From Pseudobacter ginsenosidimutans (GTDB taxonomy: Bacteria; Bacteroidota; Bacteroidia; Chitinophagales; Chitinophagaceae), in the NCBI RefSeq assembly GCF_007970185.1, contig NZ_CP042431.1, forward strand, positions 2,480,001 through 2,544,000: 64,000 nt of DNA, written 5' to 3'. Positions within the stretch are counted from its first letter, which is position 1. Every line of letters begins with the position of its first letter. Both the position numbers and the translations under genes were made by a program. This document shows, one piece after another, positions 1 through 64,000 of this stretch. The notes below the pieces were generated by a model. It was not told where the DNA came from and did no database searches. It saw nothing but the letters and a program-made list of their open reading frames with translations.

Positions 1-279
1 AAAGGTCCCACCTGCAAAGAGGATCAATCCCAGTAATACGCCAGGCTTATATCCGAAGCGTTTCATGAAAAGTCCTGCAGGTATGCTCATCACGAAGTAA
101 GCACCAAATACAGACATCTGGATCAAACCCGATTCTGCTTTTGAAACATCCAGCACATTCTGGAAATGCTTGTTCAAAACATCACTGATCGAATGTGCAA
201 TGCCCCAAAGCATGAAAAGTGAGGTAACGAAAATGAAGATGACGATGTACTGTCGTTCTGTAAACCGGACCTTGTTCAT
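1..279 (-). CDS. MFS sugar permease, FucP-like (partial, N-terminal 93 residues)
   Basis: Reading the minus strand from the ATG at 279 gives an open frame of 93 codons running off the window edge. The translation has an N-terminal membrane segment with the phrase LWGIAHSISDVLNKHFQ, then a second hydrophobic segment ending in MKRFGYKPG, the usual cytoplasmic loop of major facilitator permeases. The first phrase is typical of the L-fucose:proton symporter (FucP) subfamily, which in Bacteroidota also carries other monosaccharides and small glycosides. It starts 21 bp after the stop of the GH130 gene, so the two are probably one operon, and the permease would import the sugar that the GH130 enzyme releases. 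Family assignment is firm; the substrate is an inference from context. Confidence 0.85.
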   Translation of the reverse strand, partial: MNKVRFTERQYIVIFIFVTSLFMLWGIAHSISDVLNKHFQNVLDVSKAESGLIQMSVFGAYFVMSIPAGLFMKRFGYKPGVLLGLILFAGGTF

Positions 280-300
280 AGATAAGCGCTAGTTTAGAAA

Positions 301-1431
301 TTATGGCATGCGTTTGTTCGGATCGTACACGGCTACGGCAACACGACTATCTGCGCATCCGTAATATAAGAACCATTTTTTCTTAAAGAAAACCAATCCT
401 TCCACAAAAACCGTCCCGGCGGGATATTGTCCACTTTTTTCGAAAGGCTCGGTGGGTACGAAGAAAGGTTTATCCAGGCGGCCGATCAGTTTGGACGGAT
501 CTTTCAGGTGGAACAGCGCCTGTCCGGCAGCATAGGTATTGGCCGTATAATTGGTGTCGCCGCCGGCGCCGGGAAGGTTCTTGCCATTGTACATGACAAG
601 GATACCTTTATCTGTGATGATGGCGGGAGGACCGCATTCGGTGAGCTCACTGTCGAAATAATGAAGGCGTGGTGTGAGCACCAGTTTCAGTTCTCCTTTT
701 TCATCCAGCGTAGGTGACCAGTTCAACAGATCGTCTGATGTGGCGATGTTCATGAATTTCTCTCCCCAGTACATCATGTATTTCCCATTCACTTTAGCAA
801 TCACCTGTTTTCCATTCACAAGCCTGGTAACGATACTGGCTGACTTGCTGAACATATCGGCAAACTTTCCATCAAAGGCTTTGCAGAAAGCCGGACCATG
901 TTTTTTCCAGTTGATCAAATCCCTGGAAGTGGCGACGGCAAGCCTGGGCACTTTCTTATTCCACTGCGTGTACATCATTACAAAAATCCCATCTTCTGTT
1001 ACTGCCACGCGCGGATCTTCACAACCTCCGGGCCATTCAAATTCCTGTTGATCATCGTTGGCGGGAAAAAGAACAGGCGCGGGACGGCGTTTCATCCGGA
1101 TGCCATCGGCGCTTTCCGCCAGTCCGATCCTGGAAGTACGCTGACCAATGCCCTCACCTGATCTGTCTTCAGAACGATAGAGCACATAGATTTTATTCCC
1201 CTTCACTACTGCTGCGGGATTGAAAACATCACTCGCTTCCCAGGCAACAGGTTTGTTGCTCATGGGGTCAGGAAAGAATGTTTTTGCATCGGGAGATAAA
1301 ACGGGATTCACTGTAGCCGGCCTGATGAAAGGTCCATAAGCCCATCCGGGAAATTTCGTTTGCGCGTTTGTATAAATGGAAATGCCAAGAAGCATTACCG
1401 ATGAAAGAAACCTGATACTACCTGTAATCAT
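301..1431 (-). CDS. Secreted GH130 family beta-mannosidase or mannoside phosphorylase
   Basis: This 376-residue protein has the five-bladed propeller pattern of glycoside hydrolase family 130: SDVFNPAAVV early, the GGCEDPR motif whose Asp is the likely catalytic residue in this family, and a C-terminal YYGCADSRVAVA blade. The ATG at 1431 is preferred over the more distal one at 1488 because it begins a typical signal peptide (MITGSIRFL...TNAQ). A signal peptide places the enzyme in the periplasm or outside. That favours a beta-1,2-mannosidase over the cytoplasmic phosphorylases that use inorganic phosphate, but the choice is inference. It is transcribed away from the SusCD locus and is followed by a FucP-like permease. 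Confidence 0.85.
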   Translation of the reverse strand: MITGSIRFLSSVMLLGISIYTNAQTKFPGWAYGPFIRPATVNPVLSPDAKTFFPDPMSNKPVAWEASDVFNPAAVVKGNKIYVLYRSEDRSGEGIGQRTSRIGLAESADGIRMKRRPAPVLFPANDDQQEFEWPGGCEDPRVAVTEDGIFVMMYTQWNKKVPRLAVATSRDLINWKKHGPAFCKAFDGKFADMFSKSASIVTRLVNGKQVIAKVNGKYMMYWGEKFMNIATSDDLLNWSPTLDEKGELKLVLTPRLHYFDSELTECGPPAIITDKGILVMYNGKNLPGAGGDTNYTANTYAAGQALFHLKDPSKLIGRLDKPFFVPTEPFEKSGQYPAGTVFVEGLVFFKKKWFLYYGCADSRVAVAVYDPNKRMP

Positions 1432-1526
1432 CCTTAAAATTTTTGTTATACTCTCTGGACGTACTTCATTATGTAACGCAACCGGCAAACTACTTCTATC
1501 AGTTTGGGATTTTTAATTTTCCGGAA

Positions 1527-1554
1527 TGGTGGTATGGCCTCCCACAGGTGACAT
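1527..1554 (+). promoter_or_regulatory. ECF-type promoter motif, copy 1
   Basis: TGGTGG at 1527-1532, exactly 15 bp, then GTGACAT at 1548-1554. The same two blocks at the same spacing occur at four other places in this locus. It ends 29 bp before the ATG of the 1584 lipoprotein gene and probably drives that gene together with susC and susD. The -35/-10 reading is inferred; the repetition is directly visible. Confidence 0.7.
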
Positions 1555-1583
1555 ACAATAGTAAAGACTAAAACCATTCTGCT

Positions 1584-3002
1584 ATGCGATTGCTCTTACC
1601 TGTCCTCCTATGCGCCCTGATTTTTTCCGGTTGCAAAAAAGATGATCTGGAAAAACAGGAATTCGAAAAAGCCATCCTTTTCTTCAATGTGGAAGGTCAA
1701 CTCGGAAAAACAGAGATCACGCGTACGGTGGATACCAGCCGGGTAAGACTGGCTATGCCTACGGGAACGGACATGTCTGCTATCGCTCCCAGTATCATGG
1801 TTTCCGATGGAGCCAGCATCCTGCCTGCTTCGGGAGAGATCATCAACTTCGCTGCCAACAATAACAAATACACTTACAAGGTCACTGCAAAGAATGGTAC
1901 AGTCCGTAACTGGCTGGTGGAGATCAGTGTGATCGATAATATCTACGACAGTCTGGTGCTCATCCCCAATACCGGCGAATGGGGCGAGCAGTTGATGGTA
2001 TTCCATGATACAGTCTACAACAAATACCTCACCCGCTATTCCGGATGGAATGGTGGCGATGGTTGCGTGTCTATTCCGCTTCCCAACGGAAATGTGGTAT
2101 GGTCTTTTCAGGACAGTTTCTTTGGAGAAGTAAGACCAGACAGGGCTCGTATAGACAATGTGTTTGTGCGCAACGCAGGATTCATTCAACTGGGCCGTTC
2201 CACAGCACCCACCAGTTATGTGCAGCTCAATCCCACCGGGCCCAATGGCAAAGCGGCTACCTGGGTCACTGTTCCCGGTGCAACCAATGGAGATGAAAAG
2301 CTGTACTGGGGCGGGCCTGCACAGGTGTTGGGCAATGAAGTACAGATGGTGATGGGACAATTGCACCTGATCAATGGTGTACTGGAACATCAATCCACCG
2401 ATGTTGCGGTATTCACTCTTCCAGACATGCAACAAAAAGAGATCATCCAGCAAAAATATATCGGCGCACTGCCTTTCGATGCCAGTCTGTTCAAAGCAAG
2501 TGATGGCTATACTTATATGTACACCACGCAGGCTTTCGGCATTTGCGCTTCGCATGTGTATGTAGCGAGGGCTGCCAACAATGATATCACCGGCCAATGG
2601 GAATTCTATACGAAGAATGGCTGGTCTGCATCGCAGCCGGCAACAGAAGATCTCGTAAGTCTGCTGGAGGACAATGCCACGCAGCCCAATGTATTCGAGA
2701 AAAATGGAAAATATTATCTCGTTTCGCAGACAACCTGCTATGGCCGCGATATCAAGATCTGGGAGAGCGGAAGCCCAACAGGGCCTTTCACCAACGGAAG
2801 AACATTGTACAGGATACCTGCTCAATATTCCCTGCCTGAATTCATCACTTACAATGCAGTGGTGCATCATGCCATCTCCCGGTATGGCGAGCTCGTGATC
2901 TCCTACAATATCAATCCCACTGATTTCTGGAGCAATTTCAACAATCCGGGCAGTGCAGACAGATACCGCCCTTACTTTGTGAGAGTGTTCAATTGGGAGT
3001 AA
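1584..3002 (+). CDS. Surface lipoprotein, Ig-like (DUF5018-like) plus DUF5005-like propeller
   Basis: The 472-residue product starts with a lipoprotein signal (hydrophobic stretch ending IFSGC at Cys17). Residues about 25-120 form a beta-sandwich module like those that precede glycan-binding domains (DVP-type repeats such as PTGTDMSAIAPSI and ending YTYKVTAKNGTVRNW). Residues about 125-472 resemble the DUF5005/DUF4185 five-bladed propellers, structurally related to GH43/GH130 folds (GNVVWSFQDSFFGEV, QPNVFEKNGKYYLVSQ). No catalytic triad can be assigned with confidence. As the first gene behind ECF motif copy 1 and 54 bp upstream of susC, it may be a surface glycan-binding protein or a glycosidase of this operon. 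Confidence 0.7.
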   Translation: MRLLLPVLLCALIFSGCKKDDLEKQEFEKAILFFNVEGQLGKTEITRTVDTSRVRLAMPTGTDMSAIAPSIMVSDGASILPASGEIINFAANNNKYTYKVTAKNGTVRNWLVEISVIDNIYDSLVLIPNTGEWGEQLMVFHDTVYNKYLTRYSGWNGGDGCVSIPLPNGNVVWSFQDSFFGEVRPDRARIDNVFVRNAGFIQLGRSTAPTSYVQLNPTGPNGKAATWVTVPGATNGDEKLYWGGPAQVLGNEVQMVMGQLHLINGVLEHQSTDVAVFTLPDMQQKEIIQQKYIGALPFDASLFKASDGYTYMYTTQAFGICASHVYVARAANNDITGQWEFYTKNGWSASQPATEDLVSLLEDNATQPNVFEKNGKYYLVSQTTCYGRDIKIWESGSPTGPFTNGRTLYRIPAQYSLPEFITYNAVVHHAISRYGELVISYNINPTDFWSNFNNPGSADRYRPYFVRVFNWE

Positions 3003-3056
3003 TCGAAATGATGTAAATTGGGCGGTTGGTACCCGTGTTGTAAACCATTTGCAAGA

Positions 3057-6000
3057 ATGAAGGATAAACTAACTGCCCCATATGATCCTCCCTGCACTTT
3101 CAGACAGATGCTGGCTTGCATAAGCATGCTGATCACAAGCTGTCTGATTGCCTGTATGGCAATTGCCCAGGAAGCGCCACGGCTGCAGCAGGTGCTCATC
3201 GATCTCACTGCACGCAACAGACCACTTGACAAAATATTGCAGGATATTGAAGCCCAAACGCAATTCCGTTTCGTTTATAACAGCGCTGAGCTCAGAGCTG
3301 CAGGTTCAGTTACCATCAACCGGAAACGGATCAATGTTGAGCAGGCATTGCATGAACTCCTGCCTGCAGGGTTGGAGTTCCGGCAACGGGGCTACAATAT
3401 TTTGGTGCTGATAAAAGAAGAAACTGCCGGATCTGCGCCCAATAAGGATTTCCTCGTTAGCGGAAGAGTGGTGGATGCGGCCGGGCAGCCATTGAGCGGT
3501 GTAACAGTGTCTGCCGGGAATTCCCGCCGCGCCACAGTTACCAATGAACAGGGCAGTTTTGTGATCAATGCTTCAAAGAATGAAAGTCTCGAAATCACTT
3601 CTGTGGGATTTGAAGATATCACTGTTGCCGTCACTGGTCAGCCGTTACAGATAGTGCTCAGTCCAAACCGTCGCCAGGCATTGAATGATGTGATTGTGAT
3701 CGGTTATGGAAATCTGCAAAGGAAAAGATTATCTACTGCCATCGCCACTGTTTCCGGAACTCAACTCAATGAGCGCGCCGCTTCAATGAACATTGTTGAA
3801 GCGATGGCCGGCAAAGTGCCCGGGGCCAGCATCATGCTCAATTCAGGAAAGCCTGGCAGCAATCCCTCTATCAAGATCAGAGGCACTGGTTCCATCAATG
3901 CATCCAACACTCCCTTGTTTGTGCTGGATGGAATTGTTGGACTCGACCCGATGATCATCGATCCCAGTATCATACAGTCTGTAGACATCCTGAAAGATGC
4001 CGCCTCTGCCGCCATCTATGGATCGAGAGGCAGCAATGGTGTAATATTGATGACATCCAAACAGGGAGTGAAGAACAAATCGAATATCATCTTCTCCAAC
4101 CGCGTAAGCATCGCAACGCTCGCCCGTGAGATCGATCTGCTGGATGCAAAGGGCGCATTGGAAATGATAGAAAGGCAATATGCCTATATGCCAGGCAGGC
4201 TGGCGCCGCATAAAGATCCCTCCAATGATTTTGCACGTAAGGATGAATTGTTCTATCCGGATGGCACACCGCGTTACAATATCAACTGGCAGAAAGAAGC
4301 CACCAGGACTGCCCTCTCCACCAACAGTTCCCTGACCTTTACCGGAGGTAAAGACAATATGACCAGCCTGGTGAATCTGTCTTACAAAAAACAGGAAGGC
4401 ATCATGCTGAACAGTTCTTTGCAGCAGATCAATCTTTTTGCCAATCTCGGCTGGGAAGTGAAGCCCTGGCTGCATCTCAAGACCATCCTGAACGGAGGTG
4501 GATTGCAATCCCGCAATGTAGACCTCAATTCACTTGGGTTCAATGCCATCCGCGAAATGTATGAGTACCTTCCATTCATTCCTGTAAAATACAGCGATGG
4601 CTCCTGGAGCCGCAAAGGCGATTATCCCGGTGCGGAAAATTCCGAGAATCCGATCCGCTTGCTGAATGAAGTAAGATCCGTAACCGGTCAGACCTATGTA
4701 ATGGGTAATATCACAGGAACCATTCACCTGAATAAGAAAATCGATCTCGTTACCATCTTCAGCGGTCAGCTGGGTGGCGCTTACAACAATTATTACTCAG
4801 GAAAAGATGTGTTTGGTTTTTCCGACCTGGAAAATGGAATTGCACAACGGATAAATGGCAATGCAGGCGCCTGGACCAATGAAGATTATATCATGTACAA
4901 CGATCGTATCGGCAAACATAAGTTCAATGCGCTGGCCGGTGCGAGCTGGTATTTCAATGTAGGTACTTCCACATTTGCAGGTGCTGAAAATTTCTTCGAC
5001 GATTTTTTCAGTTACAATAATCTCGGAGCAGGTACTGTGCGTCAAACGCCGGGATCGGACAGACAGCAAAACCAGATGAATTCTTTTTTCACCCGCGTGC
5101 AATACGATTATGATAACCGTTACCTGGCTGGAGCCTCCTTCAGAGTGGATGGCTCTTCCCGCTTTGGAGCGAATAACAAATACGGTTATTTCCCTGCCCT
5201 GTGGACAAGCTGGTTGGTTTCCGCAGAACCTTTCTTTCAACGCTGGTTGCCAGCAGTGAGTTACCTGAAACTGCGCGCCAGCCTGGGCGTAACGGGAAAT
5301 GCCGAGATCGGCAATTACGCAACTTTGTCGAGGCTCAATCCAACGCAGGTAATATTTGGCGGACAGCAGCAACCCGCTGTGGTATTGTCGAATCCCGGCA
5401 ACAGGAATTTGAAATGGGAGCGGGGGGAACAGTTGAATATCGGTATCGATGCCAGTCTGCTGAACGATCGCATCGCCTTCACTGCAGAAGTATACCGCCG
5501 CCGCACAACCGATTTGTTGTACATCAAGCAATTGCCAGCCACCACCGGTTATGGTGGCATCTACGATAATATCGGTTCCATCCGCAACCAGGGACTGGAG
5601 CTCAGTATCCGCACCAGGAATATTTCCGGCCGGAACCTCACCTGGACCAGTGGCATCAACTTTTTCCTGAACCGTTCCAATGTACTTCACCTCAACGGAG
5701 ATATCATTTATAACTGGGCCGGGCGTATCATGGAAGGGCAGCCTACCGATCAATATTTCGGATACTACCGGACCGGTACCTGGAGCACTGCTGAAGCTGC
5801 GGATGCCGCCGTGTTCGGCAGAAAACCCGGAGATGTGAAATGGCTAGACCGGAATAAGAACCAGGCAAAAGATGCAGGTGACCGGGTGCCGCTCGGCAGC
5901 AAGATGCCACGTTATCAGATCGATTTCACCAATACTTTCAGCAGCGGCCCATTTAGTGTGTTCATAGATGTTAGCAGCATGCTGGGGCATAAGCTGGCCA

Positions 6001-6404
6001 ACTTTTCACGGTTCATCATGGAAAGCCATACTACCAGCGTGAACAGCTACTCCGCTATCCTTAATGCCTGGACGTCTGATGCACAGCATACAAGCCTGGC
6101 ACAGCTCAGGCTGCAATCCGATGGTGGTGAAAATGAAATGGACAATTATTATATCGAAGATGGCTCCTTTGTGCGTGTGCGTAATATCGCTGTTCACTAT
6201 GAACTGCAACCCGCCATCCTGAAAAAATTGAAAATGGAAAAATGTACCATCGGCATCAATGCGGAAAACTATTTCCTGTTCACGAAATACAAGGGATTTG
6301 ATCCTGAAGCCACTTCCTTCGATGGCGATCTTAACCAGGGAGTGGACGTGTATCAATATCCAAAACCTAAAACATTATCCCTGGTGCTACAGGTTACTTT
6401 TTAA
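3057..6404 (+). CDS. SusC-family TonB-dependent transporter with STN signalling domain
   Basis: The 1115-residue outer-membrane protein has four parts in order. A signal peptide ends in MAIAQ near residue 38. A secretin/TonB short N-terminal (STN) domain spans about 42-117. A carboxypeptidase-regulatory-like beta-sandwich spans about 130-205. The plug and 22-stranded barrel start near the signature DVIVIGYG. The STN domain is what FecA-type receptors use to touch a FecR anti-sigma factor across the periplasm, so this is the sensor candidate of the locus. The ATG at 3057 is chosen because it begins the signal peptide; the upstream in-frame ATG at 3018 adds a poor leader. SusD starts 10 bp downstream and fecR follows, the expected signalling trio. 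Confidence 0.93.
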   Translation: MKDKLTAPYDPPCTFRQMLACISMLITSCLIACMAIAQEAPRLQQVLIDLTARNRPLDKILQDIEAQTQFRFVYNSAELRAAGSVTINRKRINVEQALHELLPAGLEFRQRGYNILVLIKEETAGSAPNKDFLVSGRVVDAAGQPLSGVTVSAGNSRRATVTNEQGSFVINASKNESLEITSVGFEDITVAVTGQPLQIVLSPNRRQALNDVIVIGYGNLQRKRLSTAIATVSGTQLNERAASMNIVEAMAGKVPGASIMLNSGKPGSNPSIKIRGTGSINASNTPLFVLDGIVGLDPMIIDPSIIQSVDILKDAASAAIYGSRGSNGVILMTSKQGVKNKSNIIFSNRVSIATLAREIDLLDAKGALEMIERQYAYMPGRLAPHKDPSNDFARKDELFYPDGTPRYNINWQKEATRTALSTNSSLTFTGGKDNMTSLVNLSYKKQEGIMLNSSLQQINLFANLGWEVKPWLHLKTILNGGGLQSRNVDLNSLGFNAIREMYEYLPFIPVKYSDGSWSRKGDYPGAENSENPIRLLNEVRSVTGQTYVMGNITGTIHLNKKIDLVTIFSGQLGGAYNNYYSGKDVFGFSDLENGIAQRINGNAGAWTNEDYIMYNDRIGKHKFNALAGASWYFNVGTSTFAGAENFFDDFFSYNNLGAGTVRQTPGSDRQQNQMNSFFTRVQYDYDNRYLAGASFRVDGSSRFGANNKYGYFPALWTSWLVSAEPFFQRWLPAVSYLKLRASLGVTGNAEIGNYATLSRLNPTQVIFGGQQQPAVVLSNPGNRNLKWERGEQLNIGIDASLLNDRIAFTAEVYRRRTTDLLYIKQLPATTGYGGIYDNIGSIRNQGLELSIRTRNISGRNLTWTSGINFFLNRSNVLHLNGDIIYNWAGRIMEGQPTDQYFGYYRTGTWSTAEAADAAVFGRKPGDVKWLDRNKNQAKDAGDRVPLGSKMPRYQIDFTNTFSSGPFSVFIDVSSMLGHKLANFSRFIMESHTTSVNSYSAILNAWTSDAQHTSLAQLRLQSDGGENEMDNYYIEDGSFVRVRNIAVHYELQPAILKKLKMEKCTIGINAENYFLFTKYKGFDPEATSFDGDLNQGVDVYQYPKPKTLSLVLQVTF

Positions 6405-6414
6405 CGGGAAGGAT

Positions 6415-7905
6415 ATGAAGCAACTGGTAAAAATATTGATTTGTTTGGCAGTGCTGCAGAACGCTTCCTGCAGCAAGTTCCTGGAAGAAGATCCTGCCGG
6501 CTTCATCAGTCCTGAAAAATATTACACTACGGAACTCCAGGTGCAGGCCGCCGTAAATGGAACCTATACCGGACTTGATGATATTTTCTCCACAGATATC
6601 GGTGTTGCCGTAAGTCCGTCTTTCTCGCTGGAATACCTCACCGGTTACAGTTATCGTTTGCGTCCGGCAGCTAATGCCGATAACCAGTTCCTCCGCCTGG
6701 ATCCCATCGATCCGGCCAATGGCTATTTGGAAAATTGGTGGAAGGCCGTGTATTATCCAATGGAAAACTGCAATAGTGTAATCGATAATTTAGGACGAAC
6801 TACCTTTCTGCCGGAATCAGATAAAAAGAAATACCTGGGCGAAGTATATTTTCTCCGCGCCTGGTATTATTTCATGGGTGTTCGACTTTTCGGTGACATC
6901 CCTTTGAAAACAACACCCACTACGGATTTTAACAATGTACATATTCCCAAAGCGAAACAGGCGGAACTGTATAACCAGATCGTGGCCGATCTGAAAATGG
7001 CCGAACAATCGGGTCTGCCCTGGACTGATGCTTCAGGTCATGTATCGCTGGGGGCCGTGAAATCCCTGCTGGCAAAAGTGTACATCACTATGGCCGGTTA
7101 CCCGCTGAGGAAAGGAAATACTTATTATCAACTGGCATATGATAAAGCCCGTGAAGTGATCAGCAGCCAGCAATTTTCCCTGTTTGCCAGTTATGGCGAC
7201 CTAAGGAAGAATTCCCTGAAGAATACCGGCGAACATATTTTCATGTTGCAGCGCGACCTGGCAAATGCCGGTAATATGCTGCATTTTGCACTCATGCCTT
7301 TCCCCGATCTGCCGATCACCATTCAGCCCGCTTATGGCGGGGCGCTGGCGCCCAGGCTGGAATTCTATCAATCTTTCAACGCAGCTGATCATCGGAAAGG
7401 AGAACAGGTTTTCTTTTTTACAGAATATCCCGGATTCAACAATCCCACCCATATTATCCCGTTGCCCGTGCCGCTGATCTTCAAATACTGGGATGAGCAG
7501 GCAGAGCAGATCGGGAAAACAGGACAGAATTTTCCTTACCTGCGATATGCCGATGTATTGTTGCTTTGCGCCGAAGCACGCGCCAGCCTGGATGGAGGAA
7601 GTACTACCAATACCTTCGCTATCGATGCATGGCACCAGGTGCACCGGCGCGCTTTTCCCGGCAGTGTAAAACCTGCACAGCTCCACGTGAATGATGTGCT
7701 GAAAGAAAGATTCTGGGAACTATGCTTTGAATGGCATACCTGGTACGATATGCTGCGGACGCGCAAGGCATTGAACACTACTACGGGACAAATAGTGGAT
7801 CTTCTCGGTTATCAGGCGCCGAATCATGTACATCCGTTTTCAGAAAAAGACCTTCTGCTGCCTGTTCCGCTGAGCGAGGTCCAGAAAAACCCTTTGCTCA
7901 AGTAG
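6415..7905 (+). CDS. SusD/RagB-family glycan-binding lipoprotein
   Basis: The 496-residue protein begins MKQLVKILICL and has a lipobox (LQNASC, lipidated Cys near residue 19). TPR-rich SusD features follow: FLEEDPAGF after the anchor, the AKVYITMAGYPL helix repeat, and the closing region RFWELCFEWHTWYDMLRTRKA with the VPLSEVQKNPLLK terminus. The frame is open much further upstream, inside susC, but only the ATG at 6415 gives the lipoprotein signal. SusD caps the SusC barrel and delivers oligosaccharides. It lies 10 bp after susC and 46 bp before fecR. Confidence 0.93.
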   Translation: MKQLVKILICLAVLQNASCSKFLEEDPAGFISPEKYYTTELQVQAAVNGTYTGLDDIFSTDIGVAVSPSFSLEYLTGYSYRLRPAANADNQFLRLDPIDPANGYLENWWKAVYYPMENCNSVIDNLGRTTFLPESDKKKYLGEVYFLRAWYYFMGVRLFGDIPLKTTPTTDFNNVHIPKAKQAELYNQIVADLKMAEQSGLPWTDASGHVSLGAVKSLLAKVYITMAGYPLRKGNTYYQLAYDKAREVISSQQFSLFASYGDLRKNSLKNTGEHIFMLQRDLANAGNMLHFALMPFPDLPITIQPAYGGALAPRLEFYQSFNAADHRKGEQVFFFTEYPGFNNPTHIIPLPVPLIFKYWDEQAEQIGKTGQNFPYLRYADVLLLCAEARASLDGGSTTNTFAIDAWHQVHRRAFPGSVKPAQLHVNDVLKERFWELCFEWHTWYDMLRTRKALNTTTGQIVDLLGYQAPNHVHPFSEKDLLLPVPLSEVQKNPLLK

Positions 7906-7924
7906 ACTGCTTCAGATACTTTTG
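7894..7924 (+). promoter_or_regulatory. Housekeeping (B. fragilis-type) promoter for fecR
   Basis: TTG at 7894-7896 and TACTTTTG at 7917-7924, 20 bp apart, match the Bacteroidota consensus TTTG-N19/20-TAnnTTTG. It overlaps the end of susD and lies 27 bp before the fecR ATG. The anti-sigma gene could therefore be made constitutively, independent of the ECF promoters. Confidence 0.55.
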
Positions 7925-7951
7925 CAGTGGAACCGATAATCATCATCCCGC

Positions 7952-8956
7952 ATGGAACAAGAAAGATTACAGAAGTTGATAGATAAGGTACTTAGCGGCC
8001 AGGCAACCCCGTTGGAACAACAGGAGCTTGATCAATGGTATGCAGCACAGGATGAGGCGCAGGGATTGACAGAAGGAATGGATACACAGGAAAAATCTGC
8101 GGTAGGTTCACAATTGTTCCGCTCGATCGAGCAGCGGATCCAATCCGGCGAAGCGCAGGAAGCAATGGCGGCTCCCGTGTATGCAATGCCATCCCGTAAT
8201 AACCGCAAATGGTGGATAGCCGCCGCTGTGGTGGCGCTGTTGGGATTTGGAGGCATTTACTTTTTCAATACCAGGCCCGCCGGATCCGCACTGGCGGCTG
8301 TTTGGCAGGAAGTAAGAACAACCACTGATGTACAGGTAGTCCGACTGCCCGATGGTTCGAAAATTTGGCTGAATGCCGGCTCCGGGATACGTTACGATAC
8401 AGCTTTCTCCAATGGTAAACGCGAGATCTGGTTGCAGGGCGAAGCTTATTTCGATGTGGCGCAGCGGCCGGATAAACCATTTGAAGTACATACCGGTCAT
8501 GTTACCACGCAGGTGCTGGGCACTGCTTTCAATATCGATGCTTACAACTCAACTGATAAGATCATTGTTACTGTGAACAGCGGAAAAGTAGCTTTGCGTG
8601 ATGCCGGCAGGCTCATAAGCCAGGTATTGCCAAACCAACGCATCGTTTGCAAGGCCGATGGCAGCTTCAGCAAAGACAGTGCAACGGTCAACGATATGAT
8701 GGCCTGGACCAGCGGTCAGCTGGTTTTCCGCAACATGAAATTCAGTGAAGTAGCCAAACGCCTGGAAAGAAAATTCCGCGCTGAACTGATCTTCCGCGAT
8801 GCCAGTATCGGCAACTGTTCCATTACTGCCAGTTTCACTCCCTCCACTACACTGGAAGAGATCCTGGACATGCTCGCCCTGATCAATGGCAGTGAGATCA
8901 CCTCCGGAAAAGCCTACAATCAATTTTATATCTCCGGCAAGAAGCAATGTAAATAG
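7952..8956 (+). CDS. FecR-family anti-sigma factor, transmembrane
   Basis: The 334-residue protein has the standard FecR layout. A cytoplasmic N-terminal helical domain covers about 1-85, including LSGQATPLEQQELDQWY. One membrane helix lies at about 90-108. The periplasmic FecR domain contains VRLPDGSKIWLNAGSGIRY and GEAYFDVAQRPDKPFEV. The C-terminal DUF4974-type domain (KFSEVAKRLERKF) is the one that contacts the receptor STN domain. It directly follows the STN-bearing susC and its susD. No sigma gene is adjacent; the nearest candidate partner is the ECF factor at 34014, which is inference. It may both hold back the sigma factor and pass on the transport signal. Confidence 0.92.
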   Translation: MEQERLQKLIDKVLSGQATPLEQQELDQWYAAQDEAQGLTEGMDTQEKSAVGSQLFRSIEQRIQSGEAQEAMAAPVYAMPSRNNRKWWIAAAVVALLGFGGIYFFNTRPAGSALAAVWQEVRTTTDVQVVRLPDGSKIWLNAGSGIRYDTAFSNGKREIWLQGEAYFDVAQRPDKPFEVHTGHVTTQVLGTAFNIDAYNSTDKIIVTVNSGKVALRDAGRLISQVLPNQRIVCKADGSFSKDSATVNDMMAWTSGQLVFRNMKFSEVAKRLERKFRAELIFRDASIGNCSITASFTPSTTLEEILDMLALINGSEITSGKAYNQFYISGKKQCK

Positions 8957-8990
8957 CAGCAACCCCTGTTGATTGCCTTCAACTGCCGTA

Positions 8991-9018
8991 TAGCGGTGGA
9001 GCCTTTCTGATGTGACAT
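8991..9018 (+). promoter_or_regulatory. ECF-type promoter motif, copy 2
   Basis: TAGCGG at 8991-8996, 15 bp, GTGACAT at 9012-9018. It lies upstream of the GH92-GH2 pair. It ends only 8 bp before the ATG at 9027, so a transcript starting about 7 bp downstream of the -10 block would be nearly leaderless. The motif also shows that GTG 9012 is not a start codon. Confidence 0.7.
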
Positions 9019-9026
9019 ATATTCGT

Positions 9027-11318
9027 ATGAATAAACTATCTCACATCAGGAAGCTTTGTTATTGCTTCCTGATCAGTTGCCTTGCCAAAAGCGCCGCTGC
9101 GCAGAAAGAAGGATTGGTACAATATGTAAACACTTTACAGGGTACTGATTCAAAATTCGAGCTGAGCTGGGGCAATACCTACCCCACTACTGCATTGCCC
9201 TACGGCATGCATACCTGGGCTGCGCAGACCGGCAAGAATGGCGAAGGCTGGAAATACCAATACTCCGTAAATACCATCCGCGGTTTTCAGCAGGCGCATC
9301 AGTGCAGCCCCTGGGTAAGCGATTACGGCGTGTTCTCACTCATGCCGGAAGCCGGAGAACTGATAGTGGACCAGGACAAGCGCGCAGCTGCCTTCTCTCA
9401 CGCCAATGAAACAGCGAAACCACATTACTACAAAGTGAAATTCGATAACGGTATCAGCACCGAAATGTCGCCCACGGAAAGGGGCGCACACCTGCGTTTC
9501 AGTTTCCCAAAAGGAAAGGACGCTTACATTGTTTTGGATGGTTATACCAAACAAAGCAAGATCACCATCATTCCGGGCGAGCGAAAGATCACCGGCTATG
9601 TGAACAACCAGCGTTTTGCTCCGGAATCTTTCAGGAACTATTTCGTGATCATATTCGATCAGCCCTTCGAAGCTTATGGCACATGGGAAAATAAGAACAA
9701 TAGCATCCAGCCGGATGCAGCTGATGCAGAAGGGGATGGGAAAGGCGCTTATATCAGATTCAGGAAAGGAGTGAAGGTGCAGGCTCGTGTTGCCAGCTCC
9801 TATATCAGTGCGGAACAGGCACAGGTGACCTGGGAGCGGGAATTAGGTGAACACAAAACACTGGAGCAAACAAAGAGCAAAGCTGCTTCCATCTGGAACA
9901 AACTGCTTGGGCGTGTATTGGTTGAAGGCGGAACCGAAGAGCAAAAAGCAACTTTCTACAGCTGTTTATTCCGCGCCAATCTTTTCAGCCGTCAGTTTTT
10001 TGAATACGATAAAAATGGAAATCCATACTACTGGAGCCCTTACGATGCTAAAGTGCATAGCGGCTATATGTATACAGACAATGGCTTCTGGGATACATTC
10101 CGTTCACAATTCCCGCTCACCAATATTCTGCATCCGGCTATGCAGGGCCGTTATATGCAGGCTTTGCTGGACGCACAAAAGCAGTGCGGCTGGTTACCGA
10201 GCTGGTCGTTTCCCGGAGAAACCGGCGGTATGGTGGGTAATCATTCCATTTCCCTGCTCACCGATGCATGGGTGAAAGGTATCCGCAGCTTCAATCCGGA
10301 TTCTGCATTGAAAGCCTATGCACATGAAGCTATGAACAAAGGACCCTGGGGCGGCGCCAACGGAAGGGCCGGATGGAAAGAATACTGGCAACTGGGTTTC
10401 GTTCCTTATCCTGAATCAGAAGGCTCCACTGCACAAACACTCGAATATGCATATGATGATTTCTGCGCCTGGCAACTGGCCCGCATGACTGGCAACAAAT
10501 TCTATGAGGAAATATTCGGTCGTGTGATGTTCAACTACAGGAACGTATTTGATTCCACCATCGGTTTCATGCGTGGCCGCAGGAACGATGGAAGCTGGAA
10601 ACCTGATTTCGATCCCTACGTATGGGGCGGACCTTATACTGAAGGCAATGCCTGGCATTACAACTGGTCTGTTTTCCACGACGTGCAGGGACTGATCAAT
10701 CTCACGGGTGGCGACAAAAGATTTACCAGCAAGATCGATTCTGTTTTCACTGCTCCGAATACGGTGAAATACGGCACATATGGAACCATGATCCACGAGA
10801 TGAAAGAAATGGTGCTGTCGGGCATGGGACAGTATGCGCACGGAAATCAGCCGATCCAGCATATGATCTATCTCTACAGCTATGCAGGGCAACCCTGGAA
10901 AACACAGTACCACGTACGGCAGGTAATGGAAAAACTGTACAACAGTTCCGAGAAAGGATTTCCGGGCGATGAGGACCAGGGCGGCATGTCTTCCTGGTAT
11001 GTACTGAGCGCGCTGGGCATTTACAGTGTTTGTCCGGGTACCGATCAATATGTACTGGGCAGTCCTGTTTTTCCTAAAGCGACCATCACCATGGAAAATG
11101 GAAAACAGTTCATCATCGAAGCGGTCAACAATAACAAAGAGAATGTGTATATCCAGTCTGCTACCTTGAATGGAGTACAGCATACAAAGAATTACATCAC
11201 TTACAGCGACCTGGCAAATGGCGGCCATCTCAAATTTGAAATGGACAGCCTGCCGAACCAACAGCGAGGTATAAACGAAAACGACCGGCCTTTTTCTCTT
11301 TCTGCTCCTAAACGATAA
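9027..11318 (+). CDS. GH92 exo-alpha-mannosidase
   Basis: The 763-residue protein has a signal peptide (MNKLSHIRKLCYCFL...SAAAQ) and the family 92 layout. An N-terminal beta-sandwich contains VQYVNTLQGTDS, GNTYPTTALPYGM and the FQQAHQCSPWVSDYG loop. The (alpha/alpha)6 barrel follows, with the catalytic region GDEDQGGMSSWYVLSALG near residues 647-663. GH92 enzymes are calcium-dependent inverting exo-alpha-mannosidases acting on alpha-1,2/1,3/1,4/1,6 linkages of N-glycans and yeast mannan. The ATG at 9027 is chosen over GTG 9012 because the latter is part of the promoter motif. The gene is followed 8 bp later by the GH2 gene, so both form one unit. Confidence 0.95.
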   Translation: MNKLSHIRKLCYCFLISCLAKSAAAQKEGLVQYVNTLQGTDSKFELSWGNTYPTTALPYGMHTWAAQTGKNGEGWKYQYSVNTIRGFQQAHQCSPWVSDYGVFSLMPEAGELIVDQDKRAAAFSHANETAKPHYYKVKFDNGISTEMSPTERGAHLRFSFPKGKDAYIVLDGYTKQSKITIIPGERKITGYVNNQRFAPESFRNYFVIIFDQPFEAYGTWENKNNSIQPDAADAEGDGKGAYIRFRKGVKVQARVASSYISAEQAQVTWERELGEHKTLEQTKSKAASIWNKLLGRVLVEGGTEEQKATFYSCLFRANLFSRQFFEYDKNGNPYYWSPYDAKVHSGYMYTDNGFWDTFRSQFPLTNILHPAMQGRYMQALLDAQKQCGWLPSWSFPGETGGMVGNHSISLLTDAWVKGIRSFNPDSALKAYAHEAMNKGPWGGANGRAGWKEYWQLGFVPYPESEGSTAQTLEYAYDDFCAWQLARMTGNKFYEEIFGRVMFNYRNVFDSTIGFMRGRRNDGSWKPDFDPYVWGGPYTEGNAWHYNWSVFHDVQGLINLTGGDKRFTSKIDSVFTAPNTVKYGTYGTMIHEMKEMVLSGMGQYAHGNQPIQHMIYLYSYAGQPWKTQYHVRQVMEKLYNSSEKGFPGDEDQGGMSSWYVLSALGIYSVCPGTDQYVLGSPVFPKATITMENGKQFIIEAVNNNKENVYIQSATLNGVQHTKNYITYSDLANGGHLKFEMDSLPNQQRGINENDRPFSLSAPKR

Positions 11319-11326
11319 ACAGAATC

Positions 11327-14239
11327 ATGTTCAGATCAATATTCACATCGATCATTGTAGCGCTTACATCCGTAACCCTCCAGGCGCAAACCCGTCAATC
11401 CCTCAACAGCAACAAGGTGCAGTGGAAACTTACACCGCAGTCGGCCATTGGCAAAGACAGTGTACAGCTCTATGCCCCAGGTTTCAATACAGGCAACTGG
11501 GTGAATGCCGTAGTGCCGGGCGCCGTGTTCACTTCCTACGTGGAAGCCGGACTGGAAAAGGACCCCAACTTCGGCGACAATATCTACCAGGTAGACAAAT
11601 CCAAATACAACCGGAATTTCTGGTACCGAACAGAACTGGATATTGCCAAACAGCCTGGTGAAACCATCTGGCTGAATTTTGAAGGTATCAATCGCAGGGG
11701 CGAAGTATTCTTCAATGGGGTGCGCCTCGGATTGCTGGATGGATTCATGCACCGCGGTAAGTTCGATATCACTGAGCTGGTGCAAACAGGAAAAAAGAAT
11801 GTGCTGGCTGTACTCGTATACTGGCCAACATTACCTGTGCCCAATCTTGCCAGTCCAACCTATATTTCAAGCGATGGCTGGGACTGGATGCCATCTGTTC
11901 CCGGTTTATTGCAGGGGATCACAGATGATGTGTACCTCACCACTACAGGCCGCGTAACGCTGGTGGATCCCTGGGTGCGCACCGATCTGACCAGGGAGAA
12001 AGATGGCCTTGTGAGCCTCACCGTTGGCTTGATGAACAGCGGTGAAAAAGAATTGAAAGGCGTGATCTCCGGCACCATCCAGCCCGGTAATATCAGCTTC
12101 AGCCGTAATCTGAACATCGGCGCAGGCAAAACCATTCAGCAATCATTCGATACAGCCATCTTCAGGCAATTGCTCATCAGGGACCCGAAACTCTGGTGGC
12201 CTAACGGTTATGGTGAGCCGCATCTCTATACCATGGATCTTTCATTTTCCGTGGATGGAAAACCGTCTGACAGCAGGCAGATCAGATTCGGTATCCGTAA
12301 ATACACCTACGATACGCTAGGCAGTGTGCTGCATATCAGCGTGAACGGCGAAAGGATCTTCATCAAAGGCGGCAACTGGGGGATGAGCGAATACCTCCTC
12401 CGCTGCCGCGGCGATGAATACGATCTGAAAATGCAGTTGCACCGTGAAATGAATTACAATATGGTGCGTAACTGGATCGGTTCCGTTACTGATGAGGAAT
12501 TCTATGATGCATGCGATAAATATGGCATCATGGTATGGGATGATTTCTGGCTCAACTCGCATCCTAATCTTCCAACTGATGTATTTGCCTTCAATCAAAA
12601 TGCTGTGGAAAAGATCAGGCGGCTGCGTAATCACGCCAGTATTGCGCTATGGTGTGGCGATAATGAAGGTTACCCGCTTCCGCCGCTCAATGGCTGGCTT
12701 CGTGAGAATGTGCGTGCTTTTGATGGTGATGATCGCTGGTATCATGCCAACTCACATTCAGATGCCCTTACCGGCAGCGGACCCTGGGTGAACTTCCATC
12801 CCAAATGGTATTTCACCAAATATCCAGGAGGCTTTGGCGGTAATCCGGGATGGGGTTTACGTACAGAGATCGGCACAGCCGTGTTCACCAACTTCGAAAG
12901 CTTTAAGAAATTCATGCCGCAGGATAAATGGTGGCCCCGCAACGAAATGTGGGATAAACATTTCTTCGGCAAATCCGCTTTCAATGCAGGTCCTGATAAT
13001 TATGTGAGCACCATCAACAAAAGTTATGGAGAAGCTGCCGGCATCGAAGATTTCTGCCGCAAGGCGCAACTGGTGAACCTGGAAACCAACAAAGCCATGT
13101 ACGAGGGCTGGCTGCATCATATGTGGAACGATGCTTCCGGCATCATGACCTGGATGAGCCAGAGCGCTTATCCATCGATGGTTTGGCAGACCTATGATTA
13201 TTACTACGATCTCACCGGAGCTTACTTTGGTGTAAAGAAAGCCAATGAGCCCATCCATATCCAATGGAGCTATGCCGATAATTCCGTGAAGCTGATCAAT
13301 ACTACCCTGAACAAACTCAGTAATGTGAAAGCTAAAGCCACCGTGTATACGCTGGATGGGAAAGAAGCCACGCAATTTGGAAAAGAGATCAGCCTGGATG
13401 CTGCAGCCAATGCTGCCACTACCTGCTTCGATATCAATTTCAGTATCGACAATATCGCTTATAAAACAAAGGCCGTAGCGAGTTCTTTCTCTCCTGAAGC
13501 GGGCGACGCCAATGCTGTGTCTGATGGCAGCAGTGGCAGTAGATGGAGCAGTAACTATACAGATAACGAGTGGGTGTATATCGATCTTGGTGATAAGAAA
13601 GAGATAGCAGCCGTTACACTGAACTGGGAATCCGCCTACGCGAAAGCCTACAAGATCCAGGTATCTGATGATGCTGTGAACTGGACCGATGTTTATCAAA
13701 CAGACAATGGCAAAGGCGGGGTGGATCAGATCAATTTCAAACCGGTACACACCCGTTATGTGAAAATGCAGGGCATCAAACGGGCTTCCGAATGGGGTTA
13801 CTCCCTCTATGACTTTGAAGTGTATGGCCGGAACCGCAGCAGTGCATTGCAGGATATGCAATTCATCAAGCTGCAGCTCACAGACCGGCAGGGCAAACTT
13901 CTTTCCGATAATTTCTATTGGAGAAGTAATAAGTCGTCTGATTATACTGCGCTCAACAAGCTGCCGAAAGCATCATTGAAAACAAGCGCTACGCTTAAGA
14001 AGGAAGGAACCCAATCAGTGATCACTGCGAGTATCGTCAATAAAGGCAGGGGTGTTGCATTTGCCATACGTGTGCAGGTTATCAATTCCGAAACAGGCAA
14101 ACAAATATTGCCGGCGATCATGAACGACAATTATTTCACATTACTGAAAGGAGAGTCCAAAACTATCCGGATCAGTTTCGATACAGCTTTGCTGCCGGAT
14201 GGTAAATACAAATTACTCGCAGAGGCTTATAACAAATAG
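11327..14239 (+). CDS. GH2 beta-mannosidase/exo-glucosaminidase-type enzyme with inserted F5/8C (discoidin) domain
   Basis: The 970-residue protein has a signal peptide ending LQAQ, then the GH2 sugar-binding domain, an Ig-like domain and the TIM barrel. The probable acid/base is Glu447 in WCGDNEGYPL and the nucleophile Glu514 in LRTEIG. The loop between them (GPWVNFHPKWYF) resembles the CsxA exo-glucosaminidase and plant endo-beta-mannosidase branch of GH2. The latter splits Man-beta-1,4-GlcNAc in N-glycans, which would suit this locus. An F5/8 type C module occupies about 710-833, and the C-terminal Ig-like domain resumes after it. Exact specificity cannot be read from sequence alone. Confidence 0.88.
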   Translation: MFRSIFTSIIVALTSVTLQAQTRQSLNSNKVQWKLTPQSAIGKDSVQLYAPGFNTGNWVNAVVPGAVFTSYVEAGLEKDPNFGDNIYQVDKSKYNRNFWYRTELDIAKQPGETIWLNFEGINRRGEVFFNGVRLGLLDGFMHRGKFDITELVQTGKKNVLAVLVYWPTLPVPNLASPTYISSDGWDWMPSVPGLLQGITDDVYLTTTGRVTLVDPWVRTDLTREKDGLVSLTVGLMNSGEKELKGVISGTIQPGNISFSRNLNIGAGKTIQQSFDTAIFRQLLIRDPKLWWPNGYGEPHLYTMDLSFSVDGKPSDSRQIRFGIRKYTYDTLGSVLHISVNGERIFIKGGNWGMSEYLLRCRGDEYDLKMQLHREMNYNMVRNWIGSVTDEEFYDACDKYGIMVWDDFWLNSHPNLPTDVFAFNQNAVEKIRRLRNHASIALWCGDNEGYPLPPLNGWLRENVRAFDGDDRWYHANSHSDALTGSGPWVNFHPKWYFTKYPGGFGGNPGWGLRTEIGTAVFTNFESFKKFMPQDKWWPRNEMWDKHFFGKSAFNAGPDNYVSTINKSYGEAAGIEDFCRKAQLVNLETNKAMYEGWLHHMWNDASGIMTWMSQSAYPSMVWQTYDYYYDLTGAYFGVKKANEPIHIQWSYADNSVKLINTTLNKLSNVKAKATVYTLDGKEATQFGKEISLDAAANAATTCFDINFSIDNIAYKTKAVASSFSPEAGDANAVSDGSSGSRWSSNYTDNEWVYIDLGDKKEIAAVTLNWESAYAKAYKIQVSDDAVNWTDVYQTDNGKGGVDQINFKPVHTRYVKMQGIKRASEWGYSLYDFEVYGRNRSSALQDMQFIKLQLTDRQGKLLSDNFYWRSNKSSDYTALNKLPKASLKTSATLKKEGTQSVITASIVNKGRGVAFAIRVQVINSETGKQILPAIMNDNYFTLLKGESKTIRISFDTALLPDGKYKLLAEAYNK

Positions 14240-14258
14240 GAGAGTGTGGTCCAAAAAT

Positions 14259-14300
14259 GCCGGGTGCCGGCAATCGCTCGCCTCCCGGCTTCTTTTTTTT
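14259..14300 (+). terminator. Rho-independent terminator after the GH92-GH2 unit
   Basis: GCCGGG (14259-14264) pairs with CCCGGC (14284-14289) and is followed by TTCTTTTTTTT. It separates the GH2 gene from ECF motif copy 3, supporting independent transcription units. Confidence 0.7.
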
Positions 14301-14305
14301 ACCGA

Positions 14306-14333
14306 TGGCGGTATCGCTTCGCACAGGTGACAT
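14306..14333 (+). promoter_or_regulatory. ECF-type promoter motif, copy 3
   Basis: TGGCGG at 14306-14311, 15 bp, GTGACAT at 14327-14333, directly after the terminator and 24 bp before the ATG at 14358. It is the only promoter candidate seen for the 17-kb run of closely packed genes that ends with the second GH92. Confidence 0.75.
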
Positions 14334-14357
14334 ATAAATACGAATCATAGCTTGCTT

Positions 14358-16052
14358 ATGACAAAATTGAAAATTACTGCCTGCGTTGCTGTGCTTGCCA
14401 TGGCCGTTGCCTGCAATAAAGGTGATTTCCTTGACAAAACAGCCACTTCAGATCTAACGGAAAGATCTGTATTCTCCGACAGTGCCCGCACCATGGAGTT
14501 CCTCACGGGCATCTATGCTGATATTGCTTATAGCTTCAATCCATTCCGCTTCGGCGGCGCGGGCCTGGAATCCGCTTCCGATGAGGCTGAAGGCCCTGGC
14601 TCCAACAGTTCCAGCGCTTATATCCAGTGGGCTGCAGGCAGCATCAATTCCAATGCCTGGGTGGTGGGCGATGCCTGGAACACATCCTACGCCAATATCC
14701 GCCGTGTGAATGTATTCTTCAAATATCTTCCTGTCTCCCCCTTTGCAAATGCACTGAAGACTAACGCCAAAGCAGAAGCGCGTTTTCTCCGGGCCTGGTA
14801 TTATTTCAACCTGGTGAAACATTATGGCGGTGTGCCGCTTGTTGGTGATACTATCTATACAGGGGATTCCCCTATCCGGGTTGAACGCAGGAGTTTTGAA
14901 GACTGTATCAATTATATCGTTTCTGAGTTGAACACGGCCATGCCTGATCTGTTGCCAACCCAGTTCAGCAACAATTATGGAAGGATCACTTCCGGCGCGG
15001 CACGTGCATTGAAGGCCCGCGTGTTGTTGTACGCAGCCAGTCCACTTTTCAATGGCGCACAAATCGCCACCGAAGAACCACTGCGTTCCATCACCGGTTA
15101 TCCCACAGCAGACCCTGAACGCTGGAGGCTGGCTGCTGCTGCCGCCAAAGAAGTGATGGACCTGAATCTGTATAAACTCAATGAAGATAATTCCACTGCG
15201 CCCGGTTATGGCTTCTACAAACTCTTCACGCTTCGAAAGAATGATGAACATATCCTGCAGGGCATGCGCAACAAGAACCGTGAGCTGGAAGGTATGTGGC
15301 TGCCACCCAGCCGTAGTGCAGGCGATGGCGCCAATCCTACCAAAGAAATGGCCGATGCCTTCCCGATGCGCAATGGTAAAGCCATTACCGAAGCCGGTTC
15401 CGGATATGATCCCACGCATCCCTACGATAACCGTGATCCACGATTCAATTATTCCATTATTCATAATGAATCACTGGTGTGGATCAACAATGGACCCAAA
15501 CAACCAGTATATACATACGTAGGAATGCCGCAGGACGCGATCTATATCGGCACCAATACCGGTTTCTACATCAATAAGATGTTGCAGGAAGATGTGGTGC
15601 CCAACAACTTCACCGAAACCGAACGATGCTTTCCGCTGATCCGATATGCAGAGATCCTGCTCAATTACGCAGAAGCACTGAATGAAGCCGATGGAGCCGT
15701 TCCGGAAGTGTATGCAGCTGTAGAAGCCATCCGCAAACGCGCAGGGCTGGATCCTTACCAGTTGCCTGCTGGGCTTACGAAAGACCAGATGCGCACAGCC
15801 ATTCAGGCAGAACGCAGGATCGAACTGGCTTTTGAAGAACACAGATTCTGGGATGTGCGTCGCTGGAAGATCGCGCCGCAAACAGACAACAAAACCATGC
15901 ACGGTACGGAGATCACGAAGAATGGCGGATCCTATTCTTACCAGACCATCAATGTACGCCCGCATGTTTTCCGCGATGCCATGTACCTCTGGCCGTTGCC
16001 GCAGGGAGAGCTTTCCAAATCACCTGAACTTTTACAAAACCCCGGTTGGTAA
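14358..16052 (+). CDS. SusD/RagB-family lipoprotein (first gene of the long operon)
   Basis: The 564-residue product has a lipoprotein signal (MAVACNKGDF) and clear SusD features: AEARFLRAWYYFNLVKHYGG, GAARALKARVLLYAASPLF and the C-terminal RRIELAFEEHRFWDVRRWK. The ATG at 14358 is preferred to the in-frame TTG two codons earlier. It is closely similar to the SusD at 20678 throughout, including the LPAGLTK...EHRFWD(V/I)RRWKIA stretch, so the two are paralogues. Unusually it precedes two lipoprotein genes instead of following a susC. Its SusC partner may be the orphan susC at 22400 (inference). Confidence 0.93.
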   Translation: MTKLKITACVAVLAMAVACNKGDFLDKTATSDLTERSVFSDSARTMEFLTGIYADIAYSFNPFRFGGAGLESASDEAEGPGSNSSSAYIQWAAGSINSNAWVVGDAWNTSYANIRRVNVFFKYLPVSPFANALKTNAKAEARFLRAWYYFNLVKHYGGVPLVGDTIYTGDSPIRVERRSFEDCINYIVSELNTAMPDLLPTQFSNNYGRITSGAARALKARVLLYAASPLFNGAQIATEEPLRSITGYPTADPERWRLAAAAAKEVMDLNLYKLNEDNSTAPGYGFYKLFTLRKNDEHILQGMRNKNRELEGMWLPPSRSAGDGANPTKEMADAFPMRNGKAITEAGSGYDPTHPYDNRDPRFNYSIIHNESLVWINNGPKQPVYTYVGMPQDAIYIGTNTGFYINKMLQEDVVPNNFTETERCFPLIRYAEILLNYAEALNEADGAVPEVYAAVEAIRKRAGLDPYQLPAGLTKDQMRTAIQAERRIELAFEEHRFWDVRRWKIAPQTDNKTMHGTEITKNGGSYSYQTINVRPHVFRDAMYLWPLPQGELSKSPELLQNPGW

Positions 16053-16072
16053 AACATCAAATCAATTTTCCC

Positions 16073-16507
16073 ATGAAAAAATGGATAAGCATACTGATGG
16101 CAGTGATGACGGTGATAACGCTGTTGACCGTTGCCTGTCAGAAAGAAAAAGAAATGCACTTCACGGAATCCAATAAACCGCTCACCGGCGCCTGGAAGAT
16201 CGTGAAAGTGATCCGCAATGGTGAAGACATGACGAACCGTTTCAACTTCACATCCTTCCGGATCAACTTCACACAGGACGCTTATACGATCGATAATCCC
16301 GTACCATTTCTGATAAATAAAAATGGCAAATGGCAATTCGACGATCCGCAGTACCCTATGGAACTTTCCTTCACACCCGATGGCGGGAATGCACTGAAGC
16401 CCGGGTTCCGCTATCCCGTTGTAAAAGGAAAACGGAACCTGGTGCTGATTTTCAGTCCCGGCTGCCAGCAAAATAAATACGAATACACTCTTGAACCACT
16501 GCAATAG
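16073..16507 (+). CDS. DUF5004-like lipoprotein
   Basis: This small 144-residue protein has a lipoprotein signal ending LLTVACQKEK. The mature part fits the lipocalin-like DUF5004 pattern: TGAWKIVKVIRNGEDMTNR early, then FRINFTQDAYTI, then a terminal strand. The ATG at 16073 is chosen because it starts the signal peptide; the frame is open slightly further upstream into susD. Proteins of this type usually sit beside DUF4961 lipoproteins in SusCD operons, as here, and are thought to be surface glycan-binding accessories. No enzymatic motif is visible. Confidence 0.65.
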   Translation: MKKWISILMAVMTVITLLTVACQKEKEMHFTESNKPLTGAWKIVKVIRNGEDMTNRFNFTSFRINFTQDAYTIDNPVPFLINKNGKWQFDDPQYPMELSFTPDGGNALKPGFRYPVVKGKRNLVLIFSPGCQQNKYEYTLEPLQ

Positions 16508-16522
16508 CATAAACCCTGCAAC

Positions 16523-17497
16523 ATGAAACGATTGCTCCGGAAAAAGAATTTCAAGCAGCTCTTCTACCTTACGCTGGTAGTAGCCATTGTGGTGGCCAGT
16601 TGTATCGAGATCCGCGGCGTAACACATCCCAATACAGTAAAGGCAGGCGATACACTCACCATTGAGGTGAAGGCCTGGATGGATCCCTACTGGACCCAGC
16701 CGCAGAGCCGTCTCATTATCGGGTTCATGGCCCCGAAAAGCTGGAACGCGCGCGAGAACATGCGCATGTATTACACCAGCTCATTCGCCAATGGCACCAT
16801 GAGCCCTGTACCCGCCAATGCAACCCCTTTAAGTTCCAGTCAGAAATGGCCGGAAGCCATCATGGAGCGTGTAGGCATCGGCGGTAATTATATCAATGAT
16901 GTGGAGTGGGTGGTATTTCAATCAGACATTGCCTATGATATGAGCGATATTGCCGAGATCAATGCCACCGTTACCATCAAAGTGAAAGCCGGACCGGAGA
17001 ACCTTCGCGTGAAACTCGGCTACTTTAGCGCCAGCAGCGGACAGGAACTGAGTGAACCTAAATTCTATGGAAAATGGTTCACCGATTGTCTCGAAGTAAC
17101 CGATGGACTTGGCGAACTGATCGATTTCTGCAGTCCGCAGATCAGCGCTGTGCAGCCTTCTTCCGCCACCGACAATGATATCATCACACTCAAGTATGAT
17201 GAAGATGCCATTGCCACTGATCTCAGCGGCGCCGACAAGGTTTTCCTCTGTGCCAAAGCATATACCACCAATAATGAAATGATTGAGGTATGCAGCCAGC
17301 AACCTGTATCCGCACTCACGCAATTGGGAGGAAAGAAATGGAGGATCGATCTGTGGCCGCGCAGTTACTTCAACCTGCGGGAAGATCAGACGCTCGATAG
17401 AATGGAATACTACTACACAGACGTAACCGGCACTATCAAAGTATTGAAGCAAGGAAATACCGGCGATCCATTTGTTTTCAGATTCAATTGCCAGTAA
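16523..17497 (+). CDS. DUF4961-like surface lipoprotein
   Basis: The 324-residue protein has a lipoprotein signal ending IVVASCIEIRG. The all-beta mature part starts with VTHPNTVKAGDTLTIEVKA, a carbohydrate-binding-like sandwich, and carries FCSPQISAVQPSSATDND in the middle. The pattern matches DUF4961, a family found in Bacteroidota SusCD operons next to DUF5004. Its role is probably glycan capture at the cell surface. It starts 15 bp after the DUF5004-like gene and its end precedes susC by 43 bp. No catalytic residues are recognised. Confidence 0.65.
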   Translation: MKRLLRKKNFKQLFYLTLVVAIVVASCIEIRGVTHPNTVKAGDTLTIEVKAWMDPYWTQPQSRLIIGFMAPKSWNARENMRMYYTSSFANGTMSPVPANATPLSSSQKWPEAIMERVGIGGNYINDVEWVVFQSDIAYDMSDIAEINATVTIKVKAGPENLRVKLGYFSASSGQELSEPKFYGKWFTDCLEVTDGLGELIDFCSPQISAVQPSSATDNDIITLKYDEDAIATDLSGADKVFLCAKAYTTNNEMIEVCSQQPVSALTQLGGKKWRIDLWPRSYFNLREDQTLDRMEYYYTDVTGTIKVLKQGNTGDPFVFRFNCQ

Positions 17498-17540
17498 TCC
17501 CAGAGGTCTTAACCAAACTACCATCGCTAAATCAAATAAT

Positions 17541-20500
17541 ATGTCTGCCAGGTATTGTAAAAATATCTTCACGGTTTGCTGCTTCCTGCTCCTGTTGCTG
17601 CCTGCAGCAGTGAGAGCGCAATCGGCCGCTGCTGCCATCAAAGGCAAAGTGCTGGACAATTACGGTCATCCGCTGGCAGGCGCCCGCATTACCGTGAGCC
17701 AGTCAGGCGCTTATGTATTCTCCAATTCAGAAGGTTTGTATGAGATCGATGCCCGTCCGGGTAACCTGCTCCTGGTCACGCATCCATCCTTCCTGATAGC
17801 GGAAACAATAGTAGAAGAGGGAGCTGATCAGATTGTGAGATTAACGCTCAGGCCATTGCCTTTGTCAGCTTCAGCTGCCGGTTCCATAACAGATACCCTG
17901 GTGCAGATTGGAAGAACGCCCGGCAATAGAATACGCGTGTTGTACGGTGAGAAGAACAGCATCACTGCATTGGGCGCTACAGCTACTGTATATAATGATC
18001 AGTTGACCACTACGCCTTCATCACTTTACGCATATGCATTACCGGGAAGACTGGCCGGTCTCTTCACCAAACAGGGGAATGGCTGGGGAGGATTGTCTTC
18101 TTCTCCCATTACCCAGGGTGAACTGCTCTTCAATATTCCCAATCAATCCCTGATCGGAGCTACCAGCTCAACCGATAATAATGAAATGTTCCTCTCATTG
18201 CGCGGTCAAAATCCCGTGACGGTGATCGATGGTATTCAGCGGGACATTTTTGCGCTTGACCCTGAAACCATCGAGTCCATCTCTGTTCAGAAAGATGCGC
18301 TTTCCAGCATCCTGCTCGGGCAAAAAAGTTCTCGCGGCGTATTGCTGGTTACAACAAAGAAACCCCTGCAGGGTGCGCCACATATCTCTTTCACGGCACA
18401 AACAGGCGTGCAATCGCCAATTGGCCTGCCGGAACCCTTACCCTCTTACCAGTATGCCTACCTGCTGAACGAGGCCCTTGTGAACAGTGGTCAGGCGCCC
18501 GTATATACCAAAGAAGATATCGAAGCATACCGCAATGGCAGCGATCCTTATCGCTATCCCAATGTGAAATGGCAGGATGAAATGCTGAACAAACATTCCA
18601 TGCTCAGCCGCTATTCGCTCAATATCTCTGGCGGATCAAATGTAGCGCGTTATCTCGTGGGACTGAACTATACAGATCAACAGGGTATGTTCAGGGAAGG
18701 AGGCAATAACAGTTACAATACATTACTTCAATTAAAGCGCTACCTCATCAATACGAAAGTGGATGTTGATCTCAACAAGAACCTCAATGTGGCCCTGCAG
18801 ATCTTTGGACGGATCCAGGATGGTAACCAGCCCGGGGCCGGCTACCAGAACATCTATCAGAACATGCTGCTCCTGCCCAACAATGCCTACCCGGTATTGA
18901 ATCCCAATGGCAGTTTCGGCGGCACCACAAAATACCAGACCAATCTCTATGCACAACTGGCCAATTCCGGATATATCCTTAACAACGATAAAGAATTACT
19001 GTCAACCGTTGATGTTACCTACAAGCTCGATAACTGGGTGCCCGGTCTCTGGTTCAAGGGAAAGGCCAATGTTTCTGTGCTCACATCGTCTATGATCAAC
19101 CGGAGCAAGCAAAGCCCGGTTTTCCAGATGAACGTGAACGGATCGGATACCAGCTATTCGCGTTATGGAAATATCACCAACCAGGTGAATAATTTCGATA
19201 TCACTTCCAGCGGGCAGTCGTGGTTCTACCAGGCATCTCTGGGTTATTCAAAGCAGATTGGGGCGCACAATATCGAAGCGATGACCCTCTTCGATCAGTT
19301 GCAGACCACTTACAATTTCGACCTCCCTTCCAAATACACCAATATCGCAGCAAAAGTGGCCTACACCTTTGAGGAGAAATATATGGCGGAAGCAGCAGGT
19401 ACTTACAGTGGGTACGACCGCTACAGGCCCGGCAACCGTTTCTTCTTTTTCTATGCTGCCGGACTGGGATGGAATATGGCGAAAGAATCTTTCATAAAAG
19501 ATCATCTTCCCTGGCTCAATACTTTCAAGTGGCGCTTGAACTACGGGCTCACCGGAAATGCCAATATGGGCTACTTCACCTGGAGGCCCGCATTCCAGGA
19601 CGAGTTCCAGAGCTATGGCTGGGGCACTACCAATGTGCCGCTCAATGGCGTACTGGAAAGACCATTGGTGAATGTGAATGCAGAACCGGAAAAAGCGCAT
19701 AAGCTGAATCTGGGCGTAGACATTGCTGTGCTGCACAACCGACTGCAATTGTCGGCTGAGTATTACCGTGATGAGTATTTCGGTCTCATGCAGGTGCGTG
19801 GCCGCAATATTGCGCTGATCGGTAACAGTTATCCTGCAGAGAATATCGGCCGTAACCGGTTCTCCGGAACGGAGCTCACAGTAACCTGGCAGGACCATCT
19901 CCGCGACTTCAATTATTTCCTTACCGCCAATGCCAGCATTGCGCATTCAAAATCATTGTTCATGGATGAGATCGGTCGCCGCTATCCCTGGAATGTAAGA
20001 ACCGGCAATATGCCGGGCGCCAATTTCGGGTATATCGCTGACGGGTTCATCCAAACCCAGGAAGAGGCAGAGAATTCGGCTACTGTTGCCGGTTATACCC
20101 TGCAGCCCGGTGATATCAAATACAGGGATCTTAATGGCGATAAGCTCATCGACCAGTTTGATGAAACCAATATCGACGGCAACAAGCCCATCGTGTTCTA
20201 TGGCATCACCGGCGGCTTCCAGTACAAGGGTTTCAACTTCAGCATACTCTTCCAGGGCGTGCAAAACAGGAAGATGTACCTCAACTCCTGGGAAACCGAA
20301 TTCGAGTTCGGCGCCATGAACCGTAATGGTACGCTCTACAATCACCATCTCGGCCGCTGGACGCCCGAAACAGCCAATACCGCCACCTATCCCCGCCTGA
20401 CCTATGGCGCCAATGCGAATAACCATATCATGAACACTACTTTCTGGCAACATTCTGCAGATTATATCAGGCTGAAGAATATCGAGATCGGCTATACATT

Positions 20501-20666
20501 ACCGTATCAATTGACCAGAAGGCTGAAACTGGGCGCTGTACGGGTTTTCGTGAATGCGCAGAACCTGGTCACCTGGGCAGAGTTCGAAAGGGTAGATCCC
20601 GAAGTGAGCGGTAAGGAGTATCCGATCCAGAGAGTGATCAATACAGGTATCAATATCAAATTATAA
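17541..20666 (+). CDS. SusC-family TonB-dependent transporter, divergent plug
   Basis: The 1041-residue protein has a signal peptide (MSARYCKNIF...AVRAQ), a carboxypeptidase-regulatory-like domain at about 30-115 (IKGKVLDNYGHPLAGARITV), a plug (IDGIQRDIFALDPETIESI) and a complete barrel ending GINIKL. The usual SusC signature (DVVVVGYG-type) between the first domain and the plug is missing. The sequence there is TDTLVQIGRTPGNRIRVLYG, so TonB coupling or the N-terminal architecture may differ. There is no STN domain. The ATG at 17541 is chosen for the signal peptide. It pairs with the SusD 11 bp downstream. Confidence 0.93.
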   Translation: MSARYCKNIFTVCCFLLLLLPAAVRAQSAAAAIKGKVLDNYGHPLAGARITVSQSGAYVFSNSEGLYEIDARPGNLLLVTHPSFLIAETIVEEGADQIVRLTLRPLPLSASAAGSITDTLVQIGRTPGNRIRVLYGEKNSITALGATATVYNDQLTTTPSSLYAYALPGRLAGLFTKQGNGWGGLSSSPITQGELLFNIPNQSLIGATSSTDNNEMFLSLRGQNPVTVIDGIQRDIFALDPETIESISVQKDALSSILLGQKSSRGVLLVTTKKPLQGAPHISFTAQTGVQSPIGLPEPLPSYQYAYLLNEALVNSGQAPVYTKEDIEAYRNGSDPYRYPNVKWQDEMLNKHSMLSRYSLNISGGSNVARYLVGLNYTDQQGMFREGGNNSYNTLLQLKRYLINTKVDVDLNKNLNVALQIFGRIQDGNQPGAGYQNIYQNMLLLPNNAYPVLNPNGSFGGTTKYQTNLYAQLANSGYILNNDKELLSTVDVTYKLDNWVPGLWFKGKANVSVLTSSMINRSKQSPVFQMNVNGSDTSYSRYGNITNQVNNFDITSSGQSWFYQASLGYSKQIGAHNIEAMTLFDQLQTTYNFDLPSKYTNIAAKVAYTFEEKYMAEAAGTYSGYDRYRPGNRFFFFYAAGLGWNMAKESFIKDHLPWLNTFKWRLNYGLTGNANMGYFTWRPAFQDEFQSYGWGTTNVPLNGVLERPLVNVNAEPEKAHKLNLGVDIAVLHNRLQLSAEYYRDEYFGLMQVRGRNIALIGNSYPAENIGRNRFSGTELTVTWQDHLRDFNYFLTANASIAHSKSLFMDEIGRRYPWNVRTGNMPGANFGYIADGFIQTQEEAENSATVAGYTLQPGDIKYRDLNGDKLIDQFDETNIDGNKPIVFYGITGGFQYKGFNFSILFQGVQNRKMYLNSWETEFEFGAMNRNGTLYNHHLGRWTPETANTATYPRLTYGANANNHIMNTTFWQHSADYIRLKNIEIGYTLPYQLTRRLKLGAVRVFVNAQNLVTWAEFERVDPEVSGKEYPIQRVINTGINIKL

Positions 20667-20677
20667 GCACACAGACT

Positions 20678-22381
20678 ATGGTTTGTCAAGATAGAAAATA
20701 TACCATCATTGCACTGGCAGCCGGCCTGCTGCTGATCACTGCCGCCAGTTGCAAAAAGACCTGGGAAGATGTTCCGCTGGAACAATTCACCGAAGAATAT
20801 GTATGGGATGTGGAAGATTCACTGGGTGTGAAAGCCCGGGGATTTCTGGGAGCATTGTACAAATTCCTGCCGGAAGGATACAACAGGCTGGGCAATGATC
20901 TGCTGGACGCAGGCTCCGATGATGCCATTTCATCCGCCACCGGAGCAACCGATGTACAAAGGCTGTCCACAGGCAGTTTCAATTCCATCAACAATCCCGA
21001 TGATCAGTGGAATACCTGTTACAGCAATATCCGCAAAGCCAGTTTATTCCTCAACAACTTTCATAAAGTACCGCTCAATATCAAAATGGCCGATGGCAGT
21101 TCTGCAAAAAAAGCCTGGAGGGCCGAAGCGCGTTTCATCAGGGCCTACTCATATTTTGAATTGCTGAAACGCTATGGCGGTGTACCGTTGATGGGAGATG
21201 AGGTGAGACAGGTGAACGATGACCTGGCCCTGCCCAGGAATAGTTTTGAAGAAGTAGTGAACTATATCGTGTCTGAATGTGATAAGGCGGTTGACAGTAG
21301 CTGGCAGGACCCCATCGAGGATTCACGTTACGGCTATGTAACCAAAGGCGCAGTGATGGCCCTCAAAGCCAGAACGCTGTTGTATGCTGCCAGTCCGCTT
21401 TTCAACGGGGGTAATATCGAAGCAGGCAATCCGCTCACCGGTTACACCAATTACGATGCAGAAAGATGGAAGCTGGCAGCCGAAGCCAGCAAGGACCTTA
21501 TCGATTATAACAAATTCAGTTTGCAAACTGAATTCAAAAAGATCTTCATTACGCCCGGCAACCGGGAAGTGATCTTTGCCAAACTAAGCGGCAACAACAA
21601 GAATGTGGAAACCAACAATGCACCTATCGGTTATGCATCGGCGGTATCACAGGGACGCACCAGCCCCACCCAGGAACTGGTGGATGCCTTCCCTATGGGC
21701 AATGGCCTGCCCATCACCGATCCTGCCTCCGGCTATGATCCCAATTTCCCTTATGCCAACCGGGATCCCCGGCTCACCTATACGATATTCTACAACGGGG
21801 CGCAGTGGCTCAACAGGAGCGTGCAAACTTATGAAGGCGGGCTCGACAAACCGAATACCAACGTACAACAAACACGCAGTGGTTATTACATGCGCAAGTT
21901 CATGGGAGCTTATGAATCACAAACAGGTTACAGCGATATCCCGCATCCTGTGATGTTGTTCCGGTATGCAGAAGTGCTGCTGAATTTTGCGGAAGCGCAA
22001 AACGAGTATGCAGGCCCCGGCCAGGATGTGTACAATGCTGTGCAGGCGATCCGAGAACGTGCCGGCCTCAATCCCTTCCAATTGCCGGCAGGCCTCACAA
22101 AAGAAGCAATGCGCCAATTGATCCGCAATGAGCGCCGGGTGGAACTGGCTTTTGAAGAACACCGTTTCTGGGATATCCGTCGCTGGAAGATCGCTGAACA
22201 GGTAATGAACAGCCCGCTCCATGGGATGCGCATAGACGTGAGCAGCAGCGGCGCAAGAACCTATACCATCACGCAGGTACTGGCTGCAAAATTCCGTGCG
22301 CCTGCGATGTACCTCTTTCCTGTGCGCTATGATGAAGTGGCGAAGAACCCTCAAATGAAACAAAATCCCGGCTGGGAATAA
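20678..22381 (+). CDS. SusD/RagB-family lipoprotein
   Basis: The 567-residue protein has a lipobox (LLITAASCKKTW), the SusD helical core (AEARFIRAYSYFELLKRYGG, GAVMALKARTLLYAASPLF) and the ending ERRVELAFEEHRFWDIRRWK...KNPQMKQNPGW. It follows susC 17541 by 11 bp and is its natural partner. It is a close paralogue of the SusD at 14358, suggesting duplication within the operon followed by divergence for related oligosaccharides. Confidence 0.94.
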   Translation: MVCQDRKYTIIALAAGLLLITAASCKKTWEDVPLEQFTEEYVWDVEDSLGVKARGFLGALYKFLPEGYNRLGNDLLDAGSDDAISSATGATDVQRLSTGSFNSINNPDDQWNTCYSNIRKASLFLNNFHKVPLNIKMADGSSAKKAWRAEARFIRAYSYFELLKRYGGVPLMGDEVRQVNDDLALPRNSFEEVVNYIVSECDKAVDSSWQDPIEDSRYGYVTKGAVMALKARTLLYAASPLFNGGNIEAGNPLTGYTNYDAERWKLAAEASKDLIDYNKFSLQTEFKKIFITPGNREVIFAKLSGNNKNVETNNAPIGYASAVSQGRTSPTQELVDAFPMGNGLPITDPASGYDPNFPYANRDPRLTYTIFYNGAQWLNRSVQTYEGGLDKPNTNVQQTRSGYYMRKFMGAYESQTGYSDIPHPVMLFRYAEVLLNFAEAQNEYAGPGQDVYNAVQAIRERAGLNPFQLPAGLTKEAMRQLIRNERRVELAFEEHRFWDIRRWKIAEQVMNSPLHGMRIDVSSSGARTYTITQVLAAKFRAPAMYLFPVRYDEVAKNPQMKQNPGWE

Positions 22382-22399
22382 TCTAACCATTGCTAATTC

Positions 22400-25300
22400 A
22401 TGTTTATGAACAAGATCTCCATAGGGCTTATATTGGGCATCCTGCTGATACCAATGCTCACGCTGGCGCAACGCACTGTTACAGGTGTTGTGAAAGACGA
22501 CAATGGCCCGGTGACCAGTGCGAGCATCACTGAAAAAGGCGTTGCAGCCAATGGCGTATCCGCCAACTCCAATGGCCGGTTCAGCATCACGCTGCGCGGG
22601 AAGTCAAATACTATCATCGTCTCCAATGTTGGCTATGTGCAGCAGGAAGTGAATGTACGCGGCCTCAGCGATGTGGAAGTGGTATTGCAGGCAAGCCGGA
22701 ACGCCATGGAAGATGTAATTGTGGTAGGCTTCGGAAAAAAACAACGTATCACCAACACCGGTTCAGTAAGCACCATCAAAGCAGAAGAGATCAGACTGGT
22801 ACCTACAGCCAATGTACAGAATGCCCTCTCCGGAAGACTGCCCGGTTTCTTTTCACAACAAAGATCAGGACAGCCAGGCCGTGATGCCGCCGATTATTTT
22901 ATCCGTGGAGTGAGCTCGCTCAATGCAGAAGGGAACAAACCACTCATCATTGTGGATGATATCGAATACACATATGTGCAGCTGGCTCAGATCAACGTGA
23001 ATGAGATCGAAAGTATTTCCATCCTCAAAGATGCCAGCACAACAGCCATCTATGGTATCAAAGGCGCCAATGGTGTACTGGTGGTGACCACGCGCCGCGG
23101 ACAATCAGGCAAGCCCCGTATCAACGTGCGTACAGAGGCAGGTGGGCAGGTGCCAACCGTGAAACCGGAGTTCCTCAATGCTTATCAGACAACACTGCTC
23201 GTGAATGAAGCGCGCAATAATGACGGACTGCAGCCACTCTTCACAAAGAATGATATCGAATTGTTCAAGAGCGGGGAAGATCCCTATGGTCATCCCGATG
23301 TGAACTGGTACGATGCCATCTTCAGGGATTTTTCGCTCCAGGCCAATACCAACGTGGATATTTCAGGTGGTAACAATACCGTGAAATATTTCACTTCTTT
23401 CGGCGCGCTCACACAAAACGGATCCATCAGGGATTTTTCAAAAGCAGGAGGAGAGCATTTGAATACCAACTATTTTTTCCGTCGCTTCAATTTCCGCACC
23501 AACCTCGATATCCAGGCCACAAAAACACTGAGTCTTCGACTGGATGTGACCGGTAGATTCGGCATGATCAATACGCCCAACACCAGCAATATCATGGAAG
23601 AGATCTACAATTTCGATAAGATCACTCCCTATGCCGCTCCCTTCATAAATCCCAATGGCAGTTACGCCTACGCCTACAATACCAAAGAGAGCCTGCCCAC
23701 ACTCAATGCAAGGCTGGCCCTTTCAGGATATACACGCACCAAACAGAACGACCTGAACATCCTGCTGGGAGGTACGCAAAAACTGGATGCAGTATTGCGT
23801 GGACTGTCTTTGACCGGCCGGGTGGCTTATGCAAGCACCTGGGATGTATGGCGCAAACTCCTGCGCGACCTGCCGCCCAGCTATCATTACGATGCTGCTA
23901 CCGGGCAGTATAATATCGATCCCCGTGGCCGTTACAGCATGCCCACTTACGCAGTGAGCGCCGGCAGCGATATATCAGATAAACGCGTCAACCTCCAGGC
24001 CATCCTGAATTACGATCGCATTTTTGGTGATCACCAGGTGCGCGGTATGGTATTGTTCAATCAAAACAGTTACACATTCAAGGAAAGAGTGGCGGAAAAC
24101 TTCAGGGGGTATAGTCTTTCTGCAGGCTACAACTTCCAGCGGAAATATTTGCTGGATGTGAACCTGGGATATAATGGCTCCGACCGGTTTGCAGGCAGCA
24201 AGCGTTATGGATTGTTCCCCGCAGTGTCCGCAGGCTGGAACATAGCAGCAGAGCCGTTCTTCGAGAAACTGTTCCCCGGCATTAAATTGTTCAAGGTCCG
24301 TGCCGGCTACGGTATGGTAGGATCTGATGCGGTTGATGGTAATCGTTATATCTATGAGCAGGTATATATTCCCGGAGGCAATTATTCTTTCGGTGAAACA
24401 CCCGGCATCAGCAATGGCATCCGCGAAGGCATGCTCGGTAACAGCAATGTGACATGGGAGAAGAAGAAATCGCAGAACTATGCACTGGATGTGAATATGT
24501 GGAATGATAAGCTGTCGTTCACCCTGGAGTATTTCCGCGATCTCCGCATCGATCAGCTGGTTTACCGCGGCTCTGTGCCCAATGTACTTGGCATCGGTAC
24601 AGCGCCAGTGAATATCGGCCGCGTCCAGAACAAGGGATGGGAGCTGATTGCCACTTACCAGGACAAGATCGGAGAAGTGCAATTCAATATCACACCCACT
24701 TTCTCATTTGCAAAGAACAAAGTATTGTACCGCGATGAAGCCGCGCAGCGTTATCCCTGGCTGGCCGCAACCGGTCATCCCATCAACCAGCCCTTTGGTT
24801 ATAAATTCATCGGCTTTTATCAGAATGATGCAGATATCGAGAAAAGTGCAAAGCCCATCACCGGGGCTGTCAAACCCGGCGACCTCAAATATGCCGACCT
24901 CAATGGCGATATGCTCATCGATCAAAATGATATGACGGCCATCGGTAAGCCCAACCTGCATACCACCAACGTAGGGCTCACGCTGGGCGCCCGTTACAAG
25001 GGATTCAGCATGAATATCCTTTTCCAGGGCGCATACGATTACAGTTTCAGCATCATCGGCAGTGGCATCGAACCATTCAAAAGCCAGTTCCAGCCCATTC
25101 ACTTACAGCGATGGACACCCGATAATCCAAACGATCCCCTGTTTCCGCGCCTCACTACCGATGCAGGCAGCGTGAATAGCGGCAGCAATTACATGTCAGA
25201 TTTCTGGCTCATCGATGCACATTATATCCGTTTGAAAACAGTTGAGCTCAGTTACCAGTTACCTGATAAATGGTTGCCACTGCGCCTGAACAATGCGAGG

Positions 25301-25441
25301 TTCTACCTGAGCGGTTATAATCTTTTTACCTGGACCAACTACAAGAAATACCAACAGGATCCTGAAGTGGCCAGTGGTTCCATGGGAGATTCCTATCTTA
25401 ACCAGCGTGTAGTGAACCTTGGTATCCAGATCGGATTGTAG
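22400..25441 (+). CDS. SusC-family TonB-dependent transporter without an adjacent downstream SusD
   Basis: The 1013-residue protein starts with a signal peptide (LGILLIPMLTLAQ), then a carboxypeptidase-regulatory-like domain (TVTGVVKDDNGPVTSASI), the SusC signature DVIVVGFGKKQRI, the plug (IIVDDIEYTYVQLAQINVNEIESI) and a full barrel. ATG 22400 and ATG 22406 are both plausible starts. The usual susC-susD order is broken: the next gene is an SGNH hydrolase, and the free SusD is the first gene of the operon at 14358. No STN domain is present. Confidence 0.93.
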   Translation: MFMNKISIGLILGILLIPMLTLAQRTVTGVVKDDNGPVTSASITEKGVAANGVSANSNGRFSITLRGKSNTIIVSNVGYVQQEVNVRGLSDVEVVLQASRNAMEDVIVVGFGKKQRITNTGSVSTIKAEEIRLVPTANVQNALSGRLPGFFSQQRSGQPGRDAADYFIRGVSSLNAEGNKPLIIVDDIEYTYVQLAQINVNEIESISILKDASTTAIYGIKGANGVLVVTTRRGQSGKPRINVRTEAGGQVPTVKPEFLNAYQTTLLVNEARNNDGLQPLFTKNDIELFKSGEDPYGHPDVNWYDAIFRDFSLQANTNVDISGGNNTVKYFTSFGALTQNGSIRDFSKAGGEHLNTNYFFRRFNFRTNLDIQATKTLSLRLDVTGRFGMINTPNTSNIMEEIYNFDKITPYAAPFINPNGSYAYAYNTKESLPTLNARLALSGYTRTKQNDLNILLGGTQKLDAVLRGLSLTGRVAYASTWDVWRKLLRDLPPSYHYDAATGQYNIDPRGRYSMPTYAVSAGSDISDKRVNLQAILNYDRIFGDHQVRGMVLFNQNSYTFKERVAENFRGYSLSAGYNFQRKYLLDVNLGYNGSDRFAGSKRYGLFPAVSAGWNIAAEPFFEKLFPGIKLFKVRAGYGMVGSDAVDGNRYIYEQVYIPGGNYSFGETPGISNGIREGMLGNSNVTWEKKKSQNYALDVNMWNDKLSFTLEYFRDLRIDQLVYRGSVPNVLGIGTAPVNIGRVQNKGWELIATYQDKIGEVQFNITPTFSFAKNKVLYRDEAAQRYPWLAATGHPINQPFGYKFIGFYQNDADIEKSAKPITGAVKPGDLKYADLNGDMLIDQNDMTAIGKPNLHTTNVGLTLGARYKGFSMNILFQGAYDYSFSIIGSGIEPFKSQFQPIHLQRWTPDNPNDPLFPRLTTDAGSVNSGSNYMSDFWLIDAHYIRLKTVELSYQLPDKWLPLRLNNARFYLSGYNLFTWTNYKKYQQDPEVASGSMGDSYLNQRVVNLGIQIGL

Positions 25442-25460
25442 AAAAATAATTTTTAGGCAC

Positions 25461-26852
25461 ATGAACAACATCCTTAAAAAAGCATTCGTACTTCTGGCAT
25501 CGCTTGGCGGCATTGCCGCACAGGCCCAGGTGGCGCCTTTCAGGAAAGGCGACCGCGTGGTATTTGCAGGGAACAGTATTACAGATGGTGGCCATTATCA
25601 TTCCTATATCTGGCTCTATTACATGACGAGATTCCCCGATCAGCGCATCGATATTTTCAATGCCGGGATCGGTGGAGATGTAGCGGCGCAGATCCTGGGC
25701 CGCTTCGATGGCGATATACTGCCTAAGAAGCCCACTGCTATTGCACTCACTTTCGGGATGAACGATACCAGGTACATGGAATACCTGCAACCAGGCGCCG
25801 ATGAAATGGCCGCCAAAGCTGTTCAGACATCTTTCGAAAGCTATCAGCAGATAGAAAAGAAACTGAAGGCCTTGCCCTCCGTTCGTAAAATACTCATGAG
25901 CTCTTCTCCCTATGATGAAACCACTAAGGGGAAAGGCAATTATTATCCCGGGAAAAGCAAAGCGATGCTGAAAGTGGCGGAGTTCCAGGAAGCAGCCGCC
26001 AAAAAGAACAACTGGGCATTTGTAGATTTCAACCGCCCAATGACTGCTATCAACCAGCAGTTCCAGCAAAACGATTCCACTTTTACCATTTGTGGCGGAG
26101 ACCGTGTTCATCCGGGTCAGGATGGGCATATGGTGATGGCATATATTTTCCTGAAAGCCCAGGGCTTCGCCAATAAGGAAGTGGCAGATGTTGTGGTGGA
26201 TGCAAATCAGAAAAAGATCCAACGCGCCACCAATAGTGCTGTTACCAATCTTGCAGTTACCAATGGCAGGATTCAATTCGATTACCTGGCAAAAGCATTG
26301 CCTTATCCGCTGGACACAGTGCCGCGCGGCTGGGGCGCTACCACCAGGCAGTCTGAAGTAGTGAACCTCGTGGATTTCACCAAAGAGTTCAACCATGAAA
26401 TGTTTACAGTAAAAGGATTGCAGGCCGATAAAAAATATTTATTGCTGATCGATAAGGATACGGTTGGAAGTTTCACCGGCGCTCAATGGGCTGAAGGTAT
26501 CAACCTGGCCGGGATCAGTCGTACTCCCCAATACCAGCAGGCCACTGCCGTGATGTTGTTGAATGAAGAACGCTGGGAGCTGGAGCGCAAATTCCGTCAG
26601 CATGCCTGGGTTGAATTCAATATCCTCAAAGAGCATGGGCGCTTGAATAAAGACGATGTGAATTCGATGGCATTGCTGCAGGAGCTGGGGAAAGAGAATG
26701 GATGGATCAGGGGCAATCTCGATAACTACTCGAAGAGTCGCATGCCTGCTATCCGCGAAGCCTGGCAAAAACAGATAGAAGTATTGGTGAGCACCATCTA
26801 TACCATCAATCAACCGAAGAACAGGCATTGTGAGATCAGGATGTTGAACTGA
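25461..26852 (+). CDS. Secreted SGNH/GDSL hydrolase (probable carbohydrate esterase)
   Basis: The 463-residue protein has a signal peptide (ATG 25461, ending GIAAQAQ). SGNH blocks follow: GNSITDGG (nucleophilic Ser), NAGIGGD (oxyanion Gly), TFGMNDTRY (Asn) and DRVHPGQDGH (catalytic Asp and His). The C-terminal half is longer than the minimal SGNH domain and holds an added alpha/beta region. In a glycan-utilisation operon such enzymes usually remove acetyl groups that block exo-glycosidases. Acetyl-mannan or sialic-acid-type decorations are possible, but the substrate is not determined. The frame is open upstream into susC, but only ATG 25461 gives the signal peptide. Confidence 0.88.
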   Translation: MNNILKKAFVLLASLGGIAAQAQVAPFRKGDRVVFAGNSITDGGHYHSYIWLYYMTRFPDQRIDIFNAGIGGDVAAQILGRFDGDILPKKPTAIALTFGMNDTRYMEYLQPGADEMAAKAVQTSFESYQQIEKKLKALPSVRKILMSSSPYDETTKGKGNYYPGKSKAMLKVAEFQEAAAKKNNWAFVDFNRPMTAINQQFQQNDSTFTICGGDRVHPGQDGHMVMAYIFLKAQGFANKEVADVVVDANQKKIQRATNSAVTNLAVTNGRIQFDYLAKALPYPLDTVPRGWGATTRQSEVVNLVDFTKEFNHEMFTVKGLQADKKYLLLIDKDTVGSFTGAQWAEGINLAGISRTPQYQQATAVMLLNEERWELERKFRQHAWVEFNILKEHGRLNKDDVNSMALLQELGKENGWIRGNLDNYSKSRMPAIREAWQKQIEVLVSTIYTINQPKNRHCEIRMLN

Positions 26853-26876
26853 TCCTTTGATCTTTAAGTAACATTA

Positions 26877-29402
26877 ATGGGTATACGTAAAATTATTTCG
26901 GGGCTACTCCTGGCATGTTTGATCACCGGGAGTAGCCTTTCGGTGCAGGCGCAGCAATCATGGTTCATCGATGGCTATCATGGTGGCATCTGGGGTCATT
27001 ACCCCAAAGGGTATACGAATTTCATTATCGGCCAGCTTCAGCAGCATCCTGCCTGGAAGATCAACCTGGAAATTGAACCCGTCACCTGGGATGCAGTGAG
27101 AGCTGATGATACAGCTGCCTACCGGAAATTGAGATCGATGATCGCAGCCGGTGATCGCATTGAATACGTGAACCCGGGATTTGGGCAAAGCTATTTGTTC
27201 ATGGGTTCCGGCGAAAGCATGATCAGGCAATTCAGTTATGGCATAAAAAAACTAAGGGAACATTTTCCCGGCATCGGCTTTACTACCTACTCAACTGAAG
27301 AGCCCTGTTTTACCAGCGCCCTGCCGCAGGTGCTGAAGTCGTTCGGTTTTAAATATGCTTCACTGAAGAATCCGAACACCTGTTGGGGTGGCTATACCCG
27401 TGCACATGGCGGAGAGCTCGTAAACTGGATCGGGCCGGATGGCAGCAGCATCCTTACCGTTCCGAGATATGCCACAGAGGAACTGGTGAAAGGATCAACC
27501 TGGCAAACCACTGCCTGGAACAGTGGCAGGGATTATGTTCAATCAGCCCTGCAATATGGTGTGAAGCATCCTGTAGGAATGTGTTTGCAGGATGCAGGCT
27601 GGAAGAATGGACCCTGGATCGGCAATAAAAATGGAATTCAGTACACCACCTGGAAAGAATATTTTGAAAAGATTGCCGACCATTCGCTGGCAACCAACTG
27701 GAAGGTATCGCAGGAAGATATCCTGGTGAGCCTTGTTTGGGGATCGCAGGTATTGCAACGCATCGCGCAACAGGTGCGGAGCGCGGAAGACAAGCTGGTG
27801 GCCACTGAGAAGCTGGCAAGTATGGCGGCGGTCAGGTCAGGTTTCGCATGGCCGCAGTCAGCTTTCGATCAGGCATGGGAAAATCTCTTGTTGGCGCAGC
27901 ACCACGATTGCTGGATCGTTCCTTACAATGGCGATCACGGGGATACATGGGCAGACAAAGTACGTAACTGGACAATGGTAACTGAAAATATCTGCGACAG
28001 CATCAGCACAGCAGCCAGGAAAGCGCTCACCAGCGCTGCTTCCAACAGTATCGCTGTTTTCAATACAACTGCCATCCACCGGCAGGAACTGATCAGTGTT
28101 TCTGCTGAGGAAGATTCGAAGGCCCTTGCTGTTCAGTCAGGCAAACAATTACTGCCCGTGCAATGGGCCACCAACGAAAAAAATGGAAAGAAGGAATTGC
28201 TGTTCAAAGCCTCGGTGCCTGCGGCTGGTGCACAGACCTGGCAATTCTCAAACAGAAAACCTGATCATCTAAAAGGAGCATCGGCTGAACAACGTGATGG
28301 GGTAATAGTACTGGAGACTGATCTCTATCGCCTGACCATCGATCCCAAAGCCGGAGGCGCTATCAGCAGCCTGATCAGCAAACAATGGCAGCAGAAAGAA
28401 TGGATCGCTGAGGGTTCACCATCTTTCAATACCCTGCAAGGGAATTTTTATGATGATGGAGGCCAGCTCAGTACTGCATCGCGGCCAGCAACAGTGACCA
28501 TCATCGAGAATGGCCCGCTGCGCGTGAAGGTAAAGATCAGTGGAACTATTGCAGGACAGGCTTTTCATCAAACCATCACTCTCATGCAGGGCGAACCACG
28601 CATCGATTGCGCCTTGAAGATCCTCTGGCAAAAAAATATTGCAATAGGCAGCAATTACAAACAGCAGGATTATAAAGCAGAAGAATACCGGAAAGCATTT
28701 TATGACGATAGTCAGAAACTATTGTTGTCATTCCCTGTGAACCTTTCCTCACAAACCATTCACAAGAATGCGCCCTTTGATGTTACAGCCAGCCGGCTCG
28801 ATCATACATACTTCAACAGGTGGGACAGTATCAGGAATAATGTAATACTGCACTGGATTGATATCGCAGACGAAAAAGAGAAATATGGAATAGCGCTCTT
28901 CACGGATCATACCGGCGCTTATGTACATGGCAACAATCATCCACCCGGACTTGTGGTGCAATATTCCGGCAGGGGATTATGGGGTAGGGATTATACCGTA
29001 AACGGTCCAACTAGTATCAACTATTCATTGTTGCCGCATAAAGGTTTATGGGAGCAGGCACAGCTTGAAGCGGAAAGAGTGAAGCTGGCCGAACCATTGC
29101 TGGCAAGTGCCGGCTCTGCTGAGTTGAAACATTTTCTGCATGTAAGCAAACCCGGATGGGAGCTCAGTTCCATGACCATACACGGAAAGGACCTGTTGAT
29201 GCGCTTCTACAATGCTGCAGCTTCAGATTCCACGGCAACAGTATATTTATCTGTACCTGTAAAACATGTAACATTGGAAAACCTGGATGGATCGATCCTC
29301 AAAACAATTCAAACAAAAAATGCAAAAAATGGAACCATTTTTACAGTGTCCGCTCCACGTTTTGGCATTCGCACCATAAGGTTGCATAACCTGGTTAAAT
29401 AG
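26877..29402 (+). CDS. GH38-like alpha-mannosidase homologue with altered N-terminal metal motif
   Basis: The 841-residue protein has a signal peptide (LSVQAQ) and a GH38-type plan. It has an N-terminal alpha/beta barrel, a helical part containing AQHHD (His342-His343-Asp344, as in alpha-mannosidases) and C-terminal beta-sandwich domains (VLETDLYRLTIDPKAGGAISSL). The canonical family start H-x-D, two of the zinc ligands, is not seen. The equivalent region reads IDGYHGGIWGHYP, and the region where the nucleophile Asp is expected reads VNPGFGQSY. It may belong to a divergent subfamily with a different metal site or linkage. It lies between the SGNH gene and the second GH92. Confidence 0.72.
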   Translation: MGIRKIISGLLLACLITGSSLSVQAQQSWFIDGYHGGIWGHYPKGYTNFIIGQLQQHPAWKINLEIEPVTWDAVRADDTAAYRKLRSMIAAGDRIEYVNPGFGQSYLFMGSGESMIRQFSYGIKKLREHFPGIGFTTYSTEEPCFTSALPQVLKSFGFKYASLKNPNTCWGGYTRAHGGELVNWIGPDGSSILTVPRYATEELVKGSTWQTTAWNSGRDYVQSALQYGVKHPVGMCLQDAGWKNGPWIGNKNGIQYTTWKEYFEKIADHSLATNWKVSQEDILVSLVWGSQVLQRIAQQVRSAEDKLVATEKLASMAAVRSGFAWPQSAFDQAWENLLLAQHHDCWIVPYNGDHGDTWADKVRNWTMVTENICDSISTAARKALTSAASNSIAVFNTTAIHRQELISVSAEEDSKALAVQSGKQLLPVQWATNEKNGKKELLFKASVPAAGAQTWQFSNRKPDHLKGASAEQRDGVIVLETDLYRLTIDPKAGGAISSLISKQWQQKEWIAEGSPSFNTLQGNFYDDGGQLSTASRPATVTIIENGPLRVKVKISGTIAGQAFHQTITLMQGEPRIDCALKILWQKNIAIGSNYKQQDYKAEEYRKAFYDDSQKLLLSFPVNLSSQTIHKNAPFDVTASRLDHTYFNRWDSIRNNVILHWIDIADEKEKYGIALFTDHTGAYVHGNNHPPGLVVQYSGRGLWGRDYTVNGPTSINYSLLPHKGLWEQAQLEAERVKLAEPLLASAGSAELKHFLHVSKPGWELSSMTIHGKDLLMRFYNAAASDSTATVYLSVPVKHVTLENLDGSILKTIQTKNAKNGTIFTVSAPRFGIRTIRLHNLVK

Positions 29403-29409
29403 ATCAGAT

Positions 29410-31719
29410 ATGAAAAAGCATGTATTCCTCACTGCAAATATCCTGGCCATGTTCATGGCATCCGCTCAGCAACAACCCGCCGATTATGTGAATCCATTTA
29501 TCGGCGCCAGCACCAGTACCGGTAAGGCTGGCACTTACCATGGACTGGGAAAAACATTTCCCGGCGCTGCCACACCATTCGGAATGGTGCAGCTCAGTCC
29601 GAATACCATCACCGGTGGCGATAACGGATCTGGTTACAGCTATGAACATACTACCATTGAAGGCTTCGCTTTCACACAAATGAGTGGTGTGGGTTGGTAT
29701 GGCGACCTCGGTAATTTTTTGGTGATGCCGGCAACCGGACCGCTGGAAACAGCAGCAGGTAAAGAAGATACGCCTCATAAAGGCGGCTATCGGTCTGTCT
29801 ACGATAAAGCAAGTGAAAAAGCATCCGCCGGTTATTACAGTGTACAACTCACAAAACACAATATCAAAGCTGAACTGACAGCCGCTCCGCACAGCGGCAT
29901 CCTGCGTTTTACTTTTCCTGCCCACCAGCAATCCCGCATCCAGATCGATCTGGCCCGCAGAGTAGGAGGCACGTCCACTCTGCAATATGTAAAAGTAGTG
30001 GATGATCATACCATTGAAGGCTGGATGCAATGTACGCCCGATGGTGGAGGCTGGGGTAACGGTGACGGCAAAGCGAATTACACAATTCATTTCTATGCGC
30101 AGTTCAGTAAGCCATTGAAGAAAGTGGGTATATGGAGCGCCAATATTCCTGACGGGTTGCCTCGCAAACGCGAGAACATTGAAAGTGATGATTACCAGCA
30201 AAGGATTGCGAACGCTGATGTCTTCACCGGATTGAAAGAAAAAAAAGGAAAACATCTCGGCTTCTACACCGAGTTTGCCACCAGTGAAGGAGAGCAGGTG
30301 CTGATGAAGGCCGGCATTTCGCTGGTGAGTATTGCAGGTGCAAAAAAGAACCTGCAGGCAGAGATAAAAGACTGGAACTTCGATCAGGTACGAAAAGCAG
30401 CCAATGAATTATGGAATGATGCGCTTGGTAAACTAATTGTGGAAGGAGGGGATGAAGAAAAAAAGACAGTCTTCTATACTGCTCTTTATCATACCATGAT
30501 CGATCCCCGCGCCATGGCCGATGTAGATGGGCAATATCCGGGCGGCGATCACCGGGCACATACTACCAAACAATTCACCAAGCGCACCGTGTTCAGCGGC
30601 TGGGATGTATTCAGGAGCCAGATGCCGTTGCAAACCATCATCAATCCCGTTGTGGTGAATGATATGGTGAACTCTTTGGTGGAGCTGGCGGATCAGACCA
30701 ATAACAAATATTTCGAGCGTTGGGAATTCTTCAACGCTTACAGTGGTTGCATGCTGGGTAATCCTGCCATATCAATGATCACAGATGCTTATGCAAAGGG
30801 CATCCGGAATTTCAATGTGCCCAAAGCACTCACCTACGCCATCAACTCCTCCGAGAAATTCGGTAATGGAGAAAAAGGATATACGCCCGGCGGTTTGTCT
30901 GTTTCCCACACTTTGGAATACGCCTATACTGAATGGGCAACCGCAAAACTGGCCGGATTCCTGGGTAACAGGGAAGCTGAAAAAAAATACAGGCTGCGTA
31001 GTCAGTCTTACCGGAATATTTTCGACAGCAGCAAACAATGGTTCCGTCCAAGGAAGGAAGATGGCAGCTGGGAGCCCTGGCCGGAAGAAGGCAGGCTGAA
31101 AGAATGGTATGGCTGTATGGAAGCCAATCTTTATCAACAGGGATGGTTCGTTCCTCATGATGTCCCCGGCATGATTGCCTTGATGGGAGGGAAAGACAAA
31201 GTGCTGGCAGACCTTGATAATTTCTTTGAGAATGTGCCGGAGAATATGATGTGGAACAACTGTTACAATCATGCAAATGAACCAGTGCATCATGTACCCT
31301 TTCTCTACAACAGGCTCGGTGCGCCATGGCTCACACAAAAATGGACACGTGCGATCTGTAGCAGGGCCTATAAGAATTCTGTGGAAGGATTGGTGGGTAA
31401 TGAAGATGTGGGACAGATGTCTGCCTGGTACGTGCTGGCCGCCAGTGGCCTGCATCCCGTTTGTCCGGGCGATACCAGGTATGAGATCACCAGTCCTGTT
31501 TTCAATACCATTCGTTTCAAACTCGATCCCCGATATGCCAGTGGTAAAACCTTTACCATCATCGCTAAAAACAATTCACCGGAGAACCTGTACATCCAGC
31601 GTGCCAGCCTTAACGGAAATCCCTATACGAAATCTTATATCGATCATAAGGATCTTACCGCCGGAGGCACGCTTCAGTTGGAAATGGGGCCTGCTCCCAA
31701 TCCCGCATGGGGCAAATAG
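29410..31719 (+). CDS. GH92 exo-alpha-mannosidase (second copy)
   Basis: The 769-residue protein has a signal peptide (MKKHVFLTANILAMFMASAQ). Family 92 motifs follow: DYVNPFIGAST, GKTFPGAATPFGMVQLSP, FTQMSGVGWYGDLG in the beta-sandwich and GNEDVGQMSAWYVLAASGL in the catalytic barrel. It differs widely from the GH92 at 9027, so the two probably cleave different alpha-mannosyl linkages. It is the last enzyme of the long operon, 7 bp after the GH38-like gene. ECF motif copy 4 starts 24 bp after its stop. Confidence 0.95.
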   Translation: MKKHVFLTANILAMFMASAQQQPADYVNPFIGASTSTGKAGTYHGLGKTFPGAATPFGMVQLSPNTITGGDNGSGYSYEHTTIEGFAFTQMSGVGWYGDLGNFLVMPATGPLETAAGKEDTPHKGGYRSVYDKASEKASAGYYSVQLTKHNIKAELTAAPHSGILRFTFPAHQQSRIQIDLARRVGGTSTLQYVKVVDDHTIEGWMQCTPDGGGWGNGDGKANYTIHFYAQFSKPLKKVGIWSANIPDGLPRKRENIESDDYQQRIANADVFTGLKEKKGKHLGFYTEFATSEGEQVLMKAGISLVSIAGAKKNLQAEIKDWNFDQVRKAANELWNDALGKLIVEGGDEEKKTVFYTALYHTMIDPRAMADVDGQYPGGDHRAHTTKQFTKRTVFSGWDVFRSQMPLQTIINPVVVNDMVNSLVELADQTNNKYFERWEFFNAYSGCMLGNPAISMITDAYAKGIRNFNVPKALTYAINSSEKFGNGEKGYTPGGLSVSHTLEYAYTEWATAKLAGFLGNREAEKKYRLRSQSYRNIFDSSKQWFRPRKEDGSWEPWPEEGRLKEWYGCMEANLYQQGWFVPHDVPGMIALMGGKDKVLADLDNFFENVPENMMWNNCYNHANEPVHHVPFLYNRLGAPWLTQKWTRAICSRAYKNSVEGLVGNEDVGQMSAWYVLAASGLHPVCPGDTRYEITSPVFNTIRFKLDPRYASGKTFTIIAKNNSPENLYIQRASLNGNPYTKSYIDHKDLTAGGTLQLEMGPAPNPAWGK

Positions 31720-31743
31720 TTATACGGTATGCGGGTAAGGGAA

Positions 31744-31771
31744 TAGCGGCTTCAACAGGTAGAAGTGACAT
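31744..31771 (+). promoter_or_regulatory. ECF-type promoter motif, copy 4
   Basis: TAGCGG at 31744-31749, 15 bp, GTGACAT at 31765-31771, between the second GH92 and the ROK gene. The first ROK ATG (31779) lies only 7 bp after the motif; the second (31794) lies 22 bp after it. Confidence 0.7.
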
Positions 31772-31778
31772 TAAGGAT

Positions 31779-32672
31779 ATGAACAATTCACTCATGGCCG
31801 GTGTGGACATCGGAGGATCGCATATCACGGCGGCCCTGTTGGATACGGCAACCGGCGCTATCGTTCCTGAAACCTGGCAAAGGAACTCCGTACCTGCTGC
31901 CGGCACTGTTGAAGAGATCATCGATGCCTGGAGCGCTGTGATCAGGGCAAGCTATGCAAGGCAATCAACTCCTGTCCGCATAGGTATTGCAATGCCCGGT
32001 CCTTTCGATTATGAAGAAGGTATTTGTTATATCCGCGGCCAGCAGAAGTACGAAGCGCTCTATGGTCTCAACATCAAAGAATTGCTGGCAGAACGTTTAG
32101 GTTGTTCAAAAGATAAGATCCGGCTAACCAATGATGCTGCTTGTTTTTTGCAGGGCGAAGTTTTTGCCGGCGCAGCAAAGGGCCATGCAGCAGTGATTGG
32201 GCTTACGCTGGGCACAGGACTTGGCTCAGCTACTTTCTTTCAACATCATGTTGAGGATGCTGCCTGGTGGAATGCTCCATTCAAAGAGAGTATTGCAGAA
32301 GATTATTTATCGTCCCGCTGGTTCGTACACCGATATCAGCTACTCACTTCGCATTCCGTTCCGAATGTACAGCAGTTGCTGAACACTGGCGATGAAAAGA
32401 ATATCCGGTATGTTTTTGATGAATTTGGTGTTAACCTGGGTACATTTCTTCAGCAAAGGTTGCGGGAGCAGCCGGCTGAACTGATCATAATCGGTGGCAA
32501 TATTGCCCAGGCATTTTCGCTGTTTGAGAAAACCCTGCATGATACTTTACGGATCTCTGGTATTCAAACGCCCGTAAAGCAGGCGATACTCGGAGAACAG
32601 GCAGCGCTCATTGGCGCGGCTACTGCCGGCCTGGAAGGAAAGTTCAACCCACATGAAAAATATCACTATTAA
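31779..32672 (+). CDS. ROK-family sugar kinase (or ROK regulator-like protein)
   Basis: The protein of about 297 residues has the ROK ATPase fold: phosphate-1 loop AGVDIGGSH, LTNDAACFLQGEV, phosphate-2 loop TLGTGLGS and adenosine region IIIGGNIAQAF. It has no DNA-binding N-terminus, so it is probably a hexokinase acting on released mannose or a related sugar. The CxCGxxGC zinc motif typical of many ROK kinases is missing. ATG 31794 (MAGVDIGG) is also a credible start and would leave a normal leader after motif copy 4. Its end overlaps lacI by 20 bp, which indicates translational coupling. Confidence 0.85.
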   Translation: MNNSLMAGVDIGGSHITAALLDTATGAIVPETWQRNSVPAAGTVEEIIDAWSAVIRASYARQSTPVRIGIAMPGPFDYEEGICYIRGQQKYEALYGLNIKELLAERLGCSKDKIRLTNDAACFLQGEVFAGAAKGHAAVIGLTLGTGLGSATFFQHHVEDAAWWNAPFKESIAEDYLSSRWFVHRYQLLTSHSVPNVQQLLNTGDEKNIRYVFDEFGVNLGTFLQQRLREQPAELIIIGGNIAQAFSLFEKTLHDTLRISGIQTPVKQAILGEQAALIGAATAGLEGKFNPHEKYHY

Positions 32673-33678
32673 AGATATCGCCCTCAAAGCCGGTGTAGCT
32701 CCTTCCACCGTTTCTGCTGTGCTCAACGGGAAGACCCGGGAGAGCCGCATCAGTGAGCAACTGGCCAGCAGGGTGCGCGGCATCGCGGCCGATATGGGCT
32801 ATCAACCCAATCAAACCGCGGTTGCCCTTCGTACAGGTAAGACACGTGTGCTGGGATTGATCGTGGAAGATATTTCGAATGTGTTCTTTGCATCACTCGC
32901 CAAGATCATAGAAGAGGAAGCTGATTCCATCGGATACAAAGTGCTTTATTGCAGTACTGAGAATAATGAAGAAAAAGCCCGCGAACGAATACGCATGCTC
33001 AGCCAGCGACAGGTAGACGGATTTCTCATTACACCAACGCCAGGCATGCGTGCTGAGATTGATAGACTCGCCAGCCAGCATAAACCACTCGTGCTGATGG
33101 ACCGCTACTTTCCCGGTCTGTCTGTTCCGCATGTGGTAGTAGACAATTACGACGGTACGCAAATGGCCATGCAACACCTGCTGGAAAAAAGATATCGCCG
33201 CATCGCTTTCGTTACTATACTGCTGGACCAGGTGCAGATGCACCAACGCAGACAGGCGTATGAGGATAGTCTCCGCGTGGCAGGGATTCCTGTGGAAGAA
33301 AACCTTGTGCTGCAACTTCCCTATCACTGCAAACCCGAAGAATCCGTTCAGCAGATCCGTGAATTCATCAGCGAGAATCAGGGGCTGGACGCAATTTTTT
33401 TTGCCACCAACTATGTAGGCGTGTATGGGCTGGAAGCCATCAAAGACCTGGGACTTTCCATTCCAGGTCAACTGGCTGTTATCTGTTTCGACGATCACGA
33501 TATTTTCCGCCTTTATTCACCCGCCATTACCATTGTGAAACAACCGGTGGCCCTGATTGCACAAACCGCTATGCAGTTACTGATCAGGCAGTTTGAGAAA
33601 GGCGCCGGAACGCCCCGGTCTTCGGGCAGCTTCCAGGTTTTGCAGCCTGCTCAACTGGTGATCAGGGCATCGACATAA
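32653..33678 (+). CDS. LacI-family transcriptional regulator
   Basis: The 341-residue protein opens with the LacI helix-turn-helix (ITIKDIALKAGVAPSTVSAVLNGK) and the hinge helix (YQPNQTAVALRTGKT). A periplasmic-binding-protein-like sensor domain follows (LGLIVEDISNVFFASL, LMDRYFPGLSVPHVVVDN, VICFDDHDIFRLY). ATG 32653 is chosen because the HTH begins there. Co-transcription with the ROK kinase suggests that it senses a sugar or sugar phosphate from this pathway. No clear palindromic LacI operator was found in the locus, so its targets are unknown. Confidence 0.92.
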   Translation: MKNITIKDIALKAGVAPSTVSAVLNGKTRESRISEQLASRVRGIAADMGYQPNQTAVALRTGKTRVLGLIVEDISNVFFASLAKIIEEEADSIGYKVLYCSTENNEEKARERIRMLSQRQVDGFLITPTPGMRAEIDRLASQHKPLVLMDRYFPGLSVPHVVVDNYDGTQMAMQHLLEKRYRRIAFVTILLDQVQMHQRRQAYEDSLRVAGIPVEENLVLQLPYHCKPEESVQQIREFISENQGLDAIFFATNYVGVYGLEAIKDLGLSIPGQLAVICFDDHDIFRLYSPAITIVKQPVALIAQTAMQLLIRQFEKGAGTPRSSGSFQVLQPAQLVIRAST

Positions 33679-33705
33679 AAAAAGAAAAAATATTTTTCAC
33701 AGGGA

Positions 33706-33733
33706 TAGCGGTGGCCGCCGTTCCAGGTGACAT
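33706..33733 (+). promoter_or_regulatory. ECF-type promoter motif, copy 5 (sigma operon)
   Basis: TAGCGG at 33706-33711, 15 bp, GTGACAT at 33727-33733, 18 bp before the ATG of the 75-aa gene that precedes the ECF sigma gene. Its presence here predicts that the sigma factor activates its own operon. Confidence 0.75.
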
Positions 33734-33751
33734 TAAACATAATGAGCTATT

Positions 33752-33979
33752 ATGGAAGCGAAAACGCTAAGTCAGGTAACTGATGTTACACAGCCAGATT
33801 GGCTCACAGGCGAGGAATACCTGTTGTTTGAAGAGTGGTACCATGGGTGCGAAAGCAATTCCGGATTGTTACAGCAATTGAGCGGAGCTGAGTTGCTGGC
33901 CATGAAGCAACAACAGTTTCAGTTTATCACAGAAAGACTGAATCCGAAGAAAAATAAACTTGTCCTGGTCGTTGTTTGA
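33752..33979 (+). CDS. Small protein resembling the isolated N-terminal domain of FecR
   Basis: This 75-residue soluble protein has no membrane segment or signal peptide. Its core compares with the cytoplasmic domain of the FecR at 7952. Both have an acidic helix ending in E(E/L)..WY or D-Q-WY, then 32-33 residues, then an F..I..R(L/I) helix end (FQFITERL here, FRSIEQRI in FecR). The rest of FecR (membrane helix, periplasmic domains) is absent. It is the first gene after ECF motif copy 5, and the sigma gene starts 34 bp downstream. It could be a free anti-sigma or pro-sigma modulator. The similarity was judged by eye and is short. Confidence 0.6.
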   Translation: MEAKTLSQVTDVTQPDWLTGEEYLLFEEWYHGCESNSGLLQQLSGAELLAMKQQQFQFITERLNPKKNKLVLVVV

Positions 33980-34013
33980 TATTAATTTAGTTCATACCTA
34001 TAATACGATTTGC

Positions 34014-34586
34014 ATGTCTTGCTTGCCCCAGCACTATGCTAACCTTGATGACTCCCAGCTATTCAGGCTGGTGAAACAGGATGATATTAAAGCGTTCGAA
34101 GCGCTTTATAGTCGTTACTGGAGTGATCTGATCGATGCAGCTTACCGCCGGCTGCAATCCCGCGAGAAAGCTGAAGACATCATACAGGATATTTTCGTTA
34201 GCCTCTATCAGAAGAGACATACACTCGACATAACCGTTTCCCTCGAAGGATACCTCTACCAGTCCCTCCGATACAAAGTCCTGAACATGATCAGGGACGA
34301 ATTGACCCGCACCGCCTGCAAGAAGAAGATTTTTTTTAAGGAGCAATGCAAAAACGATTCGGCTGAATATTGCGATGCAAAAGAATTGAACAACAGGATA
34401 GGGCGTGTGCTGAGCTCATTGCCCGATAAATGCCGTGAAGCATTCCTGCTGAGCAGGGAACAGAACCTCTCCAATAAAGACATCTCCCTTGGGATGAATA
34501 TCTCCGTTAGCACCGTGGAAAAACATATCGGCAAAGCCTTGCGTATCCTGCGGAATAACCTGCGGGATTATTCATTTAATGTTTAA
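34014..34586 (+). CDS. ECF RNA polymerase sigma factor (FecI-like, Bacteroidota type)
   Basis: The 190-residue protein has sigma region 2 (FRLVKQDDIKAFEALYSRYW, EDIIQDIFVSLYQKR) and region 4 with its helix-turn-helix (LPDKCREAFLLSREQNLSN, ISVSTVEKHIGKAL). ATG 34014 starts just before region 2; the frame is open further upstream through the preceding gene's end. It is the only sigma gene in the glycan locus, and its operon carries the same motif as four other units of the locus. It is therefore the best candidate to read that motif, with FecR 7952 as the membrane anti-sigma. Both links are inferred. Confidence 0.92.
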   Translation: MSCLPQHYANLDDSQLFRLVKQDDIKAFEALYSRYWSDLIDAAYRRLQSREKAEDIIQDIFVSLYQKRHTLDITVSLEGYLYQSLRYKVLNMIRDELTRTACKKKIFFKEQCKNDSAEYCDAKELNNRIGRVLSSLPDKCREAFLLSREQNLSNKDISLGMNISVSTVEKHIGKALRILRNNLRDYSFNV

Positions 34587-34692
34587 TGGAAGTAAGGAAG
34601 ACCGATTTGTCTTTCAGATAAACAGCAATCCACAATAGAGTAAATAGCGCTGCTACTACCGGAAAACGTCCCCACACTACTAAAGCCCATAA

Positions 34693-34837
34693 TTTTATAC
34701 CTGATAGGGTATAAAATTACTTAATTCCCTGTTTTTATACCCCATCAGGTATAAAATTTAAAATTTCTAATATTTTATACCTAATTAGGTATAAATAACT
34801 TCAAATTCGCTATCTTTATACCTAAATAGGTATAAAA
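34693..34837 (+). promoter_or_regulatory. Array of four palindromic HipB-type operators
   Basis: Four 24-bp inverted repeats of the form TTTTATACC-N6-GGTATAAAA lie at 34693-34716, 34733-34756, 34773-34796 and 34814-34837. Their start-to-start distances are 40, 40 and 41 bp, about four helical turns. The last base of the fourth is the A of the hipB ATG. They resemble in design the E. coli hip operators (short palindromic half sites around an N8 gap), but with other half sites and an N6 gap. They should mediate tight, cooperative autorepression by the HipB-like protein. Confidence 0.88.
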
Positions 34838-35046
34838 TGACAGCGCTTGCAAAACTGATCAAGGAAAAACGCAAGGCACTTCACCTCACACAATTTGACC
34901 TGTCTCAAAAATCAGGTTTAGGCCTGCGTCTGATCAGGGAAATAGAGCAAGGGAAAACTTCTATGCGTATGGATAAGGTAAACCAGTTACTGGATTTGTT
35001 TGGCATGGAATTGATCGCTGCTCCTAAACAAAGAGTGTATGAGTAA
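34837..35046 (+). CDS. hipB: HipB-like XRE-family antitoxin/repressor
   Basis: The 69-residue protein consists almost wholly of a helix-turn-helix of the XRE/HipB type (LIKEKRKALHLTQFDLSQKS, LGLRLIREIEQGKTSMRMDK). It is the DNA-binding part of a toxin-antitoxin operon and is expected to bind the four palindromes just upstream. Its stop overlaps the start of the next gene by 8 bp (ATGAGTAA), so the three genes are translationally coupled. It lacks any C-terminal extension beyond the HTH. Confidence 0.88.
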   Translation: MTALAKLIKEKRKALHLTQFDLSQKSGLGLRLIREIEQGKTSMRMDKVNQLLDLFGMELIAAPKQRVYE

Positions 35047-35371
35047 AACAGCTCAAATATTTTATCAGGAAAAATTAGCGGGCTTATTGACGGAATCTGA
35101 CAGTGGATACGAGTTCGCTTATGACAGGGAATATCTCGCAGACGCTGCTGCCAGGCCGGTAAGCCTGACATTGCCATTGAGAACTGCTCCTTATCGAAGC
35201 AATACTTTATTTGCTTTTTTTGACGGACTTATTCCTGAAGGATGGTTGCTCGATATTGCCAAAGATCATTGGAAGGTGAACCGCAATGATCGCTTTGAAT
35301 TATTACTACTCACATGCCGGGATGCTATTGGTGCAGTAAGCGTCATTCCCGTTGAAGAAAACGTTGTATAA
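35039..35371 (+). CDS. hipS: HipS-like protein (stand-alone HipA N-terminal subdomain)
   Basis: The 110-residue protein matches only the N-terminal subdomain of HipA kinases: LTLPLRTAPYR, LFAFFDGLIPEGWLL, and NDRFELLLLTCRDAIGAVSV. In HipBST systems this subdomain is a separate gene whose product acts as the antitoxin of the kinase. It has its own start within the end of hipB, and its stop overlaps the next start (TAATG). That makes a broken single hipA less likely than a real split arrangement. Confidence 0.85.
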   Translation: MSKTAQIFYQEKLAGLLTESDSGYEFAYDREYLADAAARPVSLTLPLRTAPYRSNTLFAFFDGLIPEGWLLDIAKDHWKVNRNDRFELLLLTCRDAIGAVSVIPVEENVV

Positions 35372-36294
35372 TGCCAAACTGTTTGATTTGTTACCAGGAT
35401 GCAGCCGGCGATCATTTCCACGACAAATGCGCCAAAAAACTCTTTGGTACCACGGCAATGCCTACCCTGGAACTCGATAAACAATTATTGAAAGAGTTGG
35501 CGGAACAGACCATCAACCAGCGTATTGCAGTAACGGGCGTACAACCCAAGTTATCGGTTACCCTGGAAAAACATCAGGGCAATGGCCGGTTGACGATTGT
35601 TGGATTATGGGGTGAATTCATTCTTAAGCCGCAGCACGAAACATTACACTCGATGCCGGAGACGGAAGACCTGACTATGCATCTGGCAGGTATTTTTGAT
35701 ATAGAGGTTTGTGAGCATGCCCTAATGAGAGCCACTGACGGCTCACTTGTGTACCTGGCTAAACGATTCGACAGGGAAAAAGGACGAAAAATACATATCG
35801 AAGATTTCTGCCAACTGTCTGAGTTCCTGACAGAGAATAAATACAAAGGATCTTACGATAAAGCAGGGAAGCTCATTCTTACCTGGTGCACCAATACGGG
35901 TTTCGATAAGCTCCGCTATTTTGAATTATTGTTATTTAGTTACCTGAGCGGTAACAATGATATGCACCTGAAAAACTTTTCACTGATTCACCGGGATGGG
36001 AATATAGCGCTCAGTCCTGCTTATGACCTGTTGAATGTAAACCTCATTTTCCCCAAAGACCAGGAGGAGATGGCCTTACTGTTGAACGGAAGAAAGAAAA
36101 AAATTCAGCTAAGGGATTTTGAAGCGTTGGGAATTGTGTTGGGCATCCCTGATAAAGTAAGAGTCAACAGCTATAAAAAATTCAGTGGTAAGAACAAGGA
36201 GGTAGAGCAGATGATCAGAGCTTCGTTTCTACCTCCGGACCTGCAGGAACAGTATTGGCTGATCTGGAGCAAAAAGCAACAGATTTTTTCATAA
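35371..36294 (+). CDS. hipT: HipT-like serine/threonine kinase toxin
   Basis: The 307-residue HipA-fold kinase has its phosphate loop at residues 53-62 (AVTGVQPKLS), ATP Lys86 (EFILKPQ), catalytic Asp197 and Asn202 (GNNDMHLKNFS) and metal-binding Asp219 (LSPAYDLL). All key residues are present, so it should be active. The N-terminus carries Cys4-x2-Cys7 and His17-x2-Cys20, a possible zinc knuckle. The loop positions that are autophosphorylated serines in E. coli HipT (S-x-S) are Ala53 and Thr55 here. Known targets of such kinases are aminoacyl-tRNA synthetases (Glu for HipA, Trp for HipT); the target here is unknown. Confidence 0.88.
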   Translation: MPNCLICYQDAAGDHFHDKCAKKLFGTTAMPTLELDKQLLKELAEQTINQRIAVTGVQPKLSVTLEKHQGNGRLTIVGLWGEFILKPQHETLHSMPETEDLTMHLAGIFDIEVCEHALMRATDGSLVYLAKRFDREKGRKIHIEDFCQLSEFLTENKYKGSYDKAGKLILTWCTNTGFDKLRYFELLLFSYLSGNNDMHLKNFSLIHRDGNIALSPAYDLLNVNLIFPKDQEEMALLLNGRKKKIQLRDFEALGIVLGIPDKVRVNSYKKFSGKNKEVEQMIRASFLPPDLQEQYWLIWSKKQQIFS

Positions 36295-36313
36295 CCTGGA
36301 AAAGCAGGAAGCT

Positions 36314-36355
36314 CCTGGCCCGCAGATAACAGCGTCTGCGGGCCAGGCCATTTTT
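36314..36355 (+). terminator. Strong Rho-independent terminator after the hip operon
   Basis: A perfect 13-bp stem (36314-36326 with 36335-36347, core CCTGGCCCGCAGA) with an 8-base loop is followed closely by TTTTT. The rest of the 307-bp gap up to nrdB is AT-rich leader sequence. No clear TAnnTTTG promoter was found in it. Confidence 0.9.
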
Positions 36356-36601
36356 ACCCAGCCATTACGTTTATTTCAAATGTGTTTCGGGCTAATTCAG
36401 GCGTTCATTGAACTGTCAAACTCTCCGGAACTTTTATTCACAGCCTGTTGATTTCTTTATCCTCCGTCAATTAAATTTATTGTGAACTTTATTCAACTGC
36501 ATTACGCAATATTTCCTTTTATATAGGGTCATACGTTAGGGATCAAATCAGACAAAATGTTTGGTCCCAGGGGATTGTATCACGATTAAAGAAATTGATT
36601 T

Positions 36602-37576
36602 ATGGGATTATTTGACAAGAGGGTTCAGTACAAACCATTTGAATATCCGGAGGTACTCCAGTACACATCGGCCATCAACAAATCCTTCTGGGTTCACTCG
36701 GAAGTTGACTTTACGGCCGATATCCAGGATTTTCATGCACACCTGACCCCTGCGGAACAGAATGCTGTGAAGAACAGCCTGCTTTCCATTGCCCAGGTGG
36801 AAGTGGCAGTAAAATCTTTCTGGGGCAACCTTTACCATCATTTTCCCAAGCCCGAGATCAATGGGCTGGGTTCTACCTTCGCCGAGTGCGAATTCCGTCA
36901 CTCCGAAGCGTATTCACGCCTGCTGGAAGTGCTTGGTTACAACAATGAATTCGAAAACCTCCTGAAAGTTCCGGTGATCCAGGAGCGTATCAACTATCTG
37001 TCAGCCGCGCTGGCCAATACCAAATCCACCGACAAAAAAGAATATACTGTTTCGCTCATCCTCTTCAGTCTCCTGATCGAGAACGTGAGCCTCTTCAGTC
37101 AGTTTGCCATCATCCTGGCCTTTACCAGGTTCAAAGGACTGATGAAGAACGTGAGCAATATCATCGCCTGGACTTCAGTGGACGAGCAGATCCACGCCAA
37201 TGCCGGTATTTTCCTCATCAATAAACTGAAGGAAGAATATCCGGAGATTTTCACGCCTGATACCATCAGCCATGTGCATGATATCGTTAAGCAATCCATC
37301 GAAACGGAAAGCCGTATGCTGGACTGGATCTTCAATGCAGGTAATATCGAGATCGTGAACAAACAAGATCTCACCAACTTCATGAAGAGAAGGGCTGATG
37401 ACAGCCTGCAACAGATCGGAATGCCAGCCATCTTCAACGTTACTGCCAAAGAAGCCGGGGCCATGTTGTGGTTTGAAGAGGAAGTATTCTCCAATAGTCT
37501 GGACGACTTCTTTGCCAAGAGGCCCGTTGAATATACCAAGTTCGACAAGAGCATTTCTGCTCACGATTTGTTTTAA
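36602..37576 (+). CDS. nrdB: Class I ribonucleotide reductase, beta (radical) subunit
   Basis: The 324-residue ferritin-like protein has the di-metal site residues Glu67, Glu97 and His100 and the radical Tyr104 (CEFRHSEAYSRLL). The second half of the site is in ENVSLFSQF and SVDEQIHANAG. The first ligand is Glu where E. coli has Asp84. There is no ATP-cone before the core: the protein starts MGLFDKRVQYKPFEYP. It generates the stable radical used by the alpha subunit to reduce ribonucleoside diphosphates. nrdA follows 45 bp downstream in the same operon. Confidence 0.95.
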   Translation: MGLFDKRVQYKPFEYPEVLQYTSAINKSFWVHSEVDFTADIQDFHAHLTPAEQNAVKNSLLSIAQVEVAVKSFWGNLYHHFPKPEINGLGSTFAECEFRHSEAYSRLLEVLGYNNEFENLLKVPVIQERINYLSAALANTKSTDKKEYTVSLILFSLLIENVSLFSQFAIILAFTRFKGLMKNVSNIIAWTSVDEQIHANAGIFLINKLKEEYPEIFTPDTISHVHDIVKQSIETESRMLDWIFNAGNIEIVNKQDLTNFMKRRADDSLQQIGMPAIFNVTAKEAGAMLWFEEEVFSNSLDDFFAKRPVEYTKFDKSISAHDLF

Positions 37577-37621
37577 TTGATTGAGATTAGTGTTTATCCA
37601 AACCCATTAAATCTTTTGTGT

Positions 37622-39337
37622 ATGACAACATTATTTGAAACTGCCGCACCAGCTGCGGACCAATTACCAGATATAGCCGGCAAATATGAGCAGGAAAAAT
37701 TGTGGTGGAAGAATGAAGAAAGTGAACAGATCCTGAACAGGGGCTATCTGCTGAAAGGGGAGACTGTTGAAGGTGCTATCGAACGTATCTGCAGCGCTGC
37801 AGCGCAACGTTTGTACAAGCCGGAGCTGAAAGATGCTTTCAAAGAAATGGTGGAAAGAGGATGGATGAGCCTCAGCTCTCCCATCTGGGCCAATATGGGT
37901 ACGGAAAGAGGATTGCCTATCTCCTGCTTCAACGTACACGTTCCCGATCATATCGAAGGCATCACCCACAAACTGGGTGAAGTGATCATGCAAACCAAGC
38001 TCGGCGGCGGAACCTCCGCTTACTTCGGCGCCCTCCGCGAACGCGGAAGCGCAGTGACCGACAATGGTAAGAGCAGTGGAGCCGTTAGTTTCATGCGCCT
38101 TTTCGATACAGCCATGGACACCATCTCACAAGGTGGCGTTAGACGCGGCGCCTTTGCTGCCTACATGGATATCGATCACGGTGATATCGAAGAATTCCTC
38201 TCTATCAAAGATATCGGTCACCCCATCCAGAATCTTTTCTACGGTGTTTGTGTGCCCGACTATTGGATGCAGGATATGATCGATGGAGATATGAAGAAAA
38301 GGGAGATCTGGGCCAAAGTGCTTGAAAGCCGCCAGCAGAAAGGACTTCCATATATCTTCTTCTCCGATAACGTGAACAGGAACAAACCACAGGTATACAA
38401 AGACCAGAACCTGACCATTCACGCCAGCAATCTCTGTTCCGAGATCATGCTGCCCTCTTCCATCGACGAGTCATTCATCTGCTGCCTCTCCTCCATGAAC
38501 CTGGAGCTGTACGATGAATGGAAAGATACCAATGCAGTGAAGCTGGCAGTATTCTTCCTCGATGCAGTATTGCAGGAATTCATCGCCAAAACTGAAGGCA
38601 ATCACTATCTCGAAGCAGCCAACAAGTTTGCCAAAAGACACCGCGCGCTCGGATTAGGCGTACTGGGATGGCATTCTTACCTGCAAAAGAATATGATACC
38701 GTTTGAAGGACTGCGCGCCAAGCAACTGACCGCCGCCATTTTCAAAGACATCCAGGAGAAAGCCAACAAGGCCAGCAAAGACCTGGCATGGATCTATGGC
38801 GAACCCGATCTGTTGAAAGGATACGGCAAGAGGAACACCACTTTGCTGGCCATCGCTCCAACAACTTCTTCCAGCGCGATCCTCGGACAAACATCACCCG
38901 GCATCGAGCCATTCAGCAGCAACTATTACAAAGCAGGTCTTTCCAAAGGCAACTTCATGCGCAAGAACAAATACCTGAAAGAACTGCTGGTGAAGAAAGG
39001 CATCGATAATGAAGATACATGGCGCGGCATTATGCTGAACCATGGTAGCGTACAGCACCTGAAAGAGCTGACACAGGATGAAAAAGATGTGTTCAAAACA
39101 TTCAAGGAGATCAGTCAGCTGGAAATCATCCAACAGGCTTCCATCCGTCAGCAATATGTTGACCAGAGCCAGAGCCTGAACCTGAACATCCCTTCGGATC
39201 TTCCCGTAAGAGAAGTGAACAAACTGCTGATCGAAGCCTGGAAACTGGGTGTTAAGACCCTGTACTACCAGCGCAGCCAAAGCGTTTCAAAAGAAATGGT
39301 CACCAACCTGGTGAGCTGCAAAAGCTGCGAAGCATAG
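37622..39337 (+). CDS. nrdA: Class I ribonucleotide reductase, alpha (catalytic) subunit, short form
   Basis: The 571-residue protein has the reductase barrel with Cys102 (LPISCFNVH), the active-site triad Asn270, Cys272 and Glu274 (NLCSEIMLPSS), the radical-transfer pair YY near the C-terminus (TLYYQRSQS) and a terminal CKSC redox pair. ATG 37622 is chosen over ATG 37577, which adds only a poorly fitting leader. The roughly 90-residue N-terminal ATP-cone found in E. coli NrdA is absent, so dATP feedback through a cone is not possible in this subunit. A terminator follows 24 bp after the stop. Confidence 0.94.
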   Translation: MTTLFETAAPAADQLPDIAGKYEQEKLWWKNEESEQILNRGYLLKGETVEGAIERICSAAAQRLYKPELKDAFKEMVERGWMSLSSPIWANMGTERGLPISCFNVHVPDHIEGITHKLGEVIMQTKLGGGTSAYFGALRERGSAVTDNGKSSGAVSFMRLFDTAMDTISQGGVRRGAFAAYMDIDHGDIEEFLSIKDIGHPIQNLFYGVCVPDYWMQDMIDGDMKKREIWAKVLESRQQKGLPYIFFSDNVNRNKPQVYKDQNLTIHASNLCSEIMLPSSIDESFICCLSSMNLELYDEWKDTNAVKLAVFFLDAVLQEFIAKTEGNHYLEAANKFAKRHRALGLGVLGWHSYLQKNMIPFEGLRAKQLTAAIFKDIQEKANKASKDLAWIYGEPDLLKGYGKRNTTLLAIAPTTSSSAILGQTSPGIEPFSSNYYKAGLSKGNFMRKNKYLKELLVKKGIDNEDTWRGIMLNHGSVQHLKELTQDEKDVFKTFKEISQLEIIQQASIRQQYVDQSQSLNLNIPSDLPVREVNKLLIEAWKLGVKTLYYQRSQSVSKEMVTNLVSCKSCEA

Positions 39338-39360
39338 ACTTATCTTTCTATAGTATATCG

Positions 39361-39394
39361 AAGGCGCACCTCTTGCAGGTGCGCTTTTGCTTTT
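39361..39394 (+). terminator. Rho-independent terminator after nrdA
   Basis: GCGCACCT (39364-39371) pairs with AGGTGCGC (39377-39384) around a 5-base loop. It is flanked by AAG and followed by TTTTGCTTTT. Confidence 0.88.
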
Positions 39395-39469
39395 CAGATC
39401 AACCTCTTCATTTCCTGCAAATGCACTAATTTGCATCCTCAAGTTCTTTTCTATACATCTTATCAAACA

Positions 39470-39637
39470 GTATAGGTTCCCATGTAAGATGGGATTAATA
39501 GGGAATTGTGTGCGAATCACAAGCTGTCCCGCAACTGTAAGTAACATACCTGAGTTTTTACCCTCGTTGTCCACTGTTCCGCAAACACGGAATGGGAAGG
39601 ACGGTAGAAACGTTACAAGCCAGGAGACCTGCCTTTA
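39470..39637 (+). ncRNA. Cobalamin (adenosylcobalamin) riboswitch
   Basis: The segment contains the hallmark blocks of the B12 riboswitch in order: AATAGGGAA with GTGCGAATC, the core CCCGCAACTGTAA (39528-39540), and the B12 box GCCAGGAGACCTGCC (39619-39633). It lies in the 492-bp gap before metE, about 190 bp upstream of the start codon, with room for an expression platform. Binding of cobalamin should shut off metE, the B12-independent methionine synthase, when the cofactor is available. This implies that the cell also has the B12-dependent enzyme MetH elsewhere. Confidence 0.93.
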
Positions 39638-39829
39638 TTGAATTTGACAGTGCTTTCGTGGAAAGAAGCGATTGTTGAATTGATATGCTCCAACACATAC
39701 CGCTTTAGCTTCAGCTGGTAATGTGATCGCATGCGCATATCCATCTCTTCCGTCTTTCTTCTTTTTCATTATTGCATTCCTGTTTAGCAAAGAGCTTTTA
39801 ACTGATTCATCATCTTTAAAAGCGAGAAC

Positions 39830-42154
39830 ATGCAAACACAAAACCTCGGCTACCCGCGGATTGGCAGCCAAAGAGAACTCAAGAAAGCATCAGAGCAGTA
39901 CTGGGCCGGAAAACTGAGTGCACAGCAACTGATGCAAACCGGTAGCGCCATCAGGCTGCACAACTGGAAACTGCAAAAAGATGCCGGTATCGATCTCATT
40001 CCCTGCAATGATTTTTCTTTTTATGACCAGGTGCTGGACACCAGTTTGATGGTTGGGGCTATCCCTGCCCGTTACCACGACCTTGTGCAGGAGAAACAGC
40101 TGCCGCATATCGATCTGCTCTTCGCCATGGCCAGGGGCTATCAGAAAGATGGCTATGATATCACTGCCATGGAAATGACCAAATGGTTCGATACCAATTA
40201 TCATTACATCGTTCCGGAATTCACAGCCAATCAGCAGTTCACTTTGTTCAGCAACAAAGCGCTGAATGAATTCAGTGAAGCAAGGCAGCATGGCATCCCG
40301 GCAAAGCCGGTGCTGCTCGGACCTGTTTCTTATCTCCTGCTGGGTAAAGAAAAGGAGCCAGGATTCCATCGCCTCGAACTGATCAAGAACCTGTTACCAG
40401 TGTACCTGGAAATGTTGAGCAAGCTTGAAGAGGCAGGCGCTTACTATATTCAGTTGGATGAGCCCTGTCTGTCACTTGACCTTACAGATGCCGAAAGGAA
40501 GGTGTTCACCAAAACCTACCAGGAGATCAGGAATAAATTCCCGCAACTGCAGCTCATACTTGCCAGTTATTTCGAATGTTATGGAGAGAATCTGGCAACA
40601 GTTCTGAGCCTCCCGGTACAGGTGCTGCACCTGGACCTCGTACGATGCCCTTCTCAACTGGATGATATTCTCGCCACGGAAATTGTACGTACCCGAACGG
40701 TCCTCTCTCTTGGTGTGGTGGATGGAAGGAATATCTGGAAAAATAATTTTGAGCATACCCTTGCACTGATCAATAAAGCTGTAGCCAAACTGGGTGCAGA
40801 CAGGGTTTGGCTTGCGCCATCCTGTTCATTATTGCATGTTCCCTGTGACCTGGAATTGGAGAAAAATGAAAAAACACTCGCGCCGGAGATCAGGCAGTGG
40901 CTGGCATTCGCCAAACAGAAGATCGAAGAACTGGTTACACTCAAACAACTGGCGGCAGGAGAGAACAATGAAATAGCCAATGCCAGATTGAAAGAGAATA
41001 TAACGGCTAATAATAACCGTAAAACATCTGCCCTGATCCATAATTCAACGGTGAAAGACCGGGTAGCGGCAATAACTCCAAAGGACGCATCCCGCAACAG
41101 TGTATTTGCTGATCGTAAAAAACTTCAGCATGAAGCATTGAAGCTGCCTTTGTTCCCTACCACTACTATCGGTTCTTTTCCGCAAACAGCTGAAGTGAGA
41201 AGCTGGCGGGCTAAATGGAAAAAGGGAGAGCTCACACAGGAACAATACGATGAACTGATCGAAAAGGAAACTGAAGCGAGTATCCGCTGGCAGGAAGAGA
41301 TGGGGATCGATGTACTGGTCCATGGCGAATTCGAGCGCAATGATATGGTGGAGTATTTCGGCGAGCAGCTCAGTGGTTTCGTATTCTCTCAGAATGGCTG
41401 GGTGCAGAGCTATGGCAGCCGCTGCGTGAAGCCGCCCATCATTTATGGAGACGTGAGCCGCCCTGCTCCCATGACCATACGCTGGACATCCTATGCGCAA
41501 TCACTCACGGGCAAACCCGTGAAAGGAATGCTCACCGGACCGGTCACGATACTGCAATGGAGCTTCGTGCGCAATGACCAGCCTCGCAGTGAAACCTGTA
41601 CCCAGATTGCGCTTGCGATCAGGGATGAAGTAATTGGTTTGGAACAGTCCGGCATTGGCCTGATCCAAATTGATGAACCTGCCATTCGCGAAGGGCTTCC
41701 CTTGCGCAGGGAGCATTGGTCAGATTATCTCAACTGGGCTGTGCGTGCTTTCAGGATCTCAGCAAGTGGTGTGAAGGATGCCACGCAGATCCATACGCAT
41801 ATGTGTTATTCCGAGTTCAATGATATCATTTCACAGATCGCGGATATGGATGCCGATGTGATCACCATCGAGTGCAGCCGTTCACAAATGGAATTGCTGG
41901 ATGCATTTGCTGAATTCAAATACCCCAATGAGATCGGACCGGGTGTGTATGATATTCACTCCCCGCGCGTGCCATCGAAAGAGGAAATGATTCGGCTCAT
42001 GGAAAAAGCGAGGGCTGTCATACCTTCGGAACAACTCTGGGTGAACCCCGACTGCGGCCTGAAAACCCGCGGCTGGAGCGAAACCAAAGCAGCTTTGCAG
42101 GAAATGGTGGAAGCCGCCAGGGAACTGAGAAAGAACATGGCCGTTCAGGCATGA
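39830..42154 (+). CDS. metE: Cobalamin-independent methionine synthase
   Basis: The 774-residue protein is full length for MetE, with two TIM-barrel halves. The N-terminal half starts LGYPRIGSQRELKKA; the C-terminal half starts PLFPTTTIGSFPQT. Zinc ligands are visible as HTHMCYSEF (His and Cys), ITIECSRS (Glu) and VNPDCGLKTRGW (Cys). It transfers a methyl group from methyltetrahydrofolate polyglutamate to homocysteine in the cytoplasm. The gene stands alone behind a cobalamin riboswitch and is followed by its own hairpin terminator, so its regulation by B12 is clear. Confidence 0.97.
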   Translation: MQTQNLGYPRIGSQRELKKASEQYWAGKLSAQQLMQTGSAIRLHNWKLQKDAGIDLIPCNDFSFYDQVLDTSLMVGAIPARYHDLVQEKQLPHIDLLFAMARGYQKDGYDITAMEMTKWFDTNYHYIVPEFTANQQFTLFSNKALNEFSEARQHGIPAKPVLLGPVSYLLLGKEKEPGFHRLELIKNLLPVYLEMLSKLEEAGAYYIQLDEPCLSLDLTDAERKVFTKTYQEIRNKFPQLQLILASYFECYGENLATVLSLPVQVLHLDLVRCPSQLDDILATEIVRTRTVLSLGVVDGRNIWKNNFEHTLALINKAVAKLGADRVWLAPSCSLLHVPCDLELEKNEKTLAPEIRQWLAFAKQKIEELVTLKQLAAGENNEIANARLKENITANNNRKTSALIHNSTVKDRVAAITPKDASRNSVFADRKKLQHEALKLPLFPTTTIGSFPQTAEVRSWRAKWKKGELTQEQYDELIEKETEASIRWQEEMGIDVLVHGEFERNDMVEYFGEQLSGFVFSQNGWVQSYGSRCVKPPIIYGDVSRPAPMTIRWTSYAQSLTGKPVKGMLTGPVTILQWSFVRNDQPRSETCTQIALAIRDEVIGLEQSGIGLIQIDEPAIREGLPLRREHWSDYLNWAVRAFRISASGVKDATQIHTHMCYSEFNDIISQIADMDADVITIECSRSQMELLDAFAEFKYPNEIGPGVYDIHSPRVPSKEEMIRLMEKARAVIPSEQLWVNPDCGLKTRGWSETKAALQEMVEAARELRKNMAVQA

Positions 42155-42163
42155 TATATTTTT

Positions 42164-42200
42164 CCAACAGGCTGAATAGCCTCAGCCTGTTGGTTTCATT
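42164..42200 (+). terminator. Hairpin terminator after metE
   Basis: A perfect 12-bp stem CCAACAGGCTGA (42164-42175) with TCAGCCTGTTGG (42182-42193) and a 6-base loop, followed by a short T-rich tail. It lies between metE and the thioesterase gene. Confidence 0.75.
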
Positions 42201-42215
42201 CATTAACAATAACTG

Positions 42216-42596
42216 ATGAACCAGGAAAGAAGAGACCAATCCATTACAAGGATCTTTAAAGCAGTATTTCCAGACAGCACCAATCATTATGACACATTAT
42301 TCGGAGGCACCGCCATGGCGCTGATGGACGAGGTTGCATTCATAACTGCTACGCGCTACAGCCGGCAACGCATGGTAACGGTGAGCAGCGACCGAATCGA
42401 TTTCAAGATGCCGATCCCCGCAGGCACCATCATCGAGCTGGTGGGCATGGTATCCTATGTTGGCAATACCAGCCTGAAGGTAAAAGTGGAAGTGTTCATA
42501 GAACAGATGTACTCCAACGACAGGGACAGGGCCATCAGCGGCGAGTTTACATTTGTAGCCATAGATGAGAACAAGAAAGCAGCCAAAATATCATGA
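42216..42596 (+). CDS. Acyl-CoA thioesterase, hotdog fold (YciA/BFIT-like)
   Basis: The 126-residue single hotdog domain carries the family motifs NHYDTLFGGTAMALMDEVAFITATRYS, spanning the central helix and its catalytic Asp, and SSDRIDFKMPIPAGTIIELVG. Such enzymes hydrolyse acyl-CoA to free acid and CoA in the cytoplasm as hexamers. It sits between two terminators or intergenic gaps and seems to be a single-gene unit. The acyl-chain preference cannot be read from sequence. Confidence 0.9.
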   Translation: MNQERRDQSITRIFKAVFPDSTNHYDTLFGGTAMALMDEVAFITATRYSRQRMVTVSSDRIDFKMPIPAGTIIELVGMVSYVGNTSLKVKVEVFIEQMYSNDRDRAISGEFTFVAIDENKKAAKIS

Positions 42597-42746
42597 TCTG
42601 AAAAGCTTCTTTTTTTCATTGACCGTCTGTCAATTTGAATAATTCTTTGCGATACTGGCCCCGCTATTTATGGCATTTACATAGTATATACCCGTTTTTG
42701 TCAAAGATTCGCATACTTTCATGGCACTTAAAAATTCGAACTATAG

Positions 42747-45305
42747 ATGCGTAAAACAATTTTGCTGATGAGTGCCGGCCTTATGCTTGCTACGGCATCC
42801 ATCGCTCAGCGGAAGAAAGGGCCAGCCCCCCAACCTGCTGATACTTCCAAGAAACCGGTGATGGCTCCTCCCGCACCTGGTATGATGGGTCGCCCCGGTG
42901 GCGCCCCCAAAGCTGGTCCTAAACCCTACGGTGAAGTGATCACTTCAAAAGCGACAACAAGAAAAGGAATGTTCATCGTGCACAAGCAGGATGACCGCTA
43001 CCTTTTCGAGATCCCTGATTCCCTGATTGGCCGCGACGTTCTTGTTGTGAGCCGCATCTCCAAATCCGCTACCGGCGGACGCGCCCAGATGATGGGTTAT
43101 GGTGGTGACCAGATCAATGAAACTGTGATCCGCTTTGAGAAAGGTCCGGACGATAAGATCTTCCTGAAGACCATTTCCTACACTGAACTGAGCACCGACT
43201 CTTCCGAGAACGGTATGTACAGATCAGTGATCAACTCTAACCTGCAACCAATTGCTGCAGTATTTGATGTAAAAGCATACAACAAAGGCGCTGTGATCGA
43301 TCTTACCGATTATATTGCCGGCGACAATGATATCTTTTTCTTTGAAGCCAATGCTAAACGCGCTCTCGGCCTTAGTGCCATGACTCCTCCGGCCTCCTAC
43401 ATTACCGAGGTGAAATCTTTCCCTGGTAACGTGGAGATCAAAACTGTAAAAACCTACACCAAATCAAGTGGTGGCGGTATGTTGCCCGGCATGATGGGCG
43501 GTGGCGGAAGCACAGGACCTGCTACTTTCGAACTGAACACTTCTCTGGTACTGCTTCCTGCTGTTCCTATGAAGGCGCGTCATTACGATGACCGTGTTGG
43601 TTATTTCGCTACAGGTTATACTGACTTCGATGCCAACCCACAAGGTGTAAAGAAGATCAGCATGATCACACGCTGGAAACTCGAACCCAAACCTGAAGAT
43701 GTAGAAAAATACAAAAGAGGTGAGCTGGTTGAACCACAAAATCCCATCGTTTACTATATCGATCCCGCTACTCCCAAAAAATGGGTTCCATTCCTGATCG
43801 CTGGTGTGAACGACTGGCAGGTTGCTTTCGAGAAAGCCGGTTTCAAAAATGCGATCTACGCCCTCGAAGCTCCAAAGAATGATTCTACCTGGAGTGTGGA
43901 AGATGCCCGTCACAATGTGATCGTGTACAAACCTTCCGATATTCCAAACGCCAGTGGCCCTCACGTTCATGATCCCCGCAGTGGTGAGATCATGGAAACA
44001 CACGTGAACTGGTACCACAATGTGATGAACCTGCTGCGCAACTGGTACATGATCCAGGCTGCCGCTGTAGATCCCAAAGCACGCAAAATGCAATTCGATG
44101 ATGAACTGATGGGTCAACTGATCCGTTTCGTATCATCTCATGAAGTAGGACATACCCTCGGTCTGCGCCACAACTTCGGCTCTTCTTCTACTGTTCCTGT
44201 TGAGAACCTGCGCAACAAAGCATGGGTTGAAGCCAATGGCCATACGCCTTCTATCATGGACTATGCACGTTTCAACTACGTAGCACAGCCGGAAGATGGT
44301 ATTTCTGAAAAAGGAATTTTCCCACGTATCGGTGATTACGATATCTGGGCTATTGAATGGGGTTACAAATGGAAACCTGAATTCAAGACCGCTGCTGAAG
44401 AAACAACATGGTCCAATAAATGGATCATCGAAAGACTGAAGGCCAACAACCGTCTGTTCTTCGGTACTGAAATGGACCGTGACGATCCACGTTGTCAGAA
44501 TGAAGACCTGGGCGATAATGCCATGAAAGCAAGCGCTTACGGTATCAAGAACCTGAAACGTGTACTGGCCGGTATTCCTGAGTGGTCCAAAGAACCCAAT
44601 GAAGGTTATGACAACCTGGCTACACTTTACAAAGAAGTAGTAGGTCAGTATAGCCGCTACATGGGCCATGTTACAAAGAATATCGGTGGAATCGAAACTA
44701 CACCCAAAAGCATCGAGCAGCCGGGTGCTGTTTATGAATTCACTTCCAAAGCCCGTCAGAAAGAAGCGATGGCATTCCTGCAGGAGCAACTGTTCACTAC
44801 ACCTTCCTGGTTACTGGATTACAAACTGATGCCCATCATTGGTGTAAATCCCGGTACACAACTGGCAGGTCTCCAGGCACAGGTAGCTGCCCGTTTGATG
44901 AATCCTTCCACTCTGGGTAAGCTGGATCTCTTTGAACAAACAAAAGGAAGCGCTGCCTACACTTCCACTGAAATGCTCAGTGATCTGAAGAAAGGAATCT
45001 GGAGTGAACTGGCTACCCGCAAAGCCATCGATCCTCAGCGCCGTATGCTGCAGAAAGGATATGTAGATGCACTGATCGCTATCGTTGCACCTGCTCCTGC
45101 ACCTGCACAGAATATTGGCGGAATGCAGGTACAAATGAGCGGCGGCGGATCCAAGATCTCTGACGCAACTTCACTGCTGAAAGGCCACGCACGCAGCCTC
45201 ATGGCTGAGATCAAAGCCGCAGCAGCTGCTGCTCCCAACCAGGCTACACGTCTGCACCTGCAGGATGTTGCCGGAAGGTTGAGCGATGCGCTGGATAAGA
45301 AATAA
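42747..45305 (+). CDS. Secreted zinc metalloprotease (DUF5117/DUF4953-type)
   Basis: The 852-residue protein has a signal peptide (MRKTILLMSAGLMLATASIAQ), then a Pro/Gly/Met-rich linker. The DUF5117-like beta domain (DRYLFEIPDSLIGRDVLVVSR) and the metzincin-type catalytic core follow. The core has HEVGHTLGLRH at residues 465-475, whose three His bind zinc and Glu466 is the base. The spacing matches the HExxHxxGxxH signature of metzincins, and the C-terminal helical extension is typical of this Bacteroidota family. It is probably periplasmic or secreted. Substrates are unknown. A bidirectional terminator follows. Confidence 0.9.
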   Translation: MRKTILLMSAGLMLATASIAQRKKGPAPQPADTSKKPVMAPPAPGMMGRPGGAPKAGPKPYGEVITSKATTRKGMFIVHKQDDRYLFEIPDSLIGRDVLVVSRISKSATGGRAQMMGYGGDQINETVIRFEKGPDDKIFLKTISYTELSTDSSENGMYRSVINSNLQPIAAVFDVKAYNKGAVIDLTDYIAGDNDIFFFEANAKRALGLSAMTPPASYITEVKSFPGNVEIKTVKTYTKSSGGGMLPGMMGGGGSTGPATFELNTSLVLLPAVPMKARHYDDRVGYFATGYTDFDANPQGVKKISMITRWKLEPKPEDVEKYKRGELVEPQNPIVYYIDPATPKKWVPFLIAGVNDWQVAFEKAGFKNAIYALEAPKNDSTWSVEDARHNVIVYKPSDIPNASGPHVHDPRSGEIMETHVNWYHNVMNLLRNWYMIQAAAVDPKARKMQFDDELMGQLIRFVSSHEVGHTLGLRHNFGSSSTVPVENLRNKAWVEANGHTPSIMDYARFNYVAQPEDGISEKGIFPRIGDYDIWAIEWGYKWKPEFKTAAEETTWSNKWIIERLKANNRLFFGTEMDRDDPRCQNEDLGDNAMKASAYGIKNLKRVLAGIPEWSKEPNEGYDNLATLYKEVVGQYSRYMGHVTKNIGGIETTPKSIEQPGAVYEFTSKARQKEAMAFLQEQLFTTPSWLLDYKLMPIIGVNPGTQLAGLQAQVAARLMNPSTLGKLDLFEQTKGSAAYTSTEMLSDLKKGIWSELATRKAIDPQRRMLQKGYVDALIAIVAPAPAPAQNIGGMQVQMSGGGSKISDATSLLKGHARSLMAEIKAAAAAAPNQATRLHLQDVAGRLSDALDKK

Positions 45306-45334
45306 GCTTTTCTCTTTATACATGTGTTTAAGCA

Positions 45335-45377
45335 AAAGGGGTGATAGTTATCTATCGCCCCTTTCGCTTTTTATTTT
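45335..45377. terminator. Bidirectional terminator between convergent genes
   Basis: AAAGGGGTGATAG (45335-45347) pairs with CTATCGCCCCTTT (45352-45364) with one G-U wobble. T runs follow on the plus strand (CGCTTTTTATTTTTTT) and TTTTGCTT follows on the minus strand. It serves the metalloprotease gene and the convergent terpene-synthase-like gene. Confidence 0.88.
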
Positions 45378-46411
45378 TTTCCTGTATTGCATAGTTGCCG
45401 GACATAACCTACCCATCTCAATTGTTGACGCAGACTATCCATATCGCAGACCAGCTCTTTCCGGCTTGCTTCACTGAAAGGCTTTAGTATAGCCACTTCC
45501 CGTAACTGCTGCAAACTCATCCAGCCCATCGCATTGAGTGCATGCGTTCTGATCAGGAAATTTTTCCGGTTGTTTACCGGATAAGGCAACCGTGCTGTTT
45601 GCGTGTTGATGGACCTGACCTCATTCAGAAAGACGGCTTCCAGTTTTTCATAATTCCAGTAAAGATTGGGAATGGTATGAACCCCTTTCTGGAGGTCTTT
45701 CCATACATCGAATACATCATTGGTCAGTTGCATCAGTCCGGATACCGGATAGAGCAATGCTTCCATTGCTGCTCCGGGCCAGGATTCCAGCACCGAACAA
45801 AAAAGTAGAATACTGTAATAGCTTTTGTTGTAAGTGATCTGCGTAAGCTCCTCTTCGGATATTTCACTGTTGAATTGCTTCAATGATTGCAGTTCCCAAT
45901 AAGCTCCTTCCTTCAGGTATTGAATGAAGCGGTCCCGTGCCGGTATTTCACGGAGAAGCTGTACGTACAAGGCATGTACAATGGAGTCGATCTTATTGGA
46001 AGGGGTATATTTTTCCGGTTCGGTGATCAATGCTTCAATCTGCGGATAGTCCAGTAATCGATCATCGAAAAGATCATCAAAGAGGGGCATGAAGATGCTA
46101 AGCTGAAGGATATTCCTGTGTTCGGAGGCATTGAGTTTTTTTTCCGGGATAAGGTAAATGTTTTCGCAGACCAGGTTAAGCGCAAGCTGATAATATTTTG
46201 TGATCCGCAGGATGTCTTTGGAAGAGAAACTGAATTGATCGGGAGGAACGATAGCAGCGATCAATGCAGGAATTTCTTCTTTACACTTTTTCTCCTGCAG
46301 CTTCATTTGCCTGTGCAGGCTGAACATATGCCGGGCAACAGTCAGCAGGCTGGTATTTGGCAAGCTAACTGTATCGGATAAACGACCGGTATTCTGTCGG
46401 AGTATCTCCAT
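45371..46411 (-). CDS. Terpene-synthase/isoprenoid-synthase-fold protein
   Basis: The 346-residue, all-helical soluble protein carries two metal-binding motifs of class I isoprenoid enzymes: an Asp-rich first motif FDDLFDD (residues 111-117) and an NSE/DTE-like second motif NDVFDVWKD (Asn231, Asp235, Asp239). The distance between them fits terpene cyclases or prenyl transferases. The rest does not match a family that can be named. It lies 41 bp after the ATP-grasp gene on the same strand, so a two-enzyme pathway is plausible. Substrate and product are unknown. Confidence 0.65.
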   Translation of the reverse strand: MEILRQNTGRLSDTVSLPNTSLLTVARHMFSLHRQMKLQEKKCKEEIPALIAAIVPPDQFSFSSKDILRITKYYQLALNLVCENIYLIPEKKLNASEHRNILQLSIFMPLFDDLFDDRLLDYPQIEALITEPEKYTPSNKIDSIVHALYVQLLREIPARDRFIQYLKEGAYWELQSLKQFNSEISEEELTQITYNKSYYSILLFCSVLESWPGAAMEALLYPVSGLMQLTNDVFDVWKDLQKGVHTIPNLYWNYEKLEAVFLNEVRSINTQTARLPYPVNNRKNFLIRTHALNAMGWMSLQQLREVAILKPFSEASRKELVCDMDSLRQQLRWVGYVRQLCNTGKK

Positions 46412-46452
46412 GGTCCTGAATTAATATGGCTAAAATACTTATTCGGGTTCAA

Positions 46453-47502
46453 TTATCGCCAACGCTGACGCAGCAAGTTCAATAGCAGATCATTGAAGGT
46501 CCAGCCAATGCTGCGGGCAGCCATGGTGGTAAGACTGTCCTGGTCCCCACGATGCGGCCTGGAAGCACCTGTCATATTGGGCTTCATGTTGAGGTCGAAA
46601 AGGAAATATTTTCCTGCTGCATCGGCCCTGCAGTCTATGCGGATCGCAGCTTTGGCTCCTACCAGGCTGGCGGCTTTTTCACATGCATGGCAAAGCTGGG
46701 CAATATCCGGATTGAGCAATTCGAGCGGCGTCAATACCGCACTGTTGTTCACAACGGCCACCGTTCCATTATACGGCGCGATCCCTTCCTGGTGATTGAA
46801 TCGTTTTACAGGAGGCAAACTCCAATAGTTGTCTTTTATTACAGCATGGTTGTTAATGCTGTATTCACCGGGTGGCATAACGGTGATGGTTAGTTCTTCT
46901 CCGGAAAGGAATTCTTCAACGTAAACTGCTGCACCGTAATCATTGGAAGAAAGCATTTCAGCAAGCGTCTTCGATAATTCAGTTTCATTTTTCACAACAG
47001 TAACTCCCTGGCTTCCCCGTCCGCGGATGGGTTTTGCTACTACCGGAAAGGGGAAGCCTGGTTTATATCCTGCAGCATTCCTGCTGTCTATTGTTACTGA
47101 TCTTGGAATAGGAAGCTCATGATCTCTTAGCAGTTCATTGGTCACCAGTTTATCGTCGAAACGGTCAACGTTGGCGGGGATCTGTCCTACTACATAGATC
47201 CCTTTTTTGATGAACGCTTCTATAGGGTGACCGGTATACAATACTGTATTCAGCCAAATGGTATCGGCGCCTTTGTTGATGGCTTCCTGTATGCCATCTT
47301 TTGTATCAGGGAATACCCAGCCGGGATCATTTTCGATTGAAGGGTCGCTCAACGGCAATACAATGGAAACGCCGCAGCGCTGCAAGGTATACGCGATATC
47401 CGCTCCGCTGTCTGAATAGCCGCCTGGTTTCATTGGTTTGATGATCCCATTCCGTACTGGTGGTGATGCGGCCTGATAAACAACGGCAACTTTAGCTTCC
47501 AT
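46453..47502 (-). CDS. ATP-grasp ligase, D-Ala-D-Ala ligase-like
   Basis: The 349-residue protein has an N-terminal Rossmann-like region (GGYSDSGADIAYTLQRCG), the ATP-grasp lid with FPVVAKPIRGRGSQGV, and the metal/phosphate site AIRIDCRADAAGKYFLFDLNMKPNMTG, read as two pieces around a short insertion. It would join a carboxylate to an amine or similar nucleophile with ATP. It is not the housekeeping Ddl, which lacks such an N-terminus and normally sits with murein genes. Its only neighbour on this strand is the terpene-synthase-fold gene. Confidence 0.82.
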   Translation of the reverse strand: MEAKVAVVYQAASPPVRNGIIKPMKPGGYSDSGADIAYTLQRCGVSIVLPLSDPSIENDPGWVFPDTKDGIQEAINKGADTIWLNTVLYTGHPIEAFIKKGIYVVGQIPANVDRFDDKLVTNELLRDHELPIPRSVTIDSRNAAGYKPGFPFPVVAKPIRGRGSQGVTVVKNETELSKTLAEMLSSNDYGAAVYVEEFLSGEELTITVMPPGEYSINNHAVIKDNYWSLPPVKRFNHQEGIAPYNGTVAVVNNSAVLTPLELLNPDIAQLCHACEKAASLVGAKAAIRIDCRADAAGKYFLFDLNMKPNMTGASRPHRGDQDSLTTMAARSIGWTFNDLLLNLLRQRWR

Positions 47503-47572
47503 GATATTGCATTTTTCCTATTAAAGGTATGGTAATAGACAGGAAATGAGTTGGATATGTACCGGCTTCAAT

Positions 47573-47608
47573 AATTCTTAATGTAGATTAATTCAAATTC
47601 TTAATGTA
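47573..47608 (+). repeat. Direct repeat upstream of the glyoxalase-fold gene
   Basis: AATTCTTAATGTA occurs at 47573-47585 and again at 47596-47608, a 23-bp period (about two helical turns). It lies in the divergent gap between the ATP-grasp and dioxygenase genes. Tandem sites on one face suggest a regulator binding region; no regulator gene is adjacent. Confidence 0.5.
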
Positions 47609-47658
47609 TGTCATTGGTGAGAAGTTCGTAAGAGCTGAATTTTGTGTTATAAAATTGA

Positions 47659-48600
47659 ATGACAATGAACGAACAAATACTTGGACTGCACCATATAACA
47701 GCAATAGCATCAAATGCACAAAGGAATCTCGATTTCTATACAAAAGTGCTTGGGCTGAGACTGGTCAAAAAGACTGTCAACTTCGATGATCCGGGTACTT
47801 ACCATTTTTACTACGGAAATGAAGAAGGCACTCCCGGCACCATATTGACCTTCTTCCCCTGGCAACATATTGGTCAGGGCCGCAACGGAGTTGGCATGGC
47901 AACAGAGATCACATATGCTGTTCCTGAAAACAGTCTGAATGCATGGAAGGAACGTTTAACGAAGTTCGATGTTCCTTTTACTGAGGGAACAAGATTTGGT
48001 GAGCCTTATGTTTCTTTCAGTGATCCTGATGGGCTCAACCTGAGCCTGGTCGTTCCTGCCAAAGCAGACACAAGAACGCCCTGGCAAACTGAAGATGTAA
48101 AAGAAGACATCGCAACAAAAGGATTCCACAGTCTCACCTTGTCCTTGAGAAGGACTGATGGAACAGCTTCTGTGCTGACCGGTATATTCGGTTATCGTTT
48201 GCTGGCCCGGGAAGGGAACCGCTATCGTTACGTCACCGATGCTGTGGAGCATGCAGGCATCATCGATCTGCTGGAACTGCCTGATGGCAAGCCCGGTTAC
48301 AATGCAGCAGGCACCAATCACCACGTTGCATTCAGGGTGGCCGATGATACCATCCTGATGAAATTCCGGGATAAAGTGGTAAGCAAGGGATTGCAGATCA
48401 CTCCGAAGATAGACAGGGATTATTTCTTCTCCCTGTACTTCAGGGAACCCGGCGGTGTATTGTTCGAGATCGCAACAGACAATCCAGGATTTACAGTGGA
48501 TGAACCATTGGATCAACTGGGAACAAACCTGAAACTGCCCAAACAGTATGAGCCTGTCAGGGCGGATATCGAAAAAGAATTACCTGAATTGGTTGGTTAA
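47659..48600 (+). CDS. Ring-cleaving dioxygenase of the glyoxalase/VOC fold (MhqO-like)
   Basis: The 313-residue protein contains two pairs of beta-alpha-beta-beta-beta modules of the vicinal-oxygen-chelate fold. Metal-ligand motifs are GLHHITAIASNAQRN at the start, NHHVAFRVADD in the second half and the Glu-containing EPGGVLFEIATDNPGF near the end. This layout is that of the MhqO/CatE-type dioxygenases linked to quinone or hydroquinone resistance. ATG 47659 or ATG 47665 may be the start. It is a single-gene unit, with a hairpin after its stop. Confidence 0.88.
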   Translation: MTMNEQILGLHHITAIASNAQRNLDFYTKVLGLRLVKKTVNFDDPGTYHFYYGNEEGTPGTILTFFPWQHIGQGRNGVGMATEITYAVPENSLNAWKERLTKFDVPFTEGTRFGEPYVSFSDPDGLNLSLVVPAKADTRTPWQTEDVKEDIATKGFHSLTLSLRRTDGTASVLTGIFGYRLLAREGNRYRYVTDAVEHAGIIDLLELPDGKPGYNAAGTNHHVAFRVADDTILMKFRDKVVSKGLQITPKIDRDYFFSLYFREPGGVLFEIATDNPGFTVDEPLDQLGTNLKLPKQYEPVRADIEKELPELVG

Positions 48601-48648
48601 TATAGGTTGTATATAAGCGGTTGTTTTAATTTTCATGGCTGAAATGAA

Positions 48649-48676
48649 GGCGTCTCAAATGCAGATTTGAGGCGCC
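48649..48676. terminator. Hairpin between convergent genes (probable terminator)
   Basis: GGCGTCTCAAAT (48649-48660) pairs with ATTTGAGGCGCC (48665-48676) with one G-U wobble and a 4-base loop. It lies between the convergent dioxygenase and efflux-adaptor genes. There is no good T run on either side, so termination would depend mainly on the stem. Confidence 0.55.
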
Positions 48677-48688
48677 CTCTACATTTGT

Positions 48689-49831
48689 TTAGCCTTCTTC
48701 TTCCGCGTTCATCAATTTCATCAGCAATGAAAAAGCGTTCTTCAGCACCAGCTTGGTGTCTGTGGTGATGTTCTTGCTTTCGATCTGTTGCCTGGCGCCA
48801 TTCAGAACACCCGGAATAACTTCCGTCATGGTGAAATCGCCATTTTCTTTTTCCACAAATACATAATGTTTATTGGCCCAGCGAACAACAGCTTCTTCAG
48901 GTACTACAAGGCTTTTCACATCCTGAACAGCAACATCTCCATTCATGAACATTCCGGGAACCAATTCTGCTGCGTATTTATCAAAATGACAATGGATCTC
49001 TGTACTCCGGTTCTCATCAAATGTCCTGTTGATCAGGAATACTTTCGCGGCATATTTCTTTTCGGGGTTGTTATTGCTCCAGGCATACACTTTTTCGCCA
49101 ACGGCGATTTTGGGAAGATCCTTTTCAAACACTTTTAAAGACAGGTGCAGGTCCGAAGGATCTATCAGCTCGAACAGAATATCCGTGGGCGATGTATACT
49201 TCCCGATGCTGATATTGATCTTAGAAACGAATCCGTTGATGGGCGACAAAACCGGAACCTCCTTTCGTATATTGCCCGGTGTTAGATTATTGGGATCGAT
49301 TCCCAGCAGCTTGAGTTTTTCGGCCAGCGAACTGATCAGGATGTTCTCTTTGTCCATATCCGCTTTTGCCTGTTGGAACACTTTGTCGCTGCTGGCTTTG
49401 CTGCTGTTCAGGTAGCGTTGTCTTTCATATTCTTTTTCATAGAATGCGAAATTGGTCTTTGCGGTAAGATAATCCTGCTGCAGCTGAATGAATTGCATAT
49501 CCTCTATGTATGCCAGCACCTGTCCTTTCTTTACGGACTTGCCCGGCAAGAGATTGGTAGACCTGATATAGCCGCCCAATGGAAAGCTGAGCTTCACCGT
49601 GTTTTGAGGAGGTGCATCCACCATACCCTGCAGGGCGATGGTGTTGCTGATGTTTTCATATTGGGGAAGTCCCACTTCAATTCCTGCACTGGATCGTTGT
49701 TGTACGCTCAGGGAAACTGTTTGCGAGATTTCAGAGAAATCTGTTTTGGGAACATTTTCTTTTTCTTCTTTCTTTCCGCCGCAGGCAGTCAGCAGAAATG
49801 CCACTACGCAGCTTAATATAGATTGTTTCAT
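48689..49831 (-). CDS. RND efflux periplasmic adaptor lipoprotein (CzcB/CusB-like)
   Basis: The 380-residue protein has a lipoprotein signal (FLLTACGGKK). A membrane-fusion core follows: a barrel-sandwich half GGYIRSTNLLPGKSVKKGQVLAYI, a coiled-coil hairpin at about 110-190 and the second half VLSPINGFVSKINISIGKY. Its C-terminal membrane-proximal domain includes ELVPGMFMNGDVAVQ. It would link the inner-membrane pump to the outer-membrane factor and may chaperone metal to the pump. It is the last gene of the efflux operon, 6 bp after the pump-fusion gene. Confidence 0.92.
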   Translation of the reverse strand: MKQSILSCVVAFLLTACGGKKEEKENVPKTDFSEISQTVSLSVQQRSSAGIEVGLPQYENISNTIALQGMVDAPPQNTVKLSFPLGGYIRSTNLLPGKSVKKGQVLAYIEDMQFIQLQQDYLTAKTNFAFYEKEYERQRYLNSSKASSDKVFQQAKADMDKENILISSLAEKLKLLGIDPNNLTPGNIRKEVPVLSPINGFVSKINISIGKYTSPTDILFELIDPSDLHLSLKVFEKDLPKIAVGEKVYAWSNNNPEKKYAAKVFLINRTFDENRSTEIHCHFDKYAAELVPGMFMNGDVAVQDVKSLVVPEEAVVRWANKHYVFVEKENGDFTMTEVIPGVLNGARQQIESKNITTDTKLVLKNAFSLLMKLMNAEEEG

Positions 49832-49837
49832 TTTTCC

Positions 49838-52800
49838 TTATTTATTGCTGAGTTTGTGTAATTGGATAAGAGCCTGGTTATAGTTGTTGAGTTGATCGAT
49901 ATATTGGTTCTGAATACCGATGGATTGATTCACGATCAACACCCATTGCAGATAATCGATCTCCCCTGCCAGGAACTGCTGGTCGGCTGTACTGATCAGC
50001 AGCGAAGCATTTTTGAGCCCGCTGGTTTCAAAATAATGGAGCGCTTCGCGGAATTTGTCCACTTCCTGTTTTGCGATCAGCAAATTGGTGCGGAGCTGCA
50101 TTTCCACTTGCGTGGTTTCTTTTTGTTTGCTTTCCCAGGATAATTTAGCGGACTGCGCACGCGCTGCCTGTGCACCGTAGAACAGCGGTATGCTGATGCC
50201 TGCGCTGAAATAGCTGAAGCGATGTCCGCTATTGTAGAATTTCTCGTGACCATCGATATTCTGTACACCCTGAAGGCTCTGGTTATTGTAACCAATGGTA
50301 AGATCCGGTAATTGTTTTGCCTTTTCGAGTTTGAAGCGGTTGTACTCGTTGGCGGCAACCAATTGAGATCTTATATATACTGGTGACTCCTGGATCGAAG
50401 CAGACGGATCGTTCTGAAATGCTGTTGTTTCGAATTTGGGATCAACTGTTTCAGGAGCACGTGAAACTGAATCCTGGATCAGTAAATTGAAGCGGTTCAA
50501 TACAATTGCAAGATCTGTTTCCAGTTGCCGCAATTGAATGCCGATCTGTTGGCGCTGTGTTTCCGCGGCTGTTTTTTCAAGGATATTGGCAGCGCCACTC
50601 TCAAACCTTTTGTTGGACGTAGATTCAAACAGGCGATACAAACTATCGGCATATTGCAGCAGCGTCTGTCGCTTTACCATCGATACATATTCAAAGAATG
50701 TAGCCCGCACCTGTGCATTCAATTCCAGCTCAGACAAGCGTGTGTCCTGTTGGGCAACCATGAAATCGGTCTTTAGTATCTTGGAACGATGCGCATATAC
50801 TGATGGGAAATTGATAGTTTGGCTGATACCGATACGCGAATCATTGTAGGCGCTGTTTACTTTTCCATAATCTCCGGTGAGCTCCGTTTTGGCAGGATCA
50901 AACCCTGACCTGGTGAGCTTTTCAACGGACTGCTGGTTCAGCCTAGCGCTTTTCATTTGCAGGTTGTTGCGGGTGGCCAGTTGCAATGACTCCTGCAGGC
51001 TCACAGGAGTTTGTGCCGATGCAACGGCAGTAATCGACAGGAAAAGAACCATTGTGGCTACTGTTTTTTTCATACGGGTAATGGTTGCACGGTTAAACAA
51101 TAAGTACAAAGCAGGCAATACAAATAGTGTGAGGAAAGTGGCAGAGATCAGTCCGCCAATCACCACTGTTGCCAGGGGACGCTGCACTTCTGCGCCTGCA
51201 CCGTTGCTGGCAGCCATGGGAAGGAAACCAAGACTGGCCACAGCGGCAGTCATCAATACGGGCCGCAGGCGGTTACGCGTTCCTGTTAATACCAGTTCAA
51301 GTGTATCAGTGATATGACCATCCTTTTTGATGCGGTTGAATTCAGAGATGAGTACGATGCCATTCAGTACTGCCACGCCGAACAATGCAATGAAACCTAC
51401 GCCTGCGGAGATACTGAAGGGCATATCCCGCATGGCCAGTGCAAATACGCCACCGATGGCCGAAAGCGGAATGGCTGTATAGATCAGTATGCTTTCTTTC
51501 AATGAGGAAAATGCAAAATACAGCATACCGAAAATGAGCAGGAGCGCTACCGGAACGGCGATGCTTAACCGCTTCCTGGCCTGTTGCAGGTTTTCGAATG
51601 CGCCTCCGAAACTGACGGTATAGCCGGCATCCATCTTCAAACTTTTTTCCACTTTTTGCTGCAACTCTTCAACAATGGATTGCACATCGCGCCCGCGTAC
51701 ATTGAATCCTACGATGATTCGTCTTCTCGTATTCTCTCGCTGGATCTGGTTGGGGCCTTCGATCTCATCGATGGAGGCCACCTGGTGCAATGGGATTTGC
51801 AGTCCGCCCGGAGTGGAGATCTGAAGGTTCCTTACATCTTCGATATTCCTTCTTCCTTCATCTCCCACTCTGATAGTAAGATCAAAACTTTTCTCGCCTT
51901 CATATACTTTCCCGGCAACAGCACCTGCAAATGCAGCGTGGATGGTGGTATTGATGTTCTCGATATCCAGTCCGTATTTCGCAATCTCATCCCTGTTGAA
52001 ATCGACAACTATCTGCGGCATTCCCGTAACCGTTTCGATATACCAGTCCGCTGTTCCGTCTACAGTTTTCGCGATATTGCCCAGTTCGCCTGCATACGAA
52101 GCAAGTTTGTCGAGATCTTCACCGAAGATCTTGCAAACCACATCCTGCTTGGCGCCAGTCATCAATTCATTGAATCGCATTTGTACGGGATACTGGAAAC
52201 CGGTAGTAACGCCGGGCACCACTTCCTGCGCAGTGGCCGACATCTTATCCGCCAGCTCTGCAAAGCTTTTTGCATTTGTCCATTTTTCTTTCTCTTTCAA
52301 CACGATGATCATATCGCCACCCTCGATGGGCATCGGATCTGTAGGGATTTCTGCGCTCCCGATCCGGGATACGATCTTTTCCACTTCAGGATATTTTGCT
52401 TTCAGTGTATCCGAGATCCGATTGATAGCAGTGATGGTGGTGGAAAGATTGGCGCCTACCAGTAACCTTGTCTCCACCGCAAAATCACCTTCTTCCAGCT
52501 GCGGAATGAATTCTCCTCCCATACGATTGAAGATGATGATCGCAAAGGCGAACAGCAGGAAAGTGGCGGCCACTACCAGTTTGCGCACCATCAGCACTTT
52601 TCTCAGCGCCCGCTGATAGAGCAGTCCTGCCTTCTCCATGATCCTTTCAGAAATATTGAGTTTGTGCGGGATCTTCTTACTGATGAGCAGCGAGCTGATC
52701 ATCGGAACATAAGTAAGGGAAAGGATGAATGCTCCTAGTATTGCGAAGGCCACTGTCTGTGCCATCGGCTTGAACATTTTGCCTTCGATGCCTGTAAGGG

Positions 52801-54192
52801 AAAGGATGGGCAGGTAAACGATCAGGATAATGATCTGTCCGAACACTGCGGCATTCATCATACGTGATGCAGAGGAAGAAACCGCTTCATTCATTTCGAT
52901 CTGCGAGATCCTGTTGGTGTGCGAGAATTTTTGGAAGAATGGATATAATGCAGGATAGCTTCCACAATGATCACCGCTCCATCTACGATCAATCCGAAAT
53001 CCAGCGCACCGAGGCTCATCAGGTTACCGCTCACACCGAAGAGATTCATCATTGCCACGGCGAATAGCATGGACAATGGGATCACGGAAGCCACAATCAG
53101 CCCTGCACGCAGGTTGCCGAGGAACAGCACCAGTACCAGCACAACAATCAACGCGCCTTCCAGTAAATTTTTTTCAACTGTTCCTATCGCATTGTTCACC
53201 ATTTTGGTGCGGTCGAGGAATGGCTCTATCGCTATTCCTTCCGGTAATGATTTTTGAATGTCCATGATCCGGGCTTTCACCGTCCCGATCACCTGCGATG
53301 AATTGCCGCCTTTGATCATCATCACGATACCCCCGCATACTTCACCTTCACCGGCCATGGTGAGTGCCCCATAACGGACGGCAGAGCCGGGCCTCACTTC
53401 GGCAACATGACTGATCAGTACTGGTGTGCCGTTGTTCACTTTTACAACGATCTTATTGATGTCTTCAATCGTCTTTGTTAATCCCACGCTGCGAATGAAC
53501 AATACAGCCGGTCCTTTCTCGATATAAGCGCCACCGGTGTTCTGATTATTCTTCTTCAGTGCGGTGAATACATCGGAGATGGTGATGTTCATTGCTTTCA
53601 GCCTGGCAGGGTTGACGGCTACTTCATATTGTTTCAGCATCCCTCCGAAAGTGGACACATCGGCTACGCCGGGAGTGCCGAGTAATTGTCTTTTCACCAA
53701 CCAGTCCTGGATGGTCCTCAGGTCTGCGAGTGAATACTTCGATTCGTATCCTTTTTTTGTTCTGAGCACGTACTGGTAGATCTCTCCCAGCCCGGTGGTT
53801 ACGGGAGCGAGAGAAGGTGTATTCGCGTTTTCGTTTATTTCAACCTGCGAAAGACGTTCGGTAACCTGTTGCCTGGCCCAGTAAACGTCCACATCATCGT
53901 CGAATACGATGGAGATCAGGGAGAGCCCGAAGCGCGACAGGCTCCGGCTTTCTTTCACTCCCGGCACATTGCTTACTGCCAGTTCAATGGGAAATGTAAT
54001 GAGTCTTTCTACGTCTTCCGCCCCCAGAGAAGGGGCTGTGGTGATCACCTGCACCTGGTTATTGGTGATGTCCGGAACTGCGTCGATAGGCAATTGCGTC
54101 AGTTGCCAGGATCCGTAAACGATCCATACCAATGTAAATAGTGTAATGGCCAGTTTGTTCTTAACTGAAAATCTGATTATCCTGTTTAGCAT
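49838..54192 (-). pseudogene. CzcA-type heavy-metal RND pump fused to TolC-like outer-membrane factor, frameshifted
   Basis: Two overlapping frames together make one gene. The N-terminal part (54192 to 52891) ends soon after the proton-relay motif DFGLIVDGAVIIVE, which fits the divalent-metal (Zn/Co/Ni) HME group. The C-terminal part (52894 to 49838) continues the pump from NEAVSSSASRMMNAAVF and then runs directly into an outer-membrane factor of about 400 residues (TPVSLQESLQLATRNNLQMK...). Such pump-OMF fusions are normal in Bacteroidota. The frame is lost at the A5 run of the minus strand (TTTTT, 52928-52932); one more A restores KKFSHTNRISQIEMNEAV. It may be a real mutation or a homopolymer sequencing error. 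Confidence 0.85.
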
Positions 54193-54286
54193 ACGGTCTG
54201 AGTATAAATGCACGAACGATTAACCACTTACCGGAATGGCAGTGGCATTACAAACAGCCTGAAAAGCTGTACGATGGCGTTGTGAT

Positions 54287-54664
54287 CTATGCTCTGGGAG
54301 GACGGAAAAGCGATTGGCCCGCAGGGTTATAATAGAAATCCGGCTGTTCGATACCGAAATCTTTTTCGATGATCCAGTTATGCGGCGTGAGCGCGGGAAG
54401 TTTATGATTGGAGACGAAAAGAGTAGCCAGAATATTGATATCGTATTTCTTGAAGGGGAGCTGCATGTCCTTCTCGTCATCATCATCATTGAAATCCTCT
54501 CCCCAGTAGTGCATGGAAAGGTATTTCAGCATGCCCACTTCAGGATTGAGCGCCCTGTGCTCTTTGAAGTGCTCGAATAGCTTGGGCAATTTCACCAACT
54601 GTACCATATTGGTGGATTGACCGATCAGGACTAACAGTAATATGTGCAAAAAGCACTTTTTCAC
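54287..54664 (-). CDS. Small hypothetical protein preceding the metal-efflux pump
   Basis: The 125-residue protein starts at a GTG (54664) with a hydrophobic leader (KKCFLHILLLVLIGQ) and then LVKLPKLFEHFKEHRALNP, followed by an acidic run DDDDEKD and a tail with NWIIEKDFGIEQPDFYYNP. Proteins of this kind commonly precede Bacteroidota heavy-metal RND operons; their role is unknown. It may reside in the periplasm or membrane. The promoter just upstream ends 4 bp before the GTG, so the message may be leaderless; the later in-frame ATG (residue 20) would remove the leader. Confidence 0.65.
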   Translation of the reverse strand: MKKCFLHILLLVLIGQSTNMVQLVKLPKLFEHFKEHRALNPEVGMLKYLSMHYWGEDFNDDDDEKDMQLPFKKYDINILATLFVSNHKLPALTPHNWIIEKDFGIEQPDFYYNPAGQSLFRPPRA

Positions 54665-54668
54665 GGGA

Positions 54669-54701
54669 CAAAGGTAATGGGGTGAGGGTACTTATGCAAA
54701 A
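54669..54701 (-). promoter_or_regulatory. Housekeeping promoter of the metal-efflux operon
   Basis: On the minus strand TTTTG (54701-54697), 20 bp, TACCTTTG (54676-54669) is a near-perfect TTTG-N20-TAnnTTTG promoter. It ends 4 bp before the GTG at 54664 and should drive the small protein, pump and adaptor genes. Confidence 0.7.
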
Positions 54702-54796
54702 GGAAACGGGATGGGTGGGATGAAATTTTGATTAAATAGGGTATGCATCATTGGAGAGAATGCGGATTTCTTATGGGGAGTGGCTGGGCTGATATC

Positions 54797-55213
54797 TTAT
54801 TTCATAGCCAAAACAACTGTGCCCAAAACGATGAGACCGGCTCCAACAGCAGTTTTGAAAGATAATGATTCACCCAAAAATATTACTGCCAAAACAATGG
54901 CAATTGCTACGCTGAGTTTATCTACTGCCGCCACCTGCGCAACTTTTCCTGTTTGCAGGGCTTTAAAATAAAATAACCAGGAAAGCCCCGTGGCGATCCC
55001 GGAAATAGTAAGAAAAATAATATTCCGTTTCGATAGATCGTTGATTCCTTTGAACTCTCCTTTAGCGAGAATGATACTCCAGATCATGAGCAGGATTACG
55101 ATCGTTCTGATACCGGTAGCAAGATTAGAATTGATATTGGTAATCCCTGCTTTGGCAAATATGGCGGTCAGCGCAGCAAACAAGGCTGATAAGAGCGAAT
55201 AAAGTAGCCACAT
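54797..55213 (-). CDS. EamA-type single-domain membrane transporter
   Basis: The 138-residue protein has about five hydrophobic segments and matches one EamA/DMT repeat (LLSALFAALTAIFAKAGI, GIATGLSWLFYFKALQTGK, AVGAGLIVLGTVVLAM). Two copies would have to dimerise to make the ten-helix transporter. It lies 23 bp after the PAP2 gene and is the last gene of the two-component-system operon. The substrate is unknown; some EamA half-size proteins flip lipid-linked sugars. Confidence 0.88.
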   Translation of the reverse strand: MWLLYSLLSALFAALTAIFAKAGITNINSNLATGIRTIVILLMIWSIILAKGEFKGINDLSKRNIIFLTISGIATGLSWLFYFKALQTGKVAQVAAVDKLSVAIAIVLAVIFLGESLSFKTAVGAGLIVLGTVVLAMK

Positions 55214-55236
55214 ATAAAGTAGTTCATTTTTTGTTT

Positions 55237-55992
55237 TTAGAACTGATACACTAAACTTACACCAACAGCTCCGCCGGAATAAAAAGGAACCGCCACTACC
55301 GGTTTGTTTTTTTTCTTTTCGAAAATCCTTTTAACAGATGGGTACAGGTAGTAGGCCAGATCTGTGGATAGAATGCCTACGCCAGCTCCGGCAACCACAT
55401 CGCTCAGCCAATGTTTGTTGTTGTACATACGGAGATACCCGGTAGTAGCCGCAACGGCATAACCTGCAACACCATACCAAACCGATACATCTTTATATTC
55501 CCTTCGCAGGAACTCTGCAGCGGCAAAGGCATTGGCTGTATGACCAGAAGGAAATGAATAACTGTTGGAGCCATCAGGGCGCCATTCCTTGCTGATGCTT
55601 TTGCCGGTAAAAACTATGGAAGACATGATTGCGGTACTCAGTCCATAAATTATCGTACGGTCGCGGAAATTATGCGCACCCTTAATGCCCATCGCATTAA
55701 GGCCATACACTGCAACAGCAGGAGCCCATTGCAGGTAATTGTCTATGGATAATTGTTTGTGTGAGCGCTCAGTCCAGAGCTCTTCCTTCATGTTTGAATT
55801 GACTTCCTTTAATTCCTCGTTTTTGATGGAGACGATACCGTAAGTGATCATGGTTGCGGGAATCAGGATCTGATATTTTGGAAAAGGCTTTTTGACAGCA
55901 AGACTATCCTGCCTCATTGTTCCGGGAGATTGGGCTCTGCAAACCTGCACTGACAGGGACAGTACTAACAGAATGGGAAAAGGGAGTTTCAT
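55237..55992 (-). CDS. PAP2-family phosphatase
   Basis: The 251-residue protein has a signal peptide (VQVCRAQ) and the PAP2 triad of motifs: KSISKEWRPDGS, FPSGHTANAF and a third one in GYLRMYNNKHWLSDVVAG (Arg, His, Asp). The fold removes phosphate from lipid or other organic phosphates at the periplasmic or outer-membrane face. A final beta-rich end (AVGVSLVYQF) resembles an outer-membrane terminus. It sits 35 bp after the LtaS-like gene, so it may act on the product of that enzyme. Confidence 0.88.
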   Translation of the reverse strand: MKLPFPILLVLSLSVQVCRAQSPGTMRQDSLAVKKPFPKYQILIPATMITYGIVSIKNEELKEVNSNMKEELWTERSHKQLSIDNYLQWAPAVAVYGLNAMGIKGAHNFRDRTIIYGLSTAIMSSIVFTGKSISKEWRPDGSNSYSFPSGHTANAFAAAEFLRREYKDVSVWYGVAGYAVAATTGYLRMYNNKHWLSDVVAGAGVGILSTDLAYYLYPSVKRIFEKKKNKPVVAVPFYSGGAVGVSLVYQF

Positions 55993-56027
55993 GAGTGTAT
56001 GATTGATATTTTGAACAGAACCTGATC

Positions 56028-57983
56028 TCAGTATTTGAGCCCGCCATGTTTGTAGAGGTAGTAAGCCGACTGGTAAAATGAGATCGCCTCATGCACTGCA
56101 TTGCCATTGAATTTGGTGGGCAATTGCTCATTATTTGCGAACAGGTATTTATAGGTTTCCACTTTTTGTTGTGGTGAAAGGATAACCAGGCTGTCTTGTT
56201 TCAGATAAACCAGTTTTTGGTAAGTACCCAGGAAAGCTCTGGGCTGATACTTTTCTTCCAATACATTCATGCCATATAGATTGGAAACATAATTCCAGTT
56301 CAGGATACCAAAAAGAGTAGGGAACAGATCGATCTGGGAGCAAAGCTTTGTAATGGAGCCTGATGGATTGCCGGGAAGGTTGCAAATGATAGCGGGTATA
56401 TGATATTTGGAAACATCGATCTCATTCTTTCCGGCGCTGCTGGCGCAATGGTCTGCAATAAAAATGATCACGGTGTTCCTGAACCAGGGTTGCTTCGATG
56501 CTGTTGCAAGGAATTTGCCGATAGCATAATCTGTGTATCTGACAGCTCCTTCACGTCCTGATCCTGAAGGAATATTGATCCTGCCTTCGGGATAAGTAAA
56601 AGGGCGATGATTGGAAGTGGTCATTACAAAATCAAAGAAGGGTTTTCCTGCAAGATGTTTTTGGTTAGCATCCCGGATCACAACATCATATACATCTTCA
56701 TCACAGATACCCCAGGCGTTCCGGAACTCTATGGTTGAATCAGGGATCTGGTGGCGGATGGCTTTGAAGTGGTCTCCCATCATCAGTTTGCGGCCCTTGT
56801 CGGTAATGTCATATCCATTGCTGCCAAAGAACTGGTTCATATTATCGAAGTAGCCATCACCCCCATAGAAGAAGGCCGTTGCATATTGTTTGGAGCGGAA
56901 TATGGCGCCAACAGAGAAAAGGTTGTCGTTATCAGGCCGGCGGACGATACTGCTTCCAGGGGTTGGTGGGATAGCCAGTGTTAACGCTTCCATACCCCTT
57001 ACTGTGCGTGTGCCCGTTGCATACATATTTTCGAATACGATGTTCTGTTTAGCCAGAGAGTCCAGTACAGGTGTGAGGTGCTGCTGATTGCCAAAATGGT
57101 CCATAAAGTCAGCACTGAGACTTTCGATAGTAACGAGGATCACATTGGGGCGCATTTCTTTGCCGGAATCAATAATTTTTCTGCGTATGCTAAGCTGATC
57201 ACTGAGAAACTGACTCCTGGAATCCTGCAGGCATTTTCTTGTGATGCTAAAGGCAGTATCATCATTGATCCTCCGGTAAAACTGATCGTAATTGAGCTCG
57301 TTGTTCCTGAAGGCAGAGAAGAATGAATATATTCCTGATTTTGCCAATTCATTCTGATAACGGTTACGGCCGGTATCTGCCAGCTGATTACTGATAAGAA
57401 AAGCATACAGTATGCACAAACCCAATAACATGCCCCATACAGCAATCCTTATTCGAAAAGGGGAATGACTGTTGAATGAAATGCGAAAGATCCCTTGCTT
57501 CGTGAATAGCCAGGTGATCAGCAATGCAGCCAGAACCATGCAGGAAATAAGAACAGGCAACGGATAGGATTCATTGATATTTTGCACCACTTCATAGGTG
57601 TAGACCAGATAGTCAACAGCAATGAAATTGAAACGGCTTTCAAATTCCAGCCAGAACGTAAGCTCTGCAAAGAAGGAGAACATCAGTATCAGTGTTCCCA
57701 GGAAGAATCCCGCGTAGGTGATCACTTTATTGATGATGCTGTTACTGAATTTCGGAGGGAATAGCAGTAAATAGGTTGCATAAGGGAATAGAAAAAATAC
57801 AGCCACTCCTATATCGAACATTAATCCAACACCGAAAATTCGGACCAGGGCAGGGAATGTTGGTGCTGCATTGCTGATGGAAACCAATAACAATATTACG
57901 CGCATCAGGAGCGATAATGAAAGATACATGGCTGCAAAACCTGTCAGCAGGCTGTACTGGTTGATTCGGGATCTGTGTTTCAT
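56028..57983 (-). CDS. LtaS-like sulfatase-fold membrane transferase
   Basis: The 651-residue protein has five predicted N-terminal transmembrane segments (to about residue 210) and a periplasmic alkaline-phosphatase/sulfatase fold. The fold contains the metal/nucleophile region VILVTIESLSADFM, Thr in TGTRTVRGMEAL, and metal ligands in FIADHCASSAG and TTSNHRPF. This is the layout of lipoteichoic-acid synthase and of Gram-negative phosphoglycerol and phosphoethanolamine transferases. In a Gram-negative cell it probably modifies glycolipid or LPS headgroups. It begins 3 bp after the TonB-dependent receptor gene. Confidence 0.88.
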   Translation of the reverse strand: MKHRSRINQYSLLTGFAAMYLSLSLLMRVILLLVSISNAAPTFPALVRIFGVGLMFDIGVAVFFLFPYATYLLLFPPKFSNSIINKVITYAGFFLGTLILMFSFFAELTFWLEFESRFNFIAVDYLVYTYEVVQNINESYPLPVLISCMVLAALLITWLFTKQGIFRISFNSHSPFRIRIAVWGMLLGLCILYAFLISNQLADTGRNRYQNELAKSGIYSFFSAFRNNELNYDQFYRRINDDTAFSITRKCLQDSRSQFLSDQLSIRRKIIDSGKEMRPNVILVTIESLSADFMDHFGNQQHLTPVLDSLAKQNIVFENMYATGTRTVRGMEALTLAIPPTPGSSIVRRPDNDNLFSVGAIFRSKQYATAFFYGGDGYFDNMNQFFGSNGYDITDKGRKLMMGDHFKAIRHQIPDSTIEFRNAWGICDEDVYDVVIRDANQKHLAGKPFFDFVMTTSNHRPFTYPEGRINIPSGSGREGAVRYTDYAIGKFLATASKQPWFRNTVIIFIADHCASSAGKNEIDVSKYHIPAIICNLPGNPSGSITKLCSQIDLFPTLFGILNWNYVSNLYGMNVLEEKYQPRAFLGTYQKLVYLKQDSLVILSPQQKVETYKYLFANNEQLPTKFNGNAVHEAISFYQSAYYLYKHGGLKY

Positions 57984-57986
57984 AGT

Positions 57987-60385
57987 TTAGAATTTGTAAG
58001 CATATCCCAGGCGGAAGACCTGTGTTTCATAATAGTCTGTGCTGGTGTACCTGAATCCATTGCCTTTTATTTCTCTTTTCAATTGCAGTGTATTGGCTAT
58101 GTCCGTTGCGTTGAGGAAGAGCTCTCCTTTCCCTTGCTGGATTTGTTTTTTTACACCTGCGTCAATGGAAAACCGTTCGAATGTTTTGCCTTGTGGCACG
58201 AGGTCCGGAGCCTGGTAGATAGCTGTCAACTGTGCTTCTGCCTGATAAGGCAGGTGGAAATTTATATTGAGCTTGATGTTCCCGGAAAATATGTCCTCTC
58301 TTGCAGCATCGTAAATACTTTCAACCGGATATTTGTTGACGATGCTGAAGGCATCGATAATATTCTTATAGCCATTGAGGTTGAGATTGATGGTAGCCCA
58401 TTTAGCGGCTTCCTGTGAGATCATGAATTCCAGCCCATATGAATAACTGTTTCCTGCATTCTGGAACACATTGTAGATGATGGTGCTACCCGGTACAACA
58501 GTGCCGATGCGTGTGATGGTGGCGTTTGTGTGCTTATAATAGGCAGCTGCAAAGAAATTACCGGATTGCCAGGATGTTTTGTATCCCAGTTCGAAATTGC
58601 TGGTGAATTGCGGACGCAGGGCAGGGTTGCCTACCTTGATGATCTCTGCATCATCGTATTTCGGAAATATCCGGATATCCACTTCATTGGGCCGGTCTAC
58701 ACGGCGGTTATAGCTAAGGGATATTTTATTGTTTTCATCGATCTTATAACCCAGGCGAAGATTGACAAAGGGCTGCAGATAATGGTACCTGTCACTTTTA
58801 TAAACAGGATGGTCCGGGTTCACATCGTATTCCACATGTACATATTCTGCGCGCATACCTGCTTCCAGTTCATACCGATTACTCTCCAGAACATAATTGG
58901 CATAGATGGCAGGGATGGTCTCGCTGTAGTCTGCCCTTCCGCCGGCTTTTGTATCAAGTGGAGAATTGAGGCCGGGTTTGAATTGCATATTCACCGGGAT
59001 AAAGCGTCTTCTGAACTTCAGTCCTGTTTCAAAACGTCCGTATTTCAAGGGATGTATATAGTCGAGGTTGAGATCGGCAACATGTTCATCGGAAAGCAGG
59101 GCAAAGGAATCGAGGCCGGTAAAGGAAGGCATTATATTTGTAAAGAAATATTTTTCATCTTCCCGGTGAAAAGTGTAGTTGAAATTGATATTCAGCAAAC
59201 GGCCTGGCTGAGCGAATTTATGCTGCCAGATTGCGGTGGCCGTGGCAGTTGTTTTTACTTCATCCTCGAGGAACTGCCAGAGACGCTGTTGTTCCTTAAG
59301 ACTTGCATTGAAGAAGGGCTCATCGCCACGGTCGATTATACTTTCACTGCTGAATAAACCGGAAACAGTGAATGTGTTTGATGCGTCTTTGAACCAGTCC
59401 ACTCCTGTTCGAACAGTTACGATATTGGTGGTGCGGTTTCTTTTGGTTTGTTGGCGAATGGTATCTCCATTATCATAAAAACGATCGGCAAACTCGTTCT
59501 TATTGAGAGTTTTGGTGTACATATTATCAGCCTGCAGGAAAATATTCGTTTTGTTCTTCCTGTAATTGAGTGAGAGGGAGGGATTGATCTTTGGTGTTGC
59601 CTGGTATTGGGGGCGGATACCGGGATAGTTTTCTTTTTTGATCCATAAGGCTCCTGCTCCTGCGCTAATTCCAAGTTTACCGTTAAAGCCTTCTTTCTTT
59701 TCTTTTTTGAAGATGATATTGATGATGCCGGCATTCCCGTTGGCATCGTACCTGGCAGAAGGGTTATTGATGATCTCGATCTTCTCGATGGCGGAAGCCG
59801 GAATGTTCTCCAGGCTTGCTTGCCCTCCAAATCCTGTGAGGGCAGTTTGTTTTCCATCGATCAATACCATTACCTTGTCGCTTCCCCTTAATTGCAATTT
59901 GCCGTCCTGGGAAGTGATGCCGGGCAGGTTCCTCATGGCATCCAGTACAGAACCGCCGGCCTGACTGATATTGCCGGCCAGGCTGAATGTTTTCTTATCC
60001 ATTGCGGCTGATACGGCAGATCGTTTAGCTGTTACCGTTACTTCATTCAATGCAGCTGCTACAGGATTGAGCGTAAGGATGCCAAGGTCCAGGAAATTAC
60101 TGAGCCTTCCTATGAGAACAGCCTGTTCTGTAGTTTGGAATCCGGTGTAGGAGCATCGCAGGATGTACTTGCCGGGCGTAATATCCCGATGGAGAACATT
60201 CCTTTTTCATTGGTGATGGTTCCTGCCACTAAACTGCTGTCTTTTACTGCCAGCAGGGTAACATTCACAAAAGGAAGCGCTGATTGTGTGGCATCCCGCA
60301 CAGTTCCGGATAAGGTTGTTTTGGATGATTGTGCTTTGGAACTGAGCTGCCATAAAACACTTAGGAGTAACAGGGAATATTTCAT
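57987..60385 (-). pseudogene. TonB-dependent outer-membrane receptor, frameshifted near the N-terminus
   Basis: Frame 1 (60385 to 60110) holds the signal peptide and a carboxypeptidase-regulatory-like domain (TLSGTVRDATQSALPFVNV). It goes out of frame after SIGI and stops. Frame 2 (60050 to 57987) holds NEVTVTAKRSAV, plug and barrel to the terminal aromatic KF. One missing base near 60181-60184 explains both: restoring it gives SIGNITPGKY followed by an open frame into the plug. The plug region resembles CirA/FepA-like or outer-membrane beta-barrel (Omp_b-brl_3) families. It follows the sensor kinase gene by 38 bp. It may be a real null allele or a sequencing error. Confidence 0.8.
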
Positions 60386-60423
60386 GGTCGCAGATTACGA
60401 CCAGATTTGAAAGGAATTTTAAA

Positions 60424-61467
60424 TCAGAATTGTATGGAGAAAATATGATTGTTGTTTTGAAATTGATAATCAATCTTCCAGCGATAACGGTCGGCTATTT
60501 GTTTAACAATTGCTAAACCTAATCCTGTGCCCGGAGCATGCGATCCGGTAGTGGCGAATCGCATGAACAGACGGCCGGCATCGAGCGGACTGGTGCCGGC
60601 ATTGGTAAGCTGAAGCAGGTGTTTGTTGAGGGAAATAGAAATAGAGCTCCCTTCGGGACTATGCCGGATGATATTGTTGATCAGGTTTTGTACCAGTATT
60701 TCCACCAGGATCCGGTTCCCCTGCACTTCGATATTCTCCTGGACAGAGGTGGTAAGCCGGAGGTTTTTCTCTTCCAGGAAATTTTCCAGCATTTGTAAGA
60801 TGTCTGTAACCAGGGCAGAGAGTTTTATTGTTTCCAGATCTGCGTATTGGTTGTTCTCGATCTTGGTGAGTAATAAAAGGTTCTTGTTGATCCTGCTTAC
60901 CCTTGATAGGGCATTGAGGGCTTCTTCTATCTGTTCGAACTGATCATCATTAAGGGGCTGGCTTTGCAGTAATACTTCCAGCTTCGATTGGGCAATGGCG
61001 ATAGGTGTTTGTAATTCGTGGGAGGCATTATCTGCAAACTCCTTCTGTCTGTGATAAGTAGCCATGTTGGCTGATAACAGTTTGTCGAGTGCTTCATTCA
61101 ATCTGGAAAATTCTGCAATATCTGTAGGGGTGAATTCTACTGGTTGTTGCCTGTTCAGGTCGAATTGTCTTATGCGTTCCAGGGTATTGTAGAATGGTTG
61201 CCAGAGTTGACGGGAGATCCTCCGGTTGATGAGGATGAAGCCTCCGAGGAGGAGTGCAAAGAAGATAACGGTGAGAATGGTTACGGCGCCAATGATGAGG
61301 AGGCTGTCTTCGCGGCGGGCTTCCGGCGTAAGTATGATCTGATGCTCATCCAATTCATATTGCCATAGCCTGCTGAGAGCAAGATAATAGATCGGTATTC
61401 CGGCTATCAGGATGAGCCCGGAATACAGCAGGAATCTTTTGAGGGATCGGTTGAGAAGATTATTCAT
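60424..61467 (-). CDS. Sensor histidine kinase of a two-component system
   Basis: The protein of about 347 residues has two membrane segments (about 10-30 and 55-85), a HAMP-like linker, the dimerisation box with His150 (FADNASHELQTPIAIAQ), the N box NLINNIIRHS and the G boxes GTGLGLAIVKQIA. ATG 61467 overlaps the response-regulator stop as ATGA, a coupled start. An earlier in-frame ATG (61476) is also possible. The short periplasmic loop suggests that it senses the membrane or a small ligand. It precedes a TonB-dependent receptor in the same operon. Confidence 0.93.
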   Translation of the reverse strand: MNNLLNRSLKRFLLYSGLILIAGIPIYYLALSRLWQYELDEHQIILTPEARREDSLLIIGAVTILTVIFFALLLGGFILINRRISRQLWQPFYNTLERIRQFDLNRQQPVEFTPTDIAEFSRLNEALDKLLSANMATYHRQKEFADNASHELQTPIAIAQSKLEVLLQSQPLNDDQFEQIEEALNALSRVSRINKNLLLLTKIENNQYADLETIKLSALVTDILQMLENFLEEKNLRLTTSVQENIEVQGNRILVEILVQNLINNIIRHSPEGSSISISLNKHLLQLTNAGTSPLDAGRLFMRFATTGSHAPGTGLGLAIVKQIADRYRWKIDYQFQNNNHIFSIQF

Positions 61468-62138
61468 ATATCCCATTTATATCCGGTTCCGTATAATGTT
61501 TTCAGGTAATTGGCACTGCCGGCATCGCTGAGTTTTTTCTTCAGGTTCCTGATATGGACATAAATAACATGATGATTGTCGAACAGATCAGCCATATCAC
61601 CGGTCAGGTGTTCGGCAAGCGCATTCCTGGAAATCACGCGATTCTTATTACTGATGAAATAAAGAAGGAGATCGAATTCTTTTTTAGTGAGCGGCACTTC
61701 TTTATTATTGACCATTACTTTCCGGGCCAGGAGATCTACACTGATCTCGTTTTGTTCAATGATATTGGAGTGACCGAAATTTTTCCGCCGGATCACAGAA
61801 TGGATACGAGCTGCCAGTTCGGGTAGATGAAAAGGTTTGGCGAGATAGTCGTCTGCGCCGATCTGGAGCCCTGTTATTTTATCGTCCAGTGAATCTTTTG
61901 CAGAGATGATGATCACGCCATCCTGTTTGTTTTCTTCTTTGAGATGCCTGAGAATTTTCATGCCATCGCCGCCTGGCAGCATCAGATCAAGTAAGATGCA
62001 ATCATAAGAGTACAGATCTGTTTTTTCCAGGGCTTCTGCATAGTTATATGCCACTTCACAGAGATATTGTTCAGTGGTCAGGTATTGTTTGATGCTTTTG
62101 GCCAGCTCCGGTTCATCCTCTACAATGAGAATTTTCAT
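61464..62138 (-). CDS. OmpR-family response regulator
   Basis: The 224-residue protein has a receiver domain with phospho-acceptor Asp51 (CILLDLMLPGGDG), acidic pair Glu7/Asp8 (IVEDEPEL) and Lys in YLAKPF. A winged-helix DNA-binding domain follows (LTKKEFDLLLYFISNKNRVIS, HVIYVHIRNLKKKL). ATG 62138 is chosen because the receiver begins there; the longer in-frame extension is not conserved-looking. It heads an operon with the kinase, a TonB-dependent receptor, an LtaS-like enzyme, a PAP2 phosphatase and an EamA permease, all probably under its own control. Confidence 0.94.
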   Translation of the reverse strand: MKILIVEDEPELAKSIKQYLTTEQYLCEVAYNYAEALEKTDLYSYDCILLDLMLPGGDGMKILRHLKEENKQDGVIIISAKDSLDDKITGLQIGADDYLAKPFHLPELAARIHSVIRRKNFGHSNIIEQNEISVDLLARKVMVNNKEVPLTKKEFDLLLYFISNKNRVISRNALAEHLTGDMADLFDNHHVIYVHIRNLKKKLSDAGSANYLKTLYGTGYKWDI

Positions 62139-62258
62139 GCTGCAAGGTATTTCTGCATTTTGAAGAAATTCTAAATTTATGGCAGGGATAAGGTAAGAAC
62201 TTTTGGAGAATTTGAAGGTAATAATGCACTGAGCTTTTGCCGGATGTTCCAAAAAGAT

Positions 62259-62290
62259 TTTGGATGCCCTTTTCGTTTATGATACTTTTG
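62259..62290 (+). promoter_or_regulatory. Housekeeping promoter of the second ECF sigma gene
   Basis: TTTG at 62259-62262, 20 bp, TACTTTTG at 62283-62290. The -7 block is identical to that of the fecR promoter at 7917. It lies inside the long upstream open frame, so transcription starts near 62297 and translation must start further downstream. Confidence 0.6.
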
Positions 62291-62356
62291 ATTTCAAGTA
62301 CCATTCCTGCCTTTCCTCCATTAATTAACCCCTTAATCAATTCCCGTCAAAATAAT

Positions 62357-62968
62357 TTGCCTGCCGGTCAAACACATAATGAAAAGGAACTCCTGCAACT
62401 GTCGGCCGGCGGCGATGAGTCTGCCTTTGCACAGCTCTTCCTGCAGAACAGACACAAATTGTTCAGTTTTCTGATGCGGCTTACACAATCACCCGAGGCT
62501 ACGGAAGATGTAATTCAGGACATTTTCATGAAGCTTTGGCGGAACCGGTCTTCCCTAACGGAGATCGAAAGTTTCAGCAGTTACCTATTCAGGATGGCGC
62601 AGAACCAGTGCATCACGCATTTCAAGAGAATGGCCAAAGAGACGCTGATATTATCGCGGATGGCAAGCGGCGCCAGTCCCTCCCGATCCACCACTGATGA
62701 GCATCTGGCGCTTAAAGAAGTGCAGGAGCAGCTACAACAGGCAGTTTCCAAACTCACTCCCCAGCAAAAACTCGTATTCACCCTGAGCCGTGAAAAAGGA
62801 TTGAAGTACGAGGAGATCGCTGCCGAATTGAATATCTCCGCCTCAACGGTAAAGAACCATATGATCGATGCGCTCCGCATCATCCGCCAGCATTTTCATT
62901 CTTCTTCCAATGCTTTGCTAATCGGCGGATTATATATACTGCTGGATACCCTTCAAAAAATAAAATAA
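62357..62968 (+). CDS. ECF RNA polymerase sigma factor (second system)
   Basis: The sigma-70 ECF protein has region 2 (LLQLSAGGDESAFAQLF, DVIQDIFMKLWRNRSS) and region 4 (LTPQQKLVFTLSREKGLKYE, NISASTVKNHMIDALRI), with a hydrophobic C-terminal tail (ALLIGGLYILLDTL) often seen in Bacteroidota sigma factors. The in-frame ATGs (62237, 62264, 62279) lie at or upstream of the predicted promoter. TTG 62357 (PAGQTHNEKELL, 203 residues) is the likely start. Its fecR partner begins 68 bp downstream. Confidence 0.9.
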   Translation: MPAGQTHNEKELLQLSAGGDESAFAQLFLQNRHKLFSFLMRLTQSPEATEDVIQDIFMKLWRNRSSLTEIESFSSYLFRMAQNQCITHFKRMAKETLILSRMASGASPSRSTTDEHLALKEVQEQLQQAVSKLTPQQKLVFTLSREKGLKYEEIAAELNISASTVKNHMIDALRIIRQHFHSSSNALLIGGLYILLDTLQKIK

Positions 62969-63036
62969 AAAAATCCTGTTTTTGACCAGGCCTGTTTTGT
63001 TTCCCGGTAGTCGTCTGTACAGGAAACCCAACTAAC

Positions 63037-64000
63037 ATGCCTACAGAAAGGATACAATACCTGGTTCAGCGGTTCTTCAACAATAGCTGTACTCCTGAAG
63101 AAAAGGAGGAACTGGCCGCCTGGATCATTATGCCGGGCAACAACGAACCCCTGAAAGAATTGCTACGCAATGCCTGGGAAGATCATACGCCCCACACGGA
63201 AATGCCGGAGGATATGTCGCAAAGACTATTGACGGCAATGTTCAGAGAAGCAAAAAGGCCTGCGCGGATCCGGTATATACGGTGGGCAGCTGCAGCTGCA
63301 GTAGTTTTCATTGCACTTGCCGCCGGTTGGTGGTTAATGCAAAAGGAGAAAACTGTACCGCAGATAGTTGAAAACAAAATCATCGGGCCCGGGTCAAATG
63401 GCGCTGTCCTCACACTGTCTGATGGTCGTACGCTGGTGCTCGACAGTATCAGGAACGGCGTTATCGCCACGCAGGGAAACACTTCTGTTTCCATCAACAA
63501 CGGCCAACTGGTATATGATGCTGCAACCGGAGAGGGTACTGCAAGCTATAATACCATGACAACACCCAAAGGCAGACAGTTTCAGCTGGTGCTGCCCGAT
63601 GGCACTAACGTATGGTTGAATGCAGCCTCCTCAATCACTTATCCCACCTCGTTTTCAGGGAATGAAAGAAAAGTGTCCGTTACTGGCGAAGCTTATTTTG
63701 AAGTGGCGAAGAATGCAACGCAGCCTTTCAAAGTGAGTATTCAAAATAGTAACACCATTGAAGTTCTCGGAACTCATTTCAATGTGAATGCCTATAATGA
63801 TGATGGCCTTACCAGAACTACACTCCTGGAAGGAAAGATCAAAGTAGGGCAGGTGATACTTCTACCAGGTGAGCAGGTTGTTGCTGAAGGCAATGCAACG
63901 GTAAGCATCGATCGCTCTGTGCAAACGGCGCAGGTGGTGGCATGGAAAAATGGACTATTCCATTTCAGTAAAACCAGTCTGCAGCTGGTAATGAAACAAC
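63037..64000 (+). CDS. FecR-family anti-sigma factor (partial, C-terminus beyond window)
   Basis: The ATG at 63037 opens a frame that runs to the window end (321 codons). It has a cytoplasmic domain (VQRFFNNSCTPEEKEELAAW), a membrane helix around residues 87-107, and the periplasmic FecR region with VLPDGTNVWLNAASSITYP and GEAYFEVAKNATQPFKV. It belongs with the ECF sigma gene just upstream. A SusC/SusD pair would be expected beyond the window edge, giving a complete signalling unit separate from the one in the first half of the window. Confidence 0.92.
   Translation, partial: MPTERIQYLVQRFFNNSCTPEEKEELAAWIIMPGNNEPLKELLRNAWEDHTPHTEMPEDMSQRLLTAMFREAKRPARIRYIRWAAAAAVVFIALAAGWWLMQKEKTVPQIVENKIIGPGSNGAVLTLSDGRTLVLDSIRNGVIATQGNTSVSINNGQLVYDAATGEGTASYNTMTTPKGRQFQLVLPDGTNVWLNAASSITYPTSFSGNERKVSVTGEAYFEVAKNATQPFKVSIQNSNTIEVLGTHFNVNAYNDDGLTRTTLLEGKIKVGQVILLPGEQVVAEGNATVSIDRSVQTAQVVAWKNGLFHFSKTSLQLVMKQ

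Follow-up and report, generated by a model that had tools for sequence, protein, structure and literature searches.

The window, meaning the whole 64-kb stretch of DNA analyzed here, carries a glycan locus of five plus-strand units. We refer to the present genome as G000. G001 and G002 belong to the same genus and carry orthologues of the sigma factor of the locus (82% and 97%, respectively), and G075 is a Longitalea genome with a sigma of 74%. The features of the locus are as follows.

1527..1554, + strand: candidate promoter site 1, exact motif match, before the DUF5005 lipoprotein-SusC-SusD-FecR unit; same place in G002 and G001
1584..3002, + strand: DUF5005 lipoprotein-like gene, first of unit 1 (PF16396, E 1.1e-54)
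3048..6404, + strand: SusC with an STN-like N-terminus (TIGR04056; PF07660 E 1.6e-5, 25.1 bits, under the 28.4 cut-off)
6409..7905, + strand: SusD-like gene (NF033072 and NF033071, both below cut-offs)
7952..8956, + strand: FecR-type anti-sigma, last of unit 1 (PF04773 and PF16344, over cut-off)
8991..9018, + strand: candidate promoter site 2, exact match, 8 nt before a GH92 gene
9027..14239, + strand: unit 2, GH92 (9027-11318) and GH2 (11327-14239), by Pfam
14259..14300, + strand: terminator-like hairpin and T-run, end of unit 2 (fold -18.5 kcal/mol, z -2.58)
14306..14333, + strand: candidate promoter site 3, exact match, 24 nt before SusD
14358..31719, + strand: unit 3, SusD, DUF5004, DUF4961, SusC, SusD-like, SusC, GDSL, GH38 and GH92, by Pfam for most
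31744..31771, + strand: candidate promoter site 4, exact match, 7 nt before the ROK gene
31779..32672, + strand: ROK-family kinase gene, unit 4 (PF00480)
32650..33678, + strand: LacI-family regulator, unit 4 (PF00356, PF13377)
33706..33733, + strand: candidate promoter site 5, exact match, 18 nt before the 75-aa ORF that opens the sigma unit
33752..33979, + strand: free-standing 75-aa FecR-N-like protein, unit 5 (profile-profile 96.2%, E 2.3e-9)
34014..34586, + strand: ECF sigma factor, proposed to read all five sites (TIGR02985, 146.7 bits, cut-off 126.4)

The unit 3 gene at 20678-22381 is labelled SusD-like by resemblance to the unit 3 SusD alone, and the hairpin at 14259..14300 is not among the plus-strand entries of a terminator pattern scanner. 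A divergent gene at 301-1371 matches NF058598 (beta-1,2-mannosidase) over cut-off. Together, the gene contents suggest that the substrate of the locus is mannosidic, probably mannose-rich, glycans. The first-pass annotation had counted a single ECF sigma gene in the locus, and this is so. A second ECF sigma lies elsewhere in the window (about 62423-62893), with its own FecR and then a SusC downstream (L111).

Five copies of a two-block motif

In the window, the motif TRGYGG-N15-GTGACAT is matched exactly five times, always on the plus strand and with zero mismatches. The matches are at the coordinates given by the first-pass annotation, which had noticed no further copies in the window and had placed each copy 7-29 bp upstream of the first gene of a unit. 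Our exact scan returns the same five sites only, and the start codon follows GTGACAT at a measured 29, 8, 24, 7, and 18 nt for sites 1 to 5; at site 5, an out-of-frame ATG also lies 8 nt after GTGACAT. Two conserved blocks at fixed spacing, in sense orientation and before gene starts, are what is expected of ECF promoters, for which the usual spacing is 15-17 nt.

A whole-genome scan with the two-block pattern, as the first-pass annotation had proposed, finds these five copies and no others (one contig, 7,797,595 bases), rather than many unrelated ones; the reversed-pattern control gives one. The probability that five random sites fall within some 32-kb stretch of the genome is about 1.5e-9, with strand and gene position not yet counted. 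When one mismatch is allowed, 14 places are found in the genome (the five exact sites and nine others), compared with 40 for the reversed control. Eight of the nine others fall within ORFs of 100 aa or more on either strand; the remaining one (L096) is not closely followed by an ORF start. Allowing three mismatches brings the matches in the window to 44, where 44.8 are expected. Thus, loose matches are uninformative, and only the exact form informs.

Conservation and association with the sigma factor

The sites are conserved in relatives. G002 has five exact sites at the same positions relative to the units as in G000. Across the five ungapped site pairs, the blocks are identical at 64/65 positions and the spacers at 51/75, while the flanks are identical at 64/100 (20 nt upstream) and 86/100 (20 nt downstream). 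G075 carries variants of the form TRGCGG-N15-GTGACTW, or near it, before GH2, GH92a (GCGACTT), SusC1 (143 nt from the gene), SusD2, and ROK, and a TGGGGG form precedes its sigma. A matrix was trained on 15 sites, five each from G000, G002, and G075. G001, which was left out of this training, has one exact-pattern match, 36 nt before its DUF5005 gene, and four further matrix sites before GH92a, SusD2, LacI, and sigma (no ROK match was found in G001).

The sites are also confined to the locus. Among seven whole genomes, the degenerate pattern TRGCGG-N15-GTGACWW has 19 matches, 18 of which are within the locus (G000, 4/4; G002, 5/5; G075, 4/4; G001, 5/6). The sole off-locus match, in G001, is 7 nt upstream of a glycosidase gene with rhamnosidase-type domains, which is perhaps a distal member. 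The whole genomes of G003, G004 (88% complete), and G005, which are of the same genus, have zero matches. All three also lack a sigma orthologue: at E 1e-30, G003 and G004 give no sigma match, and G005 gives one of 38%.

In a family-wide scan, the exact pattern was matched in 41 of 294 genomes. Most of the exact-match loci inspected (22/28; L006, L012-L038) lie inside ORFs of at least 100 aa on either strand; two of the remaining six (L006 and L014) precede DUF5005 and SusD homologues. One genome picked up through its exact match (G270) has two sites and a sigma of 49%.

We find that motif presence is associated with sigma identity. The matrix was run on 23 of 80 sigma loci. Scores above 17 occur at eight of the nine loci with a sigma at least 47% identical, a set that includes the training loci of G002 (L162) and G075 (L178) and whose single miss is a 5-kb fragment, and at none of the 14 loci with a sigma of 44% or less. 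Shuffled sequence gives two matrix matches per 2.06 Mb. Thirteen larger or further regions contain 20 non-training matches scoring above 15, a number in which one site is counted twice (G107/L165) and L168 and L230 are near-copies. For 16 of these, an ORF of the same strand begins 6-157 nt downstream, and four have no ORF start within 160 nt. No site scoring above 15 was found in G059 (sigma 46%) or G081 (51%), nor in the 60 paralogous sigma loci of the present genome (447,220 bases).

Of the 14 motif-bearing rows on a 43-sigma tree, 12 fall inside one supported set of 17. L168 and L230 have motif matches, yet lie outside this set; L170 and L174 lie inside it without sites. The motif label requires five changes on the tree (shuffle mean 11.9; 0/500 shuffles as low). 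Recognition-helix residues do not cleanly separate the motif-bearing sigmas. At paralogous loci of the genome, the regions upstream of SusC (55 loci) and of sigma (60 loci) were searched for a two-block motif in common, and nothing rose clearly above shuffles. Thus, the motif does not serve this sigma family as a general promoter.

A probable private regulon and its proposed control

The first-pass annotation had read the five copies as ECF-type promoters of a single regulon. Our results support this reading, as the motif tracks the sigma gene in the genus, and we infer that the sigma itself recognizes the sites. On the evidence of sequence, the five sites are very probably promoters of the ECF sigma encoded at 34014-34586, with TRGYGG acting as a -35-like element and GTGACAT as a -10-like element across the 15-nt spacer, and the glycan locus would be the private regulon of this sigma.

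Other ECF sigmas are plentiful in the genome, with at least 150 TIGR02985 matches, so the promoters could be real but read by another of these sigmas, or by several. We consider this very unlikely, given that motif presence follows the orthologue of the 34014 sigma within the genus, that site 5 precedes this sigma's own unit, and that the motif occurs in 0 of the 60 paralogous loci checked. The motif might also be an operator of the unit 4 LacI-family regulator, the second DNA-binding regulator encoded in the locus, whose gene adjoins sigma in G000, G002, G075, G001, G107, and G062. However, no inverted repeat is present in the motif, which is non-palindromic and found in a single orientation; at sites 2 and 4, the ATG follows after only 8 and 7 nt, respectively; and in G011, which carries sites, no LacI orthologue was found (best match 36%). 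An operator role is thus extremely improbable.

We give almost no credence to the motif being a 5' leader RNA element with a role in translation or decay control. Such an element would suit a motif that is always sense-oriented and adjoins start codons, but as a group the four sites folded do so no better than shuffles (z 0.58, 1.52, -1.58, and -0.49). In addition, five bases separate the end of the terminator-like hairpin from site 3, so that transcription must begin beyond the hairpin, and the upstream gaps lack a housekeeping box: TAnnTTTG, as given in excerpts of PMC7366714 and PMC9723704, is absent from all five.

With the sites read as promoters of the 34014 sigma, the locus may work as follows. 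Substrate at the putatively STN-bearing SusC would relieve the FecR anti-sigma of unit 1 and free the sigma, which would direct RNA polymerase to the five sites and raise expression of the transporters, glycosidases, and ROK and LacI genes. The sigma would also raise its own gene through site 5, a positive feedback, and induce its own FecR through site 1, a built-in brake. In G011, G059, G062, and G068, the 40 kb surrounding sigma yielded no FecR. Thus, the FecR step is not general, and in these genomes the sigma input differs or lies elsewhere.

The 75-aa protein probably binds sigma in the cytoplasm, as either a soluble brake or a pro-sigma factor. Pfam gave no informative match for it, and neither did a PDB sequence search. 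Alone, it does not significantly match a profile of the FecR N-terminus (E=6), but a family of six such small proteins aligned to 14 FecR N-termini in a profile-profile comparison at 96.2% (E 2.3e-9; controls 0.1% and 0.4%). Against a profile of paralogue FecR N-termini, the small ORFs of G107, G081, and G099 score E 2e-7, 3e-5, and 4e-5, respectively; that of G081 is about 4 kb from its sigma. ORFs resembling 33752-33979 lie directly upstream of sigma in L162, L163, L165, L166, and L167; none was seen upstream of sigma in L164, L178, L168, or L230, nor in G001 by tblastn. According to excerpts of PMC9249621, FecI is stimulated by the N-terminus of FecR (residues 9-59), whereas the N-terminus of FpvR inhibits its sigmas. 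Since these N-termini act oppositely, the 75-aa protein could be either an activator or an inhibitor.

The spacing of the sites also bears on the transcripts. Of the 18 sites measured across five genomes, nine have a gap of 7-8 nt to the ATG, namely those before GH92a (G000, G002, and G001), ROK (G000, G002, G075, and L163), GH2 (G075), and the rhamnosidase-like gene (G001). If transcription starts 5-10 nt past GTGACAT, this spacing predicts mRNAs that are leaderless or nearly so. Such mRNAs are rare in the figures quoted from PMC9723704 (5.5% in Flavobacterium psychrophilum) and PMC7366714 (about 3.7% of 5' UTRs under 10 nt in Bacteroides thetaiotaomicron).

Significance and comparison with known systems

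Glycan loci of Bacteroidota are commonly regulated by ECF sigmas, whose promoters are mostly undefined. ECF promoter prediction is described as challenging without start data (PMC3878776, in part), and the text seen of PMC7366714 gives no motif as known for any B. thetaiotaomicron ECF. Control of glycan loci by sigma and anti-sigma factors is already known; the TRGYGG-N15-GTGACAT promoter was not found in print in the portion of the open-licence PMC literature covered. Here, the sequence defines one sigma together with its candidate promoter and gene set, all of them open to direct testing. The route through orthologues and footprints might be extended to the many paralogous sigmas, and could yield orthogonal sigma/promoter pairs. 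A broader picture can be offered tentatively, and we hold it to be possible rather than probable. It combines a locus-confined regulon of several promoters, a sigma doubly controlled by a self-induced FecR from a distant operon and a free-standing FecR-type pro-sigma factor or brake, several mRNAs made leaderless by the spacing between promoter and start codon, and a comparably private promoter that each of the many ECF sigmas in a genome of this kind may own.

Candidate ECF promoters have been described in Bacteroidota, and the comparisons that follow draw on parts of the cited papers. Those of SigW-1 and the non-canonical -30/-10 promoters of B. thetaiotaomicron (PMC12596196 and PMC7366714) include one set in a polysaccharide locus. 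However, the reported motif is TGTT near -10, non-significant for SigW-1 and unlike TRGYGG/GTGACAT, and SigW-1 is distant from its locus. The SM6 motif of F. psychrophilum is likewise attributed to an ECF sigma, but it is a CGT box associated with secretion genes and no glycan locus (PMC9723704). Among the Bacteroides glycan loci under sigma/anti-sigma pairs, the high-mannose locus with BT3993/BT3992 is similar in being a SusCD locus with mannosidases and its own sigma and anti-sigma (PMC11180146); no promoter sequence for it was seen in the text available from that source.

A close functional parallel is FecI-FecR-FecA of E. coli and Pseudomonas (PMC9249621, in part), which shares with this locus a TonB-linked receptor, a FecR, and an ECF sigma; the STN-like domain of the receptor is putative here, with its PF07660 match under cut-off. 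The sigma here is FecI-like (TIGR02985), and its anti-sigma is of FecR type (PF04773 and PF16344). The order sigma-FecR-SusC, present in 55 of the 60 paralogous loci of the genome, does not occur in this locus. In contrast to FecI-FecR-FecA, the sigma (34014-34586) is not next to fecR (7952-8956) but about 25 kb away, is itself behind the motif, would control five units, and is preceded by a free-standing FecR-N-like protein. With its sigma set apart from fecR, the locus would thus work like a FecI/FecR system with another layout.

Further candidate sites

In the congeneric genome G001, a site matching TRGCGG-N15-GTGACWW, a degenerate form of the proposed ECF promoter motif, lies 7 nt upstream of the ATG of a rhamnosidase-type glycosidase gene (G001:C1 near 5568569, locus L248). 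The gene is far from the glycan locus and is a possible additional regulon member. A looser match in the window is the following:

1471-1498, minus strand, three-mismatch site whose second block reads GTTACAT, directed towards the divergent beta-1,2-mannosidase gene

Three-mismatch matches such as this one occur at chance level.

Sigma genes and their surroundings

33990-34016, stretch like ATACGATTTGCATG, at the start codon of the 34014 sigma gene
62237-62968, second ECF sigma gene, followed by FecR and SusC (L111)

The ATACGATTTGCATG-like stretch is also found at the sigma start in G001 and G107, and in altered form in G075 and G099; it may be a basal promoter, or else a half-site of the LacI type.

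A whole-genome profile search for the TIGR02985 sigma family (E 1e-8) gave at least 150 matches in P. ginsenosidimutans; among those scored, about half exceeded the curated cut-off. Many FecR-SusC gaps of its paralogous sigma loci (L104-L161) contain a short inverted repeat resembling ccggaagtg..cacttccgg, with a ttaaccaaac..ATG stretch downstream (both seen by eye, uncounted). The repeat is a possible attenuator separating sigma-FecR from SusCD. FecR was not found in the 40 kb regions examined around the sigma relatives of G011, G059, G062, and G068 (L081-L088).

HipA-type genes and associated repeats

34680-36294, whole set, including recurring TTTATACC..GGTATAAA inverted repeats and a small HTH-like ORF
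35039-35371 and 35371-36294, HipA-type genes

The inverted repeats lie upstream of the small HTH-like ORF and the HipA-type genes, and the set as a whole is toxin-antitoxin-like.
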